Shown here: piece by piece, positions 1 to 64,000 of the stretch | Layout: every line of letters begins with the position of its first letter | How positions within the stretch are numbered: position 1 is the stretch's first letter | Assembly (NCBI RefSeq): GCF_026151205.1 | Contig: NC_087073.1 | Location: forward strand, 21,850,270 to 21,914,269 | Source: Bolinopsis microptera | Taxonomy: Eukaryota > Ctenophora > Tentaculata > Lobata > Bolinopsidae | Direction of reading: 5' to 3' | DNA length: 64,000 nucleotides | Translations under genes and position numbers: made by a program | The notes under the pieces: generated by a model | The model's input: only the letters and a program-made list of their open reading frames with translations | Told to the model about the DNA's origin: nothing | Database searches by the model: none

Positions 1-550
1 TGCAGTTCAGGTACTTTGTTTACTGAAACCCTACTTGTACAGTAGCGGGGGTCCTATTATTGCAGTTCAGGTACTTTGTTTACTGAAACCCTACTTGTAC
101 AGTAGCGGGGGTCCTATTATTGCAGTTCAGGTACTTTGTTTACTGAAACCCTACTTGTACAGTAGTGGGGGTCCTATTATTGCAGTTCAGGTACTTTGTT
201 TACTGAAACCCTACTTGTACAGTAGTGGGGGTCCTATTATTGCAGTTCAGGTACTTTGTTTACTGAAACCCAACTTGTACAGTAGCAGGGGTCCTATTAT
301 TGCAGTTCAGGTACTTTGTTTACTGAAACCCTACTTGTACAGTAGCGGGGGTCCTATTATTGCAGTTCAGGTACTTTGTTTACTGAAACCCTACTTGTAC
401 AGTAGTGGGGGTCCTATTATTGCAGTTCAGGTACTTTGTTTACTGAAACCCTACTTGTACAGTAGCGGGGGTCCTATTATTGCAGTTCAGGTACTTTGTT
501 TACTGAAACCCTACTTGTACAGTAGCGGGGGTCCTATTATTGCAGTTCAG
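1..550 (+). CDS. GLB1: GLB1-A, 3' end of the exon before the catalytic exon (partial, repeated)
   Basis: The codons GCA GTT CAG at 2-10 end an exon encoding GGPIIAVQ in human-like GLB1 context. They join in phase 0 to GTT GAA AAT GAG at 10349, giving AVQVENEYGS. The same exon end recurs at 70, 130 and so on to 550. If the first donor is used the protein is normal. If a later donor is used, each unit adds 20 residues without a frameshift. Which copy is used cannot be decided from sequence. The rest of the gene's 5' part is outside the window. Confidence 0.5.
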
Positions 551-625
551 GTACTTTGTTTACTTAACTGAAACCCTACTTGTACAGTATAGTCATATAG
601 TGGGGGTCCTATTATTGCAGTTCAG
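1..625 (+). repeat. Array 1: 60-bp tandem repeat of a GLB1-A exon end plus 5' splice site
   Basis: About ten copies of a 60-bp unit, nearly identical up to 550, then one degenerate copy ending at 625. Each unit reads in frame as YSSGGPIIAVQ followed by VLCLLKPYL, with no stop, because 60 is a multiple of three. The GGPIIAVQ part is the first half of the GH35 active-site signature (GGP-x-x-x-x-Q-x-E-N-E). The second half, VENEYG, starts at 10349. The sequence after the exon half, CAG|GTACTT, is a usable donor in every copy. The array is therefore a repeated exon end plus donor. The true exon body lies left of the window. A copy at about 564 picks up a TAA, which closes the frame. Confidence 0.9.
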
Positions 626-626
626 G

Positions 627-2339
627 CACACGGGTCACGGGTGCTAAATATCAAATACAGGTGCTAAATATCAAATAAATAATCATATAGTGAAGAAAAA
701 TGTGATAAGTGATAATGCAGCGACTTTCAATAGCATCCAGTGGCCACCGATATCATCGATATCAGTGGCCACTGGACAAAAGAGGGTGAATCTTGGCAAA
801 TGAGTAAGTGTAACTCGTCAAGCAGGAACATACTCCCTCAACAGATTGAAATTGAGGCACTTTATTCACGATTAGATATATTTAATTCCAGTTATAGTTA
901 GATGATATTATAGTTTGCAGGAATTTTAGCTTTTACACACATAACAATGTTGGAATGTTGTTTCAATACATTATACTCACGACCATCTCAACTAACCCTA
1001 ATCTTCCTCCCATTTAATTGCAAACTTTTCTAATTCTATAAGTTTATAACTTGAATTGTTAGGAAGCTCAGTGTAAGACATTAATCTTGTAAGTTATTAG
1101 TTGTGTTTAACTCAACATACGCGTAATTTATCCTGAGAGTGCTTTAAAAGCTACAAATATGATGAATTGTTCAGCCTAATTGCGGTGTTTTTTGTCTCCA
1201 AATTTGCCGCACTTTAAAAAAAAATAAGGCAAGAGCGAAATCGCACTATTTGCAAAATATTACCGCAGTGCAACCATGGTCAGCACATGAATTACAAGTG
1301 GCTAAAACGAATAGAAGATAATATGTAATAGGAGGTAAAAAGACATAGCTGTAAGTTATTTTGCAATGAAATACTATCAAACTTGAATATTTAGATTTGC
1401 AGTGAGACTAATGTAGAAAACCTAATCCCTATTACCGTTGTTAATCATGTCCTGTAGTTGTTAACATGGCGTGAATTTCTCTATATATCAGGTGATTTCT
1501 CTTTACCAGACCCAAAATGACGTGTCGGGATTATTAATACGGTAATACAGGTAATAAAGATAATAAAGATAATACGTTTAGATCCCAAAGTGGTGTCAAA
1601 AACGCAAAATAAATTAATGTGATTTTTGATTTAACAAACATTTAACGTGCTGCGGATAAATAAACAAGCAGTAGTATACTGTAGTATATACAGTATACAC
1701 TATATGCGCTTAGTCAATAAAGGCACCGTGATTGTTATAAAAAGGAGATGATGAAGCAAGTATTCAGGAACATATGCATGACACAAAGAAGAATGGTCGG
1801 TGGGCATTGGGACATAAATATTATATGTGTATATATACACTATAAAGTCAGTATTTAAGAATTTGTACAACAACTTTTCATTTATTGACCCAATTGTAGG
1901 CGACGAAAATAATTATCGAATTATTTTTCTTATAAGTTTAACAAATAGCTTTTAGTTATACATGATAAATCTCATGATGCAAATTCAGCAGGAGAAATTA
2001 TAAAACAAGCTACAAATTTATAGAGTACGGAAGTAGGTCCACTGCGTAACTCAAAGCAAAACAACAAAGCTTCACCAATAGTAAACTTGTTGCAGTGTAG
2101 TGTTCTAAACTTATAACTTTCTAAAGAAGTAGGAACACAGCTCCACTGTCTAAACATTGGTGTATTGTTTAGATTATTCGACATATAGAGCCTGTTAGTG
2201 TTATATTAGTGATTAGAGTTATTTATTGTTTACATAATCCGTCACACCATGTCTGAATAAATAAGCAATCAGGTCTAACTGATGTGATTAGTAACTGAAT
2301 CAGTACAAACAAGGGTAATCCCAAACTAACCAGTAACTA
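627..2339. other. Intronic sequence of GLB1-A, no gene recognised
   Basis: This AT-rich stretch lies between array 1 and array 2 and has no convincing ORF or RNA gene. The longest ORF (1972-2184, minus) resembles nothing I recognise and has low-complexity composition. The only structure I see is a 41-bp inverted repeat at 736-776. Confidence 0.6.
736..776. repeat. Perfect short inverted repeat (hairpin)
   Basis: The arms TCCAGTGGCCAC and GTGGCCACTGGA are exact reverse complements. They enclose two GATATC half-palindromes around a short centre. It could fold as a cruciform or RNA hairpin. No function is apparent. Confidence 0.8.
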
Positions 2340-2365
2340 AACCTCGTAGTCAGGGGTGTAGGAAG

Positions 2366-2391
2366 AGGGGGGGGGGGGGGGGGCAGGGGGG
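2366..2391. repeat. Poly-G run
   Basis: A run of about 20 G, a single C, then six more G lies just left of array 2. Such runs are length-unstable in assemblies. The surrounding GGGGTGTAGGAAG resembles the end of a DNA-transposon derivative, but I found no matching right end or target duplication. Confidence 0.7.
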
Positions 2392-2451
2392 CGTAGTCCC
2401 TGATCCCTCGATAGTCTATACCACAGTATACAGAAGTTAGCGAGAAAATAA

Positions 2452-5400
2452 TTCTTGAATGAGTACAGGAGTAACAGGAATATTGCAGGTTGGGAATGAG
2501 TACGGGAGTAACAGAAATATTGCAGGTTGAGAATGAGTACGGGAGTAACAGAAATATTGCAGGTTGAGAATGAGTAGGGGAGTAACAGGAATATTGCAGG
2601 TTGAGAATGAGTAGGGGAGTAACAGGAATATTGCAGGTTGGGAATGAGTACAGGAGTAACAGGAATATTGCAGGTTGAGAATGAGTAGGGGAGTAACAGG
2701 AATATTGCAGGTTGAGAATGAGTACGGGAGTAACAGAAATATTGCAGGCTGAGAATGAGTACGGGAGTAACAGGAATATTGCAGGTTGAGAATGAGTACG
2801 GGAGTAACAGAAATATTGCAGGCTGAGAATGAGTAGGGGAGTAACAGGAATATTGCAGGTTGAGAATGAGTACGGGAGTAACATGAATATTGCAGGTTGA
2901 GAATGAGTTCGGGAGTAACAGGAATATTGCAGGTTGAGAATGAGTACGGGAGTAACAGGAATATTGCAGGTTGAGAATGAGTTCGGGAGTAACAGGAATA
3001 TTGCAGGTTGAGAATGAGTACGGGAGTAACAGGAATATTGCAGGTTGAGAATGAGTTCGGGAGTAACAGGAATATTGCAGGTTGAGAATGAGTAGGGGAG
3101 TAACAGGAATATTGCAGGTTGAGAATGAGAACAGGAGTAACAGAAATATTGCAGGTTGAGAATGAGTACGGGAGTAACAGAAATATTGCAGGTTGAGAAT
3201 GAGTAGGGGAGTAACAGAAATATTGCAGGTTGAGAATGAGTACGGGAGTAACAGGAATATTGTAGGTTGAGAATGAGTAGGGGAGTAACAGGAATATTGC
3301 AGGTTGAGAATGAGTACGGGAGTAACAGGAATATTGCAGGTTGAGAATGAGTAGGGGAGTAACAGGAATATTGCAGGTTGAGAATGAGTACGGGAGTAAC
3401 AGGAATATTGCAGGTTGAGAATGAGTAGGGGAGTAACAGGAATATTGCAGGTTGAGAATGGGTAGGGGAGTAACAGGAATATTGCAGGTTGGGAATGAGT
3501 ACAGGAGTAACAGGAATATTGCAGGTTGAGAATGAGTAGGGGAGTAACAGGAATATTGCAGGTTGAGAATGAGTACGGGAGTAACAGGAATATTGCAGGT
3601 TGAGAATGAGTACGGGAGTAACAGGAATATTGCAGGTTGAGAATGAGTAGGGGAGTAACAGGAATATTGCAGGTTGAGAATGAGTACGGGAGTAACAGAA
3701 TATTGCAGGTTGAGAATGAGTACGGGGAGTAACAAGAATATTGCAGGTTGAGAATAAGTAGGGGAGTAACAGGAATATTGCAGGTTGAGAATGAGTAGGG
3801 GAGTAACAGGAATATTGCAGGTTGAGAATGAGTACAGGAGTAACAGGAATATTGCAGGTTGAGAATGAGTAGGGGAGTAACAGGAATATTGCAGGTTGAG
3901 AATGAGTACGGGAGTAACAGGAATATTGCAGGTTGAGAATGAGTACGGGAGTAACAGGAATATTGCAGGTTGAGAATGAGTAGGGGAGTAACAGGAATAT
4001 TGCAGGTTGAGAATGAGTACGGGAGTAACAGGAATATTGCAGGTTGAGAATGAGTACGGGAGTAACAAGAATATTGCAGGTTGAGAATGAGTACAGGAGT
4101 AACAGGAATATTGCAGGTTGAGAATGAGTACGCGAGTAACAGGAATATTGCAGGTTGAGAATGAGTACGGGAGTAACAGAAATATTGCAGGTTGAGAATG
4201 AGTACGGGAGTAACAGGAATATTGCAGGTTGAGAATGAGTACGGGAGTAACAGGAATATTGCAGGTTGAGAATGAGTACGGGAGTAACAGGAATATTGTA
4301 GGTTGAGAATGAGTACAGGAGTAACAGGAATATTGCAGGTTGAGAATGAGTAGGGGAGTAACAGGAATATTGCAGGTTGGGAATGAGTACGAAGTAACAG
4401 GAATATTGCAGGTTGGGAATGAGTACAGGAGTAACCGGAATATTGCAGGTTGAGAATGAGTACGGGAGTAACAAGAATATTGTAGGTTGAGAATGAGTAC
4501 AGGAGTAACAAGAATATTGCAGGTTGAGAATGAGTTCGGGAGTAACAAGAATATTGCAGGTTGAGAATGAGTACGGGAGTAACAGGAATATTGCAGGTTG
4601 AGAATGAGTACGGGAGTAACAGGAATATTGCAGGTTGAGAATGAGTAGGGGAGTAACAGGAATATTGCAGGTTGAGAATGAGTACGGGAGTAACAGGAAT
4701 ATTGCAGGTTGAGAATGAGTACGGGAGTAACAGGAATATTGCAGGTTGAGAATGAGTACGGGAGTAACAGGAATATTGCAGGTTGAGAATGAGTACGGGA
4801 GTAACAGGAATATTGCAGGTTGAGAATGAGTACGGAGTAACAGAATATTGCAGGTTGAGAATGAGTACGGGAGTAACAGGAATATTGCAGGTTGAGAATG
4901 AGTACAGGAGTAACAAGAATATTGCAGGTTGAGAATGAGTACGGGAGTAACAAGAATATTGCAGGTTGAGAATGAGTACGGGAGTAACAGGAATATTGCA
5001 GGTTGAGAATGAGTACGGGAGTAACAGGAATATTGCAGGTTGAGAATGAGTACGGGAGTAACAGGAATATTGCAGGTTGAGAATGAGTACGGGAGTAACA
5101 GGAATATTGCAGGTTGAGAATGAGTACGGGAGTAACAGGAATATTGCAGGTTGAGAATGAGTACGGGAGTAACAGGAATATTGCAGGTTGAGAATGAGTA
5201 CGGGAGTAACAGGAATATTGCAGGTTGAGAATGAGTACGGGAGTAACAAGAATATTGCAGGTTGAGAATGAGTACGGGAGTAACAGGAATATTGCAGGTT
5301 GAGAATGAGTACGGGAGTAACAGGAATATTGCAGGTTGAGAATGAGTACGGGGAGTAACAGGAATATTGCAGGTTGAGAATGAGTACGGGAGTAACAGGA

Positions 5401-8400
5401 ATATTGCAGGTTGAGTAACAGGAATATTGTAGGTTGAGAATGAGTACGGGAGTAACAGGAATATTGCAGGTTGAGAATGAGTACGGGAGTAACAGGAATA
5501 TTGCAGGTTGAGAATGAGTACGGGAGTAACAGGAATATTGCAGGTTGAGAATGAGTACGCGAGTAACAAGAATATTGCAGGTTGAGAATGAGTACGGGAG
5601 TAACAGGAATATTGCAGGTTGAGAATGAGTACGGGAGTAACAGGAATATTGCAGGTTGAGAATGAGTACGGGAGTAACAGGAATATTGCAGGTTGAGAAT
5701 GAGTACGGGAGTAACAGGAATATTGCAGGTTGAGAATGAGTACGGGAGTAACAGGAATATTGCAGGTTGAGAATGAGTACGGGAGTAACAGGAATATTGC
5801 AGGTTGAGAATGAGTACGGGAGTAACAGGAATATTGCAGGTTGAGAATGAGTACGGGAGTAACAGGAATATTGCAGGTTGAGAATGAGTACGGGAGTAAC
5901 AGGAATATTGCAGGTTGAGAATGAGTACGGGAGTAACAGGAATATTGCAGGTTGAGAATGAGTACGGGAGTAACAGGAATATTGCAGGTTGAGAATGAGT
6001 ACGGGAGTAACAGGAATATTGCAGGTTGAGAATGAGTACGGGAGTAACAGGAATATTGCAGGTTGAGAATGAGTACGGGAGTAACAGGAATATTGCAGGT
6101 TGAGAATGAGTACGGGAGTAACAGGAATATTGCAGGTTGAGAATGAGTACGGGAGTAACAGGAATATTGCAGGTTGAGAATGAGTACGGGAGTAACAGGA
6201 ATATTGCAGGTTGAGAATGAGTACGGGAGTAACAGGAATATTGCAGGTTGAGAATGAGTACGGGAGTAACAAGAATATTGCAGGTTGAGAATGAGTACGG
6301 GAGTAACAGGAATATTGCAGGTTGAGAATGAGTACGGGAGTAACAGGAATATTGCAGGTTGAGAATGAGTACGGGAGTAACAGGAATATTGCAGGTTGAG
6401 AATGAGTACGGGAGTAACAGGAATATTGCAGGTTGAGAATGAGTACGGGAGTAACAGGAATATTGCAGGTTGAGAATGAGTACGGGAGTAACAGGAATAT
6501 TGCAGGTTGAGAATGAGTACGGGAGTAACAGGAATATTGCAGGTTGAGAATGAGTACGGGAGTAACAGGAATATTGCAGGTTGAGAATGAGTACGGGAGT
6601 AACAGGAATATTGCAGGTTGAGAATGAGTACGGGAGTAACAGGAATATTGCAGGTTGAGAATGAGTACGGGAGTAACAGGAATATTGCAGGTTGAGAATG
6701 AGTACGGGAGTAACAGGAATATTGCAGGTTGAGAATGAGTACGGGAGTAACAGGAATATTGCAGGTTGAGAATGAGTACGGGAGTAACAGGAATATTGCA
6801 GGTTGAGAATGAGTACGGGAGTAACAGGAATATTGCAGGTTGAGAATGAGTACGGGAGTAACAGGAATATTGCAGGTTGAGAATGAGTACGGAGTAACAG
6901 GAATATTGCAGGTTGAGAATGAGTACGGGAGTAACAGGAATATTGCAGGTTGAGAATGAGTACAGGAGTAACAGGAATATTGCAGGTTGAGAATGAGTAG
7001 GGAGTAACAGGAATATTGCAGGTTGAGAATGAGTACGGGAGTAACAGGAATATTGCAGGTTGAGAATGAGTACGGGAGTAACAGGAATATTGCAGGTTGA
7101 GAATGAGTACGGGAGTAACAGGAATATTGCAGGTTGAGAATGAGTACGGGAGTAACAGGAATATTGCAGGTTGAGAATGAGTACGGGAGTAACAGGAATA
7201 TTGCAGGTTGAGAATGAGTACGGGAGTAACAGGAATATTGCAGGTTGAGAATGAGTACGGGAGTAACAGGAATATTGCAGGTTGAGAATGAGTACGGGAG
7301 TAACAAGAATATTGCAGGTTGAGAATGAGTACGGGAGTAACAGGAATATTGCAGGTTGAGAATGAGTACGGGAGTAACAGGAATATTGCAGGTTGAGAAT
7401 GAGTACGGGAGTAACAGGAATATTGCAGGTTGAGAATGAGTACGGGAGTAACAGGAATATTGCAGGTTGAGAATGAGTAGGGGAGTAACAGGAATATTGC
7501 AGGTTGAGAATGAGTACGGGAGTAACAGGAATATTGCAGGTTGAGAATGAGTACGGGAGTAACAGGAATATTGCAGGTTGAGAATGAGTACGGGAGTAAC
7601 AGGAATATTGCAGGTTGAGAATGAGTACGGGAGTAACAAGAATATTGCAGGTTGAGAATGAGTACGGGAGTAACAGGAATATTGCAGGTTGAGAATGAGT
7701 ACGGGAGTAACAGGAATATTGCAGGTTGAGAATGAGTACGGGAGTAACAGGAATATTGCAGGTTGAGAATGAGTACGGGAGTAACAGGAATATTGCAGGT
7801 TGAGAATGAGTACGGGAGTAACAGGAATATTGCAGGTTGAGAATGAGTACGGGAGTAACAGGAATATTGCAGGTTGAGAATGAGTACGGGAGTAACAGGA
7901 ATATTGCAGGTTGAGAATGAGTACGGGAGTAACAGGAATATTGCAGGTTGAGAATGAGTACGGGAGTAACAGGAATATTGCAGGTTGAGAATGAGTACGG
8001 GAGTAACAGGAATATTGCAGGTTGAGAATGAGTACGGGAGTAACAGGAATATTGCAGGTTGAGAATGAGTACGGGAGTAACAGGAATATTGCAGGTTGAG
8101 AATGAGTACGGGAGTAACAGGAATATTGCAGGTTGAGAATGAGTACGGGAGTAACAGGAATATTGCAGGTTGAGAATGAGTACGGGAGTAACAGGAATAT
8201 TGCAGGTTGAGAATGAGTACGGGAGTAACAGGAATATTGCAGGTTGAGAATGAGTACGGGAGTAACAGGAATATTGCAGGTTGAGAATGAGTACGGGAGT
8301 AACAGGAATATTGCAGGTTGAGAATGAGTACGGGAGTAACAGGAATATTGCAGGTTGAGAATGAGTACGGGAGTAACAGGAATATTGCAGGTTGAGAATG

Positions 8401-10348
8401 AGTACGGGAGTAACAGGAATATTGCAGGTTGAGAATGAGTACGGGAGTAACAGGAATATTGCAGGTTGAGAATGAGTTCGGGAGTAACAGGAATATTGCA
8501 GGTTGAGAATGAGTACGGGAGTAACAGGAATATTGCAGGTTGAGAATGAGTACGGGAGTAACAGGAATATTGCAGGTTGAGAATGAGTACGGGAGTAACA
8601 GGAATATTGCAGGTTGAGAATGAGTACGGGAGTAACAGGAATATTGCAGGTTGAGAATGAGTACGGGAGTAACAGGAATATTGCAGGTTGAGAATGAGTA
8701 CGGGAGTAACAGGAATATTGCAGGTTGAGAATGAGTACGGGAGTAACAGGAATATTGCAGGTTGAGAATGAGTACGGGAGTAACAGGAATATTGCAGGTT
8801 GAGAATGAGTACGGGAGTAACAGGAATATTGCAGGTTGAGAATGAGTACGGGAGTAACAGGAATATTGCAGGTTGAGAATGAGTACGGGAGTAACAGAAT
8901 ATTGCAGGTTGAGAATGAGTACGGGAGTAACAGGAATATTGCAGGTTGAGAATGAGTACGGGAGTAACAGGAATATTGCAGGTTGAGAATGAGTACGGGA
9001 GTAACAGGAATATTGCAGGTTGAGAATGAGTACGGGAGTAACAGGAATATTGCAGGTTGAGAATGAGTACGGGAGTAACAGGAATATTGCAGGTTGAGAA
9101 TGAGTACGGGAGTAACAGGAATATTGCAGGTTGAGAATGAGTACGGGAGTAACAGGAATATTGCAGGTTGAGAATGAGTACGGGAGTAACAGGAATATTG
9201 CAGGTTGAGAATGAGTACGGGAGTAACAGGAATATTGCAGGTTGAGAATGAGTACGGGAGTAACAGGAATATTGCAGGTTGAGAATGAGTACGGGAGTAA
9301 CAGGAATATTGCAGGTTGAGAATGAGTACGGGAGTAACAGGAATATTGCAGGTTGAGAATGAGTACGGGAGTAACAGAATATTGCAGGTTGAGAATGAGT
9401 ACGGGAGTAACAGGAATATTGCAGGTTGAGAATGAGTACGGGAGTAACAGGAATATTGCAGGTTGAGAATGAGTACGGGAGTAACAAGAATATTGCAGGT
9501 TGAGAATGAGTACGGGAGTAACAGGAATATTGCAGGTTGAGAATGAGTACGGGAGTAACAGGAATATTGCAGGTTGAGAATGAGTACGGGAGTAACAGGA
9601 ATATTGCAGGTTGAGAATGAGTACGGGAGTAACAAGAATATTGCAGGTTGAGAATGAGTACGGGAGTAACAGGAATATTGCAGGTTGAGAATGAGTACGG
9701 GAGTAACAGGAATATTGCAGGTTGAGAATGAGTACGGGAGTAACATGAATATTGCAGGTTGAGAATGAGTACGGGAGTAACAGGAATATTGCAGGTTGAG
9801 AATGAGTACGGGAGTAACAGGAATATTGCAGGTTGAGAATGAGTTCGGGAGTAACAAGAATATTGCAGGTTGAGAATGAGTACGGGAGTAACAGAATATT
9901 GCAGGTTGAGAATGAGTACGGGAGTAACAGGAATATTGCAGGTTGAGAATGAGTACGGGAGTAACAGGAATATTGCAGGTTGAGAATGAGTACGGGAGTA
10001 ACAGAAATATTGCAGGTTGAGAATGAGTTCGGGAGTAACAGGAATATTGCAGGTTGAGAATGAGTACGGGAGTAACAGGAATATTGTAGGTTGAGAATGA
10101 TTACGCGAGTAACAGGAATATTGCAGGCTGAGAATGAGTACAGGAGTAACAGGAATATTGTAGGTTGAGAATGATTACGCGAGTAACAGGAATATTGCAG
10201 GTTGAGAATGAGTTCGGGAGTAACAGGAATATTGCAGGTTGAGAATGAGTAGGGGAGTAACAGAAATATTGCAGGTTGAGAATGATTACGGGAGTAACAG
10301 GAATATTGAAGGTTGAGAATGAGTACGCGAGTAACAGGAATATTGCAG
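2452..10348 (+). repeat. Array 2: 37-bp tandem repeat of 3' splice site plus start of the catalytic exon (about 213 copies)
   Basis: The unit is GTTGAGAATGAGTACGGG, then AGTAACAGGAATATTGCAG. The second half ends in the acceptor AG (with a TAAC branch-point-like motif) and the first half is the exon start coding VENEYG. The last copy, at 10349, continues into exon sequence. A unit of 37 bp shifts frame by one per copy. Splicing into an upstream copy would read VENEYGSNRNIAG and then stop at TGA in the next unit. Copies in about 5700-9500 are nearly uniform, while both edges carry many variants (TAGGGG, TTCGGG, AACAGAAA). The three huge minus-strand ORFs across the array are a by-product of the unit lacking stops on that strand. 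Confidence 0.97.
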
Positions 10349-10476
10349 GTTGAAAATGAGTACGGGAGTAACAAACCCTGCGATGCAGGTCACTTTGACT
10401 ACATGACCCAGTTGAGAGACATCTACAGAGAACACCTGGGTGAAGAGATAGTCCTGCTCACCGTGGACGGAGATAG
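10349..10476 (+). CDS. GLB1: GLB1-A exon with the GH35 acid/base motif ENEYG
   Basis: The exon starts after ATTGCAG and reads VENEYGSNKPCDAGHFDY, continuing to LLTVDGD and ending in AG before the donor GTATAC. Its length of 128 bp leaves phase 2. The second Glu of ENE (codon 10358-10360) corresponds to the acid/base Glu188 of human GLB1. The match to human VENEYGSYFACDFDY and VLFTTDGA is clear. This final copy differs from the array consensus (GAA rather than GAG at codon 2), and it is the only copy that continues into the rest of the gene. Confidence 0.93.
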
Positions 10477-10556
10477 GTATACATTATACATTATACATTA
10501 TACATTATACATTATACATTATACATTATACATTATACACGATACACTATACATAA
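10477..10556 (+). repeat. 9-bp microsatellite directly at the donor of the ENEYG exon
   Basis: Seven to eight copies of ATTATACAT begin inside the donor (AG|GTATACATTATACAT). The intron is short (10477-10607). It is another repeat seeded at an exon border of this gene. Confidence 0.85.
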
Positions 10557-10607
10557 TAGGTTCAGGTACATTGTATTATACTGGTTTATGATGTCCACTA
10601 ATTTCAG

Positions 10608-10785
10608 CTACAAGCTGGCTCAGTGTGGTAATATAGAGGGGCTTTACTCCACACTTAACTTCGGGTCAGGAGGTAATATTACCAGCAAGTTCCTGGTACA
10701 GAGGAAACAGGAACCCAGAGGTCCTTTTGTGTGCAGCGCCTTCTTCAGCGGCTGGCTCGATCATTGGGGGCACAAGTTTGCTAAG
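10608..10785 (+). CDS. GLB1: GLB1-A exon containing the nucleophile region, with Glu replaced by Ala
   Basis: The exon begins after TTTCAG and completes the codon split from the previous exon (GAT AG|C TAC, residues DSYKLAQCG). It ends KFAK before the donor GTAATT. Length is 178 bp and the end phase is 0. It contains GLYSTLNFGSGGNIT and GPFVCSAFFSGWLDHWG. Human GLB1 has NSEFYTGWLDHWG here, where Glu268 is the catalytic nucleophile. In this gene the codon at 10738-10740 is GCC (Ala). Changing GAA or GAG to GCC needs two base changes, so one sequencing error does not explain it. The neighbouring GWLDHWG is intact, so the alignment is unambiguous. Confidence 0.93.
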
Positions 10786-10957
10786 GTAATTACCTTCATT
10801 GTTGTTAATAGTAGCAATATTACTAATAGTCTTTTAACACGCACGCAGTTTTTGTATATTATTAGTATATTTAATATGTATATTATTAGTATATTTAATA
10901 TATTGTAAGTATATAATATAGTATATATATATTGTAGTTTAACCGTCTCTCCTGCAG

Positions 10958-11071
10958 ACAGGAGCAGAACACCTCGCACAGGGGTTACAGAACCTACTGG
11001 AGTTTAACGGGAAAACAGCCAGTGTCAGCATGTACATGTTCCACGGGGGCACCAACTTCGCTTACATGCAG
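10958..11071 (+). CDS. GLB1: GLB1-A exon, GGTNFAY region
   Basis: The exon starts after CCTGCAG and reads TGAEHLAQGLQNLLEFNG, then KTASVSMYMFHGGTNFAYMQ. It ends before the donor GTTACC. It is 114 bp, phase 0 on both sides. It matches human ASVNLYMFIGGTNFAYW, the substrate-pocket segment that follows the nucleophile. Confidence 0.92.
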
Positions 11072-11195
11072 GTTACCAAGGTTACTTATAGGTTACTATG
11101 GTTACTTATAGGTTACCAAGGTTACATACAAGAGTTACAAGAGTTGCAAGAGTTGCAAGATTTACAAGAGTTACAATAGTTACAAGAGTTACAAA
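11072..11195 (+). repeat. Short degenerate repeats at the donor (GGTTAC and CAAGAGTTA units)
   Basis: The donor CAG|GTTACC is followed by alternating copies of GGTTACCAAG and GGTTACTTATA. A run of CAAGAGTTA-type units comes next. The first unit overlaps the donor itself. Confidence 0.75.
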
Positions 11196-11290
11196 AGTTA
11201 TATTTCTAGTCGATGTGCACTGATCCGTAGTGTTGTGATACTCCCGCGGTCTGCGTATTTACTGGCGCTATTTAGCGTGAGGGCCCGTTA

Positions 11291-11712
11291 ACACTAGGTT
11301 TAGGTAACACTAGGTTTAGGTAACACTAGGTTTAGGTAACACTAGGTTTAGGTAACACTAGGTTTAGGTAACACTAGGTTTAGGTAACACTAGGTTTAGG
11401 TAACACTAGGTTTAGGTAACACTAGGTTTAGGTAACACTAGGTTTAGGTAACACTAGGTTTAGGTAACACTAGGTTTAGGTAACACTAGGTTTAGGTAAC
11501 ACTAGGTTTAGGTAACACTAGGTTTAGGTAACACTAGGTTTAGGTAACACTAGGTTTAGGTAACACTAGGTTTAGGTAACACTAGGTTTAGGTAACACTA
11601 GGTTTAGGTAACACTAGGTTTAGGTAACACTAGGTTTAGGTAACACTAGGTTTAGGTAACACTAGGTTTAGGTAACACTAGGTTTAGGTAACACTAGGTT
11701 TAGGTAACACTA
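11291..11712 (+). repeat. 16-bp tandem repeat (about 26 copies)
   Basis: The unit is GGTTTAGGTAACACTA, almost invariant. It lies inside the intron between the GGTNFAY exon and the SYDYDAPL exon. It contains TTTAGGT but is not a telomere repeat. Each copy contains AGGTAA, a donor-like core. Confidence 0.95.
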
Positions 11713-11981
11713 GCATTCTTTGCAGAAGTTGGAGTTCAAGCCACGATAAAAATCTAATTTCTGACAATATTAGTTGGATAAGTGTTGATACATTCTCTGA
11801 ACCGAGATTTTAAACTAAAGGCTATGGAGATCAATGGGTAGCGGCCTGGTGTGTTATCCATAATGTGATCCACTTGTTCTAATAGCATGTTAGGTGTGTA
11901 CTTATCCCAACATCTCCTCTGAGAACCCCTCTACAAACATCGGCGTAGGGGAAGACTACACCATACCTATGTAGACATTCT

Positions 11982-12721
11982 GGACCTTTACTGATAGTTG
12001 AAATTCGACATATGACGTCATCTAGCGTCATCTAGCGTCATCTAGCGTGAAATATCGCCAGATGATGATAGATGACGCTAGATGACGCTAGATGACGCTA
12101 GATGACGCCAATTAGCGACATTGTCGCTAAGTGCATGGCACCTTTCGAATGTCGCTATCTAGCGCTATCTAGCGCTATCTAGCGCTATCTAGCGCTACAT
12201 GACGCTATATGACGCTAGATGACGCTAGATGACGCTATATGACGCTAGATGACGCTAAGCACGCAGCACTGACGCCAGGCGACAGATAGCGCTATTTTCA
12301 TAAAAATTCTAGGGACGACATCTAGCGTCATCTAGCGTCATATGTTGCCGCGACATCTGACGCTATCTGACGCCATCTAGCGACATCTGACGACATCTGA
12401 CGACATCTGACGCGACGACATCTGACGCAGGCGACATCAAGCGCTGGATAGCGGGATAAGTCAGTTTACGACAGTTCACGCTATCTAGCGCTATATAGCG
12501 TCATGTAGCGCTAGATAGCGCTAGATAGCGCTAGATAGCGCTAGATAGCGACATTCGAAAGGTGCCGTGCACTTAGCGACAATGTCGCTAATTGGCGTCA
12601 TCTAGCGTCATCTAGCGTCATCTAGCGTCATCTATCATCATCTGGCGATATTTCACGCTAGATGACGCTAGATGACGCTAGATGACGTCATATGTCGAAT
12701 TTCAACTATCAGTAAAGGTCC
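11982..12721. mobile_element. 740-bp fold-back DNA element with long inverted repeats and 8-bp target duplication
   Basis: The left end GGACCTTTACTGATAG and the right end CTATCAGTAAAGGTCC are reverse complements. The match continues inward for more than 200 bp with very few differences. The arms are themselves built of 10-bp units such as TCTAGCGTCA and TAGATGACGC. The direct repeat GACATTCT flanks the element (11974-11981 and 12722-12729). There is no coding capacity. An 8-bp duplication fits hAT- or P-like transposases, but the termini alone do not decide the superfamily. Confidence 0.88.
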
Positions 12722-12729
12722 GACATTCT

Positions 12730-13571
12730 GCGGAGGAACACGGGGTTTGACGACAGCAAAGAGACAAACAACCTCAGGATAGAGAGAAAAATCATTTTTG
12801 CTCGGAAATCGAAGCCGCCCTAAGTCGTGTCAGCTGACGAAATATACATATATTGCAAAATACAATTTTAATATATTGCTAGCACTGGTTAGCTGACGAA
12901 TCATATTGCAAAGTCCTATTTAGACATTTTGCGCTACTTAGCGCTAACTTACGCTAACTTGCGCTAACTGACAACAGCGCTAGCTATCGAATATCACAAA
13001 CTCTTCAAACTATCGGGTGCGAGAATTTCGCACAAATAGCACATAGCGCTATTTAGATTATCGCAAATAAAACAAATAATAAAATGAGAGTTTTTCAGAA
13101 GCAAGCTGCTGCTTTATGTGCCGTACAGAATCTTCAGTTACCATAGTTGTGCTTGCCAGGACTCCGTTCAAGTCTCCGTTAATAGTTAGTTTAGTGTGCA
13201 TAGAAAATCAGCAGGTTAATTTAAACTGTTCAAAGAGCGTGTTGCTTCTTAAGGCTACAGCTTTAGAACAAAAAGAGAAAATCATTATATCATTCTAGGA
13301 CATTTTTAAAGAACACGTGTGCCAAGTTTTAAACTGTTAAAAAAGAGTTTTTAAACACAGTTCTATTTGAAGGATAATTTTCAGTAAATTAGGAAGCCTA
13401 TACTTAATTAAGAAAAGGAAACTAACTGTAAGATTTAACTCTGCAAATAAAGATGCAGGGCGCAGGCGGAGGAAGTTTAAATATGAAGTAATGTGGCATA
13501 AATTATACATGAGCATAAAAACAAGTAAACAATAATATACAAGGCTAGTATAGGTCACTCCCGGTGTTGGG
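12730..13571. other. Intronic sequence, no gene recognised
   Basis: It contains two copies of a GTCAGCTGACGAA / TTAGCTGACGAATCATA segment and a short run of GCGCTAACTTAC-like units near 12935-12985. The small ORFs at 13116-13298 (plus) and 13337-13558 (minus) have no recognisable domain. Confidence 0.5.
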
Positions 13572-13796
13572 ATGGTCTGAGGTGCTTATCTCCTTTTCAT
13601 TAACCCTAAGCCACTCTGTGTTGAGGCACTATACTGGTATACTAGCTGTAGGGGGGGTTAGCCCTACGAGCCAGGGAGTCTGTATCACCAGCCGAAGCTG
13701 TACCAAATCACAGCTTTGTAACTGGCCGACTTGAATCCGACCGGATTTCTGCCTGGGAGGCGATCGATAGTTTTACCACTACACCACCCGGCCGAC
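13572..13796 (-). mobile_element. tRNA-Gly-derived SINE
   Basis: On the minus strand the head (13722-13794) resembles tRNA-Gly with anticodon CCC. It has an A-box-like TGGTGTAGTGG, an anticodon region TCGCCTCCCAGGC and a B-box-like GATTCAAGTC. The T-arm and acceptor stems do not pair properly, so it is not a working tRNA. A tRNA-unrelated body follows, with GACTCCCTGGCTCGTAGGG and AAGGAGATAAGCACC. The last motif resembles domains shared by animal SINE superfamilies. That comparison is from memory and uncertain. Confidence 0.7.
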
Positions 13797-13807
13797 ATCT
13801 ATAGCCT

Positions 13808-14553
13808 AATTAATCTTATGGTTCAGGGAAGAAAAGGAGACTAGAAAGTAGAATAACGCCACCACTACAGACACCCCCCTCTCCTAATTAATGTATTGGT
13901 TCAGGGAGGAAGAGGAGATTGGAATAACGCCACCACTACAGACTACCCCCCCTCCTAATTAATGTATTGGTTCAGGGAGGAAGAGGAGACTGGAATAACG
14001 CCACCACTACAGACTACCCCCCTCCTAATTAATGTAATGGTTCAGGGAGGAAGAGGAGACTGGAATAACGCCATCACTACAGAACCCCCCCTCCTAATTA
14101 ATGTAATGGTTCAGGGAGGAAGAGGAGACTGGAATAACGCCACCACTACAGACTACCCCCCCCCCCCCTCCTAATTAATGTAATGGTTCAGGGAGGAAGA
14201 GGAGACTGGAATAACGCCACCACTACAGAACCCCCCCTCCTGATTAATGTAATGGTTCAGGGAGGAAGAGGAGACTGGAATAACGCCACCACTACAGACT
14301 ACCCCCCCCCCCTCCTAATTAATGTAATGGTTCAGGGAGGAAGAGGAGACTGGAATAACGCCATCACTACAGAACCCCCCCTCATAATTAATGTAATAGT
14401 CCAGGGAGGAAGAGGAGATTGGAATAACGCCACCACTACAGACTACCCCCCCTCCTAATTAATGTAATGGTTCAGGGAGGAAGAGGAGACTGGAATAACG
14501 CCACCACTACAGACTACCCCCCCCCCCCCCTCCTAATTAATGTAATGGTTCAG
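13808..14553 (+). repeat. Array 6: about 70-bp tandem repeat of 3' splice site plus exon start (about 11 copies)
   Basis: Each unit has CTAATTAATGTAATGGTTCAG (branch-like TAAT plus acceptor), split here as CTAATTAATG and TAATGGTTCAG. GGAGGAAGAGGAGACTGG and the ATTTDYP codons follow, then a C-run of variable length. The last copy continues into the exon at 14554. Read from the acceptor, upstream copies give GGRGDWNNATTTDYP. Depending on C-run length they then meet a TAA or stay open. The first copy (13816) is the most diverged. Confidence 0.93.
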
Positions 14554-14696
14554 GGAGGAAGAGGAGACTGGAATAACGCCACCACTACAGACTACCCCCG
14601 ACTGTGGGGTAAGATGACTAGTTATGACTACGACGCACCCCTCTCAGAAGCCGGGGACACTACTTGGAAATATCAGCTCCTGCGCCAAGTCATCGG
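14554..14696 (+). CDS. GLB1: GLB1-A exon, [13 protein letters not shown] region
   Basis: The exon reads GGRGDWNNATTTDYPRLW, then [17 protein letters not shown], and ends LLRQVIG before the donor GTATAA. It is 143 bp and leaves phase 2. It matches human [20 protein letters not shown], the end of the catalytic TIM barrel. The previous exon ends FAYMQ and the junction is in phase. Confidence 0.92.
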
Positions 14697-15298
14697 GTAT
14701 AATCACTTCCTCTTAAGTCTTAACATTATCACAATTTAAATGAGGAGATTTACGTTATTTAAGAGAAAGTAAGAACAAGTTAGTAAGTTTAAGTAAGTAA
14801 GAACATATGATTATTAAGTGTCCTGCTCCTAGCAGGATGTTTATTAGAAAACACAATTACAGAAACTGAAAAATACAAACTTTTATTATATAAAGTTACA
14901 TCACAAGAATTTTTACATAGGAAGTCATCAGAAAAAAAGACCGTAGAACAATGAAAAGTTCTGAAATACACTTCACTTAGATTCCTTACATAAATAAAAA
15001 CAGTTTATAGAGGAATGCTGGGCCGTTATTCCCCCGGAAATTGTTAACTTGCCAGCAAATAATCATGAGACAAACATTAATCTTATTATAATTTGTGCAA
15101 GGCAAGGAATTTGTGTAACCATAGTTGGACAAATTCTTTGAAATGTGTATCAGAGGAATCCCGAAAAGCAGATCCTGCAGATCCTATATCAGGTCACCTA
15201 TATCAGGTCACCTATATACCTGTATATAATAGATAGGTACCTATTACCGATAGATAATACAATTACGAAGTCTAGCTTTGTGTTCAATACCTGTTTAG
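14697..15298. other. Intronic sequence, no gene recognised
   Basis: AT-rich and unique, with no credible ORF. A short duplication, TATATCAGGTCACC, occurs at about 15186-15212. Confidence 0.5.
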
Positions 15299-15306
15299 GT
15301 CTACAA

Positions 15307-15473
15307 CAGCCGCGTAACGTTGCCTGTTGCCGAAAAAGCGCCCCCCTGTTGGCGCCCCCTCCCCATTTGGCGCAGATTTGCTAGTACCTCAGTTAAGTTT
15401 TCCAAAATTGTCCCACATTCAAACCCCCCACCCCCCGCACAGCGGGGTCAGCAGGCCCCTCGTTACGCCACTA
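15307..15473. mobile_element. 167-bp MITE with 8-bp target duplication
   Basis: The left end is CAGCCGCGTAACG. The right end CGTTACGCCACTA is its near reverse complement, with the shared core GCGTAACG. The direct repeat GTCTACAA flanks it at 15299-15306 and 15474-15481. Size, termini and duplication length fit a hAT-type non-autonomous element. Confidence 0.75.
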
Positions 15474-15619
15474 GTCTACAAACCCTTGTGATAACATGAC
15501 ATAATCGGGTAGAGAATTTCCTGCTTCTAGTCATATCATTACTATTACATGTATTAGATCATTGCTTATAATTCATAAGTCCTCAACGAAATCCCTACGA
15601 TTTCTTTTGAACAAGAAAT

Positions 15620-16850
15620 GCGGCCGCTACCTGGCTCACCGATTAGGTAAGTAAATCCGGCCGCTACCTGGCTCGCGGCCAAGGTAGGTAAATCCGGCCG
15701 CTACCTGGCTCACCAAGGTAAGTAAATCTGGCTGCTACCTGGCTCACCAAGGTAGGTAAATCCGGCCGCTACCTGGCTCACCAAGGTAAGTAAATCCGGC
15801 CGCTACCTGGCTCACCAAGGTAATTGTAAATCCGGCCGCTACCTTGCTCGCGGCCAAGGTAATTGTAAATCTGGCCGCTACCTGGCTCGCGGCCAAGGTA
15901 AGTAAATCTGGCTGCTACCTGGCTCGCGGCCAAGGTAAGTAAATCTGGCTGCTACCTGGCTCGCGGCCAAGGTAATTGTAAATCCGGCCGCTACCTGGCT
16001 CGCGGCCAAGGTAATTGTAAATCCTGCCGCTACCTGGCTCGCGGCCAAGGTAAGTAAATCCGGCTGCTACCTGGCTCGCGGCCAAGGTAAGTAAATCTTG
16101 CTGCTACCTGGCTCACCAAGGTAAGTAAATCCTGCCGCTACCTTGCTCACCAAGGTAATTGTAAATCCTGCCGCTACCTTGCTCACCAAGGTAATTGTAA
16201 ATCTGGCTGCTACCTGGCTCACCAAGGTAAGTAAATCCTGCCGCTACCTTGCTCACCAAGGTAATTGTAAATCTTGCTGCTACCTGGCTCACCAAGGTAA
16301 GTAAATCCTGCCGCTACCTTGCTCACCAAGGTAATTGTAAATCCTGCCGCTACCTTGCTCACCAAGGTAATTGTAAATCTGGCTGCTACCTGGCTCACCA
16401 AGGTAAGTAAATCCTGCCGCTACCTTGCTCACCAAGGTAATTGTAAATCTGGCTGCTACCTGGCTCACCAAGGTAAGTAAATCCTGCCGCTACCTTGCTC
16501 ACCAAGGTAAGTAAATCCGGCCGCTACCTGGCTCACCAAGGTAATTGTAAATCCTGCCGCTACCTTGCTCGCGGCCAAGGTAAGTAAATCCGGCCGCTAC
16601 CTGTCTCGCGGCCAAGGTAATTCAAATTGTAAATCCGGCCGCTACCTGGCTCACCAAGGTAAGTAAATCCGGCCGCTACCTTGCTCACCAAGGTAAGTAA
16701 ATCCGGCCGCTACCTTGCTCACCAAGGTAAGTAAATCCGGCCGCTACCTGGCTCACCAAGGTAAGTAAATCCGGCCGCTACCTGGCTCACCAAGGTAAGT
16801 AAATCCGGCCGCTACCTGGCTCACCAAGGTAAGTAAATCCGGCCGCTACC
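15620..16850 (+). repeat. Array 7, left part: 34-bp satellite with a consensus 5' splice site
   Basis: The unit is CCAAGGTAAGTAAATC followed by CGGCCGCTACCTGGCTCA. Variants replace GTAAGTAAAT with GTAATTGTAAAT, or CTCACC with CTCGCGGCC. The core AAG|GTAAGT is a near-perfect metazoan donor. The array is interrupted at 16851 by a retrotransposon and resumes at 20660. Confidence 0.96.
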
Positions 16851-19800
16851 TTTTTTTTTTTTTTTAAGAGAGGCTGGGCCTGGTTGGCCCACGAGAGGAT
16901 AGCATATGAATGCTTTGCCTACCTCTGGGGTATGGCAGTCCTGTGGGAGGATGCCAGTGGAATCAAGATGTGTAATCAAGGATGATGGTAAGTGTTGTGG
17001 GGTGTGTCATAGATAAACGCTTAAGTGGTGGTTGAGTGTGGAAGAGAGAGGCGAAATAAGACGGCGTTAAAGTAGTCGCTATGTTACACCTGTCTGGTCC
17101 AACTCCTCTGGCACCACTAAGCGTTTAGTGTGGTTTGTAAAGTTGACAATGGTGGAGATGTGTTGGTTGTCGAATATGTCATTGACAGAGAGGTAGTAGT
17201 CCCGGAAATATTGACCTCTTATTTGGGCAATAGCCGGGCACTGTCCGAGAAAGTGTGAGACAGTCTCCTCTTCGTCGCCGCATTTAGGACAAGCACTTGT
17301 GTCTGATTTGCGAATGGTGTGTAGGTGTTTGTTGAGGCCACAATGTCCCGTGATGAGGTGTACTGCAGTTCTATAATTTTGTCTGTTGTTACTGAGTGTA
17401 GTGTTGAGATTTTTGATGATGTTGATGTTTTTATGTCCAAGTGTCAGTTTAGTGTGTCTGGGACCATCAGTAATCCATGATTCTTGATTAAGTTTTGTGA
17501 CTTTGCCGTTGATCAGGCGTTTGATGTAAGATTGTGGAATTGGGCAATTCAAAGTGGATTCACTGGTTGTACCATTTTTGGCCAGCTCGTCTGCTTTTTC
17601 ATTACCCCACAATCCAATGTGTGCAGCTATCCATCTGATCTCTAAGGTGTTAGTGGATCCGAGTGTATTGAGGGTGTCGTAACAGTCTCTAGTAGTCCTA
17701 CTCCTCGTTGAAGGTGAGGATATGGCTTGAATAGAGGAGAGACTGTCTGACCATATGATGATGTGTGTGTTTGTATAAGTTGATAGATATTTACAAGCTT
17801 CGATGATGGCAGTGAGTTCTGTTTGATAAACGGTGCAATAATCGGGAAGCTTGAATGATCTTTCATCTAGTGTAGTGTTGTTGTTGTCTGTGGTGATAAT
17901 ATAACCAGCCCCGCTACCTGAGTCTGTGCGTGACCCGTCTGTGTAGCAGGTGATGGTTTCACTGGGGATGTTGTCGATGGTGTTTTGGAGTGAGCCTCTA
18001 TATCCAATGTTGTCAGCTCCAGGAGTGGTGACCGTGAAGCGTCGTTCAAGCATCATGGTTGGTATAGATAGGTCTCTCTCTGCTTTGGGTGGTATGTTGA
18101 GATCTACCATGAATTGTTTGTTGATAGTGGTGTGAGTTGTGATGGTACCTTTTCTGGGGGCGATAGTTTCGAGGGTTAGGCTTCCATAAGCTTGAAGCCT
18201 GGCTGTGCCCTTTGCTGCTTCACCTCTCAGGAAAAGTATGATATCTGGAGTGTTAGTGAGGTGGTTCAGTGCGATGAAGGGAGTACTAGGCATGGCACCA
18301 GACATCATTCTCAATGCCAATGCCTGAACTCGTTTGAACTTCCTCGCGTTGGTGTCTGTTTGGGTTGCTCTAATCCATATACTACAGCAGTATGATAGAA
18401 TAGGTCTGATGACAGCGGTGTACATCCATTTGCATGTTTTTGGGCTCATACCCCAAGTGGGGCCGACAGCTCTTCTACATTGCATAAGGGATGCCGTAGC
18501 TTTTTTGGTGGTATTGGTGATATGTTCATTGAAATTGAGCTTGCTGTCGAGGGTCACTCCTAGGAATTTGGCAGATTTGGATAGACCTATAGTGGTGTTA
18601 CCCACCACCACAGGTCTTAGTGTCCATTTCTTATTCCAGGTAAACATGACTATTTGTGTTTTGAGTGCGCTTATGGATAGATCTTTGGTTTGGCACCATT
18701 TTTCTATTGTGTTGATGGTTTTGCGTGTTCTGTTCCAGATGATGTCTAAATCATTCCCCTCCGCTAGAGAGAGCAGATCGTCTGCAAAAGCTTGCAGATA
18801 ACCTGGTATGTCTCTTGCGGTGTAGGCCAGGAGATCATCGACTACCAGGTTCCAGAGGAAAGGGGAAAGGATGCCACCTTGAGGGCACCCTCTCCGGATC
18901 CGAACCCTTGTCGACTTATCCTTGTGATTTAATGTGATGAATCTGTTAGTTACCATGTTGATAATCCATTGTGCTGTGGCCAGATCCACTTTCGTGGTCT
19001 TGATAGCGTCAGAAATAGCCTTGAAAGAGACATTATCAAAAGCTCCCTCTATATCTAGAAAGACGCCTAGGACATATCCCTTCTTAGCTATCCTGCGCTC
19101 GATGGTGTGAGTAACTTTATGAAGGGCTGCTTCGGTTGAACATCCTTTCTTAAAGCCAAATTGTCGTTTGTTGATGTCTTTAGCGATATTAAGGTCGTGT
19201 TGCATATGCCACAGTATCACCTTCTCCTGTAGTTTTAACATCACTGGAGAAAGGGTGATAGTGCGAAATGACTTTGGTTGGTTGTAGTCAGTTTTTCCAG
19301 GCTTTGGGAGAAAGATTCCAAGGGATTCTTTCCACAAAGTTGGAATGTGTTGGGTTTCATGATTTTTTGTCATAATGGTTCTGGTGATGTCTTTGATGTG
19401 TGTCCAAGCTTTCTGTATGATGATAGGTTTGAGGGTGTCGGGTCCAGCAGCTTTCAACGGATCGAAGGATTTAAGAGCCTCCTCGATTCTGTCTGGGCTG
19501 TAGATGGTATTGAGTAAGGTGGTGGTGATTGGTAGAGGACCAGGTGGAGGCACTGGCGGATCAGTGACACTATCCTTGAAGTGGGTTCGTGTCATGACCT
19601 CCAATGTCTCCTCTGCATTTTTGGTGATGTCTCCGTTTGGTTTGTAAACGGCTTCTAGTGTATGTTTGTTGTCGTTACAGGATTTCAGAATCTTATTCAT
19701 CCTTCCGGATTCCTTAACAGACTCTGTTTCCTGACAAAAAGTTCTCCAGGCATTACGCTGGGAGTTGGTTATAAGTCTGTTGTATTGTTTGTTGCTCTCT

Positions 19801-20659
19801 CTAAGAGCGAGCCACAGGGCATCAGTCTTCTTTTTGCGGGCAGTAATCAGTTTTTGTCTTATTCCCCTCTGTGCTTCCTCTACTTCTTGAGTTAGCCAGG
19901 GGGGTTTGCGGACGGAACTTGAGATGTAAGTAATGGGGCATGCCTCCTCGAAGGCTTCCTTTAGTGCAGTATTGATTATGTCTATTTTGTGATCAATTTC
20001 AGTCGTAGTGTTGATTTGTGTGTTGTTAAGGTTGGGGTTATTCGATAGGATCTCATCAAATCTGTCCCAGTCAGTGTTTTTGACTAGTCGGATCTGTTTG
20101 GGTTCCTTCTTTGGCCCTGTAGTTATATCGAACATAATATAGCGATGGTCAGAGTTGGAGTAAAGGTCACTAACATGCCAGTTACTAATGAGATCTCCTC
20201 CCAACTGGTTTGTTATTGTGAGATCGATAATTGAGTTGTGGCCTCGAGAGTTGAGGAAGGTTGGGGATGATCCTTTGTTGGCACATGACAGCCCTAGGGA
20301 GGAGAGAAAGTCAAGAAGCTCCTCTCCCCTTTTATTGCATGCCTTGTTCCCCCAAAGGGTGTGGTGGGAATTGGTGTCCGACCCTATAATGAGCGGGATG
20401 TTGTTATCATTTGCGTATTTTGCTAGAGGTGATGTTTCTTGTGGCGGTACCGGCCCATTTATATCCATGTACGAAGCTGCCAGAATGAGTTCTGTCGAGC
20501 TGAGTTGGATTTTAATGGCCACTTGATCGGGTGTTGTGAATTGTGTAAGTTCCCAACATTTTACTGTCAGGTTTTTGTGCAGTACAATAGCGGCACGGGG
20601 TCTTTTATCCCCGACCTTGTAGTAATATTGGGTGAGATCCTTATTGATGGGTGGTATTA
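16851..20659 (-). mobile_element. 5'-truncated I-type non-LTR retrotransposon, 3.8 kb, inserted in the 34-bp satellite
   Basis: On the minus strand the element runs from 20659 to a 15-nt A tail (T run at 16851-16865). The direct repeat GGCCGCTACC flanks it at 16841-16850 and 20660-20669. This is a plausible 10-bp target duplication, although it is also part of the satellite unit. It has a single uninterrupted ORF and a 3' untranslated part of about 210 bp. ORF1 and the start of the endonuclease domain are missing, as expected for 5' truncation. The intact frame suggests recent insertion. Confidence 0.9.
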
Positions 20660-20714
20660 GGCCGCTACCTTGCTCACCAAGGTAAGTAAATCCGGCCGCT
20701 ACCTGGCTCACCAA
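17079..20714 (-). CDS. Non-LTR retrotransposon ORF2: endonuclease, reverse transcriptase, RNase H
   Basis: The first 20 or so residues, including the Met, come from the satellite. Element sequence starts near IPPINKD. In order: the C-terminal part of an APE-type endonuclease (SDTNSHHTLWG, IDLTI, SNSDHR); a reverse transcriptase with RQFGFKKGCSTE, FLDIEGAFDN, GCPQGGILSP and the catalytic FADD; an RNase H with CYTDGSRTDSGSG, QTELTAI, WSDSLSS and HIGLWGNEKADELA; and a C-terminal CPKC...H...C zinc knuckle. This domain order fits the I supergroup. No frameshift or stop interrupts about 1190 codons. There is no native start codon, so it is probably not expressed from its own promoter. It lies antisense within a GLB1-A intron. 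Confidence 0.93.
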   Translation of the reverse strand: MVSQVAAGFTYLGEQGSGLIPPINKDLTQYYYKVGDKRPRAAIVLHKNLTVKCWELTQFTTPDQVAIKIQLSSTELILAASYMDINGPVPPQETSPLAKYANDNNIPLIIGSDTNSHHTLWGNKACNKRGEELLDFLSSLGLSCANKGSSPTFLNSRGHNSIIDLTITNQLGGDLISNWHVSDLYSNSDHRYIMFDITTGPKKEPKQIRLVKNTDWDRFDEILSNNPNLNNTQINTTTEIDHKIDIINTALKEAFEEACPITYISSSVRKPPWLTQEVEEAQRGIRQKLITARKKKTDALWLALRESNKQYNRLITNSQRNAWRTFCQETESVKESGRMNKILKSCNDNKHTLEAVYKPNGDITKNAEETLEVMTRTHFKDSVTDPPVPPPGPLPITTTLLNTIYSPDRIEEALKSFDPLKAAGPDTLKPIIIQKAWTHIKDITRTIMTKNHETQHIPTLWKESLGIFLPKPGKTDYNQPKSFRTITLSPVMLKLQEKVILWHMQHDLNIAKDINKRQFGFKKGCSTEAALHKVTHTIERRIAKKGYVLGVFLDIEGAFDNVSFKAISDAIKTTKVDLATAQWIINMVTNRFITLNHKDKSTRVRIRRGCPQGGILSPFLWNLVVDDLLAYTARDIPGYLQAFADDLLSLAEGNDLDIIWNRTRKTINTIEKWCQTKDLSISALKTQIVMFTWNKKWTLRPVVVGNTTIGLSKSAKFLGVTLDSKLNFNEHITNTTKKATASLMQCRRAVGPTWGMSPKTCKWMYTAVIRPILSYCCSIWIRATQTDTNARKFKRVQALALRMMSGAMPSTPFIALNHLTNTPDIILFLRGEAAKGTARLQAYGSLTLETIAPRKGTITTHTTINKQFMVDLNIPPKAERDLSIPTMMLERRFTVTTPGADNIGYRGSLQNTIDNIPSETITCYTDGSRTDSGSGAGYIITTDNNNTTLDERSFKLPDYCTVYQTELTAIIEACKYLSTYTNTHIIIWSDSLSSIQAISSPSTRSRTTRDCYDTLNTLGSTNTLEIRWIAAHIGLWGNEKADELAKNGTTSESTLNCPIPQSYIKRLINGKVTKLNQESWITDGPRHTKLTLGHKNINIIKNLNTTLSNNRQNYRTAVHLITGHCGLNKHLHTIRKSDTSACPKCGDEEETVSHFLGQCPAIAQIRGQYFRDYYLSVNDIFDNQHISTIVNFTNHTKRLVVPEELDQTGVT

Positions 20715-23700
20715 GGTAAGTAAATCCGGCCGCTAACTGGCTCACCAAGGTAAGTAAATCCGGCCGCTACCTTGCTCACCAAGGTAAGTAAATCCGGCCG
20801 CTACCTTGCTCACCAAGGTAAGTAAATCCGGCCGCTACCTGGCTCACCAAGGTAAGTAAATCCGGCCGCTACCTTGCTCACCAAGGTAAGTAAATCCGGC
20901 CGGTACCTGGCTCACCAAGGTAAGTAAATCCGGCCGCTACCTGGCTCACCAAGGTAAGTAAATCCGGCCGCTACCTTGCTCACCAAGGTAAGTAAATCCG
21001 GCCGCTACCTGGCTCACCAAGGTAAGTAAATCCGGCCGCTACCTGGCTCACCAAGGTAATTGTAAATCTGGCCGCTACCTTGCTCACCAAGGTAAGTAAA
21101 TCCGGCCGCTACCTGGCTCACCAAGGTAAGTAAATCCGGCCGCTACCTTGCTCACCAAGGTAAGTAAATCCGGCCGCTACCTGGCTCACCAAGGTAAGTA
21201 AATTCGGCCGCTACCTGGCTCACCAAGGTAAGTAAATCCGGCCGCTACCTTGCTCACCAAGGTAAGTAAATCCGGCCGCTACCTGGCTCATAAAGGTAAG
21301 TAAATCCGGCCGCTACCTGGCTCACCAAGGTAATTGTAAATCTGGCCGCTACCTTGCTCACCAAGGTAAGTAAATCCGGCCGCTACCTGGCTCACCAAGG
21401 TAAGTAAATCCGGCCGCTACCTTGCTCACCAAGGTAAGTAAATCCGGCCGCTACCTTGCTCACCAAGGTAATTGTAAATCTGGCCGCTACCTGGCTCACC
21501 AAGGTAAGTAAATCCGGCCGCTACCTGGCTCACCAAGGTAATTGTAAATCCTGCCGCTACCTTGCTCACCAAGGTAAGTAAATCCGGCCGCTACCTTGCT
21601 CACCAAGGTAATTGTAAATCTTGCCGCTACCTGGCTCACCAAGGTAAGTAAATCCGGCCGCTACCTTGCTCACCAAGGTAAGTAAATCCGGCCGCTACCT
21701 GGCTCACCAAGGTAAGTAAATCCGGCCGCTACCTGGCTCACCAAGGTAATTGTAAATCTGGCCGCTACCTTGCTCACCAAGGTAAGTAAATCCGGCCGCT
21801 ACCTGGCTCACCAAGGTAAGTAAATCCGGCCGCTACCTTGCTCACCAAGGTAAGTAAATCCGGCCGCTACCTTGCTCACCAAGGTAATTGTAAATCTGGC
21901 CGCTACCTGGCTCACCAAGGTAAGTAAATCCGGCCGCTACCTGGCTCACCAAGGTAATTGTAAATCCGGCCGCTACCTGGCTCGCGGCCAAGGTAAGTAA
22001 ATCCGGCCGCTACCTGGCTCGCGGCCAAGGTAATTCAAATTGTAAATCCGGCCGCTACCTTGCTCACCAAGGTAAGTAAATCCGGCCGCTACCTTGCTCA
22101 CCAAGGTAAGTAAATCCGGCCGCTACCTGGCTCACCAAGGTAAGTAAATCCGGCCGCTACCTGGCTCACCAAGGTAAGTAAATCCGGCCGCTACCTGGCT
22201 CACCAAGGTAAGTAAATCCGGCCGCTACCTTGCTCACCAAGGTAAGTAAATCCGGCCGCTACCTGGCTCACCAAGGTAAGTAAATCCGGCCGCTACCTGG
22301 CTCACCAAGGTAAGTAAATCCGGCCGCTACCTTGCTCACCAAGGTAAGTAAATCCGGCCGCTACCTTGCTCACCAAGGTAAGTAAATCCGGCTGCTACCT
22401 GGCTCACCAAGGTAAGTAAATCCGGCCGCTACCTGGCTCACCAAGGTAAGTAAATCCGGCCGCTACCTGGCTCACCAAGGTAAGTAAATCCGGCCGCTAC
22501 CTGGCTCACCAAGGTAAGTAAATCCGGCCGCTACCTTGCTCACCAAGGTAAGTAAATCCGGCCGCTACCTGGCTCACCAAGGTAAGTAAATCCGGCCGCT
22601 ACCTGGCTCACCAAGGTAATTGTAAATCTGGCCGCTACCTTGCTCACCAAGGTAAGTAAATCCGGCCGCTACCTGGCTCACCAAGGTAAGTAAATCCGGC
22701 CGCTACCTGGCTCACCAAGGTAAGTAAATCCGGCCGCTACCTGGCTCACCAAGGTAAGTAAATCCGGCCGCTACCTTGCTCACCAAGGTAAGTAAATCCG
22801 TCCGCTACCTGGCTCACCAAGGTAAGTAAATCCGGCCGCTACCTGGCTCACCAAGGTAATTGTAAATCTGGCCGCTACCTTGCTCACCAAGGTAAGTAAA
22901 TCCGGCCGCTACCTGGCTCACCAAGGTAAGTAAATCCGGCCGCTACCTTGCTCACCAAGGTAAGTAAATCCGGCCGCTACCTTGCTCACCAAGGTAATTG
23001 TAAATCTGGCCGCTACCTGGCTCACCAAGGTAAGTAAATCTGGCCGCTACCTTGCTCACCAAGGTAATTGTAAATCTGGCCGCTACCTGGCTCACCAAGG
23101 TAAGTAAATCCGGCCGCTACCTGGCTCGCGGCCAAGGTAATTGTAAATTTGGCCGCTACCTGGCTCACCAAGGTAATTGTAAATCCGACCGCTACCTTGC
23201 TCACCAAGGTAAGTAAATCTGGCTGCTACCTGGCTCACCAAGGTAAGTAAATCCTGCCGCTACCTTGCTCACCAAGGTAAGTAAATCCTGCCGCTACCTT
23301 GCTCACCAAGGTAAGTAAATCCGGCCGCTACCTGGCTCACCAAGGTAAGTAAATCCGGCCGCTACCTTGCTCACCAAGGTAAGTAAATCCGGCCGCTACC
23401 TTGCTCACCAAGGTAAGTAAATCCTGCCGCTACCTTGCTCACCAAGGTAAGTAAATCCGGCCGCTACCTGGCTCACAAGGTAATTGTAAATCTGGCCGCT
23501 ACCTTGCTCACCAAGGTAATTGTAAATCTGGCCGCTACCTGGCTCACAAGGTAAGTAAATCCGGCCGCTTTCCTTGCTCACCAAGGTAATTGTAATCCGG
23601 CTGCTACCTGGCTCACCAAGGTAAGTAAATCCGGCGTACCTGGCCGCGGCCAAGGTAACTGTAAATCCGGCGCTCCCGGGTACCAAGGTAATTGTAAACC

Positions 23701-24530
23701 CGGGCCCGTCCCTGGCTCGCGGCAAGGTAATTGTAAATCGGGCCGTCCGGCTCGGGGCCAAGGTAAGAAAAATTGGCTGTACCTGGCTCGCGCCAAAGGT
23801 AAGAAATGGGCCCGTACCTGGCTCGCGGCAGGAAATTTGTAAACGGCCGCTCCCGGCTCGCGGCCAAGGTAAGTAAATTGGGCTGTACCGGCTCCCAAAG
23901 GTAAGTAAACCCGGGCCGCTACCTGGCTCGCGGCCAAGGTAATTGTAAATCCGGCCGCTACCTGGCTCACCAAGGTAATTGTAAATCCGGCGCTACCTTG
24001 CTCACCAAGGTAAGTAAATCCGGCCGCTACCTGGCTCGCGGCCAAGGTAATTGTAAATCCGGCGCTACCTGGCTCACCAAGGTAATTGTAAATCCGGCCG
24101 CTACCTGGCTCACCAAGGTAAGTAAATCCGGCCGCTACCTGGCTCGCGGCCAAGGTAATTGTAAATCCGGCCGCTACCTGGCTCGCGGCCAAGGTAATTC
24201 AAATTGTAAGTCCGGCCGCTACCTGGCTCGCAGCCAAGGTAATTCAAATTGTAAATCCGGCCGCTACCTGGCTCGCGGCCAAGGTAGGTAAATCTGGCCG
24301 CTACCTGGCTCGCGGCCAAGGTAATTGTAAATCCGGCCGCTACCTGGCTCGCGGCCAAGGTAATTCAAATTGTAAATTTGGCCGCTACCTGGCTCGCGGC
24401 CAAGGTAAGTAAATCCGGCCGCTACCTGGCTCGCGGCCAAGGTAATTGTAAATCCGGCCGCTACCTGGCTCGCGGCCAAGGTAATTGTAAATCCGGCCGC
24501 TACCTGGCCGCTACCTGGCTCGCCAAGGTA
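20660..24530 (+). repeat. Array 7, right part: 34-bp satellite (about 110 copies), with a noisy zone at 23630-23990
   Basis: Same unit as 15620-16850. TTGCTC and TGGCTC variants alternate, with GTAATTG and GCGGCC variants grouped in clusters, so blocks have been duplicated together. From 23630 to 23990 many copies have single-base losses and substitutions, while the copies on both sides are clean. The final copies end at a double CTACCTGGC near 24500-24515. Confidence 0.95.
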
Positions 24531-24716
24531 CCAGTAAATCCAGCCACTTTTCTTTTGTGGATGGCCGCTTTATTTCCAGATCCGTGATGGCGTATTTTAT
24601 CATATATTATGACGCAGTGAAATTATCGGACTATTCCGTTACAAATTGAACTGGTAATACTGCACCTCAGATCAATAAAATGTGATTAATTAATGTACAA
24701 CATTAACTAGACTTAA

Positions 24717-24747
<31 letters not shown>

Positions 24748-25444
24748 CACCCTGATTTTTTTGTGAAACTTGGTTTCGAGATAGCAGTTGACCAACAAAC
24801 TAGGACCAGTGACCAAACTTTTGAGGGGGTCCCTGACCCCAACCGCCAAACGGTGCCTGCGGGGCAGCCACGCTGGTCCAAATTAGGCCCAATTTAGCCA
24901 AATACCGTGAACATGCCCAAAATCCAGAGTTTAGGTGCTCTACTTGTAGCTAGTGGTCCCCTGAACTCGTATATGAATTTCCATCAAGATTGGACAAAAA
25001 ATGACTGAGTTATGAGCAAAAAACCATATGACCATATTTGGGCATACGCATCAAATTTGATCGATTTTGGCCCATATATTAGTCAAATATCAATATTTTT
25101 GAACGAAACCAACTTTATATGGAAGGTAAGCATATACTATATACTACACATTCTCTATGATTATCAGCTCAGTATCTACCTAACTGTGGGTTCTGTGTTC
25201 AAATAATCGCAAAAAAGGAACAAAATTGCCCATATCTCAGTTCGCGATATTTGCAAAACTGATTTCGCTCAAAACAATAGAACTCAATAGGGTTTCAATA
25301 TTTTTACATGAAATTTTCAGAATCAACGTACAATCGCATTTCAACCTTAAGTTTTGGGACAGAATTTTGAGTTAGGCCTTTAAAAAAATTTGGCGGCCAA
25401 ATTCTGAATTTCGCATTGCGAATTTTGGAATTTGGCCGCCCCCC
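24717..25444. mobile_element. Possible TTAA-flanked MITE with a G-run terminus
   Basis: CTTAAGGGGGG at the left (G run of about 30) mirrors CCCCCCTTAAG at the right, and TTAA lies outside both ends (24713-24716 and 25445-25448). The right end carries an inverted repeat with arms GGCGGCCAAATTC and GAATTTGGCCGCC (25392-25440). A TTAA target would suit piggyBac-like elements. Apart from the G run the termini do not match, so the call is tentative. Confidence 0.45.
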
Positions 25445-25448
25445 TTAA

Positions 25449-25950
25449 GTAAAAGTCTATATAATAGAATATAGAAAACAAAATAGCCTACTACTACTAT
25501 GAAAGCTTAATAACAAACTGTGAAAGAGTGGTTAACGTAAATAAAACTATTCCGACACAACCAAAGAAATAGCTCTCGCAAAAGGTAACATGCATATTAT
25601 TGCATAAGGAATTATAAGGAGGCCTAGCACACTATAATCTACATGAAGTCATAAAATGTAAAACTATGCCAGTGTCTGAGGATACACATTACACGCTGAC
25701 TGACTATTATTATTAATAAATAACTTAAGATATCTATGCAAGATCTTCCGTTAAAAAGTCTGGGTAATCAGTTTATCAATTAATAATTTAATTTTAACAT
25801 CATTAATAAGTTCAGTAACCACTGAGGAGGATTTGCATATCCTATACAGTTCGTCTACAAATATTCCATACGAATGTTTTACAGGTACGTTGGAGCGTAA
25901 AAGTACCGACTTTCAAACTGAAATCACGTCATTTGTCATTATATAACAAA
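25449..25950. other. Intronic sequence, no gene recognised
   Basis: AT-rich unique sequence between the putative MITE and the 32-bp repeat. No ORF, tRNA or repeat structure of note. Confidence 0.5.
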
Positions 25951-25970
25951 CGCTCATAATTACAGGATTA

Positions 25971-26949
25971 TTATTATATTTATTATTATCAAACTTTACA
26001 CAAATCCAAAGTAGTTACTAAGAACATCCTAAAGACCTCCACTTAAAAGACTTGTAGAACTAAAAACTTACTATAAAGTGGAATTACATTGCAAAGAGCA
26101 TACAAGTTCTTGTTGCTGATGATGCGGGGATAGGTCATGTTGATGATACGTCTTAGATGTTTGCGTTGACACACATCAACTTTATTGATAATGTTCTGTG
26201 GAGCTGCCCAGCTGTTACAGTTGTACAATAAAACAGGGGTAACAAATGCTTCATACAGCTTGATTTTTACAGGAAGAGAAATGCGGGATTTCTCTGCCCA
26301 TACCTTGCTGTATTTCTCAAAGGCAACGTAAGCAAGGATGCATCGGCGAGAGATATCAGCCTTACTGCAGAGCTTGGATCCAAGAGAAATAGTGTTGCGC
26401 CAGGGCTCTCTGTTCTTCACGGGTTCACCCTTGGCGTCTACCTCGTCCTTATCTGCAATGTAGAAGTGGACATGTTCTGTTTTGTCCTCGTTCACAAACA
26501 GGTTCCATTCTTCAAGGATCTCCTTACATATGGGCAGCATTTCTTTAAGAGTTTCCTCATCCTCATCTGCAAAATTGCCATCGTCGGCGTATTCCCATTC
26601 AATAGGCATGAGGGTCTCGGGGTTGAACGGTGGGTTAGGCCGAATGGTAATCACTACTGCACGGAAGTGATACATAGCTCCAGCAAAGTACAGTGTGAAG
26701 AATGCACCAGATGCAGCATCACCTTGAAACGAACCCTCGGATGTTTCAAACTCTAAGGAAATGGTGTTGTTGATTTTTATTCTCAATTTGGTGTTGGAGA
26801 GCAAGTATCTCGCCAAACGAATGTCATCCTCACAACAATCAGCACCAGCCAAAAGTTCCAGGATAACTGATCTCTTTATGGTATCGAAGGCCGAGCTCAT
26901 GTCGATTCCCATCTTGTGGAACTCCCATCTCTTCTCTTTCACAACAGAA
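25971..26949 (-). mobile_element. 5'-truncated non-LTR retrotransposon fragment
   Basis: The minus-strand insertion breaks the 32-bp repeat. Its 3' side ends in a TTATTATTATA-type microsatellite (25971-25990) and its 5' side stops within the reverse transcriptase. No clean target duplication can be defined because the flanks are repetitive. Confidence 0.75.
26043..26942 (-). CDS. Reverse transcriptase fragment (C-terminal half)
   Basis: The reading frame has RT blocks GIDMSSAFDTIKRS, GSFQGDAASGAFF and WEYADDGNF (catalytic YADD). A thumb-like region and the C-terminal TPVLLYNCNSWA and CQRKHLRRI follow. The first Met is simply the first in frame, since fingers and endonuclease are missing. The style of the blocks differs from the element at 17079-20714, so this is a separate family. 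I cannot place it in a clade with confidence. It is a dead copy. Confidence 0.85.
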   Translation of the reverse strand: MKEKRWEFHKMGIDMSSAFDTIKRSVILELLAGADCCEDDIRLARYLLSNTKLRIKINNTISLEFETSEGSFQGDAASGAFFTLYFAGAMYHFRAVVITIRPNPPFNPETLMPIEWEYADDGNFADEDEETLKEMLPICKEILEEWNLFVNEDKTEHVHFYIADKDEVDAKGEPVKNREPWRNTISLGSKLCSKADISRRCILAYVAFEKYSKVWAEKSRISLPVKIKLYEAFVTPVLLYNCNSWAAPQNIINKVDVCQRKHLRRIINMTYPRIISNKNLYALCNVIPLYSKFLVLQVF

Positions 26950-27102
26950 TTAGGATATAATTAATGCTCATAATTACAGGATTAAGATATAATTAATGCT
27001 CATAATTACAGGATTAGGATATAATTAACGCTCATAATTACAGGATTAGGATATAATTAATGCTCATAATTACAGCTACTAACTACTTCTCAGTAACTAC
27101 AG

Positions 27103-27262
27103 CAAGACACGCCCGATACCTGACAACACTACTAAACATCACGTTGGACCGGTACAATTGGAGGAGGTTATTAACATATTTGACATGGTGAGACTGCTGC
27201 AGTACGACCCTAACTGCGTGATTCAAAGCGAGTTACCTCTTCCAATGGAACAGATGGGACAG
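27103..27262 (+). CDS. GLB1: GLB1-A exon, linker to the first beta domain
   Basis: The exon follows a textbook acceptor: TACTAAC branch point at 27078-27084 and then AACTACAG. It reads KTRPIPDNTTKHHVGPVQ, then LEEVINIFDMVRLL, and ends PLPMEQMGQ before the donor GTACTG. It is 160 bp, entry phase 2 (GG|C), exit phase 0. It matches the human segment from IPPSTPKFAYGKVTLEKL to LYPLTFIQVKQ. Confidence 0.9.
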
Positions 27263-27448
27263 GTACTGGTTACTTTTAGTTACTTTTAGTTACTTTTAGT
27301 TACTTTTAGTTACTTTTAGTTACTTTTAGTTACTTTTAGTTACTTTTAGTTACTTTTAGTTACTTTTAGTTACTTTTAGTTACTTTTAGTTACTTTTAGT
27401 TACTTTTGGTTACTTTTAGTTACTTTTAGTTACTTTTAGTTACTTTTA
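27263..27448 (+). repeat. 10-bp tandem repeat starting at the donor of the preceding exon (about 18 copies)
   Basis: The unit TTACTTTTAG starts 8 bases after the exon end (CAG|GTACTGGTTACTTTTAG). It runs almost without change to 27448. Confidence 0.95.
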
Positions 27449-27743
27449 AGCTTCAACTCGGAAACATCGGTTCCTACCATACCCATATTTGATATTTGTC
27501 TCCGATTATTAACTGGCAAAAATCTGTACTATAAATATTATAAATTTTAGCATAAAGTGCTCTAAAAGTGTATTGGTCAATAATAATAATGAAAAGGTTA
27601 ATTTTATTCAATTTCAAAGCAGCGAATTTTACGATTTGTCTGTTTGCTGCACTGCAACCTTAAACTGTTGAAAACCATGTAATTTTGATTAAGAGTTTTA
27701 TTAGGGTGTTACCATTATGAAATAATGTAACAACACGTTTCAG
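27449..27743. other. Remainder of the intron, no feature seen
   Basis: AT-rich intron sequence with a normal acceptor (ACGTTTCAG). Nothing else is recognisable. Confidence 0.5.
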
Positions 27744-27829
27744 AATCACGGATTTGTTGTCTACCAAACTATGATACCGGAGGAAATACCTCTACCAGCA
27801 GCTATTGACATAGACCTTTACGGAGACAG
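27744..27829 (+). CDS. GLB1: GLB1-A exon, GFVVYQT region
   Basis: It reads NHGFVVYQTMIPEEIPL, then PAAIDIDLYGD plus AG. The length is 86 bp, leaving phase 2 before the donor GTACAT. It aligns with human HYGFVLYRTTLPQ and the following beta-domain strand. Confidence 0.9.
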
Positions 27830-28953
27830 GTACATACCAAGAGGCAGGCAATGGGAACTCGCCAGCCCACGGCAACATTTAATATATTGACAAAACCCCG
27901 TAACATAACAAGAGATGAGATCTGGCAATATTACACCTCAGATAAATGAAAAGTAATGATAAAGTATTATATTTAGTTATAACTAAACACTTGCAAATAT
28001 AAAATAGAATATAAAATATAATATAAAATATAATATAAAATATAATATAATCTACTATGACCTATAAGAACAGCGGAGAATTAAAACGACTAAAAACGCC
28101 ACGTGTCTTAAATGTTACAGCAGCGAACAAAATTGACCCTACTCGTTAATAGTAATATAAATAAATAATTGTAAATACATTTTTTACCAAGTACTGCAGT
28201 CAGCTTTTCAAGTCAATTTTACATCATTTTATTTGCAATTTGAGGACATAGTAAAGTTAAATAATTTTTTAAGCATTCCGAAAATCTATCGGAAATTATT
28301 TCCAGCTTGCCCCTTCATTAAAATATTGCAATTGAGGTTAATGCTTTTTTAGAATAATTTGGTTTAAAAAACGATTTTTGTAATTTAGTATTCTCTGGTG
28401 TTGGGGCATCCTCAGAAGCAACATATTATACAATATAATTGCAGCCAAATTTTGCGAAATGTACGGCAAATTTTATTCAATTAGATTGGTATTTCTGTGA
28501 TGGAAAGTTACTCATTGGGTTAGTTTAATAGTTCTTTAACGAAGGAGTAATTATTTTAAGGCCCGTTTTAAATTTTAGATCTTTAGTTAACTGGATGATA
28601 AAAGGGACCTTCTGGTTTTGCTGACGTCAGCAAAACCATAATATTTACACGGTAACCATGGCAACTGTTGCTGACGTCAGCAAAAATACTTGAATTTTAG
28701 CCAACTTTTAAATCAATTTGGTTAGCAATACTCCTCGTGTAAAATCATCTCCGAAGAAATAACAGTCTGGTTACATTCTGTCTAAAACTTTGACTCGCCA
28801 GCGATTGAATAATCGAGCACTGATGGTGATACTGCACTAGTGTATTTAGTTTAATAATTATGTAAGGAAGGGGCTAAATCAGCTACTGAGCACTGCGTAC
28901 TACTACTATATTATATAATATAAATATAATAATATTATTTAATATATATACAG
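27830..28953. other. Intron with AT microsatellite and a CRE/X-box composite
   Basis: Besides TATAAAATATAA units at about 28003-28052, most is unique AT-rich sequence. The segment 28590-28750 is a copy of a dispersed repeat that recurs at 38462-38548. It is annotated separately because it holds the seed-like copy of the 30-bp satellite. Confidence 0.6.
28600..28748 (-). repeat. Dispersed repeat with two CRE palindromes around one inverted copy of the 30-bp satellite unit
   Basis: Two exact copies of TTGCTGACGTCAGCAA (core TGACGTCA, the CRE consensus) flank one inverted satellite unit. That unit reads TTTACACGGTAACCATGG then CAACTG on the + strand and includes the X-box GTAACCATGGCAAC. The flank, CAAAAATACTTGAATTTT ... 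AATTTGGTTAGCAATA, recurs with changes at 38484-38530. That second copy lacks the central insert. Confidence 0.8.
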
Positions 28954-29063
28954 GGTTTACGTAATGACAGAAGACGGTGAAGTACAGATCAGTTCCCGAA
29001 ACCGCCCTTACAAAACCTTCTCATTTAGTCGCAGGAAGCTTTACATCCTGGTTGAAGACAACG
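28954..29063 (+). CDS. GLB1: GLB1-A exon, LYILVEDNG region
   Basis: The exon starts after TATATACAG and completes the split Arg codon (AG|G). It reads VYVMTEDGEVQISSRNRP, then YKTFSFSRRKLYILVEDN, and ends one base into the next codon. It is 110 bp, with donor GTACGT. It corresponds to human DRAYVAVDGIPQG and LDLLVENMG. Confidence 0.91.
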
Positions 29064-29284
29064 GTACGTAGTGTAATAACTCAACTTTAATATTACTCAA
29101 CTTTATGTCATGTTAGTTGTGTCAGTGAACACTGTAGCACATTTACATAACCGAAAGAGTCATTTCCCCAGACAATATGCGACTAAGAAACACTAAACAG
29201 TCTATAGTAGATTACGTCCAGACACCAGTAAAACGCATAGAAACATAACAATAACAAGATCATGTGCCTGTCTTTACTTATTTT

Positions 29285-29433
29285 CAGGGACAAAAGGAAA
29301 TCGCGGCATGTACGGAATCGCGATTTTTCCCATTATTTGCGACAAATTTTATGTATAGTTTAATGTATAGCCTGTTAAAATTCGCGGTATCGCGATTTTT
29401 GGCCAAAACAATCGCGAAACCCTTTTGTCCCTG
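29285..29433. mobile_element. 149-bp MITE with 8-bp target duplication, next to the start of the 30-bp array
   Basis: Terminal inverted repeats CAGGGACAAAAGG and CCTTTTGTCCCTG have one extra base in the right arm context. The direct repeat CTTATTTT flanks it (29277-29284 and 29434-29441). Subterminal ATCGCG motifs are repeated inside. It is hAT-like by duplication length and the CAGGG start. The 30-bp satellite begins 11 bp beyond the right duplication. Confidence 0.88.
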
Positions 29434-29451
29434 CTTATTTTAGCTAAAAAT

Positions 29452-32400
29452 GGTAACAGTTGCCATGGTTACCGTGTAAATATTAACAGTTGCCACGGTT
29501 ACCGTGTAAATATTAACAGTTGCCATGGTTACCGTATAAATATTAACAGTTGCCATGGTTACCGTGTAAATATTAACAGTTGCCATGGTTACTGTGTAAA
29601 TATTAACAGTTGCCATGGTTACCGTGTAAATATCAACAGTTGCCATGGTTACCGTATAAATATTAACAGTTGCCATGGTTACCGTATAAATATTAACAGT
29701 TGCCATGGTTACCGTGTAAATATTAACAGTTGCCATGGTTACCGTGTAAATATTAACAGTTGCCATGGTTACCGTGTAAATATTAACAGTTGCCATGGTT
29801 ACCGTGTAAATATTAACAGTTGCCATGGTTACCGTGTAAATATTAACAGTTGCCATGGTTACCGTGTAAATATTAACAGTTGCCATGGTTACCGTGTAAA
29901 TATTAACAGTTGCCATGGTTACCGTGTAAATATTAACACTTGCCATGGTTACCGTGTAAATATTAACACTTGCCATGGTTACCGTGTAAATATTAACAGT
30001 TGCCATGGTTACCGTGTAAATATTTACAGTTGCCATGGTTACCGTGTAAATATTAACAGTTGCCATGGTTACCGTGTAAATATTAACAGTTGCCATGGTT
30101 ACCGTGTAAATATTTACAGTTGCCATGGTTACAGTGTAAATATTAACAGTTGCCATGGTTACCGTGTAAATATTTACAGTTGCCATGGTTACCGTGTAAA
30201 TATTAACAGTTGCTATGGTTACCGTGTAAATATTAACAGTTGCCATGGTTACCGTGTAAATATTAACAGTTGCCATGGTTACCGTGTAAATATTAACAGT
30301 TGCCATGGTTACCGTGTAAATATTTACAGTTGCCATGGTTACCGTGTAAATATTTACAGTTGCCATGGTTACCGTGTAAATATTAACAGTTGCCATGGTT
30401 ACCGTGTAAATATTAACAGTTGCCATGGTTACCGTGTAAATATTAACAGTTGCCATGGTTACCGTGTAAATATTAACAGTTGCAATGATTACCGTGTAAA
30501 TATTAACAGTTGCCATGGTTACCGTGTAAATATTAACAGCTGCCATGGTTACCGTGTAAATATTAACAGCTGCCATGGTTACCGTGTAAATATTTACAGT
30601 TGCCATGGTTACCGTGTAAATATTAACAGTTGCCATGGTTACCGTGTAAATATTAACAGTTGCCATGGTTACCGTGTAAATATTAACAGTTGCCATGGTT
30701 ACCGTGTAAATATTGACAGTTGCCATGGTTACCGTGTATGGTTACCGTGTAAATATTAACAGTTGCCATGGTTACCGTGTAAATATTAACAGATGCCATG
30801 ATTACCGTGTAAATATTAACAGTTGCCATGGTTACCGTGTAAATATTAACAGTTGCCATGGTTACCGTGTAAATATTAACAGTTGCCATGGTTACCGTGT
30901 AAATATTAACACTTGCCATGGTTACCGTGTAAATATTAACAGTTGCCATGGTTACCGTGTAAATATTAACACTTGCCATGGTTACCGTGTAAATATTAAC
31001 ACTTGCCATTGTTACCGTGTAAATATTAACACTTGCCATGGTTACCGTGTAAATATTAACAGTTGCAATGATTACGTGTAAATATTAACACTTGCCATGG
31101 TTACCGTGTAAATATTAACAGTTGCCATGGTTACCGTGTAAATATTAACAGTTGCCATGGTTACCGTGTAAATATTAACAGTTGCCATGGGGTTACAGTT
31201 GTAAATTATGCTTCTAACAGTGTGCCATGGGTTTACCGTGTAAATTTTTACTGTTGCAGATCTGGTTTCCGTGCTAAATATTAACAGTTGCCATGGGTTC
31301 CGTATAATTGTAACAGTTGACATGGTGACCGTGTAAATATTAAACATCTTGCCATGGTTTTACCGGGTAAAATATTAACACGTGCCATGGTTACCGTGTA
31401 ATTACTGTTGATAACTGTTGCCATGGTTACAGTGGTATATAGTTACTGTTGCATGGTTACCGGGGTAAAGAGGTTATCAGGTGCCTTGGTTTACCGTGTT
31501 GGTAATTATGAACACTTGCCATGGTTACCGGGTATATATAGTTTATCAGTGGCCATGGGGACGGGCCCCCGTCGGATTAGAAATCTAACTCTTCAACTTA
31601 ATTATAAACAATTAAACAACCATAAAAAAGAAAGAATAAAACCCCCCCCCCCCCCCCCCCCCCCCACAAAATAAATATAAACCCAAACACTAACGCCCCA
31701 AAAATATTGAACAGTGGCCTAGGGTTCCCGTGATTATTTATTAACAGTTGCCATGGTAACGGGTTAATCTTTATCTGTTGACATGGTTACCGTGGTAAAT
31801 GTTCTATCAGTTGCCATTGGTTACCGTGTAAATAGAATCTGCTGCCATGGTTACCGTGTTATTTATTAACTAGTTGCCAAGTGGTTACCGTTGTAAATAT
31901 TAACAGCTGCCATGGTTAACGTGTAAATTATTATCACGTGGCCATGGGTTACCGGGGATCAATATATATCTAAATATTTAACACTTGCCATGGTTACGGG
32001 TAAATATTAACAGTTACCATGGTTACTGTCCTGTTGATAAAAAGATGATACAGTTGCCATGGTTACAGTGGTAATTAAGTGAACAGTTGCCATGGTGTAC
32101 CGTGGAAATATTAACAGTGCCATGGTTACCGTGATTAAGATTATCAGATGGACATGGGTGACCGGGTAATATGATTGGACTGGGCCATGGTGTCCGCGAG
32201 GTTACCGGTATAATCAACTATTAATTTTAAACTCCACAAAAAACCCCAAAATCCATTCAAATTTAAAACCATTCACAAAAATCCAACTAAATAACATAAT
32301 ATTATCTGTTGCCTTGGTTACACGTGTAAAATTTAACTAGTTGCCATGGGTTTCCGTGGAAATATATCAGGGGAAGCCATGGGTACCGGGGTTCTATTGT

Positions 32401-35400
32401 CAGGTGGCCTTGGTGACAGTGTAATATTAGTTAAACTCGTGGCCATGGGGTATTCCGGGCGATTGTTAGTTAACAGTTGCCCTTGGTGTACCGGGGAATT
32501 TATAGGTTTCAGGCTGCCATGGACTAACCGTGTCATTAGTATACACTGGCCCTGGGTGTACCGGGTAAATATGTTACTGGCGGCCCAGGGTTACCGGGCT
32601 TTATATGTACAAGGGGCCTTGGGTGACCGTGTTTATTGTTCCTGGTGCCAGGTGTTTACGTGACAATATTTACATGTTGCCAAGGGTTTGTCCGGGTTTT
32701 GTAGATACACAATACCTTGCAATGCTGACGTGTGTAATAGCTATAAGTTGCCATGTCTTGACCTGCGTTTAATTAGTATTCTGTTAGCCACGTTTACAGT
32801 GTAATAATTGTTATGTGTGGCAAGGGGTATCCGGGGTCACAAGTTGTTCTGGTGACTGGGTTAACGTTGTAAATTTATGAACACATGCAAGGCGTGACGT
32901 TTTGTGTCAAACTTTGAATCTGGTGCCGGGTACCGGTGGTTATAAAAGATTTTCCTGGGGCCTGGGCGGACCGGGGATATAATACAGTAGGGGACTGGGG
33001 GTACAGGGGTTTGCATGTTGATCAAAAGATCTAATAAAAAAAATAATTAACCTCCTCCATCCCCATTGGATAAGGTGGCCTTGGTTACCGTGTAAATATT
33101 AAACTTGACATGTTGACACGGGGAATGTGTTTCATGTATGGACTGGCCGTACCGTGTAATTTTTAACTGGTGCCTTGGTTACAGTGGAAATATTTATCAG
33201 TGGCCAGCGGGCCTCCGTGGTTTTATATGATTCTCCTGCAATGGGTTACAGGGTTTATGTGTTCCTGTGGCCTGGGGGTTGATCAAGGGGAAAGTGGTTA
33301 TGGGGACCATGGTTAACGTGTGAAATTTGTACATCGTTGCCTTGCGTTACCGTGTAAACATTAACAAGGTTGCCCTGGTTACCCGTGTAAAAGATTCAAC
33401 AGTTTGCCATGGATACCGTGTAAATATAAACAGTTGCCATTGTTACCGTGAAATATTAACAGTTGCCATTGTTACCGTGTAAAAAATTAACAGTTGCCAT
33501 GGTTACCGTGTAAATATTAACACTTTTGCCATGGCTTACCGTGTTAAAATATTACAGTTGCCATGGTTACCGTTGTAAATATTAACAGTTGCCATGGTTA
33601 CCGTTGGTAAATAATTGCCATGGTTACCGTGTAAATATTAACAGTTGCCATGGTTACCGTGTAAATATTAACAGTTGCCATGGTTACCGTGTAAATATTA
33701 ACAGTTGCCATGGTTACCGTGTAAATATTAACAGTTGCCATGGTTACCGTGTAAATATTAACAGTTGCCATGGTTACCGTGTAAATATTAACAGTTGCCA
33801 TGGTTACCGTGTAAATATTAACAGTTGCCATGGTTACCGTGTAAATATTAACAGTTGCCATGGTTACCGTGTAAATATTAACAGTTGCCATTGAAGGCCA
33901 TGGTTACCGTGTAAATATTAACAGTTGCCATGGTTACCGTGTAAATATTAACAGTTGCCATGGTTACCGTGTAAATATTAACACTTGCCATGGTTACCGT
34001 GTAAATATTAACAGTTGCCATGGTTACCGTGTAAATATTAACAGTTGCCATGGTTACCGTGTAAATATTAACAGTTGCCATGGTTACCGTGTAAATATTA
34101 ACAGTTGCCATGGTTACCGTGTAAATATTAACAGTTGCCATGGTTACCGTGTAAATATTAACAGTTGCCATGGTTACCGTGTAAATATTAACAGTTGCCA
34201 TGGTTACCGTGTAAATATTAACAGTTGCCATGGTTACCGTGTAAATATTAACAGTTGCCATGGTTACCGTGTAAATATTAACAGTTGCCATGGTTACCGT
34301 GTAAATATTAACAGTTGCCATGGTTACCGTGTAAATATTAACAGTTGCCATGGTTACCGTGTAAATATTAACAGTTGCCATGGTTACCGTGTAAATATTA
34401 ACAGTTGCCATGGTTACCGTGTAAATATTAACAGTTGCCATGGTTACCGTGTAAATATTAACAGTTGCCATGGTTACCGTGTAAATATTAACAGTTGCCA
34501 TGGTTACCGTGTAAATATTAACAGTTGCCATGGTTACCGTGTAAATATTAACAGTTGCCATGGTTACCGTGTAAATATTAACAGTTGCCATGGTTACCGT
34601 GTAAATATTAACACTTGCCATGGTTACCGTGTAAATATTAACAGTTGCCATGCTTACCGTGTAAATATTAACACTTGCCATGGTTACCGTGTAAATATTA
34701 ACAGTTGCCATGCTTACCGTGTAAATATTAACACTTGCCATGGTTACCGTGTAAATATTAACAGTTGCCATGGTTACCGTGTAAATATTAACAGTTGCCA
34801 TGGTTACCGTGTAAACATTAACAGTTGCCATGGTTACCGTGTAAATATTAACACTTGCCATGGTTACCGTGTAAACATTAACAGTTGCCATGGTTACCGT
34901 GTAAATATTAACACTTGCCATGGTTACCGTGTAAATATTAACAGTTGCCATGGTTACCGTGTAAACATTAACAGTTGCCATGGTTACCGTGTAAATATTA
35001 ACACTTGCCATGGTTACCGTGTAAATATTAACAGTTGCCATGGTTACCGTGTAAATATTAACAGTTGCCATGGTTACCGTGTAAATATTAACAGTTGCCA
35101 TGGTTACCGTGTAAATATTAACAGTTGCTATGGTTACCGTGTAAATATTAACAGTTGCCATGGTTACCGTGTAAATATTAACAGTTGCCATGGTTACCGT
35201 GTAAACATTAACACTTGCCATGGTTACCGTGTAAATATTAACAGTTGCCATGGTTACCGTGTAAATATTAACAGTTGCCATGGTTACCGTGTAAATATTA
35301 ACACTTGCCATGGTTACCGTGTAAATATTAACAGTTGCCATGGTTACCGTGTAAATATTAACAGTTGCCATGGTTACCGTGTAAATATTAACAGTTGCCA

Positions 35401-37900
35401 TGGTTACCGTGTAAATATTAACAGTTGCCATGGTTACCGTGTAAATATTAACAGTTGCCATGGTTACTGTGTAAATATTAACAGTTGCCATGGTTACCGT
35501 GTAAATATTAACAGTTGCCATGGTTACTGTGTAAATATTAACAGTTGCCATGGTTACTGTGTAAATATTAACAGTTGCCATGGTTACTGTGTAAATATTA
35601 ACAGTTGCCATGGTTACCGTGTAAATATTAACACTTGCCATGGTTACTGTGTAAATATTAACACTTGCCATGGTTTCCGTGTAAATATTAACAGTTGCCA
35701 TGGTTACTGTGTAAATATTAACAGTTGCCATGGTTACCGTGTAAATATTAACAGTTGCCATGGTTACTGTGTAAATATTAACAGTTGCCATGGTTACCGT
35801 GTAAATATTAACAGTTGCCATGGTTACCGTGTAAATATTAACAGTTGCCATGGTTACTGTGTAAATATTAACAGTTGCCATGGTTACCGTGTAAATATTA
35901 ACAGTTGCCATGGTTACTGTGTAAATATTAACAGTTGCCATGGTTACCGTGTAAATATTAACACTTGCCATGGTTACCGTGTAAATATTAACAGTTGCCA
36001 TGGTTACTGTGTAAATATTAACAGTTGCCATGGTTACCGTGTAAATATTAACAGTTGCCATGGTTACCGTGTAAATATTAACAGTTGCCATGGTTACTGT
36101 GTAAATATTAACAGTTGCCATGGTTACCGTGTAAATATTAACAGTTGCCATGATTACAGCGTAAATATTAACACTTGCCATGATTACAGCGTAAATATTA
36201 ACAGTTGCCATGGTTACCGTGTAAATATTAACACTTGCCATGGTTACCGTGTAAATATTAACAGTTGCCATGGTTACCGTGTAAATATTAACAGTTGCCA
36301 TGGTTACCGTGTAAATATTAACACTTGCCATGGTTACCGTGTAAATATTAACAGTTGCCATGGTTACCGTGTAAATATTAACAGTTGCCATGGTTACTGT
36401 GTAAATATTAACACTTGCCATGGTTACCGTGTAAATATTAACAGTTGCCATGATTACAGCGTAAATATTAACAGTTGCCATGATTACAGCGTAAATATTA
36501 ACAGTTGCCATGGTTACCGTGTAAATATTAACAGTTGCCATGGTTACTGTGTAAATATTAACACTTGCCATGGTTACCGTGTAAATATTAACAGTTGCCA
36601 TGGTTACCGTGTAAATATTAACAGTTGCCATGATTACAGCGTAAATATTAACAGTTGCCATGGTTACCGTGTAAATATTAACAGTTGCCATGGTTACTGT
36701 GTAAATATTAACACTTGCCATGGTTACCGTGTAAATATTAACACTTGCCATGGTTACCGTGTAAATATTAACAGTTGCCATGGTTACCGTGTAAATATTA
36801 ACAGTTGCCATGGTTACTGTGTAAATATTAACACTTGCCATGGTTACCGTGTAAATATTAACACTTGCCATGGTTACCGTGTAAACATTAACAGTTGCCA
36901 TGGTTACTGTGTAAATATTAACAGTTGCCACGATTACCGTGTAAATTTTAACAGTTGCCATGGTTACCGTGTAAATATTAACAGTTGCCATGGTTACCGT
37001 GTAAATATTAACAGTTGCCATGGTTACCGTGTAAATATTAACAGTTGCCATGGTTACCGTGTAAATATTAACAGTTGCCATGGTTACCGTGTAAATATTA
37101 ACAGTTGCCATGGTTACCGTGTAAATATTAACAGTTGCCATGGTTACCGTGTAAATATTAACAGTTGCCATGGTTACCGTGTAAATATTGACAGTTGCCA
37201 TGGTTACCGTGTAAATATTAACACTTGCCATGGTTACCGTGTAAATATTAACAGTTGCCATGGTTACCGTGTAAATATTAACAGTTGCCATGGTTACCGT
37301 GTAAATATTAACAGTTGCCATGGTTACCGTGTAAATATTAACAGTTGCCATGGTTACCGTGTAAATATTAACACTTGCCATGGTTACCGTGTAAATATTA
37401 ACAGTTGCCATGGTTACCGTGTAAATATTAACAGTTGCCATGTGCCATGATTACCGCGTAAATATTAACAGTTGCCACGATTACCGTGTAAATTTTAACA
37501 GTTGCCATGGTTACCGTGTAAATATTAACAGTTGCCATGGTTACCGTGTAAATATTAACAGTTGCCATGGTTACCGTGTAAATATTAACAGTTGCCATGG
37601 TTACCGTGTAAATATTAACAGTTGCCATGGTTACCGTGTAAATATTAACAGTTGCCATGGTTACCGTGTAAATATTAACAGCTGCCATGGTTACCGTGTA
37701 AATATTTACAGTTGCCATGGTTACCGTGTAAATATTAACAGTTGCCATGGTTACCGTGTAAATATTAACAGTTGCCATGGTTACTGTGTAAATATTAACA
37801 GTTGCCATGGTTACCGTGTAAATATTAACAGTTGCCATGGTTACCGTGTAAATATTAACAGTTGCCATGGTTACCGTGTAAATATTAACAGTTGCCATGG
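29452..37900 (+). repeat. 30-bp satellite carrying an RFX X-box in every unit (about 200 clean plus about 77 degraded copies)
   Basis: The unit is AACAGTTGCCATGG, TTACCGTGTAAATATT, with no stop in two frames on each strand, which produces spurious long ORFs. The reverse complement contains GTAACCATGGCAAC, matching the X-box consensus GTNRCC-N(0-3)-RGYAAC. The last copy ends TTGCCATGGTAACTTACAG, so the array runs to within a few bases of the acceptor of the exon at 37911. Clean blocks are 29452-31190 and 33600-37890. Between them the copies are heavily degraded. Sub-variants (ACACTTG, TTACTG, TGATTACAGC) cluster, a sign of block duplication. Confidence 0.97.
31190..33590. repeat. Degraded zone of the 30-bp satellite
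   Basis: Units are still visible by GCCATGG-like cores every 30 or so bases, but indels and G/T-rich substitutions are frequent. Three patches of A- and C-rich sequence interrupt it (about 31570-31720 with a run of about 26 C, 32215-32300 and 33020-33060). The boundaries with clean array are sharp, which fits unpolished long-read consensus as well as true decay. Confidence 0.75.
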
Positions 37901-37910
37901 TAACTTACAG

Positions 37911-37993
37911 GACACAGCAACACTGGTCACGTGAGATACTCCTACAAATATTACCAGAAGGGAATAATTGGGAACGTTACAGCTAATGGCCAG
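37911..37993 (+). CDS. GLB1: GLB1-A exon, HVRYSYKYYQKGIIGNVT region
   Basis: The exon begins after TAACTTACAG and completes the Gly codon split from the exon at 28954-29063. It reads HSNTGHVRYSYKYYQKG, then IIGNVTANGQ, and ends before the donor GTTTGG. It is 83 bp, exit phase 0. It aligns with human VNYGAYINDFKGLVSNLTL. It contains GTCACGTGAG, a near match to the CLEAR motif, probably by chance. Confidence 0.9.
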
Positions 37994-38116
37994 GTTTGGA
38001 GCCCAATATTTGAAGATCTCATAATTTGCAAGCCCCACGGCCCTATTTTATTATTCACCATATGAAATTAAATTGCTACTCCATATACCACACTCAAATA
38101 TGTTTACTTTTTTCAG

Positions 38117-38424
38117 GTTCTATCAGGCTGGAAAGCGTTTCTTATTTCCAATTTCCTGCCACGTGGTCCTTATGAAGGCACTCCAGAAGAAGCTTCTAAG
38201 TGCAGCTGGAGGGCACTTGTAGCAAAACACGGAAAGAGGCGTGATGAGGCAGGAGAAGAGGTAGAGAGAGAGGTAGGGAGAGGTTTCATCCCTACCTTCT
38301 ACAGAGCTACCAGTCCTCTTTTACTAGAGAGTGATACATATGTAGACACACAAGGTTGGGGGAAGGGTATTCTCATGGTTCTTTATAACAAAGCTACTCA
38401 AACGGACGACATTAACCTTGGCAG
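38117..38424 (+). CDS. GLB1: GLB1-A exon, second beta domain
   Basis: The longest exon in view (308 bp). It starts VLSGWKAFLISNFLPRGP, has a Lys/Glu-rich insertion (KHGKRRDEAGEEVEREVG), then FIPTFYRATSPLLLES and GWGKGILMVLYN. It ends DDINLG plus AG before the donor GTCAGC. Human counterparts are LTDWTIFPL, LPAFYMGNFSI and GWTKGQVWINGFNLGR. The human WINGFNLGR becomes a less conserved VLYNKATQTDDINLGR. Confidence 0.9.
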
Positions 38425-38461
38425 GTCAGCGATCACTTTTATTTGTTACGTGTTAACGTTT

Positions 38462-38548
38462 TATGTAGATCTTCTGGGACGTCAAAAATACTTAAATTTT
38501 TGCCAAAATTTTAATCAATTTGGTTAGCAATAATCCCCGGGTAAAAAA
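38462..38548 (+). repeat. Second copy of the dispersed repeat seen at 28600-28748
   Basis: GGGACGTCAAAAATACTT and CAATTTGGTTAGCAATA match the earlier copy. It lacks the X-box insert and one CRE palindrome, and the remaining TGACGTCA is reduced to GACGTCA. Confidence 0.65.
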
Positions 38549-41500
38549 TTCTGTCCCAGGTATTGGCCACTAGCAGGTCCCCAGAAGAGACACTACTAAC
38601 AAAGTACTGTCCCAGGTATTGGCCACTAGCAGGTCCCCAGAAGAGACACCACTAACAAAGTACTGTCCCAGGTATTGGCCACTAGCAGGTCCCCAGAAGA
38701 GACACCACTAACAAAGTACTGTCCCAGGTATTGGCCACTAGCAGGTCCCCAGAAGAGACACTACTAACAAAGTACTGTCCCAGGTATTGGCCACTAGCAG
38801 GTCCCCAGAAGAGACACCACTAACAAAGTACTGTCCCAGGTATTGGCCACTAGCAGGTCCCCAGAAGAGACACCACTAACAAAGTACTGTCCCAGGTATT
38901 GGCCACTAGCAGGTCCCCAGAAGAGACACCACTAACAAAGTACTGTCCCAGGTATTGGCCACTAGCAGGTCCCCAGAAGAGACACCACTAACAAAGTACT
39001 GTCCCAGGTATTGGCCACTAGCAGGTCCCCAGAAGAGACACTACTAACAAAGTACTGTCCCAGGTATTGGCCACTAGCAGGTCCCCAGAAGAGACACCAC
39101 TAACAAAGTACTGTCCCAGGTATTGGCCACTAGCAGGTCCCCAGAAGAGACACCACTAACAAAGTACTGTCCCAGGTATTGGCCACTAGCAGGTCCCCAG
39201 AAGAGACACTACTAACAAAGTACTGTCCCAGGTATTGGCCACTAGCAGGTCCCCAGAAGAGACACTACTAACAAAGTACTGTCCCAGGTATTGGCCACTA
39301 GCAGGTCCCCAGAAGAGACACTACTAACAAAGTACTGTCCCAGGTATTGGCCACTAGCAGGTCCCCAGAAGAGACACTACTAACAAAGTACTGTCCCAGG
39401 TATTGGCCACTAGCAGGTCCCCAGAAGAGACACCACTAACAAAGTACTGTCCCAGGTATTGGCCACTAGCAGGTCCCCAGAAGAGACACTACTAACAAAG
39501 TACTGTCCCAGGTATTGGCCACTAGCAGGTCCCCAGAAGAGACACCACTAACAAAGTACTGTCCCAGGTATTGGCCACTAGCAGGTCCCCAGAAGAGACA
39601 CTACTAACAAAGTACTGTCCCAGGTATTGGCCACTAGCAGGTCCCCAGAAGAGACACCACTAACAAAGTACTGTCCCAGGTATTGGCCACTAGCAGGTCC
39701 CCAGAAGAGACACTACTAACAAAGTACTGTCCCAGGTATTGGCCACTAGCAGGTCCCCAGAAGAGACACTACTAACAAAGTACTGTCCCAGGTATTGGCC
39801 ACTAGCAGGTCCCCAGAAGAGACACTACTAACAAAGTACTGTCCCAGGTATTGGCCACTAGCAGGTCCCCAGAAGAGACACCACTAACAAAGTACTGTCC
39901 CAGGTATTGGCCACTAGCAGGTCCCCAGAAGAGACACTACTAACAAAGTACTGTCCCAGGTATTGGCCACTAGCAGGTCCCCAGAAGAGACACTACTAAC
40001 AAAGTACTGTCCCAGGTATTGCTCACTAGCAGGTCCCCAGAAGAGACACTACTAACAAAGTACTGTCCCAGGTATTGGCCACTAGCAGGTCCCCAGAAGA
40101 GACACTACTAACAAAGTACTGTCCCAGGTATTGGCCACTAGCAGGTCCCCAGAAGAGACACCACTAACAAAGTACTGTCCCAGGTATTGGCCACTAGCAG
40201 GTCCCCAGAAGAGACACTACTAACAAAGTACTGTCCCAGGTATTGGCCACTAGCAGGTCCCCAGAAGAGACACTACTAACAAAGTACTGTCCCAGGTATT
40301 GCTCACTAGCAGGTCCCCAGAAGAGACACCACTAACAAAGTACTGTCCCAGGTATTGGCCACTAGCAGGTCCCCAGAAGAGACACCACTAACAAAGTACT
40401 GTCCCAGGTATTGGCCACTAGCAGGTCCCCAGAAGAGACACCACTAACAAAGTTCTGTCCCAGGTATTGGCCACTAGCAGGTCCCCAGAAGAGACACCAC
40501 TAACAAAGTTCTGTCCCAGGTATTGGCCACTAGCAGGTCCCCAGAAGAGACACTACTAACAAAGTACTGTCCCAGGTATTGCTCACTAGCAGGTCCCCAG
40601 AAGAGACACTACTAACAAAGTACTGTCCCAGGTATTGGCCACTAGCAGGTCCCCAGAAGAGACACTACTAACAAAGTACTGTCCCAGGTATTGGCCACTA
40701 GCAGGTCCCCAGAAGAGACACTACTAACAAAGTACTGTCCCAGGTATTGGCCACTAGCAGGTCCCCAGAAGAGACACTACTAACAAAGTACTGTCCCAGG
40801 TATTGGCCACTAGCAGGTCCCCAGAAGAGACACTACTAACAAAGTACTGTCCCAGGTATTGGCCACTAGCAGGTCCCCAGAAGAGACACCACTAACAAAG
40901 TACTGTCCCAGGTATTGGCCACTAGCAGGTCCCCAGAAGAGACACTACTAACAAAGTACTGTCCCAGGTATTGGCCACTAGCAGGTCCCCAGAAGAGACA
41001 CCACTAACAAAGTACTGTCCCAGGTATTGGCCACTAGCAGGTCCCCAGAAGAGACAACACTAACAAAGTACTGTCCCAGGTATTGGCCACTAGCAGGTCC
41101 CCAGAAGAGACACTACTAACAAAGTACTGTCCCAGGTATTGGCCACTAGCAGGTCCCCAGAAGAGACAACACTAACAAAGTACTGTCCCAGGTATTGGCC
41201 ACTAGCAGGTCCCCAGAAGAGACAACACTAACAAAGTACTGTCCCAGGTATTGGCCACTAGCAGGTCCCCAGAAGAGACACCACTAACAAAGTACTGTCT
41301 CAGGTATTGGCCACTAGCAGGTCCCCAGAAGAGACACCAGTAACAAAGTACTGTCCCAGGTATTGGCCACTAGCAGGTCCCCAGAAGAGACACTACTAAC
41401 AAAGTACTGTCCCAGGTATTGGCCACTAGCAGGTCCCCAGAAGAGACAACACTAACAAAGTACTGTCCCAGGTATTGGCCACTAGCAGGTCCCCAGAAGA

Positions 41501-42591
41501 GACACTACTAACAAAGTACTGTCCCAGGTATTGGCCACTAGCAGGTCCCCAGAAGAGACACTACTAACAAAGTACTGTCCCAGGTATTGGCCACTAGCAG
41601 GTCCCCAGAAGAGACACTACTAACAAAGTACTGTCCCAGGTATTGGCCACTAGCAGGTCCCCAGAAGAGACAACACTAACAAAGTACTGTCCCAGGTATT
41701 GGCCACTAGCAGGTCCCCAGAAGAGACACCACTAACAAAGTACTGTCCCAGGTATTGGCCACTAGCAGGTCCCCAGAAGAGACACCACTAACAAAGTACT
41801 GTCCCAGGTATTGGCCACTAGCAGGTCCCCAGAAGAGACACCACTAACAAAGTACTGTCCCAGGTATTGGCCACTAGCAGGTCCCCAGAAGAGACACTAC
41901 TAACAAAGTACTGTCCCAGGTATTGGCCACTAGCAGGTCCCCAGAAGAGACACTACTAACAAAGTACTGTCCCAGGTATTGGCCACTAGCAGGTCCCCAG
42001 AAGAGACACTACTAACAAAGTACTGTCCCAGGTATTGGCCACTAGCAGGTCCCCAGAAGAGACACCACTAACAAAGTACTGTCCCAGGTATTGGCCACTA
42101 GCAGGTCCCCAGAAGAGACACCACTAACAAAGTACTGTCCCAGGTATTGGCCACTAGCAGGTCCCCAGAAGAGACACTACTAACAAAGTACTGTCCCAGG
42201 TATTGGCCACTAGCAGGTCCCCAGAAGAGACACTACTAACAAAGTACTGTCCCAGGTATTGGCCACTAGCAGGTCCCCAGAAGAGACACCACTAACAAAG
42301 TACTGTCCCAGGTATTGGCCACTAGCAGGTCCCCAGAAGAGACACTACTAACAAAGTACTGTCCCAGGTATTGGCCACTAGCAGGTCCCCAGAAGAGACA
42401 CCACTAACAAAGTACTGTCCCAGGTATTGGCCACTAGCAGGTCCCCAGAAGAGACACTACTAACAAAGTACTGTCCCAGGTATTGGCCACTAGCAGGTCC
42501 CCAGAAGAGACACCACTAACAAAGTACTGTCCCAGGTATTGGCCACTAGCAGGTCCCCAGAAGAGACACCACTAACAAAGTACTGTCCCAG
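38549..42591 (+). repeat. 56-bp tandem repeat of branch point, 3' splice site and start of the last GLB1-A exon (about 72 copies)
   Basis: Each unit contains CACTACTAACAAAGTACTG (TACTAAC branch point), TCCCAG|G (acceptor) and TATTGGCCACTAGCAGG with CCCCAGAAGAGACAC (exon start, YWPLAGPQKRH). In every copy but the last, the exon frame runs into CACTACTAA or CACCACTAA, a stop that overlaps the branch point of the next unit. Only the copy starting at 42592 continues into the terminal exon. Variants are few (CTACTAAC, CCACTAAC, ACACTAAC, GCTCAC, TTCTG). Confidence 0.97.
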
Positions 42592-42769
42592 GTATTGGCC
42601 ACTAGCAGGTCCCCAGAAGAGACACTACTGCCCCAGTCCAGGTCCCACCAGAGAACACATGAAGTCCACCTTCCTTCTGTTCGAGTTGGAGCGAGCGCCG
42701 ACTAACTTGACGATTGTTCTCACTGATACTCCACTCGTTGATGGTTCCTATGATAGTTCTCAGCAGTGA
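42592..42769 (+). CDS. GLB1: GLB1-A terminal exon
   Basis: It completes the Arg codon (AG|G), then reads YWPLAGPQKRHYCPSPGP, TREHMKSTFLLFELERAP, and ends with TDTPLVDGSYDSSQQ and a TGA at 42767-42769. It matches the human C-terminus GRYWPARGPQLTLFVPQ and ITVLELEWAP. The acceptor is the last of about 72 near-identical ones. Using any earlier one would truncate the protein 12 residues into this exon. Confidence 0.93.
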
Positions 42770-43214
42770 AAATACTTTCTTGAGGCAGAAGAGAGGGATT
42801 TTTTTCATTTTTTAATTTTAAGCGAGGATTTTAAAGACATAAACCGCAACTTAATGTGAGCAATTTATTTTTGATTTCGTGCTTAAACTGCTATTATATT
42901 TGTTTCGTAAGATTTTCTATCATTTTAGATACGTTTATGCTGCAGGGCAAACAAATTAACTGATTCTCGTTCTGTATTTTAGTTGTTTACTATTAGTAGT
43001 AGTAGCATTTTAGTTGATTTGTAGCTCTCCTAATTTCTATGACAAACTCCATCCATTATTCCTGATCCGATAGATAATACTGCCTGATCTAGGAATTGAA
43101 TAATTCTGATTAAGCAGCAAAATAATATTGTTAAAATATTTTCATAGTTTTTACTTCAAAGCACACCTTGTAACTAATCTAACCCTGTATTTGACGTTAG
43201 TTTAGCAGAGACCA
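42770..43214 (+). other. GLB1-A 3' flank and HEX1 promoter region
   Basis: The 445-bp spacer between the GLB1-A stop and the HEX1 ATG holds both the 3' end of one gene and the start of the next. I see no canonical AATAAA near the stop. The 60 bp before HEX1 (CTAACCCTGTATTTGACG, then TTAGTTTAGCAGAGACCA) is repeated before HEX2 and HEX3, so it was part of the duplicated unit. Confidence 0.6.
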
Positions 43215-45084
43215 ATGCTGCTGCCTGCTCTACTCTCTCTGCTCATTGTAACGGTACACTCAGTAGATCTACCCCGCCTACCTCTAGTCCCCTACCCTCA
43301 ACATGTCTCTCTTCTCTCCTCCTCCTCCTCCTCCTCCTCCTCCTCCTCTGCTCTTATAGACCCCCTCACCTTCACCTTCTCTACCACATCTAGCAGTGTG
43401 CTTCTTAAAGAGGTAAAATATCTGGTGTTTCTCTTTAACAGATATCATAACTGTTCGGCTCAGTAGCTTCATTGATTGGTCGGTCAATAAAACTGTTTAT
43501 CCAGATAGTTCCCGCTTTAAATACCGTTCAGAACTGTTTAATTTATATTAGTATTTTATTAGAAATAATTGTTCTGTGATAATTGCCATATCCCAGGTGT
43601 TTGATCGCTACCACAAGTATTTGAAACTCCACGATTTTGTACAGAAACTGAACGTTACTCTGCCTAACCTAGAGGTGGTTATCGAGGATCCTGACGAGGA
43701 GCTGCTTTTAATGACCAGTGAGAATTACACCCTCACTATTCAAACTAACTCTGCTATTCTTCAGGTTTCTTCTTTCTTTCACTTTTCTGCAACTCTTTTC
43801 AGCCCTTTTTCTCCACTCTTTGGTATTTGGCGGTGTTTTGTGATTGAAGCCTGCTAGTTATATAATGTGAGATATCATGTTCAGGCAGATACAGTATTCG
43901 GAGCTATGAGAGGACTAGAAACATTCAGCCAGCTAGTGAACACCAACAACTACTCTCTCCCCACCCTCCACATAGAGGACTACCCCCGCTACAAGTTCCG
44001 GGGCTTCATGTTGGACACTTCCCGGCACTACCTGAGTGTGGGGGTACTCAAGCAGCTGATCAGGGCGGCATCCTGGTCCAAACTGAACGTGTTCCACTGG
44101 CACATAGTGGACGACCCCTCCTTCCCCTACTGTAGCGTGGTCTACCCAGACCTGTGCAGAAAGGGAGCTTTCTCGCCTCACCATGTTTACTCCCAGTCTG
44201 ATGTACTGGAGATCATCCTCTTCTCCTACAAACACGGGGTTATTGTTCTGCCTGAGCTGGACACTCCTGGTCACACCCTTTCCTGGGGGGCCGCCCTCCC
44301 TGGCTTCCTCACTCACTGTCCAGGACACGGTAATATTGGCTCAGACTATGGGCCTATTGACCCGAGTAACGATGCTGTCTACCCTGTACTTAAGAAACTG
44401 TTCACTGAAATTACAAACGTTTTCCCTTCAGAATTTGTACATTTAGGTGGTGATGAAGTACACTACGGATGTTGGAAGAGTGATCAGAATCTTACTAATT
44501 GGATGGCAGTTCATAACATTTCTGGAAATTATGAAGAATTGGAGGACTATTACGAAACGAGGTTGTTGAAAATAGTGAACTCTTTGAACAAGAACTACAT
44601 TGTGTGGGAAGAAATCTACACTCATCACCTAGACATAACCCCGGAGACCATTATACACGCCTGGCTACCCAACTGGAAGAAGGTGTTTCAAAATGCCACC
44701 TCGGAGGGCTACAGGTGCATTCTCTCAGCGTGCTGGTATCTGAACCGCATATCCTACGGGGAGGATTGGCAGCGGTTCTACAAGTGTGACCCCAGGTCCT
44801 TTAACGTGACGGCTCCCTACTCCCAGCAGCAGCTGGTACTGGGGGGCACTATCTGTATGTGGGGGGAGTACGTGGACAACACTAACGTCCTCCATAGAAC
44901 CTGGCCCCGTGCCAGTGCTCCAGCAGAGCGACTGTGGGCCCCAGAGTACCTGACTGATGTGAAGTTCATGGAGCCCCGCATAGAGGCCCACAGATGTAGG
45001 ATGGTGCGCAGGGGGTACCCAGCTGAGCCCACCCTGTCACGTGGGCACTGTCACGTGGAGTACACGTGGGCAACACACCACTAG
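43215..45084 (+). CDS. HEXA/B: HEX1: lysosomal beta-hexosaminidase (GH20), three exons
   Basis: Exons 43215-43412, 43597-43764 and 43885-45084 (phase 0 junctions) give 521 residues, usual for the family. The enzyme removes terminal beta-N-acetylhexosamine from glycolipids and glycans in the lysosome. A signal peptide (MLLPALLSLLIVTVHS) is followed by a Ser run of 11 from a TCC repeat and the GH20b-like N domain. The catalytic barrel has LDTSRHYL, FHWHIVDD, LPELDTPGH and the Asp-Glu pair in HLGGDEVHYGCW (residues 312-313; the D codon is at 44452-44454), and ends PRASAPAERLW. Several N-glycosylation sequons are present. Odd points are Cys405 in SACWYL, where the family and HEX3 have Gly, and Cys423 in YKCDP. 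Intron 1 carries AATAAA at 43486. Confidence 0.95.
43318..43348 (+). repeat. TCC microsatellite coding a poly-Ser run in HEX1
   Basis: About ten TCC triplets code Ser just after the signal peptide. HEX2 and HEX3 have only two extra triplets at the same place, giving a 7-residue length difference. Confidence 0.95.
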
Positions 45085-45450
45085 AATACTGCTTACTCAG
45101 TGGCTGGCAAACCGCCAACTCTGTTAATCATCCTTGTTTGTACATTTAGTTAAATAATTTTGTTATATTAATAACTTATCAATTGTTAATGTTGACACAA
45201 ATTTCATATTACTGTATTAGCAGAAATTTGAAATATTGTGATTTAGATAGTTTTTGATAAATTGAGCTTTTTTATGGACATTTTTAATCATTTTTGGACA
45301 TTAACATTTACTCTCACTGAATACATAAAAATATTTCTTATCAGTTAGATATTGATTCAAATTAAGATATATTGGCACTTTCACTGTGTTAAAACACCAC
45401 ACCTTCTAACTAATCTCACCCTGTATTTGACGTTAGTTTAGCAGAGACCA
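45085..45450 (+). other. HEX1-HEX2 intergenic region
   Basis: It is nearly identical to 47310-47675, so the duplication unit (about 2.23 kb) includes it. It is AT-rich, contains the HEX1 3' end and the HEX2 promoter, and ends in the same TTTGACGTTAGTTTAG leader as HEX1. No separate gene is present. Confidence 0.7.
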
Positions 45451-47309
45451 ATGCTGCTGCCTGCTCTACTCTCTCTGCTCACTGTAACGGTACACTCAGT
45501 AGATCTACCCCAGCTACCTCTAGTCCCCTACCCTCAACATGTCTCTCTTCTCTCCTCCTCCTCTGCTCTTATAGACCCCCTCACCTTCACCTTCTCTACC
45601 ACATCTAGCAGTGTGCTTCTTAAAGAGGTAAAATATCTGGTGTTTCTCTTTAACAAATATCATAACTGTTCGGCAGCTTCGGCTCAGTAGCTTCATTGCT
45701 TGATCGGTCAATAAAACTGTTTATCCAGATAGTTCCCGCTTTAAATACCGTTCAGAACTGTTTAATTTATAGTATTTTATTAGAAATAATTGTTCTGTGA
45801 TTGCCATATCCCAGGTGTTTGATCGCTACCACAAGTATTTGAAACTCCACGATTTTGTACAGAAACTGAACGTTACTTTGCCTAACCTAGAGGTGGTTAT
45901 CAAGGATCCTGACGAGGAGTTGCTTTTAATGACCAGTGAGAATTACACCCTCACTATTCAAACTAACTCTGCTATTCTTCAGGTTTCTTCTTTCTTTCAC
46001 TTTTTCTCTTTCTGCAACTCTTTTCAGCCCTTTTCCTCCACTCTTTGGTATTAGGCGGTGTTTTGTGATTGAAGCCCGCTAGTTATATAATGTGAGATAT
46101 CATGTTCAGGCAGATACAGTATTCGGAGCTATGAGAGGACTAGAAACATTCAGCCAGCTAGTGAACACCAACAACTACTCTCTCCCCACCCTCCACATAG
46201 AGGACTACCCCCGCTACAAGTTCCGGGGCTTCATGTTGGACACTTCCCGGCACTACCTGAGTGTGGGGGTACTCAAGCAACTGATCAGGGCGGCATCCTG
46301 GTCCAAACTGAACGTGTTCCACTGGCACATAGTGGACGACCCCTCCTTCCCCTACTGTAGCGTGGTCTACCCAGACCTGTGCAGAAAGGGAGCTTTCTCT
46401 CCTCACCATGTTTACTCCCAGTCTGATGTTCTGGAGATCATCCTCTTCTCCTACAAACACGGGGTTATTGTTCTGCCTGAGCTGGACACTCCTGGTCACA
46501 CCCTTTCCTGGGGGGCCGCCCTCCCTGGCTTCCTTACTCACTGTCCAGGACACGGTAATATTGGATCAGACTATGGGCCTATTGACCCTAGTAACGAAGC
46601 TGTCTACCCTGTACTAAAGAAACTGTTCACTGAAATTACAAACGTTTTCCCTTCAGAATTTGTACATTTAGGTGGTGATGAGGTCCACTACGGATGTTGG
46701 AAGAGTGATCAGAATCTTACTAATTGGATGGCAGTTCATAACATTTCTGGAAATTATGAGGCATTGGAGGACTATTATGAGACGAGGTTGTTGAAAATAG
46801 TGAACTCTTTGAACAAGAACTACATTGTGTGGGAAGAAATCTACAATCATCACCTAGACATAACCCCGGAGACCATTATACACGCCTGGCTACCCAACTG
46901 GAAGAAGGTGTTTCAAAATGCCACCTCGGAGGGCTACAGGTGCATTCTCTCAGCGTGCTGGTATCTGAACCGCATATCCTACGGGGAGGATTGGCGGCGG
47001 TTCTACAAGTGTGACCCCAGGTCCTTTAACGTGACGGCTCCCTACTCCCAGCAGCAGCTGGTACTGGGGGGCACTATCTGTATGTGGGGGGAGTACGTGG
47101 ACAACACTAACGTCCTCCATAGAACCTGGCCCCGTGCCAGTGCTCCAGCAGAGCGACTGTGGGCCCCAGAGTACCTGACTGATGTGAAGTTCATGGAGCC
47201 CCGGATAGAGGCCCACAGATGTAGGATGGTGCGCAGGGGGTACCCAGCTGAGCCCACCCTGTCACGTGGGCACTGTCACGTGGAGTACACGTGGGCAACA
47301 CACCACTAG
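45451..47309 (+). CDS. HEXA/B: HEX2: lysosomal beta-hexosaminidase (GH20), three exons
   Basis: Exons 45451-45627, 45815-45982 and 46110-47309 give 514 residues. It is almost identical to HEX1 (a handful of changes such as ELED/ALED, YTHH/YNHH and WQRF/WRRF), including introns, with a shorter Ser run. The catalytic HLGGDEVHYGCW is intact (Asp305-Glu306). It shares the Gly-to-Cys change in SACWYL and the Cys in YKCDP. The copy lies 2236 bp after HEX1 in the same orientation, a recent tandem duplication. Confidence 0.95.
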
Positions 47310-47675
47310 AATACTGCTTACTCAGTGGCTGGCAAACCGCCAACTCTGTTAATCATCCTTGTTTGTACATTTAGTTAAATAATTTTGTTATATTAATAAC
47401 TTATCAATTGTTAATGTTGACACAAATTTCATATTACTGTATTAGCAGAAATTTGAAATATTGTGATTTAGATAGTTTTTGATAAATTGAGCTTTTTTAT
47501 GGACATTTTTAATCATTTTTGGACATTAACATTTACTCTCACTGAATACATAAAAATATTTCTTATCAGTTAGATATTGATTCAAATTAAGATATATTGG
47601 CACTTTCACTGTGTTAAAACACCAAACATTGTAACTAATCTAACCCTGTATTTGACGTTAGTTTAGCAGAGACCA
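47310..47675 (+). other. HEX2-HEX3 intergenic region
   Basis: A near-copy of 45085-45450; the last 40 bp (ACCAAACATTGTAACTAAT) differ slightly and resemble the HEX1 upstream region more. No separate gene. Confidence 0.7.
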
Positions 47676-49525
47676 ATGCTGCTGCCTGCTCTACTCTCTC
47701 TGCTCACTTTAACGGTACACTCAGTAGATCTACCCCACCTACCTCTAGTCCCCTACCCTCAACATGTCTCTCTTCTCTCCTCCTCCTCTGCTCTTATAGA
47801 CCCCCTCACCTTCACCTTCTCTACCACATCTAGCAGTGTGCTTCTTAAAGAGGTAAAATATATGGTGTTTCTCTTTAACAGATATCATAACTGTTCGGCT
47901 CAGTTGCTTCATGGCTTGGTCGGTCAATAAAACTGTTTATCCAGATAGTTCCCGCTTTAAATACCGTTCAGAACTGTTTAATTTATAGTATTTTATTAGA
48001 AATAATTGTTCTGTGATTGCCATATCCCAGGTGTTTGATCGCTACCACAAGTATTTGAAACTCCACGATTTTGTACAGAAACTGAACGTTACTTTGCCTA
48101 ACCTAGAGGTGGTTATCAAGGATCCTGACGAGGAGTTGCTTTTAATGACCAGTGAGAATTACACCCTCACTATTCAAACTAACTCTGCTATTCTTCAGGT
48201 TTCTTCTTTCTTTCACTTTTTCTCTTTCTGCAACTCTTTTCAGCCCTTTTCCTCCACTCTTTGGTATTAGGCGGTGTTTTGTGATTGAAGCCCGCTAGTT
48301 ATATAATGTGAGATATCATGTTCAGGCAGATACAGTATTCGGAGCTATGAGAGGACTAGAAACATTCAGCCAGCTAGTGAACACCAACAACTACTCTCTC
48401 CCCACCCTCCACATAGAGGACTACCCCCGCTACAAGTTCCGGGGCTTCATGTTAGACACTTCCCGGCACTACCTGAGTGTGGGGGTACTCAAGCAGCTGA
48501 TCAGGGCGGCATCCTGGTCCAAACTGAACGTGTTCCACTGGCACATAGTGGACGACCCCTCCTTCCCCTACTGTAGCGTGGTCTACCCAGACCTGTGCAG
48601 AAAGGGAGCTTTCTCTCCTCACCATGTTTACTCCCAGTCTGATGTACTGGAGATCATCCTCTTCTCCTACAAACACGGGGTTATTGTTCTGCCTGAGCTG
48701 GACACTCCTGGTCACACCCTTTCCTGGGGGGCCGCCCTCCCTGGCTTCCTCACTCACTGTCCAGGACACGGCAATATTGGAGCCCCTTACGGCCCTGTAG
48801 ACCCTACTAATGAGGCCGTATATCCGGTACTGAAGGAACTGTTTACGGAGATAACTAACGTGTTCCCCGGTGAGTTCGTGCACCTTGGTGGGGACGAAGT
48901 GCATTATCCCTGTTGGAAGAGCAACCCGAACATAACAGCCTGGATGGCAGCCCACAACATGACGGGGAACTACGACCAGCTGGAGAACTACTACGAGACC
49001 AGACTCCTTAACATCGTCAACTCGCTTAACAAGAACTACATAGTCTGGGAGGAGGTGTTCTACCACCATGTCGACATTACCCCCCAGACCATTGTTCACG
49101 CTTGGAAACCCAACTGGAAGACCATATTCCAGGATGCGACCGCAGCAGGGTTCCGGTGCATCCTCTCAGCAGGTTGGTACATCAGTCGTATCGCGTACGG
49201 GGAGGACTGGCAGAACTTCTACCTGGTGGAGCCCCGCTCCTTCAACGACACGGCTACCCCGGAACAGAAAGCCCTGGTGTTGGGAGGGACTGTGTGCATG
49301 TGGGGTGAGCATGTAGACAACTCCAATATTCTCTCCCGGTTTTGGCCCCGTGCCAGTGCTCCAGCAGAGCGACTGTGGGCCCCAGAGTACCTGACTGATG
49401 TGAAGTTCATGGAGCCCCGGATAGAGGCCCACAGATGTAGGATGGTGCGCAGGGGGTACCCAGCTGAGCCCACCCTGTCACGTGGGCACTGTCACGTGGA
49501 GTACACGTGGGCAACACACCACTAG
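47676..49525 (+). CDS. HEXA/B: HEX3: lysosomal beta-hexosaminidase (GH20), mosaic copy
   Basis: Exons 47676-47852, 48031-48198 and 48326-49525 give 514 residues with the same layout as HEX2. From the start to about 48770 and from about 49343 to the stop it is nearly identical to HEX1/HEX2. In between it is clearly divergent in DNA and protein: GAPYGPVDPTNEAVYP, HYPCWKSNPNITAWMA, SAGWYISRIAYGEDW, FYLVEPRSFNDT. The divergent part is richer in C and G at third positions and keeps the family-typical SAGWY. Catalytic HLGGDEVHYPCW is intact. Probably an older paralogue whose ends were overwritten by gene conversion, with possible differences in substrate pocket. Confidence 0.95.
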
Positions 49526-49957
49526 AATACTGCTTACTCAGTGTCTGGCAGACCGCCAACACTGTTAATCATCCTTGTTTGTACATTTAGTTTGATAATC
49601 TTGTTATATTAAATAACTTATCAATTATTAATGTTAGTTCCTCTATGCGATATGTATATTTACTTTTAATAATTGTAAGTGTGAACTCGAGTAAAAAGAT
49701 CTATTTCTTCTTTATGATTTTATTCAGATTTTTTGATTTGATATTTGTATGTTGTTTAATGTTTATCTTCGATATATTATTAAAATAGTGTTGTCATATT
49801 TTTTCTCCTTTAACATAATCCGCTAACTTATAATCTATAAATTATCTTATTATTATTTCTTAAGTTATTATGTACGGGTTGTTGAGTTTAAATATACCTT
49901 GCTACACACACATGTTACAGAGTCACGTGACATGTTACATAACCCCTGTTGTTTAGG
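49526..49957 (+). other. HEX3 3' flank and GLB1-B promoter region
   Basis: The first 100 bp match the HEX1/HEX2 3' flanks. Unique AT-rich sequence follows to 49957. The only recognisable regulatory site is the CLEAR motif at 49922. The TTTAG directly before the G-ATG could be a trans-splice acceptor or simply leader. Nothing in the window decides this. Confidence 0.6.
49922..49931. promoter_or_regulatory. CLEAR element (TFEB/MITF-type site) upstream of GLB1-B
   Basis: GTCACGTGAC is a perfect match to the palindromic CLEAR consensus described for lysosomal genes. It is framed by direct repeats of CATGTTACA. It ends 26 bp before the ATG. A partial second site, GTCACGTGG, lies at 49962-49970 within the first codons. 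Confidence 0.6.
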
Positions 49958-50109
49958 ATGAGTCACGTGGTGTGTACTCTCCTGTTAATACTCTTGTTGG
50001 TCTCCACCTCGCTAACTAAGAGATCCTTTGTGGTGGATCACAAAGAGAACTGCTTCAGAAAGGACGGGCTCAAGTTCCAGTTCATATCCGGCTCTATGCA
50101 CTATTACAG
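49958..50109 (+). CDS. GLB1: GLB1-B exon 1: signal peptide and start of GH35 domain
   Basis: It starts MSHVVCTLLLILLLVSTS (signal peptide), then SFVVDHKENCFRKDGLKF, QFISGSMHYYR. Human GLB1 has the corresponding FRYISGSIHYSRVPRFYW context. It is 152 bp and leaves phase 2 before the donor GTAGTG. The exon end plus donor is duplicated 40 bp downstream. The gene is in the same orientation as the others, 432 bp after HEX3. Confidence 0.93.
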
Positions 50110-50169
50110 GTAGTGCTATGTAACCATAGTAACCATAGCACTATTACAGGTAGTGCTATGTAACCATAG
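50098..50169 (+). repeat. Two-copy 40-bp duplication across the GLB1-B exon 1 end and donor
   Basis: GCACTATTACAG|GTAGTGCT and ATGTAACCATAG occur at 50098-50129 and again at 50138-50169. The second copy recreates the last 11 exon bases and a complete donor. Using it would keep the frame through the first copy only until TAG in GTAGTG context; the first donor gives the normal protein. Confidence 0.93.
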
Positions 50170-50343
50170 CTACCATATACACGGACAAATACTTATCATG
50201 AATCCTTTCGGGCGTTCATTTTAATGTCCGTTCACGCAATGTCTGGTCGAATAACGTCCGATAAGGAAGTGGTTTGTTCCGCAAGTGCAATGTTTATTAT
50301 AGTTCAATTAGTAGTTGTCAGATTATAAATGAGTTTTCCTCAG

Positions 50344-50412
50344 GATACCAAAACCTTATTGGAAGGACAGATTACTAAAGCTAAAAGGGGCTGGATTTAA
50401 CACCGTTCAAAC
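50344..50412 (+). CDS. GLB1: GLB1-B exon 2
   Basis: After TTTCCTCAG it completes the Arg codon and reads [17 protein letters not shown], then FNTVQ plus AC, before the strong donor GTAAGT. It is 69 bp. It matches the conserved human [27 protein letters not shown]. The following exon, with the rest of the catalytic domain, lies outside the window. Confidence 0.92.
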
Positions 50413-50432
50413 GTAAGTGAGTCATTACAGAG

Positions 50433-53400
50433 GGAGAGTAAGTAATCATTACAGCATCTCCTAGTGAACTTTTAATCATTACAGTATCTCCTAGCGAACT
50501 TGTAATCTCATAGCGAACTTGTAATCTCCTAGCGAACTTGTAATCTCCTAGTGAACTTGTAATCTCCTAGTGAACTTGTAATCTCTTAGTGAACTTGTAA
50601 TCTCCTAGTGAACTTGTAATCTCCTAGTGAACTTGTAATCTCCTAGCGAACTTGTAATCTCATAGCGAACTTGTAATCTCCTAGCGAACTTGTAATCTCC
50701 TAGCGAACTTGTAATCTCCTAGCGAACTTGTAATCTCCTAGCGAACTTGTAATCTCCTAGTGAACTTGTAATCTCCTAGCGAACTTGTAATCTCCTAGTG
50801 AACTTGTAATCTCCTAGCGAACTTGTAATCTCCTAGCGAACTTGTAATCTCCTAGCGAACTTGTAATCTCCTAGCGAACTTGTAATCTCCCTAGCGTACT
50901 TGTAATCTCCTAGTGAACTTGTAATCTCCTAGTGAACTTGTAATCTCCTAGTGAACTTGTAATCTCCTCGGTGAACTTGTATCTCCTAGCGAACTTGTAA
51001 TCTCTAGGCGAACTTGTAATCTCCTAGTGAACTGTAATCTCCTAGGTGAACTTGTAATCTCTAGCGATCTTGTATCTCCTGGGACTTGTAATCTTTCTAG
51101 TGAACGTGTAATCTCCTAGCGAACTTGTAATCTCCTAGCAAACTTTGTAATCTCCAGTGAATCTTGTAATCTCCTAGTGAACCTAGTAATCTCCTGAGTG
51201 AACCTTGTAATCTTCTAGCGAACTTGTAATCTCCTAGCGAACTTGTAATCTCCCTAGCGAACTTGTAATCTCCTAGCGAACTTGTAATCTCCTAGTGAAC
51301 TTGTTAATCTCCCGGTTGGGAAATTTTTAAACTCCTAGTGAAATTGTAATCTCCTGGGGGAATTGTAATCTCCTAGCGAACTTGTAATCCCCCTGGGGGG
51401 AAATTGTAAACTTCTTAGTGAACTTTTTAATCCCCCTAGGGGAAAATTTGTAATCTCCCAGCGAACTTGTAATTCCCCAAATGAAAAAGTAAACTCCCAG
51501 TGAAATTGTAATTTTCCCGGTGAACTTGTAATCTTTAGGGGAACCCTTTTAAAAACCCCAGCGAACTTGTAATTTCCTTTGCGAACTTGTAATCTCTAGC
51601 GAACTTTAATCTCCTGGGGAACTTGTAAACTCCTAGTGGAAAATTTTTAATCTCCTGGGGAACTTGTAATCTCCCGTTTAACTTGTAATCTCCTGGTGAA
51701 TTTTTAATCTCCCAGGGAATTGTAATCTCCTGGTGAAAATTGTTAAACTCCTAGGTGAACTTGTAAAACTCCTTGTGAACTTGTTAAACTCCTTTGGGGA
51801 ACTTGTAATCCCTAGTGAACTTGTAATCTCCTAGTGAACTTGTAATCTCCTAGTGAACTTGTAATCTCCTGGTGAACTTGTAATCTCCTAGTGAACTTGT
51901 AATCTCCTAGTGAACTTGTAATCTCCTAGCGAACTTGTAATCTCCTAGTGAACTTGTAATCTCCTGGTGAACTTGTAATCTCCTAGTGAACTTGTAATCT
52001 CCTAGTGAACTTGTAATCTCCTAGTGAACTTGTAATCTCCTGGTGAACTTGTAATCTCCTAGTGAACTTGTAATCTCCTGGTGAACTTGTAATCTCCTGG
52101 TGAACTTGTAATCTCCTGGTGAACTTGTAATCTCCTGGTGAACTTGTAATCTCCTAGTGAACTTGTAATCTCCTAGTGAACTTGTAATCTCCTAGCGAAC
52201 TTGTAATCTCCTAGCGAACTTGTAATCTCCTAGTGAACTTGTAATCTCCTAGTGAACTTGTAATCTCCTGGTGAACTTGTAATCTCCTAGGGAACTTGTA
52301 ATCTCCTAGTGAACTTGTAATCTCCTAGCGAACTTGTAATCTCCTAGTGAACTTGTAATCTCCTAGTGAACTTGTAATCTCCTAGTGAACTTGTAATCTC
52401 CTAGTGAACTTGTAATCTCCTGGTGAACTTGTAATCTCCTAGTGAACTTGTAATCTCCTGGTGAACTTGTAATCTCCTAGTGAACTTGTAATCTCCTAGT
52501 GAACTTGTAATCTCCTAGTGAACTTGTAATCTCCTAGGTGAACTTGTAATCTCCTGGTGAACTTGTAATCTCCTAGTGAACTTGTATCTCCTAGTGAACT
52601 TGTAATCTCCTAGTGAACTTGTAATCTCCTAGTGAACTTGTAATCTCTGGTGAACTTGTAATCTCCTGGTGAACTTGTAATCTCCTAGTGAACTTGTAAT
52701 CTCCTGGTGAACTTGTAATCTCCTAGTGAACTTGTTAATCTCCTAGCGAACTTGTAATCTCCTAGCGAACTTGTAATCTCCTAGTGACTTGTAATCTCCT
52801 GGTGAACCTTGTAATCTCCTGGTGAACTTGTAATCTCTAGTGAACTTGTAATCTCCTAGGTGAACTTGTAATCTCCTAGTGAAACTGTAATCTCCTAGTG
52901 AACTTGTAATCTCCTGGTGAACTTGTAATCTCCTAGCGAACTTGTAATCTCCTGGTGAACTTGTAATCTCCTAGTGAACTTGTAATCTCCTGGTGAACTT
53001 GTAATTCCTAGTGAACTTGTAATCTCCTGGTGAACTTGTAATCTCCTAGTGAACTTGTACTCTCTAGTGAACTTGTAATCTCCTAGCTGAACTTGTAATC
53101 TCCTGGTGAACTTGTAATCTCCTAGTGACTTGTAATCTCCTAGCTGAACTTGTAATCTCCTGCTGAACTTGTAATAAGTGACTACCCTAGCTGAACTTGT
53201 AATCTCCTAGTGAACTTGTAATATCCTAGCTGAACTTGTAATCTCCTAGGTGAAAACTTGTAATCTCCTAGTGAACTTGTAATCTCCTGGTGAACTTGTA
53301 ATCTCCTAGTGAACTTGTAATCTCCTGGTGAACTTGTAATCTCCTGGTGAACTTGTAATCTCCTAGTGAACTTGTAATCTCCTGGTGAACTTGTAATCTT

Positions 53401-56400
53401 CTAGTGAACTTGTAATCTCCCTGGTGAACTTGTAATCTCCTGGTGAACTTGTAATCTCCTAGTGAACTTGTAATCTCCTAGCGAACTTGTAATCTCCTGG
53501 TGAACTTGTAATCTCCTGGTGAACTTGTAATCTCCTAGGTGAACTTGTAATCTCCTGGTGAACTTGTAATCTCCTAGTGAACTTGTAATCTCCTAGTGAA
53601 ACTTGTAATCTCCTAGCGAACTTGTAATCTCCTGGTGAACTTGTAATCTCCTAGTGAACTTGTAATCTCCTGGTGAACTTGTAATCTCCTAGTGAACTTG
53701 TAATCTCCTGGTGAACTTGTAATCTCCTAGTGAACTTGTAATCTCCTGGTGAACTTGTAATCTCCTAGTGAACTTGTAATCTCCTAGCGAACTTGTAATC
53801 TCCTGGTGAACTTGTAATCTCCTGGTGAACTTGTAATCTCCTAGTGAACTTGTAATCTCCTGGTGAACTTGTAATCTCCTGGTGAACTTGTAATTCCTAG
53901 TGAACTTGTAATCTCCTAGCGAACTTGTAATCTCCTGGTGAACTTGTAATCTCCTGGTGAACTTGTAATCTCCCTAGTGAACTTGTAATCTCCCTGGTGA
54001 ACTTGTAATCTCTAGTGAACTTGTAATCTCCTAGCGAACTTGTAATCTCCTGGGAACTTGTAATCTCCTAGCGAACTTGTAATCTCCTGGTGAACTTGTA
54101 ATCTCCTAGTGAACTTGTAATCTCCTGGTGAACTTGTATTTCTAGGTGAACTTGTAATCTCTGGTGAACTTGTAATCTCCTGGTGAACTTGTATCTCCTG
54201 GTGAACTTGTAATCTCCTGGTGAACTTGTAATCTCCTAGTGAACTTGTAATCTCATGGTGAACTTGTAATCTCCTGGTGAACTTGTAATCTCCTAGTGAA
54301 CTTGTAATCTCCTGGTGAACTTGTAATCTCCTAGTGAACTTGTAATCTCCTAGCGAACTTGTAATCTCCTAGTGAACTTGTAATCTCCTAGCGAACTTGT
54401 AATCTCCTGGTGAACTTGTAATCTCCTGGTGAACTTGTAATCTCCTAGTGAACTTGTAATCTCCTGGTGAACTTGTAATCTCCTGGTGAACTTGTAATCT
54501 CCTAGCGAACTTGTAATCTCTGGTGAACTTGTAATCTCCTGGTGAACTTGTAATCTCCTGGTGAACTTGTAATCTCCTAGTGAACTTGTAATCTCCTGGT
54601 GAACTTGTAATCTCCTAGTGAACTTGTAATCTCCTAGCGAACTTGTAATCTCCTGGTGAACTTGTAATCTCCTAGTGAACTTGTAATCTCCTAGTGAACT
54701 TGTAATCTCCTGGTGAACTTGTAATCTCCTAGTGAACTTGTAATCTCCTGGTGAACTTGTAATCTCCTAGTGAACTTGTAATCTTCTAGTGAACTTGTAA
54801 TCTCCTAGTGAACTTGTAATCTCCTGGTGAACTTGTAATCTCCTGGTGAACTTGTAATCTCCTTGTGAACTTGTAATCTCCTGGTGAACTTGTAATCTCC
54901 TAGTGAACTTGTAATCTCCTAGCGAACTTGTAATCTCCTAGTGAACTTGTAATCTCCTAGTGAACTTGTAATCTCCTGGTGAACTTGTAATCTCCTGGTG
55001 AACTTGTAATCTCCTGGTGAACTTGTAATCTCCTGGTGAACTTGTAATCTTCTAGCGAACTTGTAATCTCCTAGCGAACTTGTAATCTCCTAGCGAACTT
55101 GTAATCTCCTAGCGAACTTGTAATCTCCTAGTGAACTTGTAATCTCCTGGCGAACTTTTAATCTCCTGGTGAACTTGTAATCTCCTAGTGAACTTGTAAT
55201 CTCCTGGTGAACTTGTAATCTCCTAGTGAACTTGTAATCTCCTGGTGAACTTGTAATCTCCTAGCGAACTTGTAATCTCCTAGCGAACTTGTAATCTCCT
55301 AGCGAACTTGTAATCTCCTAGCGAACTTGTAATCTCCTAGCGAACTTGTAATCTCCTAGGGAACTTGTAATCTCCTAGTGAACTTGTAATCTCCTAGCGA
55401 ACTTGTAATCTCCTAGCGAACTTGTAATCTCCTAGCGAACTTGTAATCTCCTAGTGAACTTGTAATCTCCTAGCGAACTTGTAATCTCCTAGTGAACTTG
55501 TAATCTCCTAGCGAACTTGTAATCTCCTAGCGAACTTGTAATCTCCTAGCGAACTTGTAATCTCCTAACGAACTTGTAATCTCCTAGCGAACTTGTAATC
55601 TCCTAGTGAACTTGTAATCTCCTAGTGAACTTGTAATCTCCTAGCGAACTTGTAATCTCCTAGCGAACTTGTAATCTCCTAGCGAACTTGTAATCTCCCT
55701 AGTGAACTTGTAATCTCCTAGCGAACTTGTAATCTCCTAGTGAACTTGTAATCTCCTAGTGAACTTGTAATCTCCTGGTGAACTTGTAATCTCCTGGTGA
55801 ACTTGTAATCTCCTGGTGACTTGTAATCTCCTGGTGAACTTGTAATCTTCTAGCGAACTTGTAATCTCCTAGCGAACTTGTAATCTCCTAGCGAACTTGT
55901 AATCTCCTAGCGAACTTGTAATCTCCTAGTGAACTTGTAATCTCCTGGCGAACTTTTAATCTCCTGGTGAACTTGTAATCTCCTAGTGAACTTGTAATCT
56001 CCTGGTGAACTTGTAATCTCCTAGTGAACTTGTAATCTCCTGGTGAACTTGTAATCTCCTAGCGAACTTGTAATCTCCTAGCGAACTTGTAATCTCCTAG
56101 CGAACTTGTAATCTCCTAGCGAACTTGTAATCTCCTAGCGAACTTGTAATCTCCTAGGGAACTTGTAATCTCCTAGTGAACTTGTAATCTCCTAGCGAAC
56201 TTGTAATCTCCTAGCGAACTTGTAATCTCCTAGCGAACTTGTAATCTCCTAGTGAACTTGTAATCTCCTAGCGAACTTGTAATCTCCTAGTGAACTTGTA
56301 ATCTCCTAGCGAACTTGTAATCTCCTAGCGAACTTGTAATCTCCTAGCGAACTTGTAATCTCCTAACGAACTTGTAATCTCCTAGCGAACTTGTAATCTC

Positions 56401-59400
56401 CTAGTGAACTTGTAATCTCCTAGTGAACTTGTAATCTCCTAGCGAACTTGTAATCTCCTAGCGAACTTGTAATCTCCTAGCGAACTTGTAATCTCCTAGT
56501 GAACTTGTAATCTCCTAGCGAACTTGTAATCTCCTAGCGAACTTGTAATCTCCTAGCGAACTTGTAATCTCCTAGTGAATTTGTAATCTCTTAGTGAACT
56601 TGTAATCTCCTGGTGAACTTGTAATCTCCTAGTGAACTTGTAATCTCCTAGTGAACTTGTAATCTCTTAGTGAACTTGTAATCTCCTAGCGAACTTGTAA
56701 TCTCCTAGTGAACTTGTAATCTCTTAGTGAACTTGTAATCTCCTAGTGAACTTGTAATCTCCTAGCGAACTTGTAATCTCCTAGTGAACTTGTAATCTCT
56801 TGGTGAACTTGTAATCTCCTGGTGAACTTGTAATCTCCTAGCGAACTTGTAATCTCCTGGTGAACTTGTAATCTCCTAGTGAACTTGTAATCTCCTGGTG
56901 AACTTGTAATCTCCTGGTGAACTTGTAATCTCCTGGTGAACTTGTAATCTCCTAGCGAACTTGTAATCTCCTGGTGAACTTGTAATCTCCTGGTGAACTT
57001 GTAATCTCCTGGTGAACTTGTAATCTCCTGGTGAACTTGTAATCTTCTAGCGAACTTGTAATCTCCTAGCGAACTTGTAATCTCCTAGCGAACTTGTAAT
57101 CTCCTAGCGAACTTGTAATCTCCTAGTGAACTTGTAATCTCCTGGCGAACTTTTAATCTCCTGGTGAACTTGTAATCTCCTAGTGAACTTGTAATCTCCT
57201 GGTGAACTTTTAATCTCCTAGTGAACTTGTAATCTCCTGGTGAACTTGTAATCTCCTAGCGAACTTGTAATCTCCTAGCGAACTTGTAATCTCCTAGCGA
57301 ACTTGTAATCTCCTAGCGACTTGTAATCTCCTAGCGAACTTGTAATCTCCTAGTGAACTTGTAATCTCCTAGTGAACTTGTAATCTCCTAGCGAACTTGT
57401 AATCTCCTAGCGAACTTGTAATCTCCTAGCGAACTTGTAATCTCCTAGTGAACTTGTAATCTCCTAGCGAACTTGTAATCTCCTAGTGAACTTGTAATCT
57501 CCTAGCGAACTTGTAATCTCCTAGCGAACTTGTAATCTCCTAGCGAACTTGTAATCTCCTAACGAACTTGTAATCTCCTAGCGAACTTGTAATCTCCTAG
57601 TGAACTTGTAATCTCCTAGTGAACTTGTAATCTCCTAGCGAACTTGTAATCTCCTAGCGAACTTGTAATCTCCTAGCGAACTTGTAATCTCCTAGTGAAC
57701 TTGTAATCTCCTAGCGAACTTGTAATCTCCTAGCAAACTTGTAATCTCCTAGCGAACTTGTAATCTCCTAGTGAACTTGTAATCTCTTAGTGAACTTGTA
57801 ATCTCCTGGTGAACTTGTAATCTCCTAGTGAACTTGTAATCTCCTAGTGAACTTGTAATCTCTTAGTGAACTTGTAATCTCCTAGCGAACTTGTAATCTC
57901 CTAGTGAACTTGTAATCTCTTAGTGAACTTGTAATCTCCTAGTGAACTTGTAATCTCCTAGCGAACTTGTAATCTCCTAGTGAACTTGTAATCTCCTAGT
58001 GAACTTGTAATCTCCTGGTGAACTTGTAATCTCCTGGTGAACTTGTAATCTCCTAGTGAACTTGTAATCTCCTGGTGAACTTGTAATCTCCTGGTGAACT
58101 TGTAATCTCCTGGTGAACTTGTAATCTCTTAGTGAACTTGTAATCTCCTAGTGAACTTGTAATCTCCTAGCGAACTTGTAATCTCCTAGTGAACTTGTAA
58201 TCTCCTGGTGAACTTGTAATCTCCTAGCGAACTTGTAATCTCCTAGCGAAACTTGTAATCTCTAGTGAACTTGTAATCTCTTAGTGAACTTGTAATCTCT
58301 GGTGAACTTGTAATCTCCTAGTGAACTTGTAATCTCCTAGTGAACTTGTAATCTCTTAGTGAACTTGTAATCTCCTAGCGAACTTGTAATCTCCTAGTGA
58401 ACTTGTAATCTCTTAGTGAACTTGTAATCTCCTAGTGAACTTGTAATCTCCTAGCGAACTTGTAATCTCCTAGTGAACTTGTAATCTCCTGGTGAACTTG
58501 TAATCTCCTGGTGAACTTGTAATCTCCTAGCGAACTTGTAATCTCCTGGTGAACTTGTAATCTCCTAGTGAACTTGTAATCTCCTGGTGAACTTGTAATC
58601 TCCTGGTGAACTTGTAATCTCCTGGTGAACTTGTAATCTCCTAGCGAACTTGTAATCTCCTGGTGAACTTGTAATCTCCTGGTGAACTTGTAATCTCCTG
58701 GTGAACTTGTAATCTCCTGGTAAACTTGTAATCTTCTAGCGAACTTGTAATCTCCTAGCGAACTTTTAATCTCCTAGCGAACTTGTAATCTCCTAGCGAA
58801 CTTGTAATCTCCTAGTGAACTTGTAATCTCCTGGCGAACTTTTAATCTCCTGGTGAACTTGTAATCTCCTAGTGAACTTGTAATCTCCTGGTGAACTTGT
58901 AATCTCCTAGTGAACTTGTAATCTCCTGGTGAACTTGTAATCTCCTAGCGAACTTGTAATCTCCTAGCGAACTTGTAATCTCCTAGCGAACTTGTAATCT
59001 CCTAGCGAACTTGTAATCTCCTAGCGAACTTGTAATCTCCTAGTGAACTTGTAATCTCCTAGTGAACTTGTAATCTCCTAGCGAACTTGTAATCTCCTAG
59101 CGAACTTGTAATCTCCTAGCGAACTTGTAATCTCCTAGTGAACTTGTAATCTCCTAGCGAACTTGTAATCTCCTAGTGAACTTGTAATCTCCTAGCGAAC
59201 TTGTAATCTCCTAGCGAACTTGTAATCTCCTAGCGAACTTGTAATCTCCTAACGAACTTGTAATCTCCTAGCGAACTTGTAATCTCCTAGTGAACTTGTA
59301 ATCTCCTAGTGAACTTGTAATCTCCTAGCGAACTTGTAATCTCCTAGCGAACTTGTAATCTCCTAGCGAACTTGTAATCTCCTAGTGAACTTGTAATCTC

Positions 59401-62400
59401 CTAGCGAACTTGTAATCTCCTAGCGAACTTGTAATCTCCTAGCGAAACTTGTAATCTCCTAGTGAACTTGTAATCTCTTAGTGAACTTGTAATCTCCTGG
59501 TGAACTTGTAATCTCCTGGTGAACTTGTAATCTCCTAGTGAACTTGTAATCTCCTAGTGAACTTGTAATCTCCTGGTGAACTTGTAATCTCCTAGCGAAC
59601 TTGTAATCTCCTAGCGAACTTGTAATCTCCTAGCGAACTTGTAATCTCCTAGTGAACTTGCAATCTCCTAGTGAACTTGTAATCTCCTAGTGAACTTGTA
59701 ATCTCCTGGTGAACTTGTAATCTCCTGGTGAACTTGTAATCTCCTGGTGAACTTGTAATCTCCTGGTGAACTTGTAATCTCCTAGTGAACTTGTAATCTC
59801 CTAGTGAACTTGTAATCTCCTGGTGAACTTATAATCTCCTAGTGAACTTGTAATCTCCTAGTGAACTTGTAATCTCCTGGTGAACTTGTAATCTCCTAGT
59901 GACTTGTAATCTCCTGGTGAACTTGTAATCTCCTAGTGAACTTGTAATCTCCTGGTGAACTTGTAATCTCCTAGTGAACTTGTAATCTCCTGGTGAACTT
60001 GTAATCTCCTGGTGAACTTGTAATCTCCTGGTGAACTTGTAATCTCCTAGTGAACTTGTAATTTCCTAGTGAACTTGTAATCTCCTAGTGAACTTGTAAT
60101 CTCCTAGTGAACTTGTAATCTCCTAGTGAACTTGTAATCTCCTGGTGAACTTGTAATCTCCTGGTGAACTTGTAATCTCCTAGTGAACTTGTAATCTCCT
60201 AGTGAACTTGTAATCTCCTAGTGAACTTGTAATCTCCTGGTGAACTTGTAATCTCCTAGTGAACTTGTAATCTCCTGGTGAACTTGTAATCTCCTAGTGA
60301 ACTTGTAATCTCCTAGTGAACTTGTAATCTCCTAGTGAACTTGTAATCTCCTGGTGAACTTGTAATCTCCTGGTGAACTTGTAATCTCCTGGTGAACTTG
60401 TAATCTCCTAGTGAACTTGTAATTTCCTAGTGAACTTGTAATCTCCTAGTGAACTTGTAATCTCCTAGTGAACTTGTAATCTCCTAGTGAACTTGTAATC
60501 TCCTGGTGAACTTGTAATCTCCTGGTGAACTTGTAATCTCCTAGTGAACTTGTAATCTCCTAGTGAACTTGTAATCTCCTAGTGAACTTGTAATCTCCTG
60601 GTGAACTTGTAATCTCCTAGTGAACTTGTAATCTCCTAGTGAACTTGTAATCTCCTGGTGAACTTGTAATCTCCTAGTGAACTTGTAATCTCCTAGTGAA
60701 CTTGTAATCTCCTAGTGAACTTGTAATCTCCTGGTGAACTTGTAATCTCCTAGTGAACTTGTAATCTCCTGGTGAACTTGTAATCTCCTAGTGAACTTGT
60801 AATCTCCTGGTGAACTTGTAATCTCCTAGTGAACTTGTAATCTCCTGGTGAACTTGTAATCTCCTAGTGAACTTGTAATCTCCTAGTGAACTTGTAATCT
60901 CCTGGTGAACTTGTAATCTCCTAGTGAACTTGTAATCTCCTGGTGAACTTGTAATCTCCTAGTGAACTTGTAATCTCCTGGTGAACTTGTAATCTCCTAG
61001 TGAACTTGTAATCTCCTGGTGAACTTGTAATCTCCTGGTGAACTTGTAATCTCCTGGTGAACTTGTAATCTCCTGGTGAACTTGTAATCTCCTGGTGAAC
61101 TTGTAATCTCCTAGCGAACTTGTAATCTCCTAGTGAACTTGTAATCTCCTAGTGAACTTGTAATCTCCTAGTGAACTTGTAATCTCCTGGTGAACTTGTA
61201 ATCTCCTAGTGAACTTGTAATCTCCTGGTGAACTTTTAATCTCCTAGTGAACTTGTAATCTCCTATTGAACTTGTAATCTTCTAGTGAACTTGTAATCTC
61301 CTAGTGAACTTGTAATCTCCTAGCGAACTTGTAATCTCCTAGTGAACTTGTAATCTCCTGGTGAACTTGTAATCTTCTAGTGAACTTGTAATCTCCTGGT
61401 GAACTTGTAATCTCCTAGCGAACTTGTAATCTCCTAGTGAACTTGTAATCTCCTAGTGAACTTGTAATCTCCTAGTGAACTTGTAATCTCCTGGTGAACT
61501 TGTAATCTCCTAGTGAACTTGTAATCTCCTGGTGAACTTTTAATCTCCTAGTGAACTTGTAATCTCCTATTGAACTTGTAATCTTCTAGTGAACTTGTAA
61601 TCTCCTAGTGAACTTGTAATCTCCTAGTGAACTTGTAATCTCCTGGTGAACTTGTAATCTCCTGGTGAACTTGTAATCTCCTAGCGAACTTGTAATCTCC
61701 TGGTGAACTTGTAATCTCCTAGTGAACTTGTAATCTCCTGGTGAACTTATAATCTCCTAGTGAACTTGTAATCTTCTAGCGAACTTGTAATCTCTAGTGA
61801 ACTTGTAATCTCCTAGTGAACTTGTAATCTCCTGGTGAACTTGTAATCTCCTGGTGAACTTATAATCTCCTAGTGAACTTGTAATCTTCTAGCGAACTTG
61901 TAATCTCCTAGCGAACTTGTAATCTCCTAGTGAACTTGTAATCTCCTGGTGAACTTATAATCTCCTAGTGAACTTGTAATCTTCTAGTGAACTTGTAATC
62001 TCCTAGTGAACTTGTAATCTCCTAGTGAACTTGTAATCTCCTGGTGAACTTATAATCTCCTAGTGAACTTGTAATCTTCTAGCGAACTTGTAATCTCCTA
62101 GTGAACTTGTAATCTCCTAGTGAACTTGTAATCTCCTGGTGAACTTGTAATCTCCTGGTGAACTTATAATCTCCTAGTGAACTTGTAATCTCCTAGCGAA
62201 CTTGTAATCTCCTAGCGAACTTGTAATCTCCTAGTGAACTTGCAATCTCCTAGTGAACTTGTAATCTCCTAGTGAACTTGTAATCTCTGGTGAACTTGTA
62301 ATCTCCTGGTGAACTTGTAATCTCCTGGTGAACTTGTAATCTCCTGGTGAACTTGTAATCTCCTAGTGAACTTGTAATCTCCTAGTGAACTTGTAATCTC

Positions 62401-64000
62401 CTGGTGAACTTGTAATCTCCTGGTGAACTTGTAATCTCCTAGTGAACTTGTAATCTCCTAGTGAACTTGTAATCTCCTAGTGAACTTGTAATCTCCTGGT
62501 GAACTTGTAATCTCCTAGTGAACTTGTAATCTCCTATGTGAACTTGTAATCTCCTGGTGAACTTGTAATCTCCTAGTGAACTTGTAATCTCCTAGCGAAC
62601 TTGTAATCTCCTAGCGAACTTGTAATCTCCTAGTGAACTTGCAATCTCCTAGTGAACTTGTAATCTCCTAGTGAACTTGTAATCTCCTGGTGAACTTGTA
62701 ATCTCCTGGTGAACTTGTAATCTCCTGGTGAACTTGTAATCTCCTGGTGAACTTGTAATCTCCTAGTGAAACTTGTAATCTCCTAGTGAACTTGTAATCT
62801 CCTGGTGAACTTGTAATCTCCTGGTGAACTTGTAATCTCCTAGTGAACTTGTAATCTCCTGGTGAACTTGTAATCTCCTAGTGAACTTGTAATTCCTGGT
62901 GAACTTGTAATCTCCAGATAATCTCTAGTGAACTTGTAATCTCCTGAATGTACTCCTAGTGAACTGTAATCTCCTAAGTGAACTTGTAATCTCCTAGTGA
63001 ACTTGTAATCTCTGGTGAACTTGTAATCTCCTAGTGAACTTGTAATCTCCTGGTGAACTTGTAATCTCCTAGTGAACTTGTAACTCTCCTGGTGAACTTG
63101 TAATCTCCTAGTGAACTTGTAATCTCCTGGTGAACTTGTAATCTCCTAGTGAACTTGTAATCTCCTAGTGAACTTGTAATCTCCTAGGTGAACTTGTAAT
63201 CTCCTAGTGAACTTGTAATCTCCTGGTGAACTTGTAATCTCCAGTGAACTTGTAATCTCCTGGTGAACTTGTAATCTCCTAGTGAACTTGTAATCTCCTA
63301 GTGAACTTGTAATCTCCTGGTGAACTTGTAATCTCCTAGTGAACTTGTAATCTCCTGGTGAACTTTGTAATCTCCTGGTGAACTTGTAATCTCCTGGTGA
63401 ACTTGTAATCTCCTGGTGAACTTGTAATCTCCTTGGTGAACTTGTAATCTTCTAGCGAACTTGTAATCTCCTAGCGAACTTGTAATCTCCTAGCGAAACT
63501 TGTAATTCTCTAGCGAACTTGTAATCTCTAGTGAACTTGTTAATCTCCTGGCGAACTTTTAATCTCCTGGTGAACTTGTAATCTCCTAGTGAACTTGTAA
63601 TCTCCTGGTGAACTTGTAATCTCCTAGTGAACTTGTAATCTCCTGGTGAACTTGTAATCTCCTAGCGAACTTGTAATCTCCTAGCGAACTTGTAATCTCC
63701 TAGCGAACTTGTAATCTCCTAGCGAACTTGTAATCTCCTAGCGAACTTGTAATCTCCTAGTGAACTTGTAATCTCCTAGTGAACTTGTAATCTCCTAGCG
63801 AACTTGTAATCTTCTAGCGAACTTGTAATCTCCTACGCGAACTGTAATCTCCTAGTGAACTTGTAATCTCCTAGCGAACTTGTAATCTCCTAGTGAACTT
63901 GTAATCTCCTAGCGAACTTGTAATCTCCTAGCGAACTTGTAATCTCCTAGCGAACTTGTAATCTCCTAACGAACTTGTAATCTCCTAGCGAACTTGTAAT
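50433..64000 (+). repeat. 19-bp satellite filling GLB1-B intron 2 (about 710 copies, runs off the window)
   Basis: The unit is CTTGTAATCTCCTAGTGAA with main variants TAGC, TAGT, TGGT at one position. It begins about 20 bp after the donor of exon 2. The first units (TACAGCATCTCCTAGTGAA) contain CATTACAG, showing how the unit arose from ordinary intron sequence. Longer blocks recur: the marker CTTCTAGCGAAC followed about 100 bp later by CTGGCGAACTTTTAATC is seen near 55145, 55945, 57143, 58832 and 63546. The zone 50885-51830 is noisy. No exon of GLB1-B is visible in the rest of the window. Confidence 0.97.

Follow-up and report, generated by a model that had tools for sequence, protein, structure and literature searches.

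The window analysed here, a stretch of 64,000 nucleotides of Bolinopsis microptera DNA, holds exons of the GLB1-family gene GLB1-A, three GH20 (HEX) genes (43990..49384) and exons of GLB1-B, all on the forward (+) strand, as are all features given below. Tandem arrays were detected with TRF, and splice junctions were placed by reading the sequence and, for part of them, by spliced alignment. TRF found an array at every site named in an earlier, sequence-only reading of this DNA, which had claimed that each unit of four large GLB1-A arrays takes in the border of an exon together with the adjoining splice site; TRF and junction reading together confirmed this claim. One is a donor array with 97 copies of a 60-bp unit (49 exon and 11 intron bases), whose downstream end occupies 1..589 and which begins outside the window, 5,235 bp farther upstream, at C2:21845035. 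The other end of the same intron carries an acceptor array with 214 copies of a 37-bp unit (2457..10373; 12 intron and 25 exon bases), and the last acceptor of this array is the entry to an exon placed by spliced alignment, which begins VENEYGSNKP (10349..10476). When the outermost sites of this first intron were joined, GGPIIAVQ was followed directly by VENEYGSN, a conserved GLB1 peptide in a product continuous with mammalian GLB1 (E 3.5e-99). The remaining two are acceptor arrays, one with 11.5 copies of a 69-bp unit (13805..14599; 23 intron and 46 exon bases) and one with 73 copies of a 56-bp unit (38551..42629; 18 intron and 38 exon bases) that holds TACTAAC or CACTAAC. The exon at the 69-bp array begins GGRGDWNNATTTDYPRLWGKMTSYDYD (14554..14696; 3' end set by eye), and the exon at the 56-bp array starts at 42592. 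AGGT lies inside three of the four large units, as had also been stated.

The other GLB1-A arrays lie within introns or barely touch an exon. Further arrays had been described as starting within 0-20 bp of donors or ending a few bp from an acceptor. The 7-bp array at 10478..10558 starts at intron base 2, and the 10-bp array at 27269..27448 starts at intron base 7, the preceding exon ending at 27262 (by eye). Three positions in that description need correcting. The 30-bp array (29454..37901; 275 copies) stops 9 bp short of an acceptor set by eye between 37910 and 37911, and the 20-bp array (11070..11125; 2.8 copies) runs into the intron from the final AG of the exon at 10958..11071, which ends in FAYMQ, so that it covers only two exon bases. 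The array assigned to position 50413 begins 30-74 bp into its intron according to TRF. Spliced alignment placed one more exon at 10608..10785, and a 32-bp array (26944..27075; 4 copies) lies upstream of an acceptor set by eye. A 34-bp mid-intron array forms two blocks (15616..16851 and 20660..24508); no junction was recognised by sequence reading at the first, despite the donor-like AAGGTAAGT in its units. At the intron of residue 224, both C11 paralogues carry unrelated intronic arrays that stop 3-5 bp before the acceptor.

In GLB1-B, the two-copy junction array reported for exon 1 was recovered as a 40-bp donor array (50098..50177) with the exon end at 50109; the neighbouring copy B1 has 18. 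The second exon (50344..50412; both ends by eye) is followed by a 19-bp intronic array of about 1,231 copies, which runs from 50486 through the window's end at 64000 on to C2:21924172. Copy numbers differed between copies of the region (47.9 versus 97.1, 138 versus 73, 18 versus 2 and, for the 19-bp array, 46 in B1 versus 1,231), a difference that may in part reflect assembly error or two haplotypes, given that tandem duplicates and uncollapsed haplotypes look alike here. In copy 1, the 37-bp array ends at an N gap. A 45-bp array of B2 was considered as a repeated whole mini-intron and rejected, its reading frame pointing to an acceptor-spanning array that starts from the first intron base.

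That so many arrays fall on junctions had been judged hard to put down to chance, and chance indeed failed as an explanation, within the window as well as in a separate, randomly drawn set of exons. By coordinates, four arrays in the window span a junction, with 0.31 expected (P 1.8e-4; 13 arrays of period at least 16 and 11 exons, several of whose ends were set by eye), and counting the array at the window edge gives five (P 2e-5). The sequence-only reading had also drawn on the lack of such arrays in the adjacent HEX genes. This contrast is weak, because in each of the three genes GH20 profile positions 1-347 of 348 match a single open frame, and the catalytic domain, to which the comparison is confined, therefore offers no junctions.

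The random sample comprised 85 exons from families other than GLB1. When high-copy arrays were taken as those with a period of at least 20 bp and at least 5 copies, 7 of 13 spanned an exon end, against 0.90 expected under a plain null and 1.05 under a GC-matched one (P<=1e-5); a looser cut gave 9 of 39, against 1.75 and 1.92. Period mattered, with 8 of 17 arrays at a period of at least 30 spanning a junction and only 1 of 22 below. Junctions were enriched roughly five- to eightfold over plain intron. Seven compact whole myosin genes gave a result that counts against the generality of junction arrays: just 3 of their 34 arrays (period at least 15) lay at a predicted exon end, among 104 predicted introns of which some are spurious, and L027 was the sole clear junction case of the three. 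For L020 the predicted exon end is probably in the wrong place, with the array starting from the donor; L026 lies in a poorly aligned end. These genes held only one array with a period of at least 20 and at least 5 copies; having been picked to fit pieces shorter than 10 kb, they were selected against long arrays, and the random exon sample was therefore added.

Altogether, 21 distinct arrays have a junction inside the unit (25 rows minus 4 repeats of the same array), 9 at donors and 12 at acceptors; one of them takes in only 3 exon bases. Ten lie in four GLB1-family genes, and the other eleven, cases judged by eye, belong to kinesin, myosin, GH20, sulfatase and AMP-binding genes. This spread over five other gene families lends no support to the family-wide or selfish process that had been suggested as a common cause. 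The matches listed (of 301) for the four GLB1-A units, in a search that skips common words, were all on C2 at 21.78-21.89 Mb, inside the GLB1 cluster. Local fold-back, also suggested, did not hold up as a common cause: only 3 of 11 folded junction units beat their shuffles at z<-2 (-0.22, -0.76, -0.17, 2.29, -4.16, -4.58, 1.35, 1.08, -2.34, 1.35 and -1.33), and three intronic units gave -2.26, -0.89 and 1.69. Strand skew differed among arrays.

The units themselves indicate how such arrays are organised. Leaving out the composite GH20 array, there are 11 acceptor arrays whose unit is simple, and all of them keep at least 12 intron bases, against 8.3 expected (P 0.04, post hoc), a result that a need for a functional outermost copy would predict. 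Full-length units are 97-99% like their consensus, and in A2 this likeness shows no decay with distance along the array. The final units of the 37-bp array carry extra changes, and the 60-bp array is broken up at its intronic end; the end of the 56-bp array shows neither. By eye, the seed breaks carry microhomology of AGT in L036, AGACG in the 73-bp array of C11 and about 10 bp in L027, and of 0-1 base in L057 and L061.

We consider it probable, at roughly 0.7, that these arrays are ctenophore minisatellites of the mirage type, that is, tandem duplications spanning a junction that are invisible in the mRNA and were then amplified. A short stretch across an existing exon-intron junction would be duplicated in tandem, in some cases with microhomology of a few bases where the break lies, and the copy next to the exon would retain a complete splice site. 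With the outermost donor spliced to the last acceptor, a normal mRNA would still result, so that the additional copies would go unseen by selection, and unequal exchange or slippage could amplify and homogenise the array until it held tens or hundreds of copies. The outermost sites are presumably those really used, and exchange or slippage is our inferred route of array growth. Plain neutrality predicts equal success for seeds inside introns and hence does not by itself give the enrichment. A wider reading, which we hold to be less probable than not, is that throughout the genome of this ctenophore splice junctions may be the main birthplace of long-period minisatellites and several percent of junctions may have repeated splice sites, owing either to duplication favoured by transcription or splicing or to selection for redundant sites.

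One possibility, an addition to the mirage-type reading and not a full alternative to it, is that tandem duplication truly has its hot spots at junctions, through breaks or pausing at exon borders or through borders bound by U1 or in R-loops, which would make the enrichment mutational. We regard this as conceivable, at a little over one chance in three. The enrichment persists under GC matching, the long-period arrays are the junction ones, and 6 of 9 donor units end between intron bases 3 and 11, shortly beyond the 5' splice site, where 2.2 were expected (P 0.007, post hoc). This clustering of donor ends could also come from microhomology combined with selection that keeps the first 5' splice site intact.

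It is unlikely that repeated splice sites are themselves favoured, whether for robust splicing or for the stepwise removal of long introns by recursive splicing at AG/GT units. Each of the 21 arrays has the junction's GT or AG within its unit. In 5 of the 6 arrays counted these two bases varied less than the remainder of the unit, but this tendency comes from few variable positions and from copies of the same arrays, and the sixth, the 56-bp array of A1, is reversed (4.5 versus 2.9% mismatch). AG/GT occurs at 6 of 10 acceptor arrays and at 16 of 62 acceptor exon starts (P 0.04, post hoc), the latter hand-picked from spliced alignments and including one array acceptor. Against this, the TACTAAC of the 56-bp units varies more than the rest of the unit (7 versus 0.4% in A2), and the inner acceptors of the 37-bp array, if used, would shift the frame.

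Less probable still is the birth of the introns themselves by duplication of AGGT-bearing exon segments (the Rogers model), which the sequence-only reading had named as related. AGGT is present in many units, and fission-yeast introns lying across multi-copy duplications of AGGT are reported (PMC4974935). The units, however, hold intron ends besides exon, and at the three introns compared (GLB1-A residue 224, phase 0; C11a residue 146, phase 2; C11a residue 186, phase 0) a paralogue contains that intron but no array over its junction, which disfavours this origin there, though the paralogue could have lost its array. These three comparisons suggest that the junctions are older than their arrays. 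Least probable of all is an artefact of repeats expanded or stitched by the assembler. An N gap abuts one array, and the length of very long arrays, for example of 23 kb, is difficult to establish from the reads used (a wtdbg assembly of long PacBio reads, apparently CLR, according to PMC10232365, which also mentions Iso-Seq libraries for its species). Against an artefact, several arrays shorter than 1 kb lie wholly within the pieces examined and within reach of a single long read (for example L036, L061, L066, L057 and L027), three of the junction arrays are present again in another copy of their gene, and the pattern recurs in 21 arrays.

Ordinary intronic minisatellites, which fill introns and are abundant here too, differ in that their unit contains no junction. 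A 2007 paper by Zhuo et al. reportedly deals, going by its title, with introns from tandem arrays in human genes. The closest precedent, absent from the sequence-only reading, is the 'mirages' of amphioxus, tandem units over a 5' or 3' exon-intron boundary in which the splice signal is repeated and which are said to leave regular splicing undisturbed; in BflGb6 the unit number, 6 and 3, differs between haplotypes (PMC3087553, PMC3902484). As in those mirages, the ctenophore units cross the boundary and affect donors and acceptors alike; within an array they are nearly identical. In the descriptions drawn on here, the mirages occur in single genes (Adh3, BflGb6) of one lineage, with few copies at BflGb6, whereas the arrays here, in a ctenophore, reach 214 copies, occupy both ends of one intron and several introns per gene, and are enriched over random seeds in other families. 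As mirages are published, the kind itself is known. Intron gain through segments that carry AGGT or splice signals and were duplicated in tandem is described for potato RdRp, ATP2A1 and fission yeast (PMC4974935). Our duplicated segments likewise carry AGGT or splice signals, but they straddle a junction that is present also in a paralogue at the three introns compared. No ctenophore report of junction-spanning arrays was among the matches listed for an open-licence library; within that library, novelty appears to lie in the phylum, the scale and the enrichment measured.

In assemblies of this type, gene models and array lengths may break at such arrays, and the lengths of the longest ones here rest on one long-read assembly. 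What was a lancelet curiosity of a few genes is extended by these arrays to another animal phylum and, through the random sample, towards the scale of a genome. They open to test how the spliceosome chooses among hundreds of near-identical sites and how introns grow, and an enrichment beyond plain neutrality makes exon-intron borders testable as mutational hot spots.

Junction arrays, tandem repeats whose unit includes an exon edge together with its splice site, multiply both ends of one intron of GLB1-A, a beta-galactosidase family gene, as was found with TRF and by reading the sequence. The donor array upstream (C2:21845035 to window position 589) consists of 97 copies of a 60-bp unit with 49 exon and 11 intron bases, and the acceptor array downstream, which reaches the exon start at 10349, of 214 copies of a 37-bp unit with 12 intron and 25 exon bases. 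When the first donor of the 60-bp array was joined to the last acceptor of the 37-bp array, KWYSKLLPTLKPYLYSSGGPIIAVQ ran directly into VENEYGSNKPCD, and the resulting peptide gave a continuous match to mammalian beta-galactosidase. The same gene has acceptor arrays with a 69-bp unit (exon at 14554) and a 56-bp unit (exon at 42592); the latter units contain TACTAAC or CACTAAC, which we take to resemble a branch point. Among the matches listed for the four GLB1-A units, all lay within the GLB1 cluster. Two GLB1-A introns (window 12016-12970 and C2:21839611-21842689) also contain stretches of palindromic 10-bp units, namely CGCTAGATGA, TAGCGCTAGA and variants of these, which differ from the other arrays.

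The related gene GLB1-B carries a donor array of 40-bp units at exon end 50109 and, beyond the window, an acceptor array of 35-bp units and an acceptor-spanning array of 45-bp units (C2:21936880-21937375) that makes up a whole intron from its first base. A 23-kb array of 19-bp units, about 1,231 in number (window 50486 to C2:21924172), takes up almost all of the second GLB1-B intron; its counterpart in the neighbouring copy is 874 bp long. Between GLB1-A and GLB1-B, three GH20 (HEX) genes (window 43990-44943, 46215-47168 and 48431-49384) have a single-exon catalytic domain; the neighbouring copy gave two GH20 matches, one of them partial. Other junctions carry arrays of their own in the GLB1 paralogues on contig C11: one C11a exon is flanked by a 50-bp acceptor array (16 copies) and, on its other side, a 56-bp donor array (36 copies), and C11b has a 73-bp donor array (5 copies). 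In further paralogues on C1 and C8, the domain lies in one open frame.

For other gene families, 118 exon matches were pooled (kinesin, AMP-binding, GH20 and sulfatase, plus the remaining myosin matches); 86 were picked randomly, and 85 were taken with 550 bases per flank and run through TRF. To count as junction-spanning, an array had to extend 6 bases or more to each side of a matched exon end; in the null, each array in the sequence was reduced to a single unit and one unit of the same length was then dropped in randomly, positions wholly within matched exons being barred. At all 85 loci, 10 of 43 arrays with a period of at least 15 bp and at least 1.9 copies were junction-spanning (2.42 expected), as were 7 of 14 with a period of at least 20 bp and at least 5 copies (0.95 expected), the matched ends being profile ends rather than proven junctions, which bears equally on data and null. 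Leaving out L039 (a paralogous locus) and L040 (a locus with the opposite end of another counted array) gave 9/39 (1.75 expected under the plain null, 1.92 under a GC-matched null) and 7/13 (0.90 and 1.05), respectively. Splice motifs were read in donor arrays at L036 (2 copies), L054, L061, L064 and L041, and in acceptor arrays at L066, L057 and L038/L039, the last two probably one event; L077 was weak (2.1 copies). An acceptor array at L041 with 3 exon bases, and an array at L080 with its exon outside the sequence taken, were spotted by eye and kept out of the test count. On this reading, 9 of the 170 matched exon ends carry a junction-spanning array.

Seven compact whole myosin genes lower the overall frequency: 3 of their 34 arrays hit predicted exon ends, one clearly (L027), in a set of 104 predicted introns, some spurious. 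Since only one array there had a period of at least 20 bp and at least 5 copies, this sample says little about high-copy arrays. In another of these genes, two adjacent matches (L020:2613-2804 and 2856-3086) cover one and the same stretch of the myosin head profile, which may reflect an exon duplicated in tandem.

Three introns have the same position and phase in a paralogue that lacks a junction-spanning array there, which suggests that the junction predates its array, array loss in the paralogue being also possible. At one of them, the paralogues hold unrelated intronic arrays stopping 3-5 bp from the acceptor. Short microhomology was present at some seed breaks and absent at others. Full-length units are 97-99% similar to their consensus; a few variants that they share are scattered along the array, and similarity does not fall off with distance. 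Copy numbers differ strongly between the two copies of the GLB1 region on C2, of which copy 2 is the one met in the window. Long colinear stretches are 98.5% (4.2 kb), 96.2% (2.7 kb) and 93.1% (3.2 kb) alike, and the remaining aligned stretches 75-95%. The 37-bp array of copy 1 ends in an assembly gap of 100 N (C2:21788179-21788278), and the exons that come after this array in copy 2 were not found there. Given this gap, the two copies may equally well be a tandem duplication or an uncollapsed haplotype. The genome was assembled from PacBio reads with wtdbg and scaffolded with Hi-C, according to the available text of PMC10232365; we infer that the reads were CLR.

The defining structure is shared with the 'mirages' of amphioxus, as described in the available parts of PMC3087553 and PMC3902484, the former calling their mechanism unclear. 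Among the open-licence literature matches listed, none reported junction-spanning repeats in ctenophores; the Hormiphora genome paper, in the text available, puts tandem repeats at 13% by TRF and does not use the word 'minisatellite'.

Invisibility in the mRNA explains why junction arrays are tolerated, not why there are more of them than expected relative to introns. Two post hoc observations offer hints: donor units tend to stop shortly beyond the 5' splice site (6 of 9 cases, 2.2 expected), and junction arrays belong to a long-period class (8/17 at 30 bp or more, 1/22 below). Both fit a duplication process tied to junctions and, in part, selection that keeps the outermost site intact. For the origin of the junction arrays, local duplication that would be followed by fast turnover fits best.
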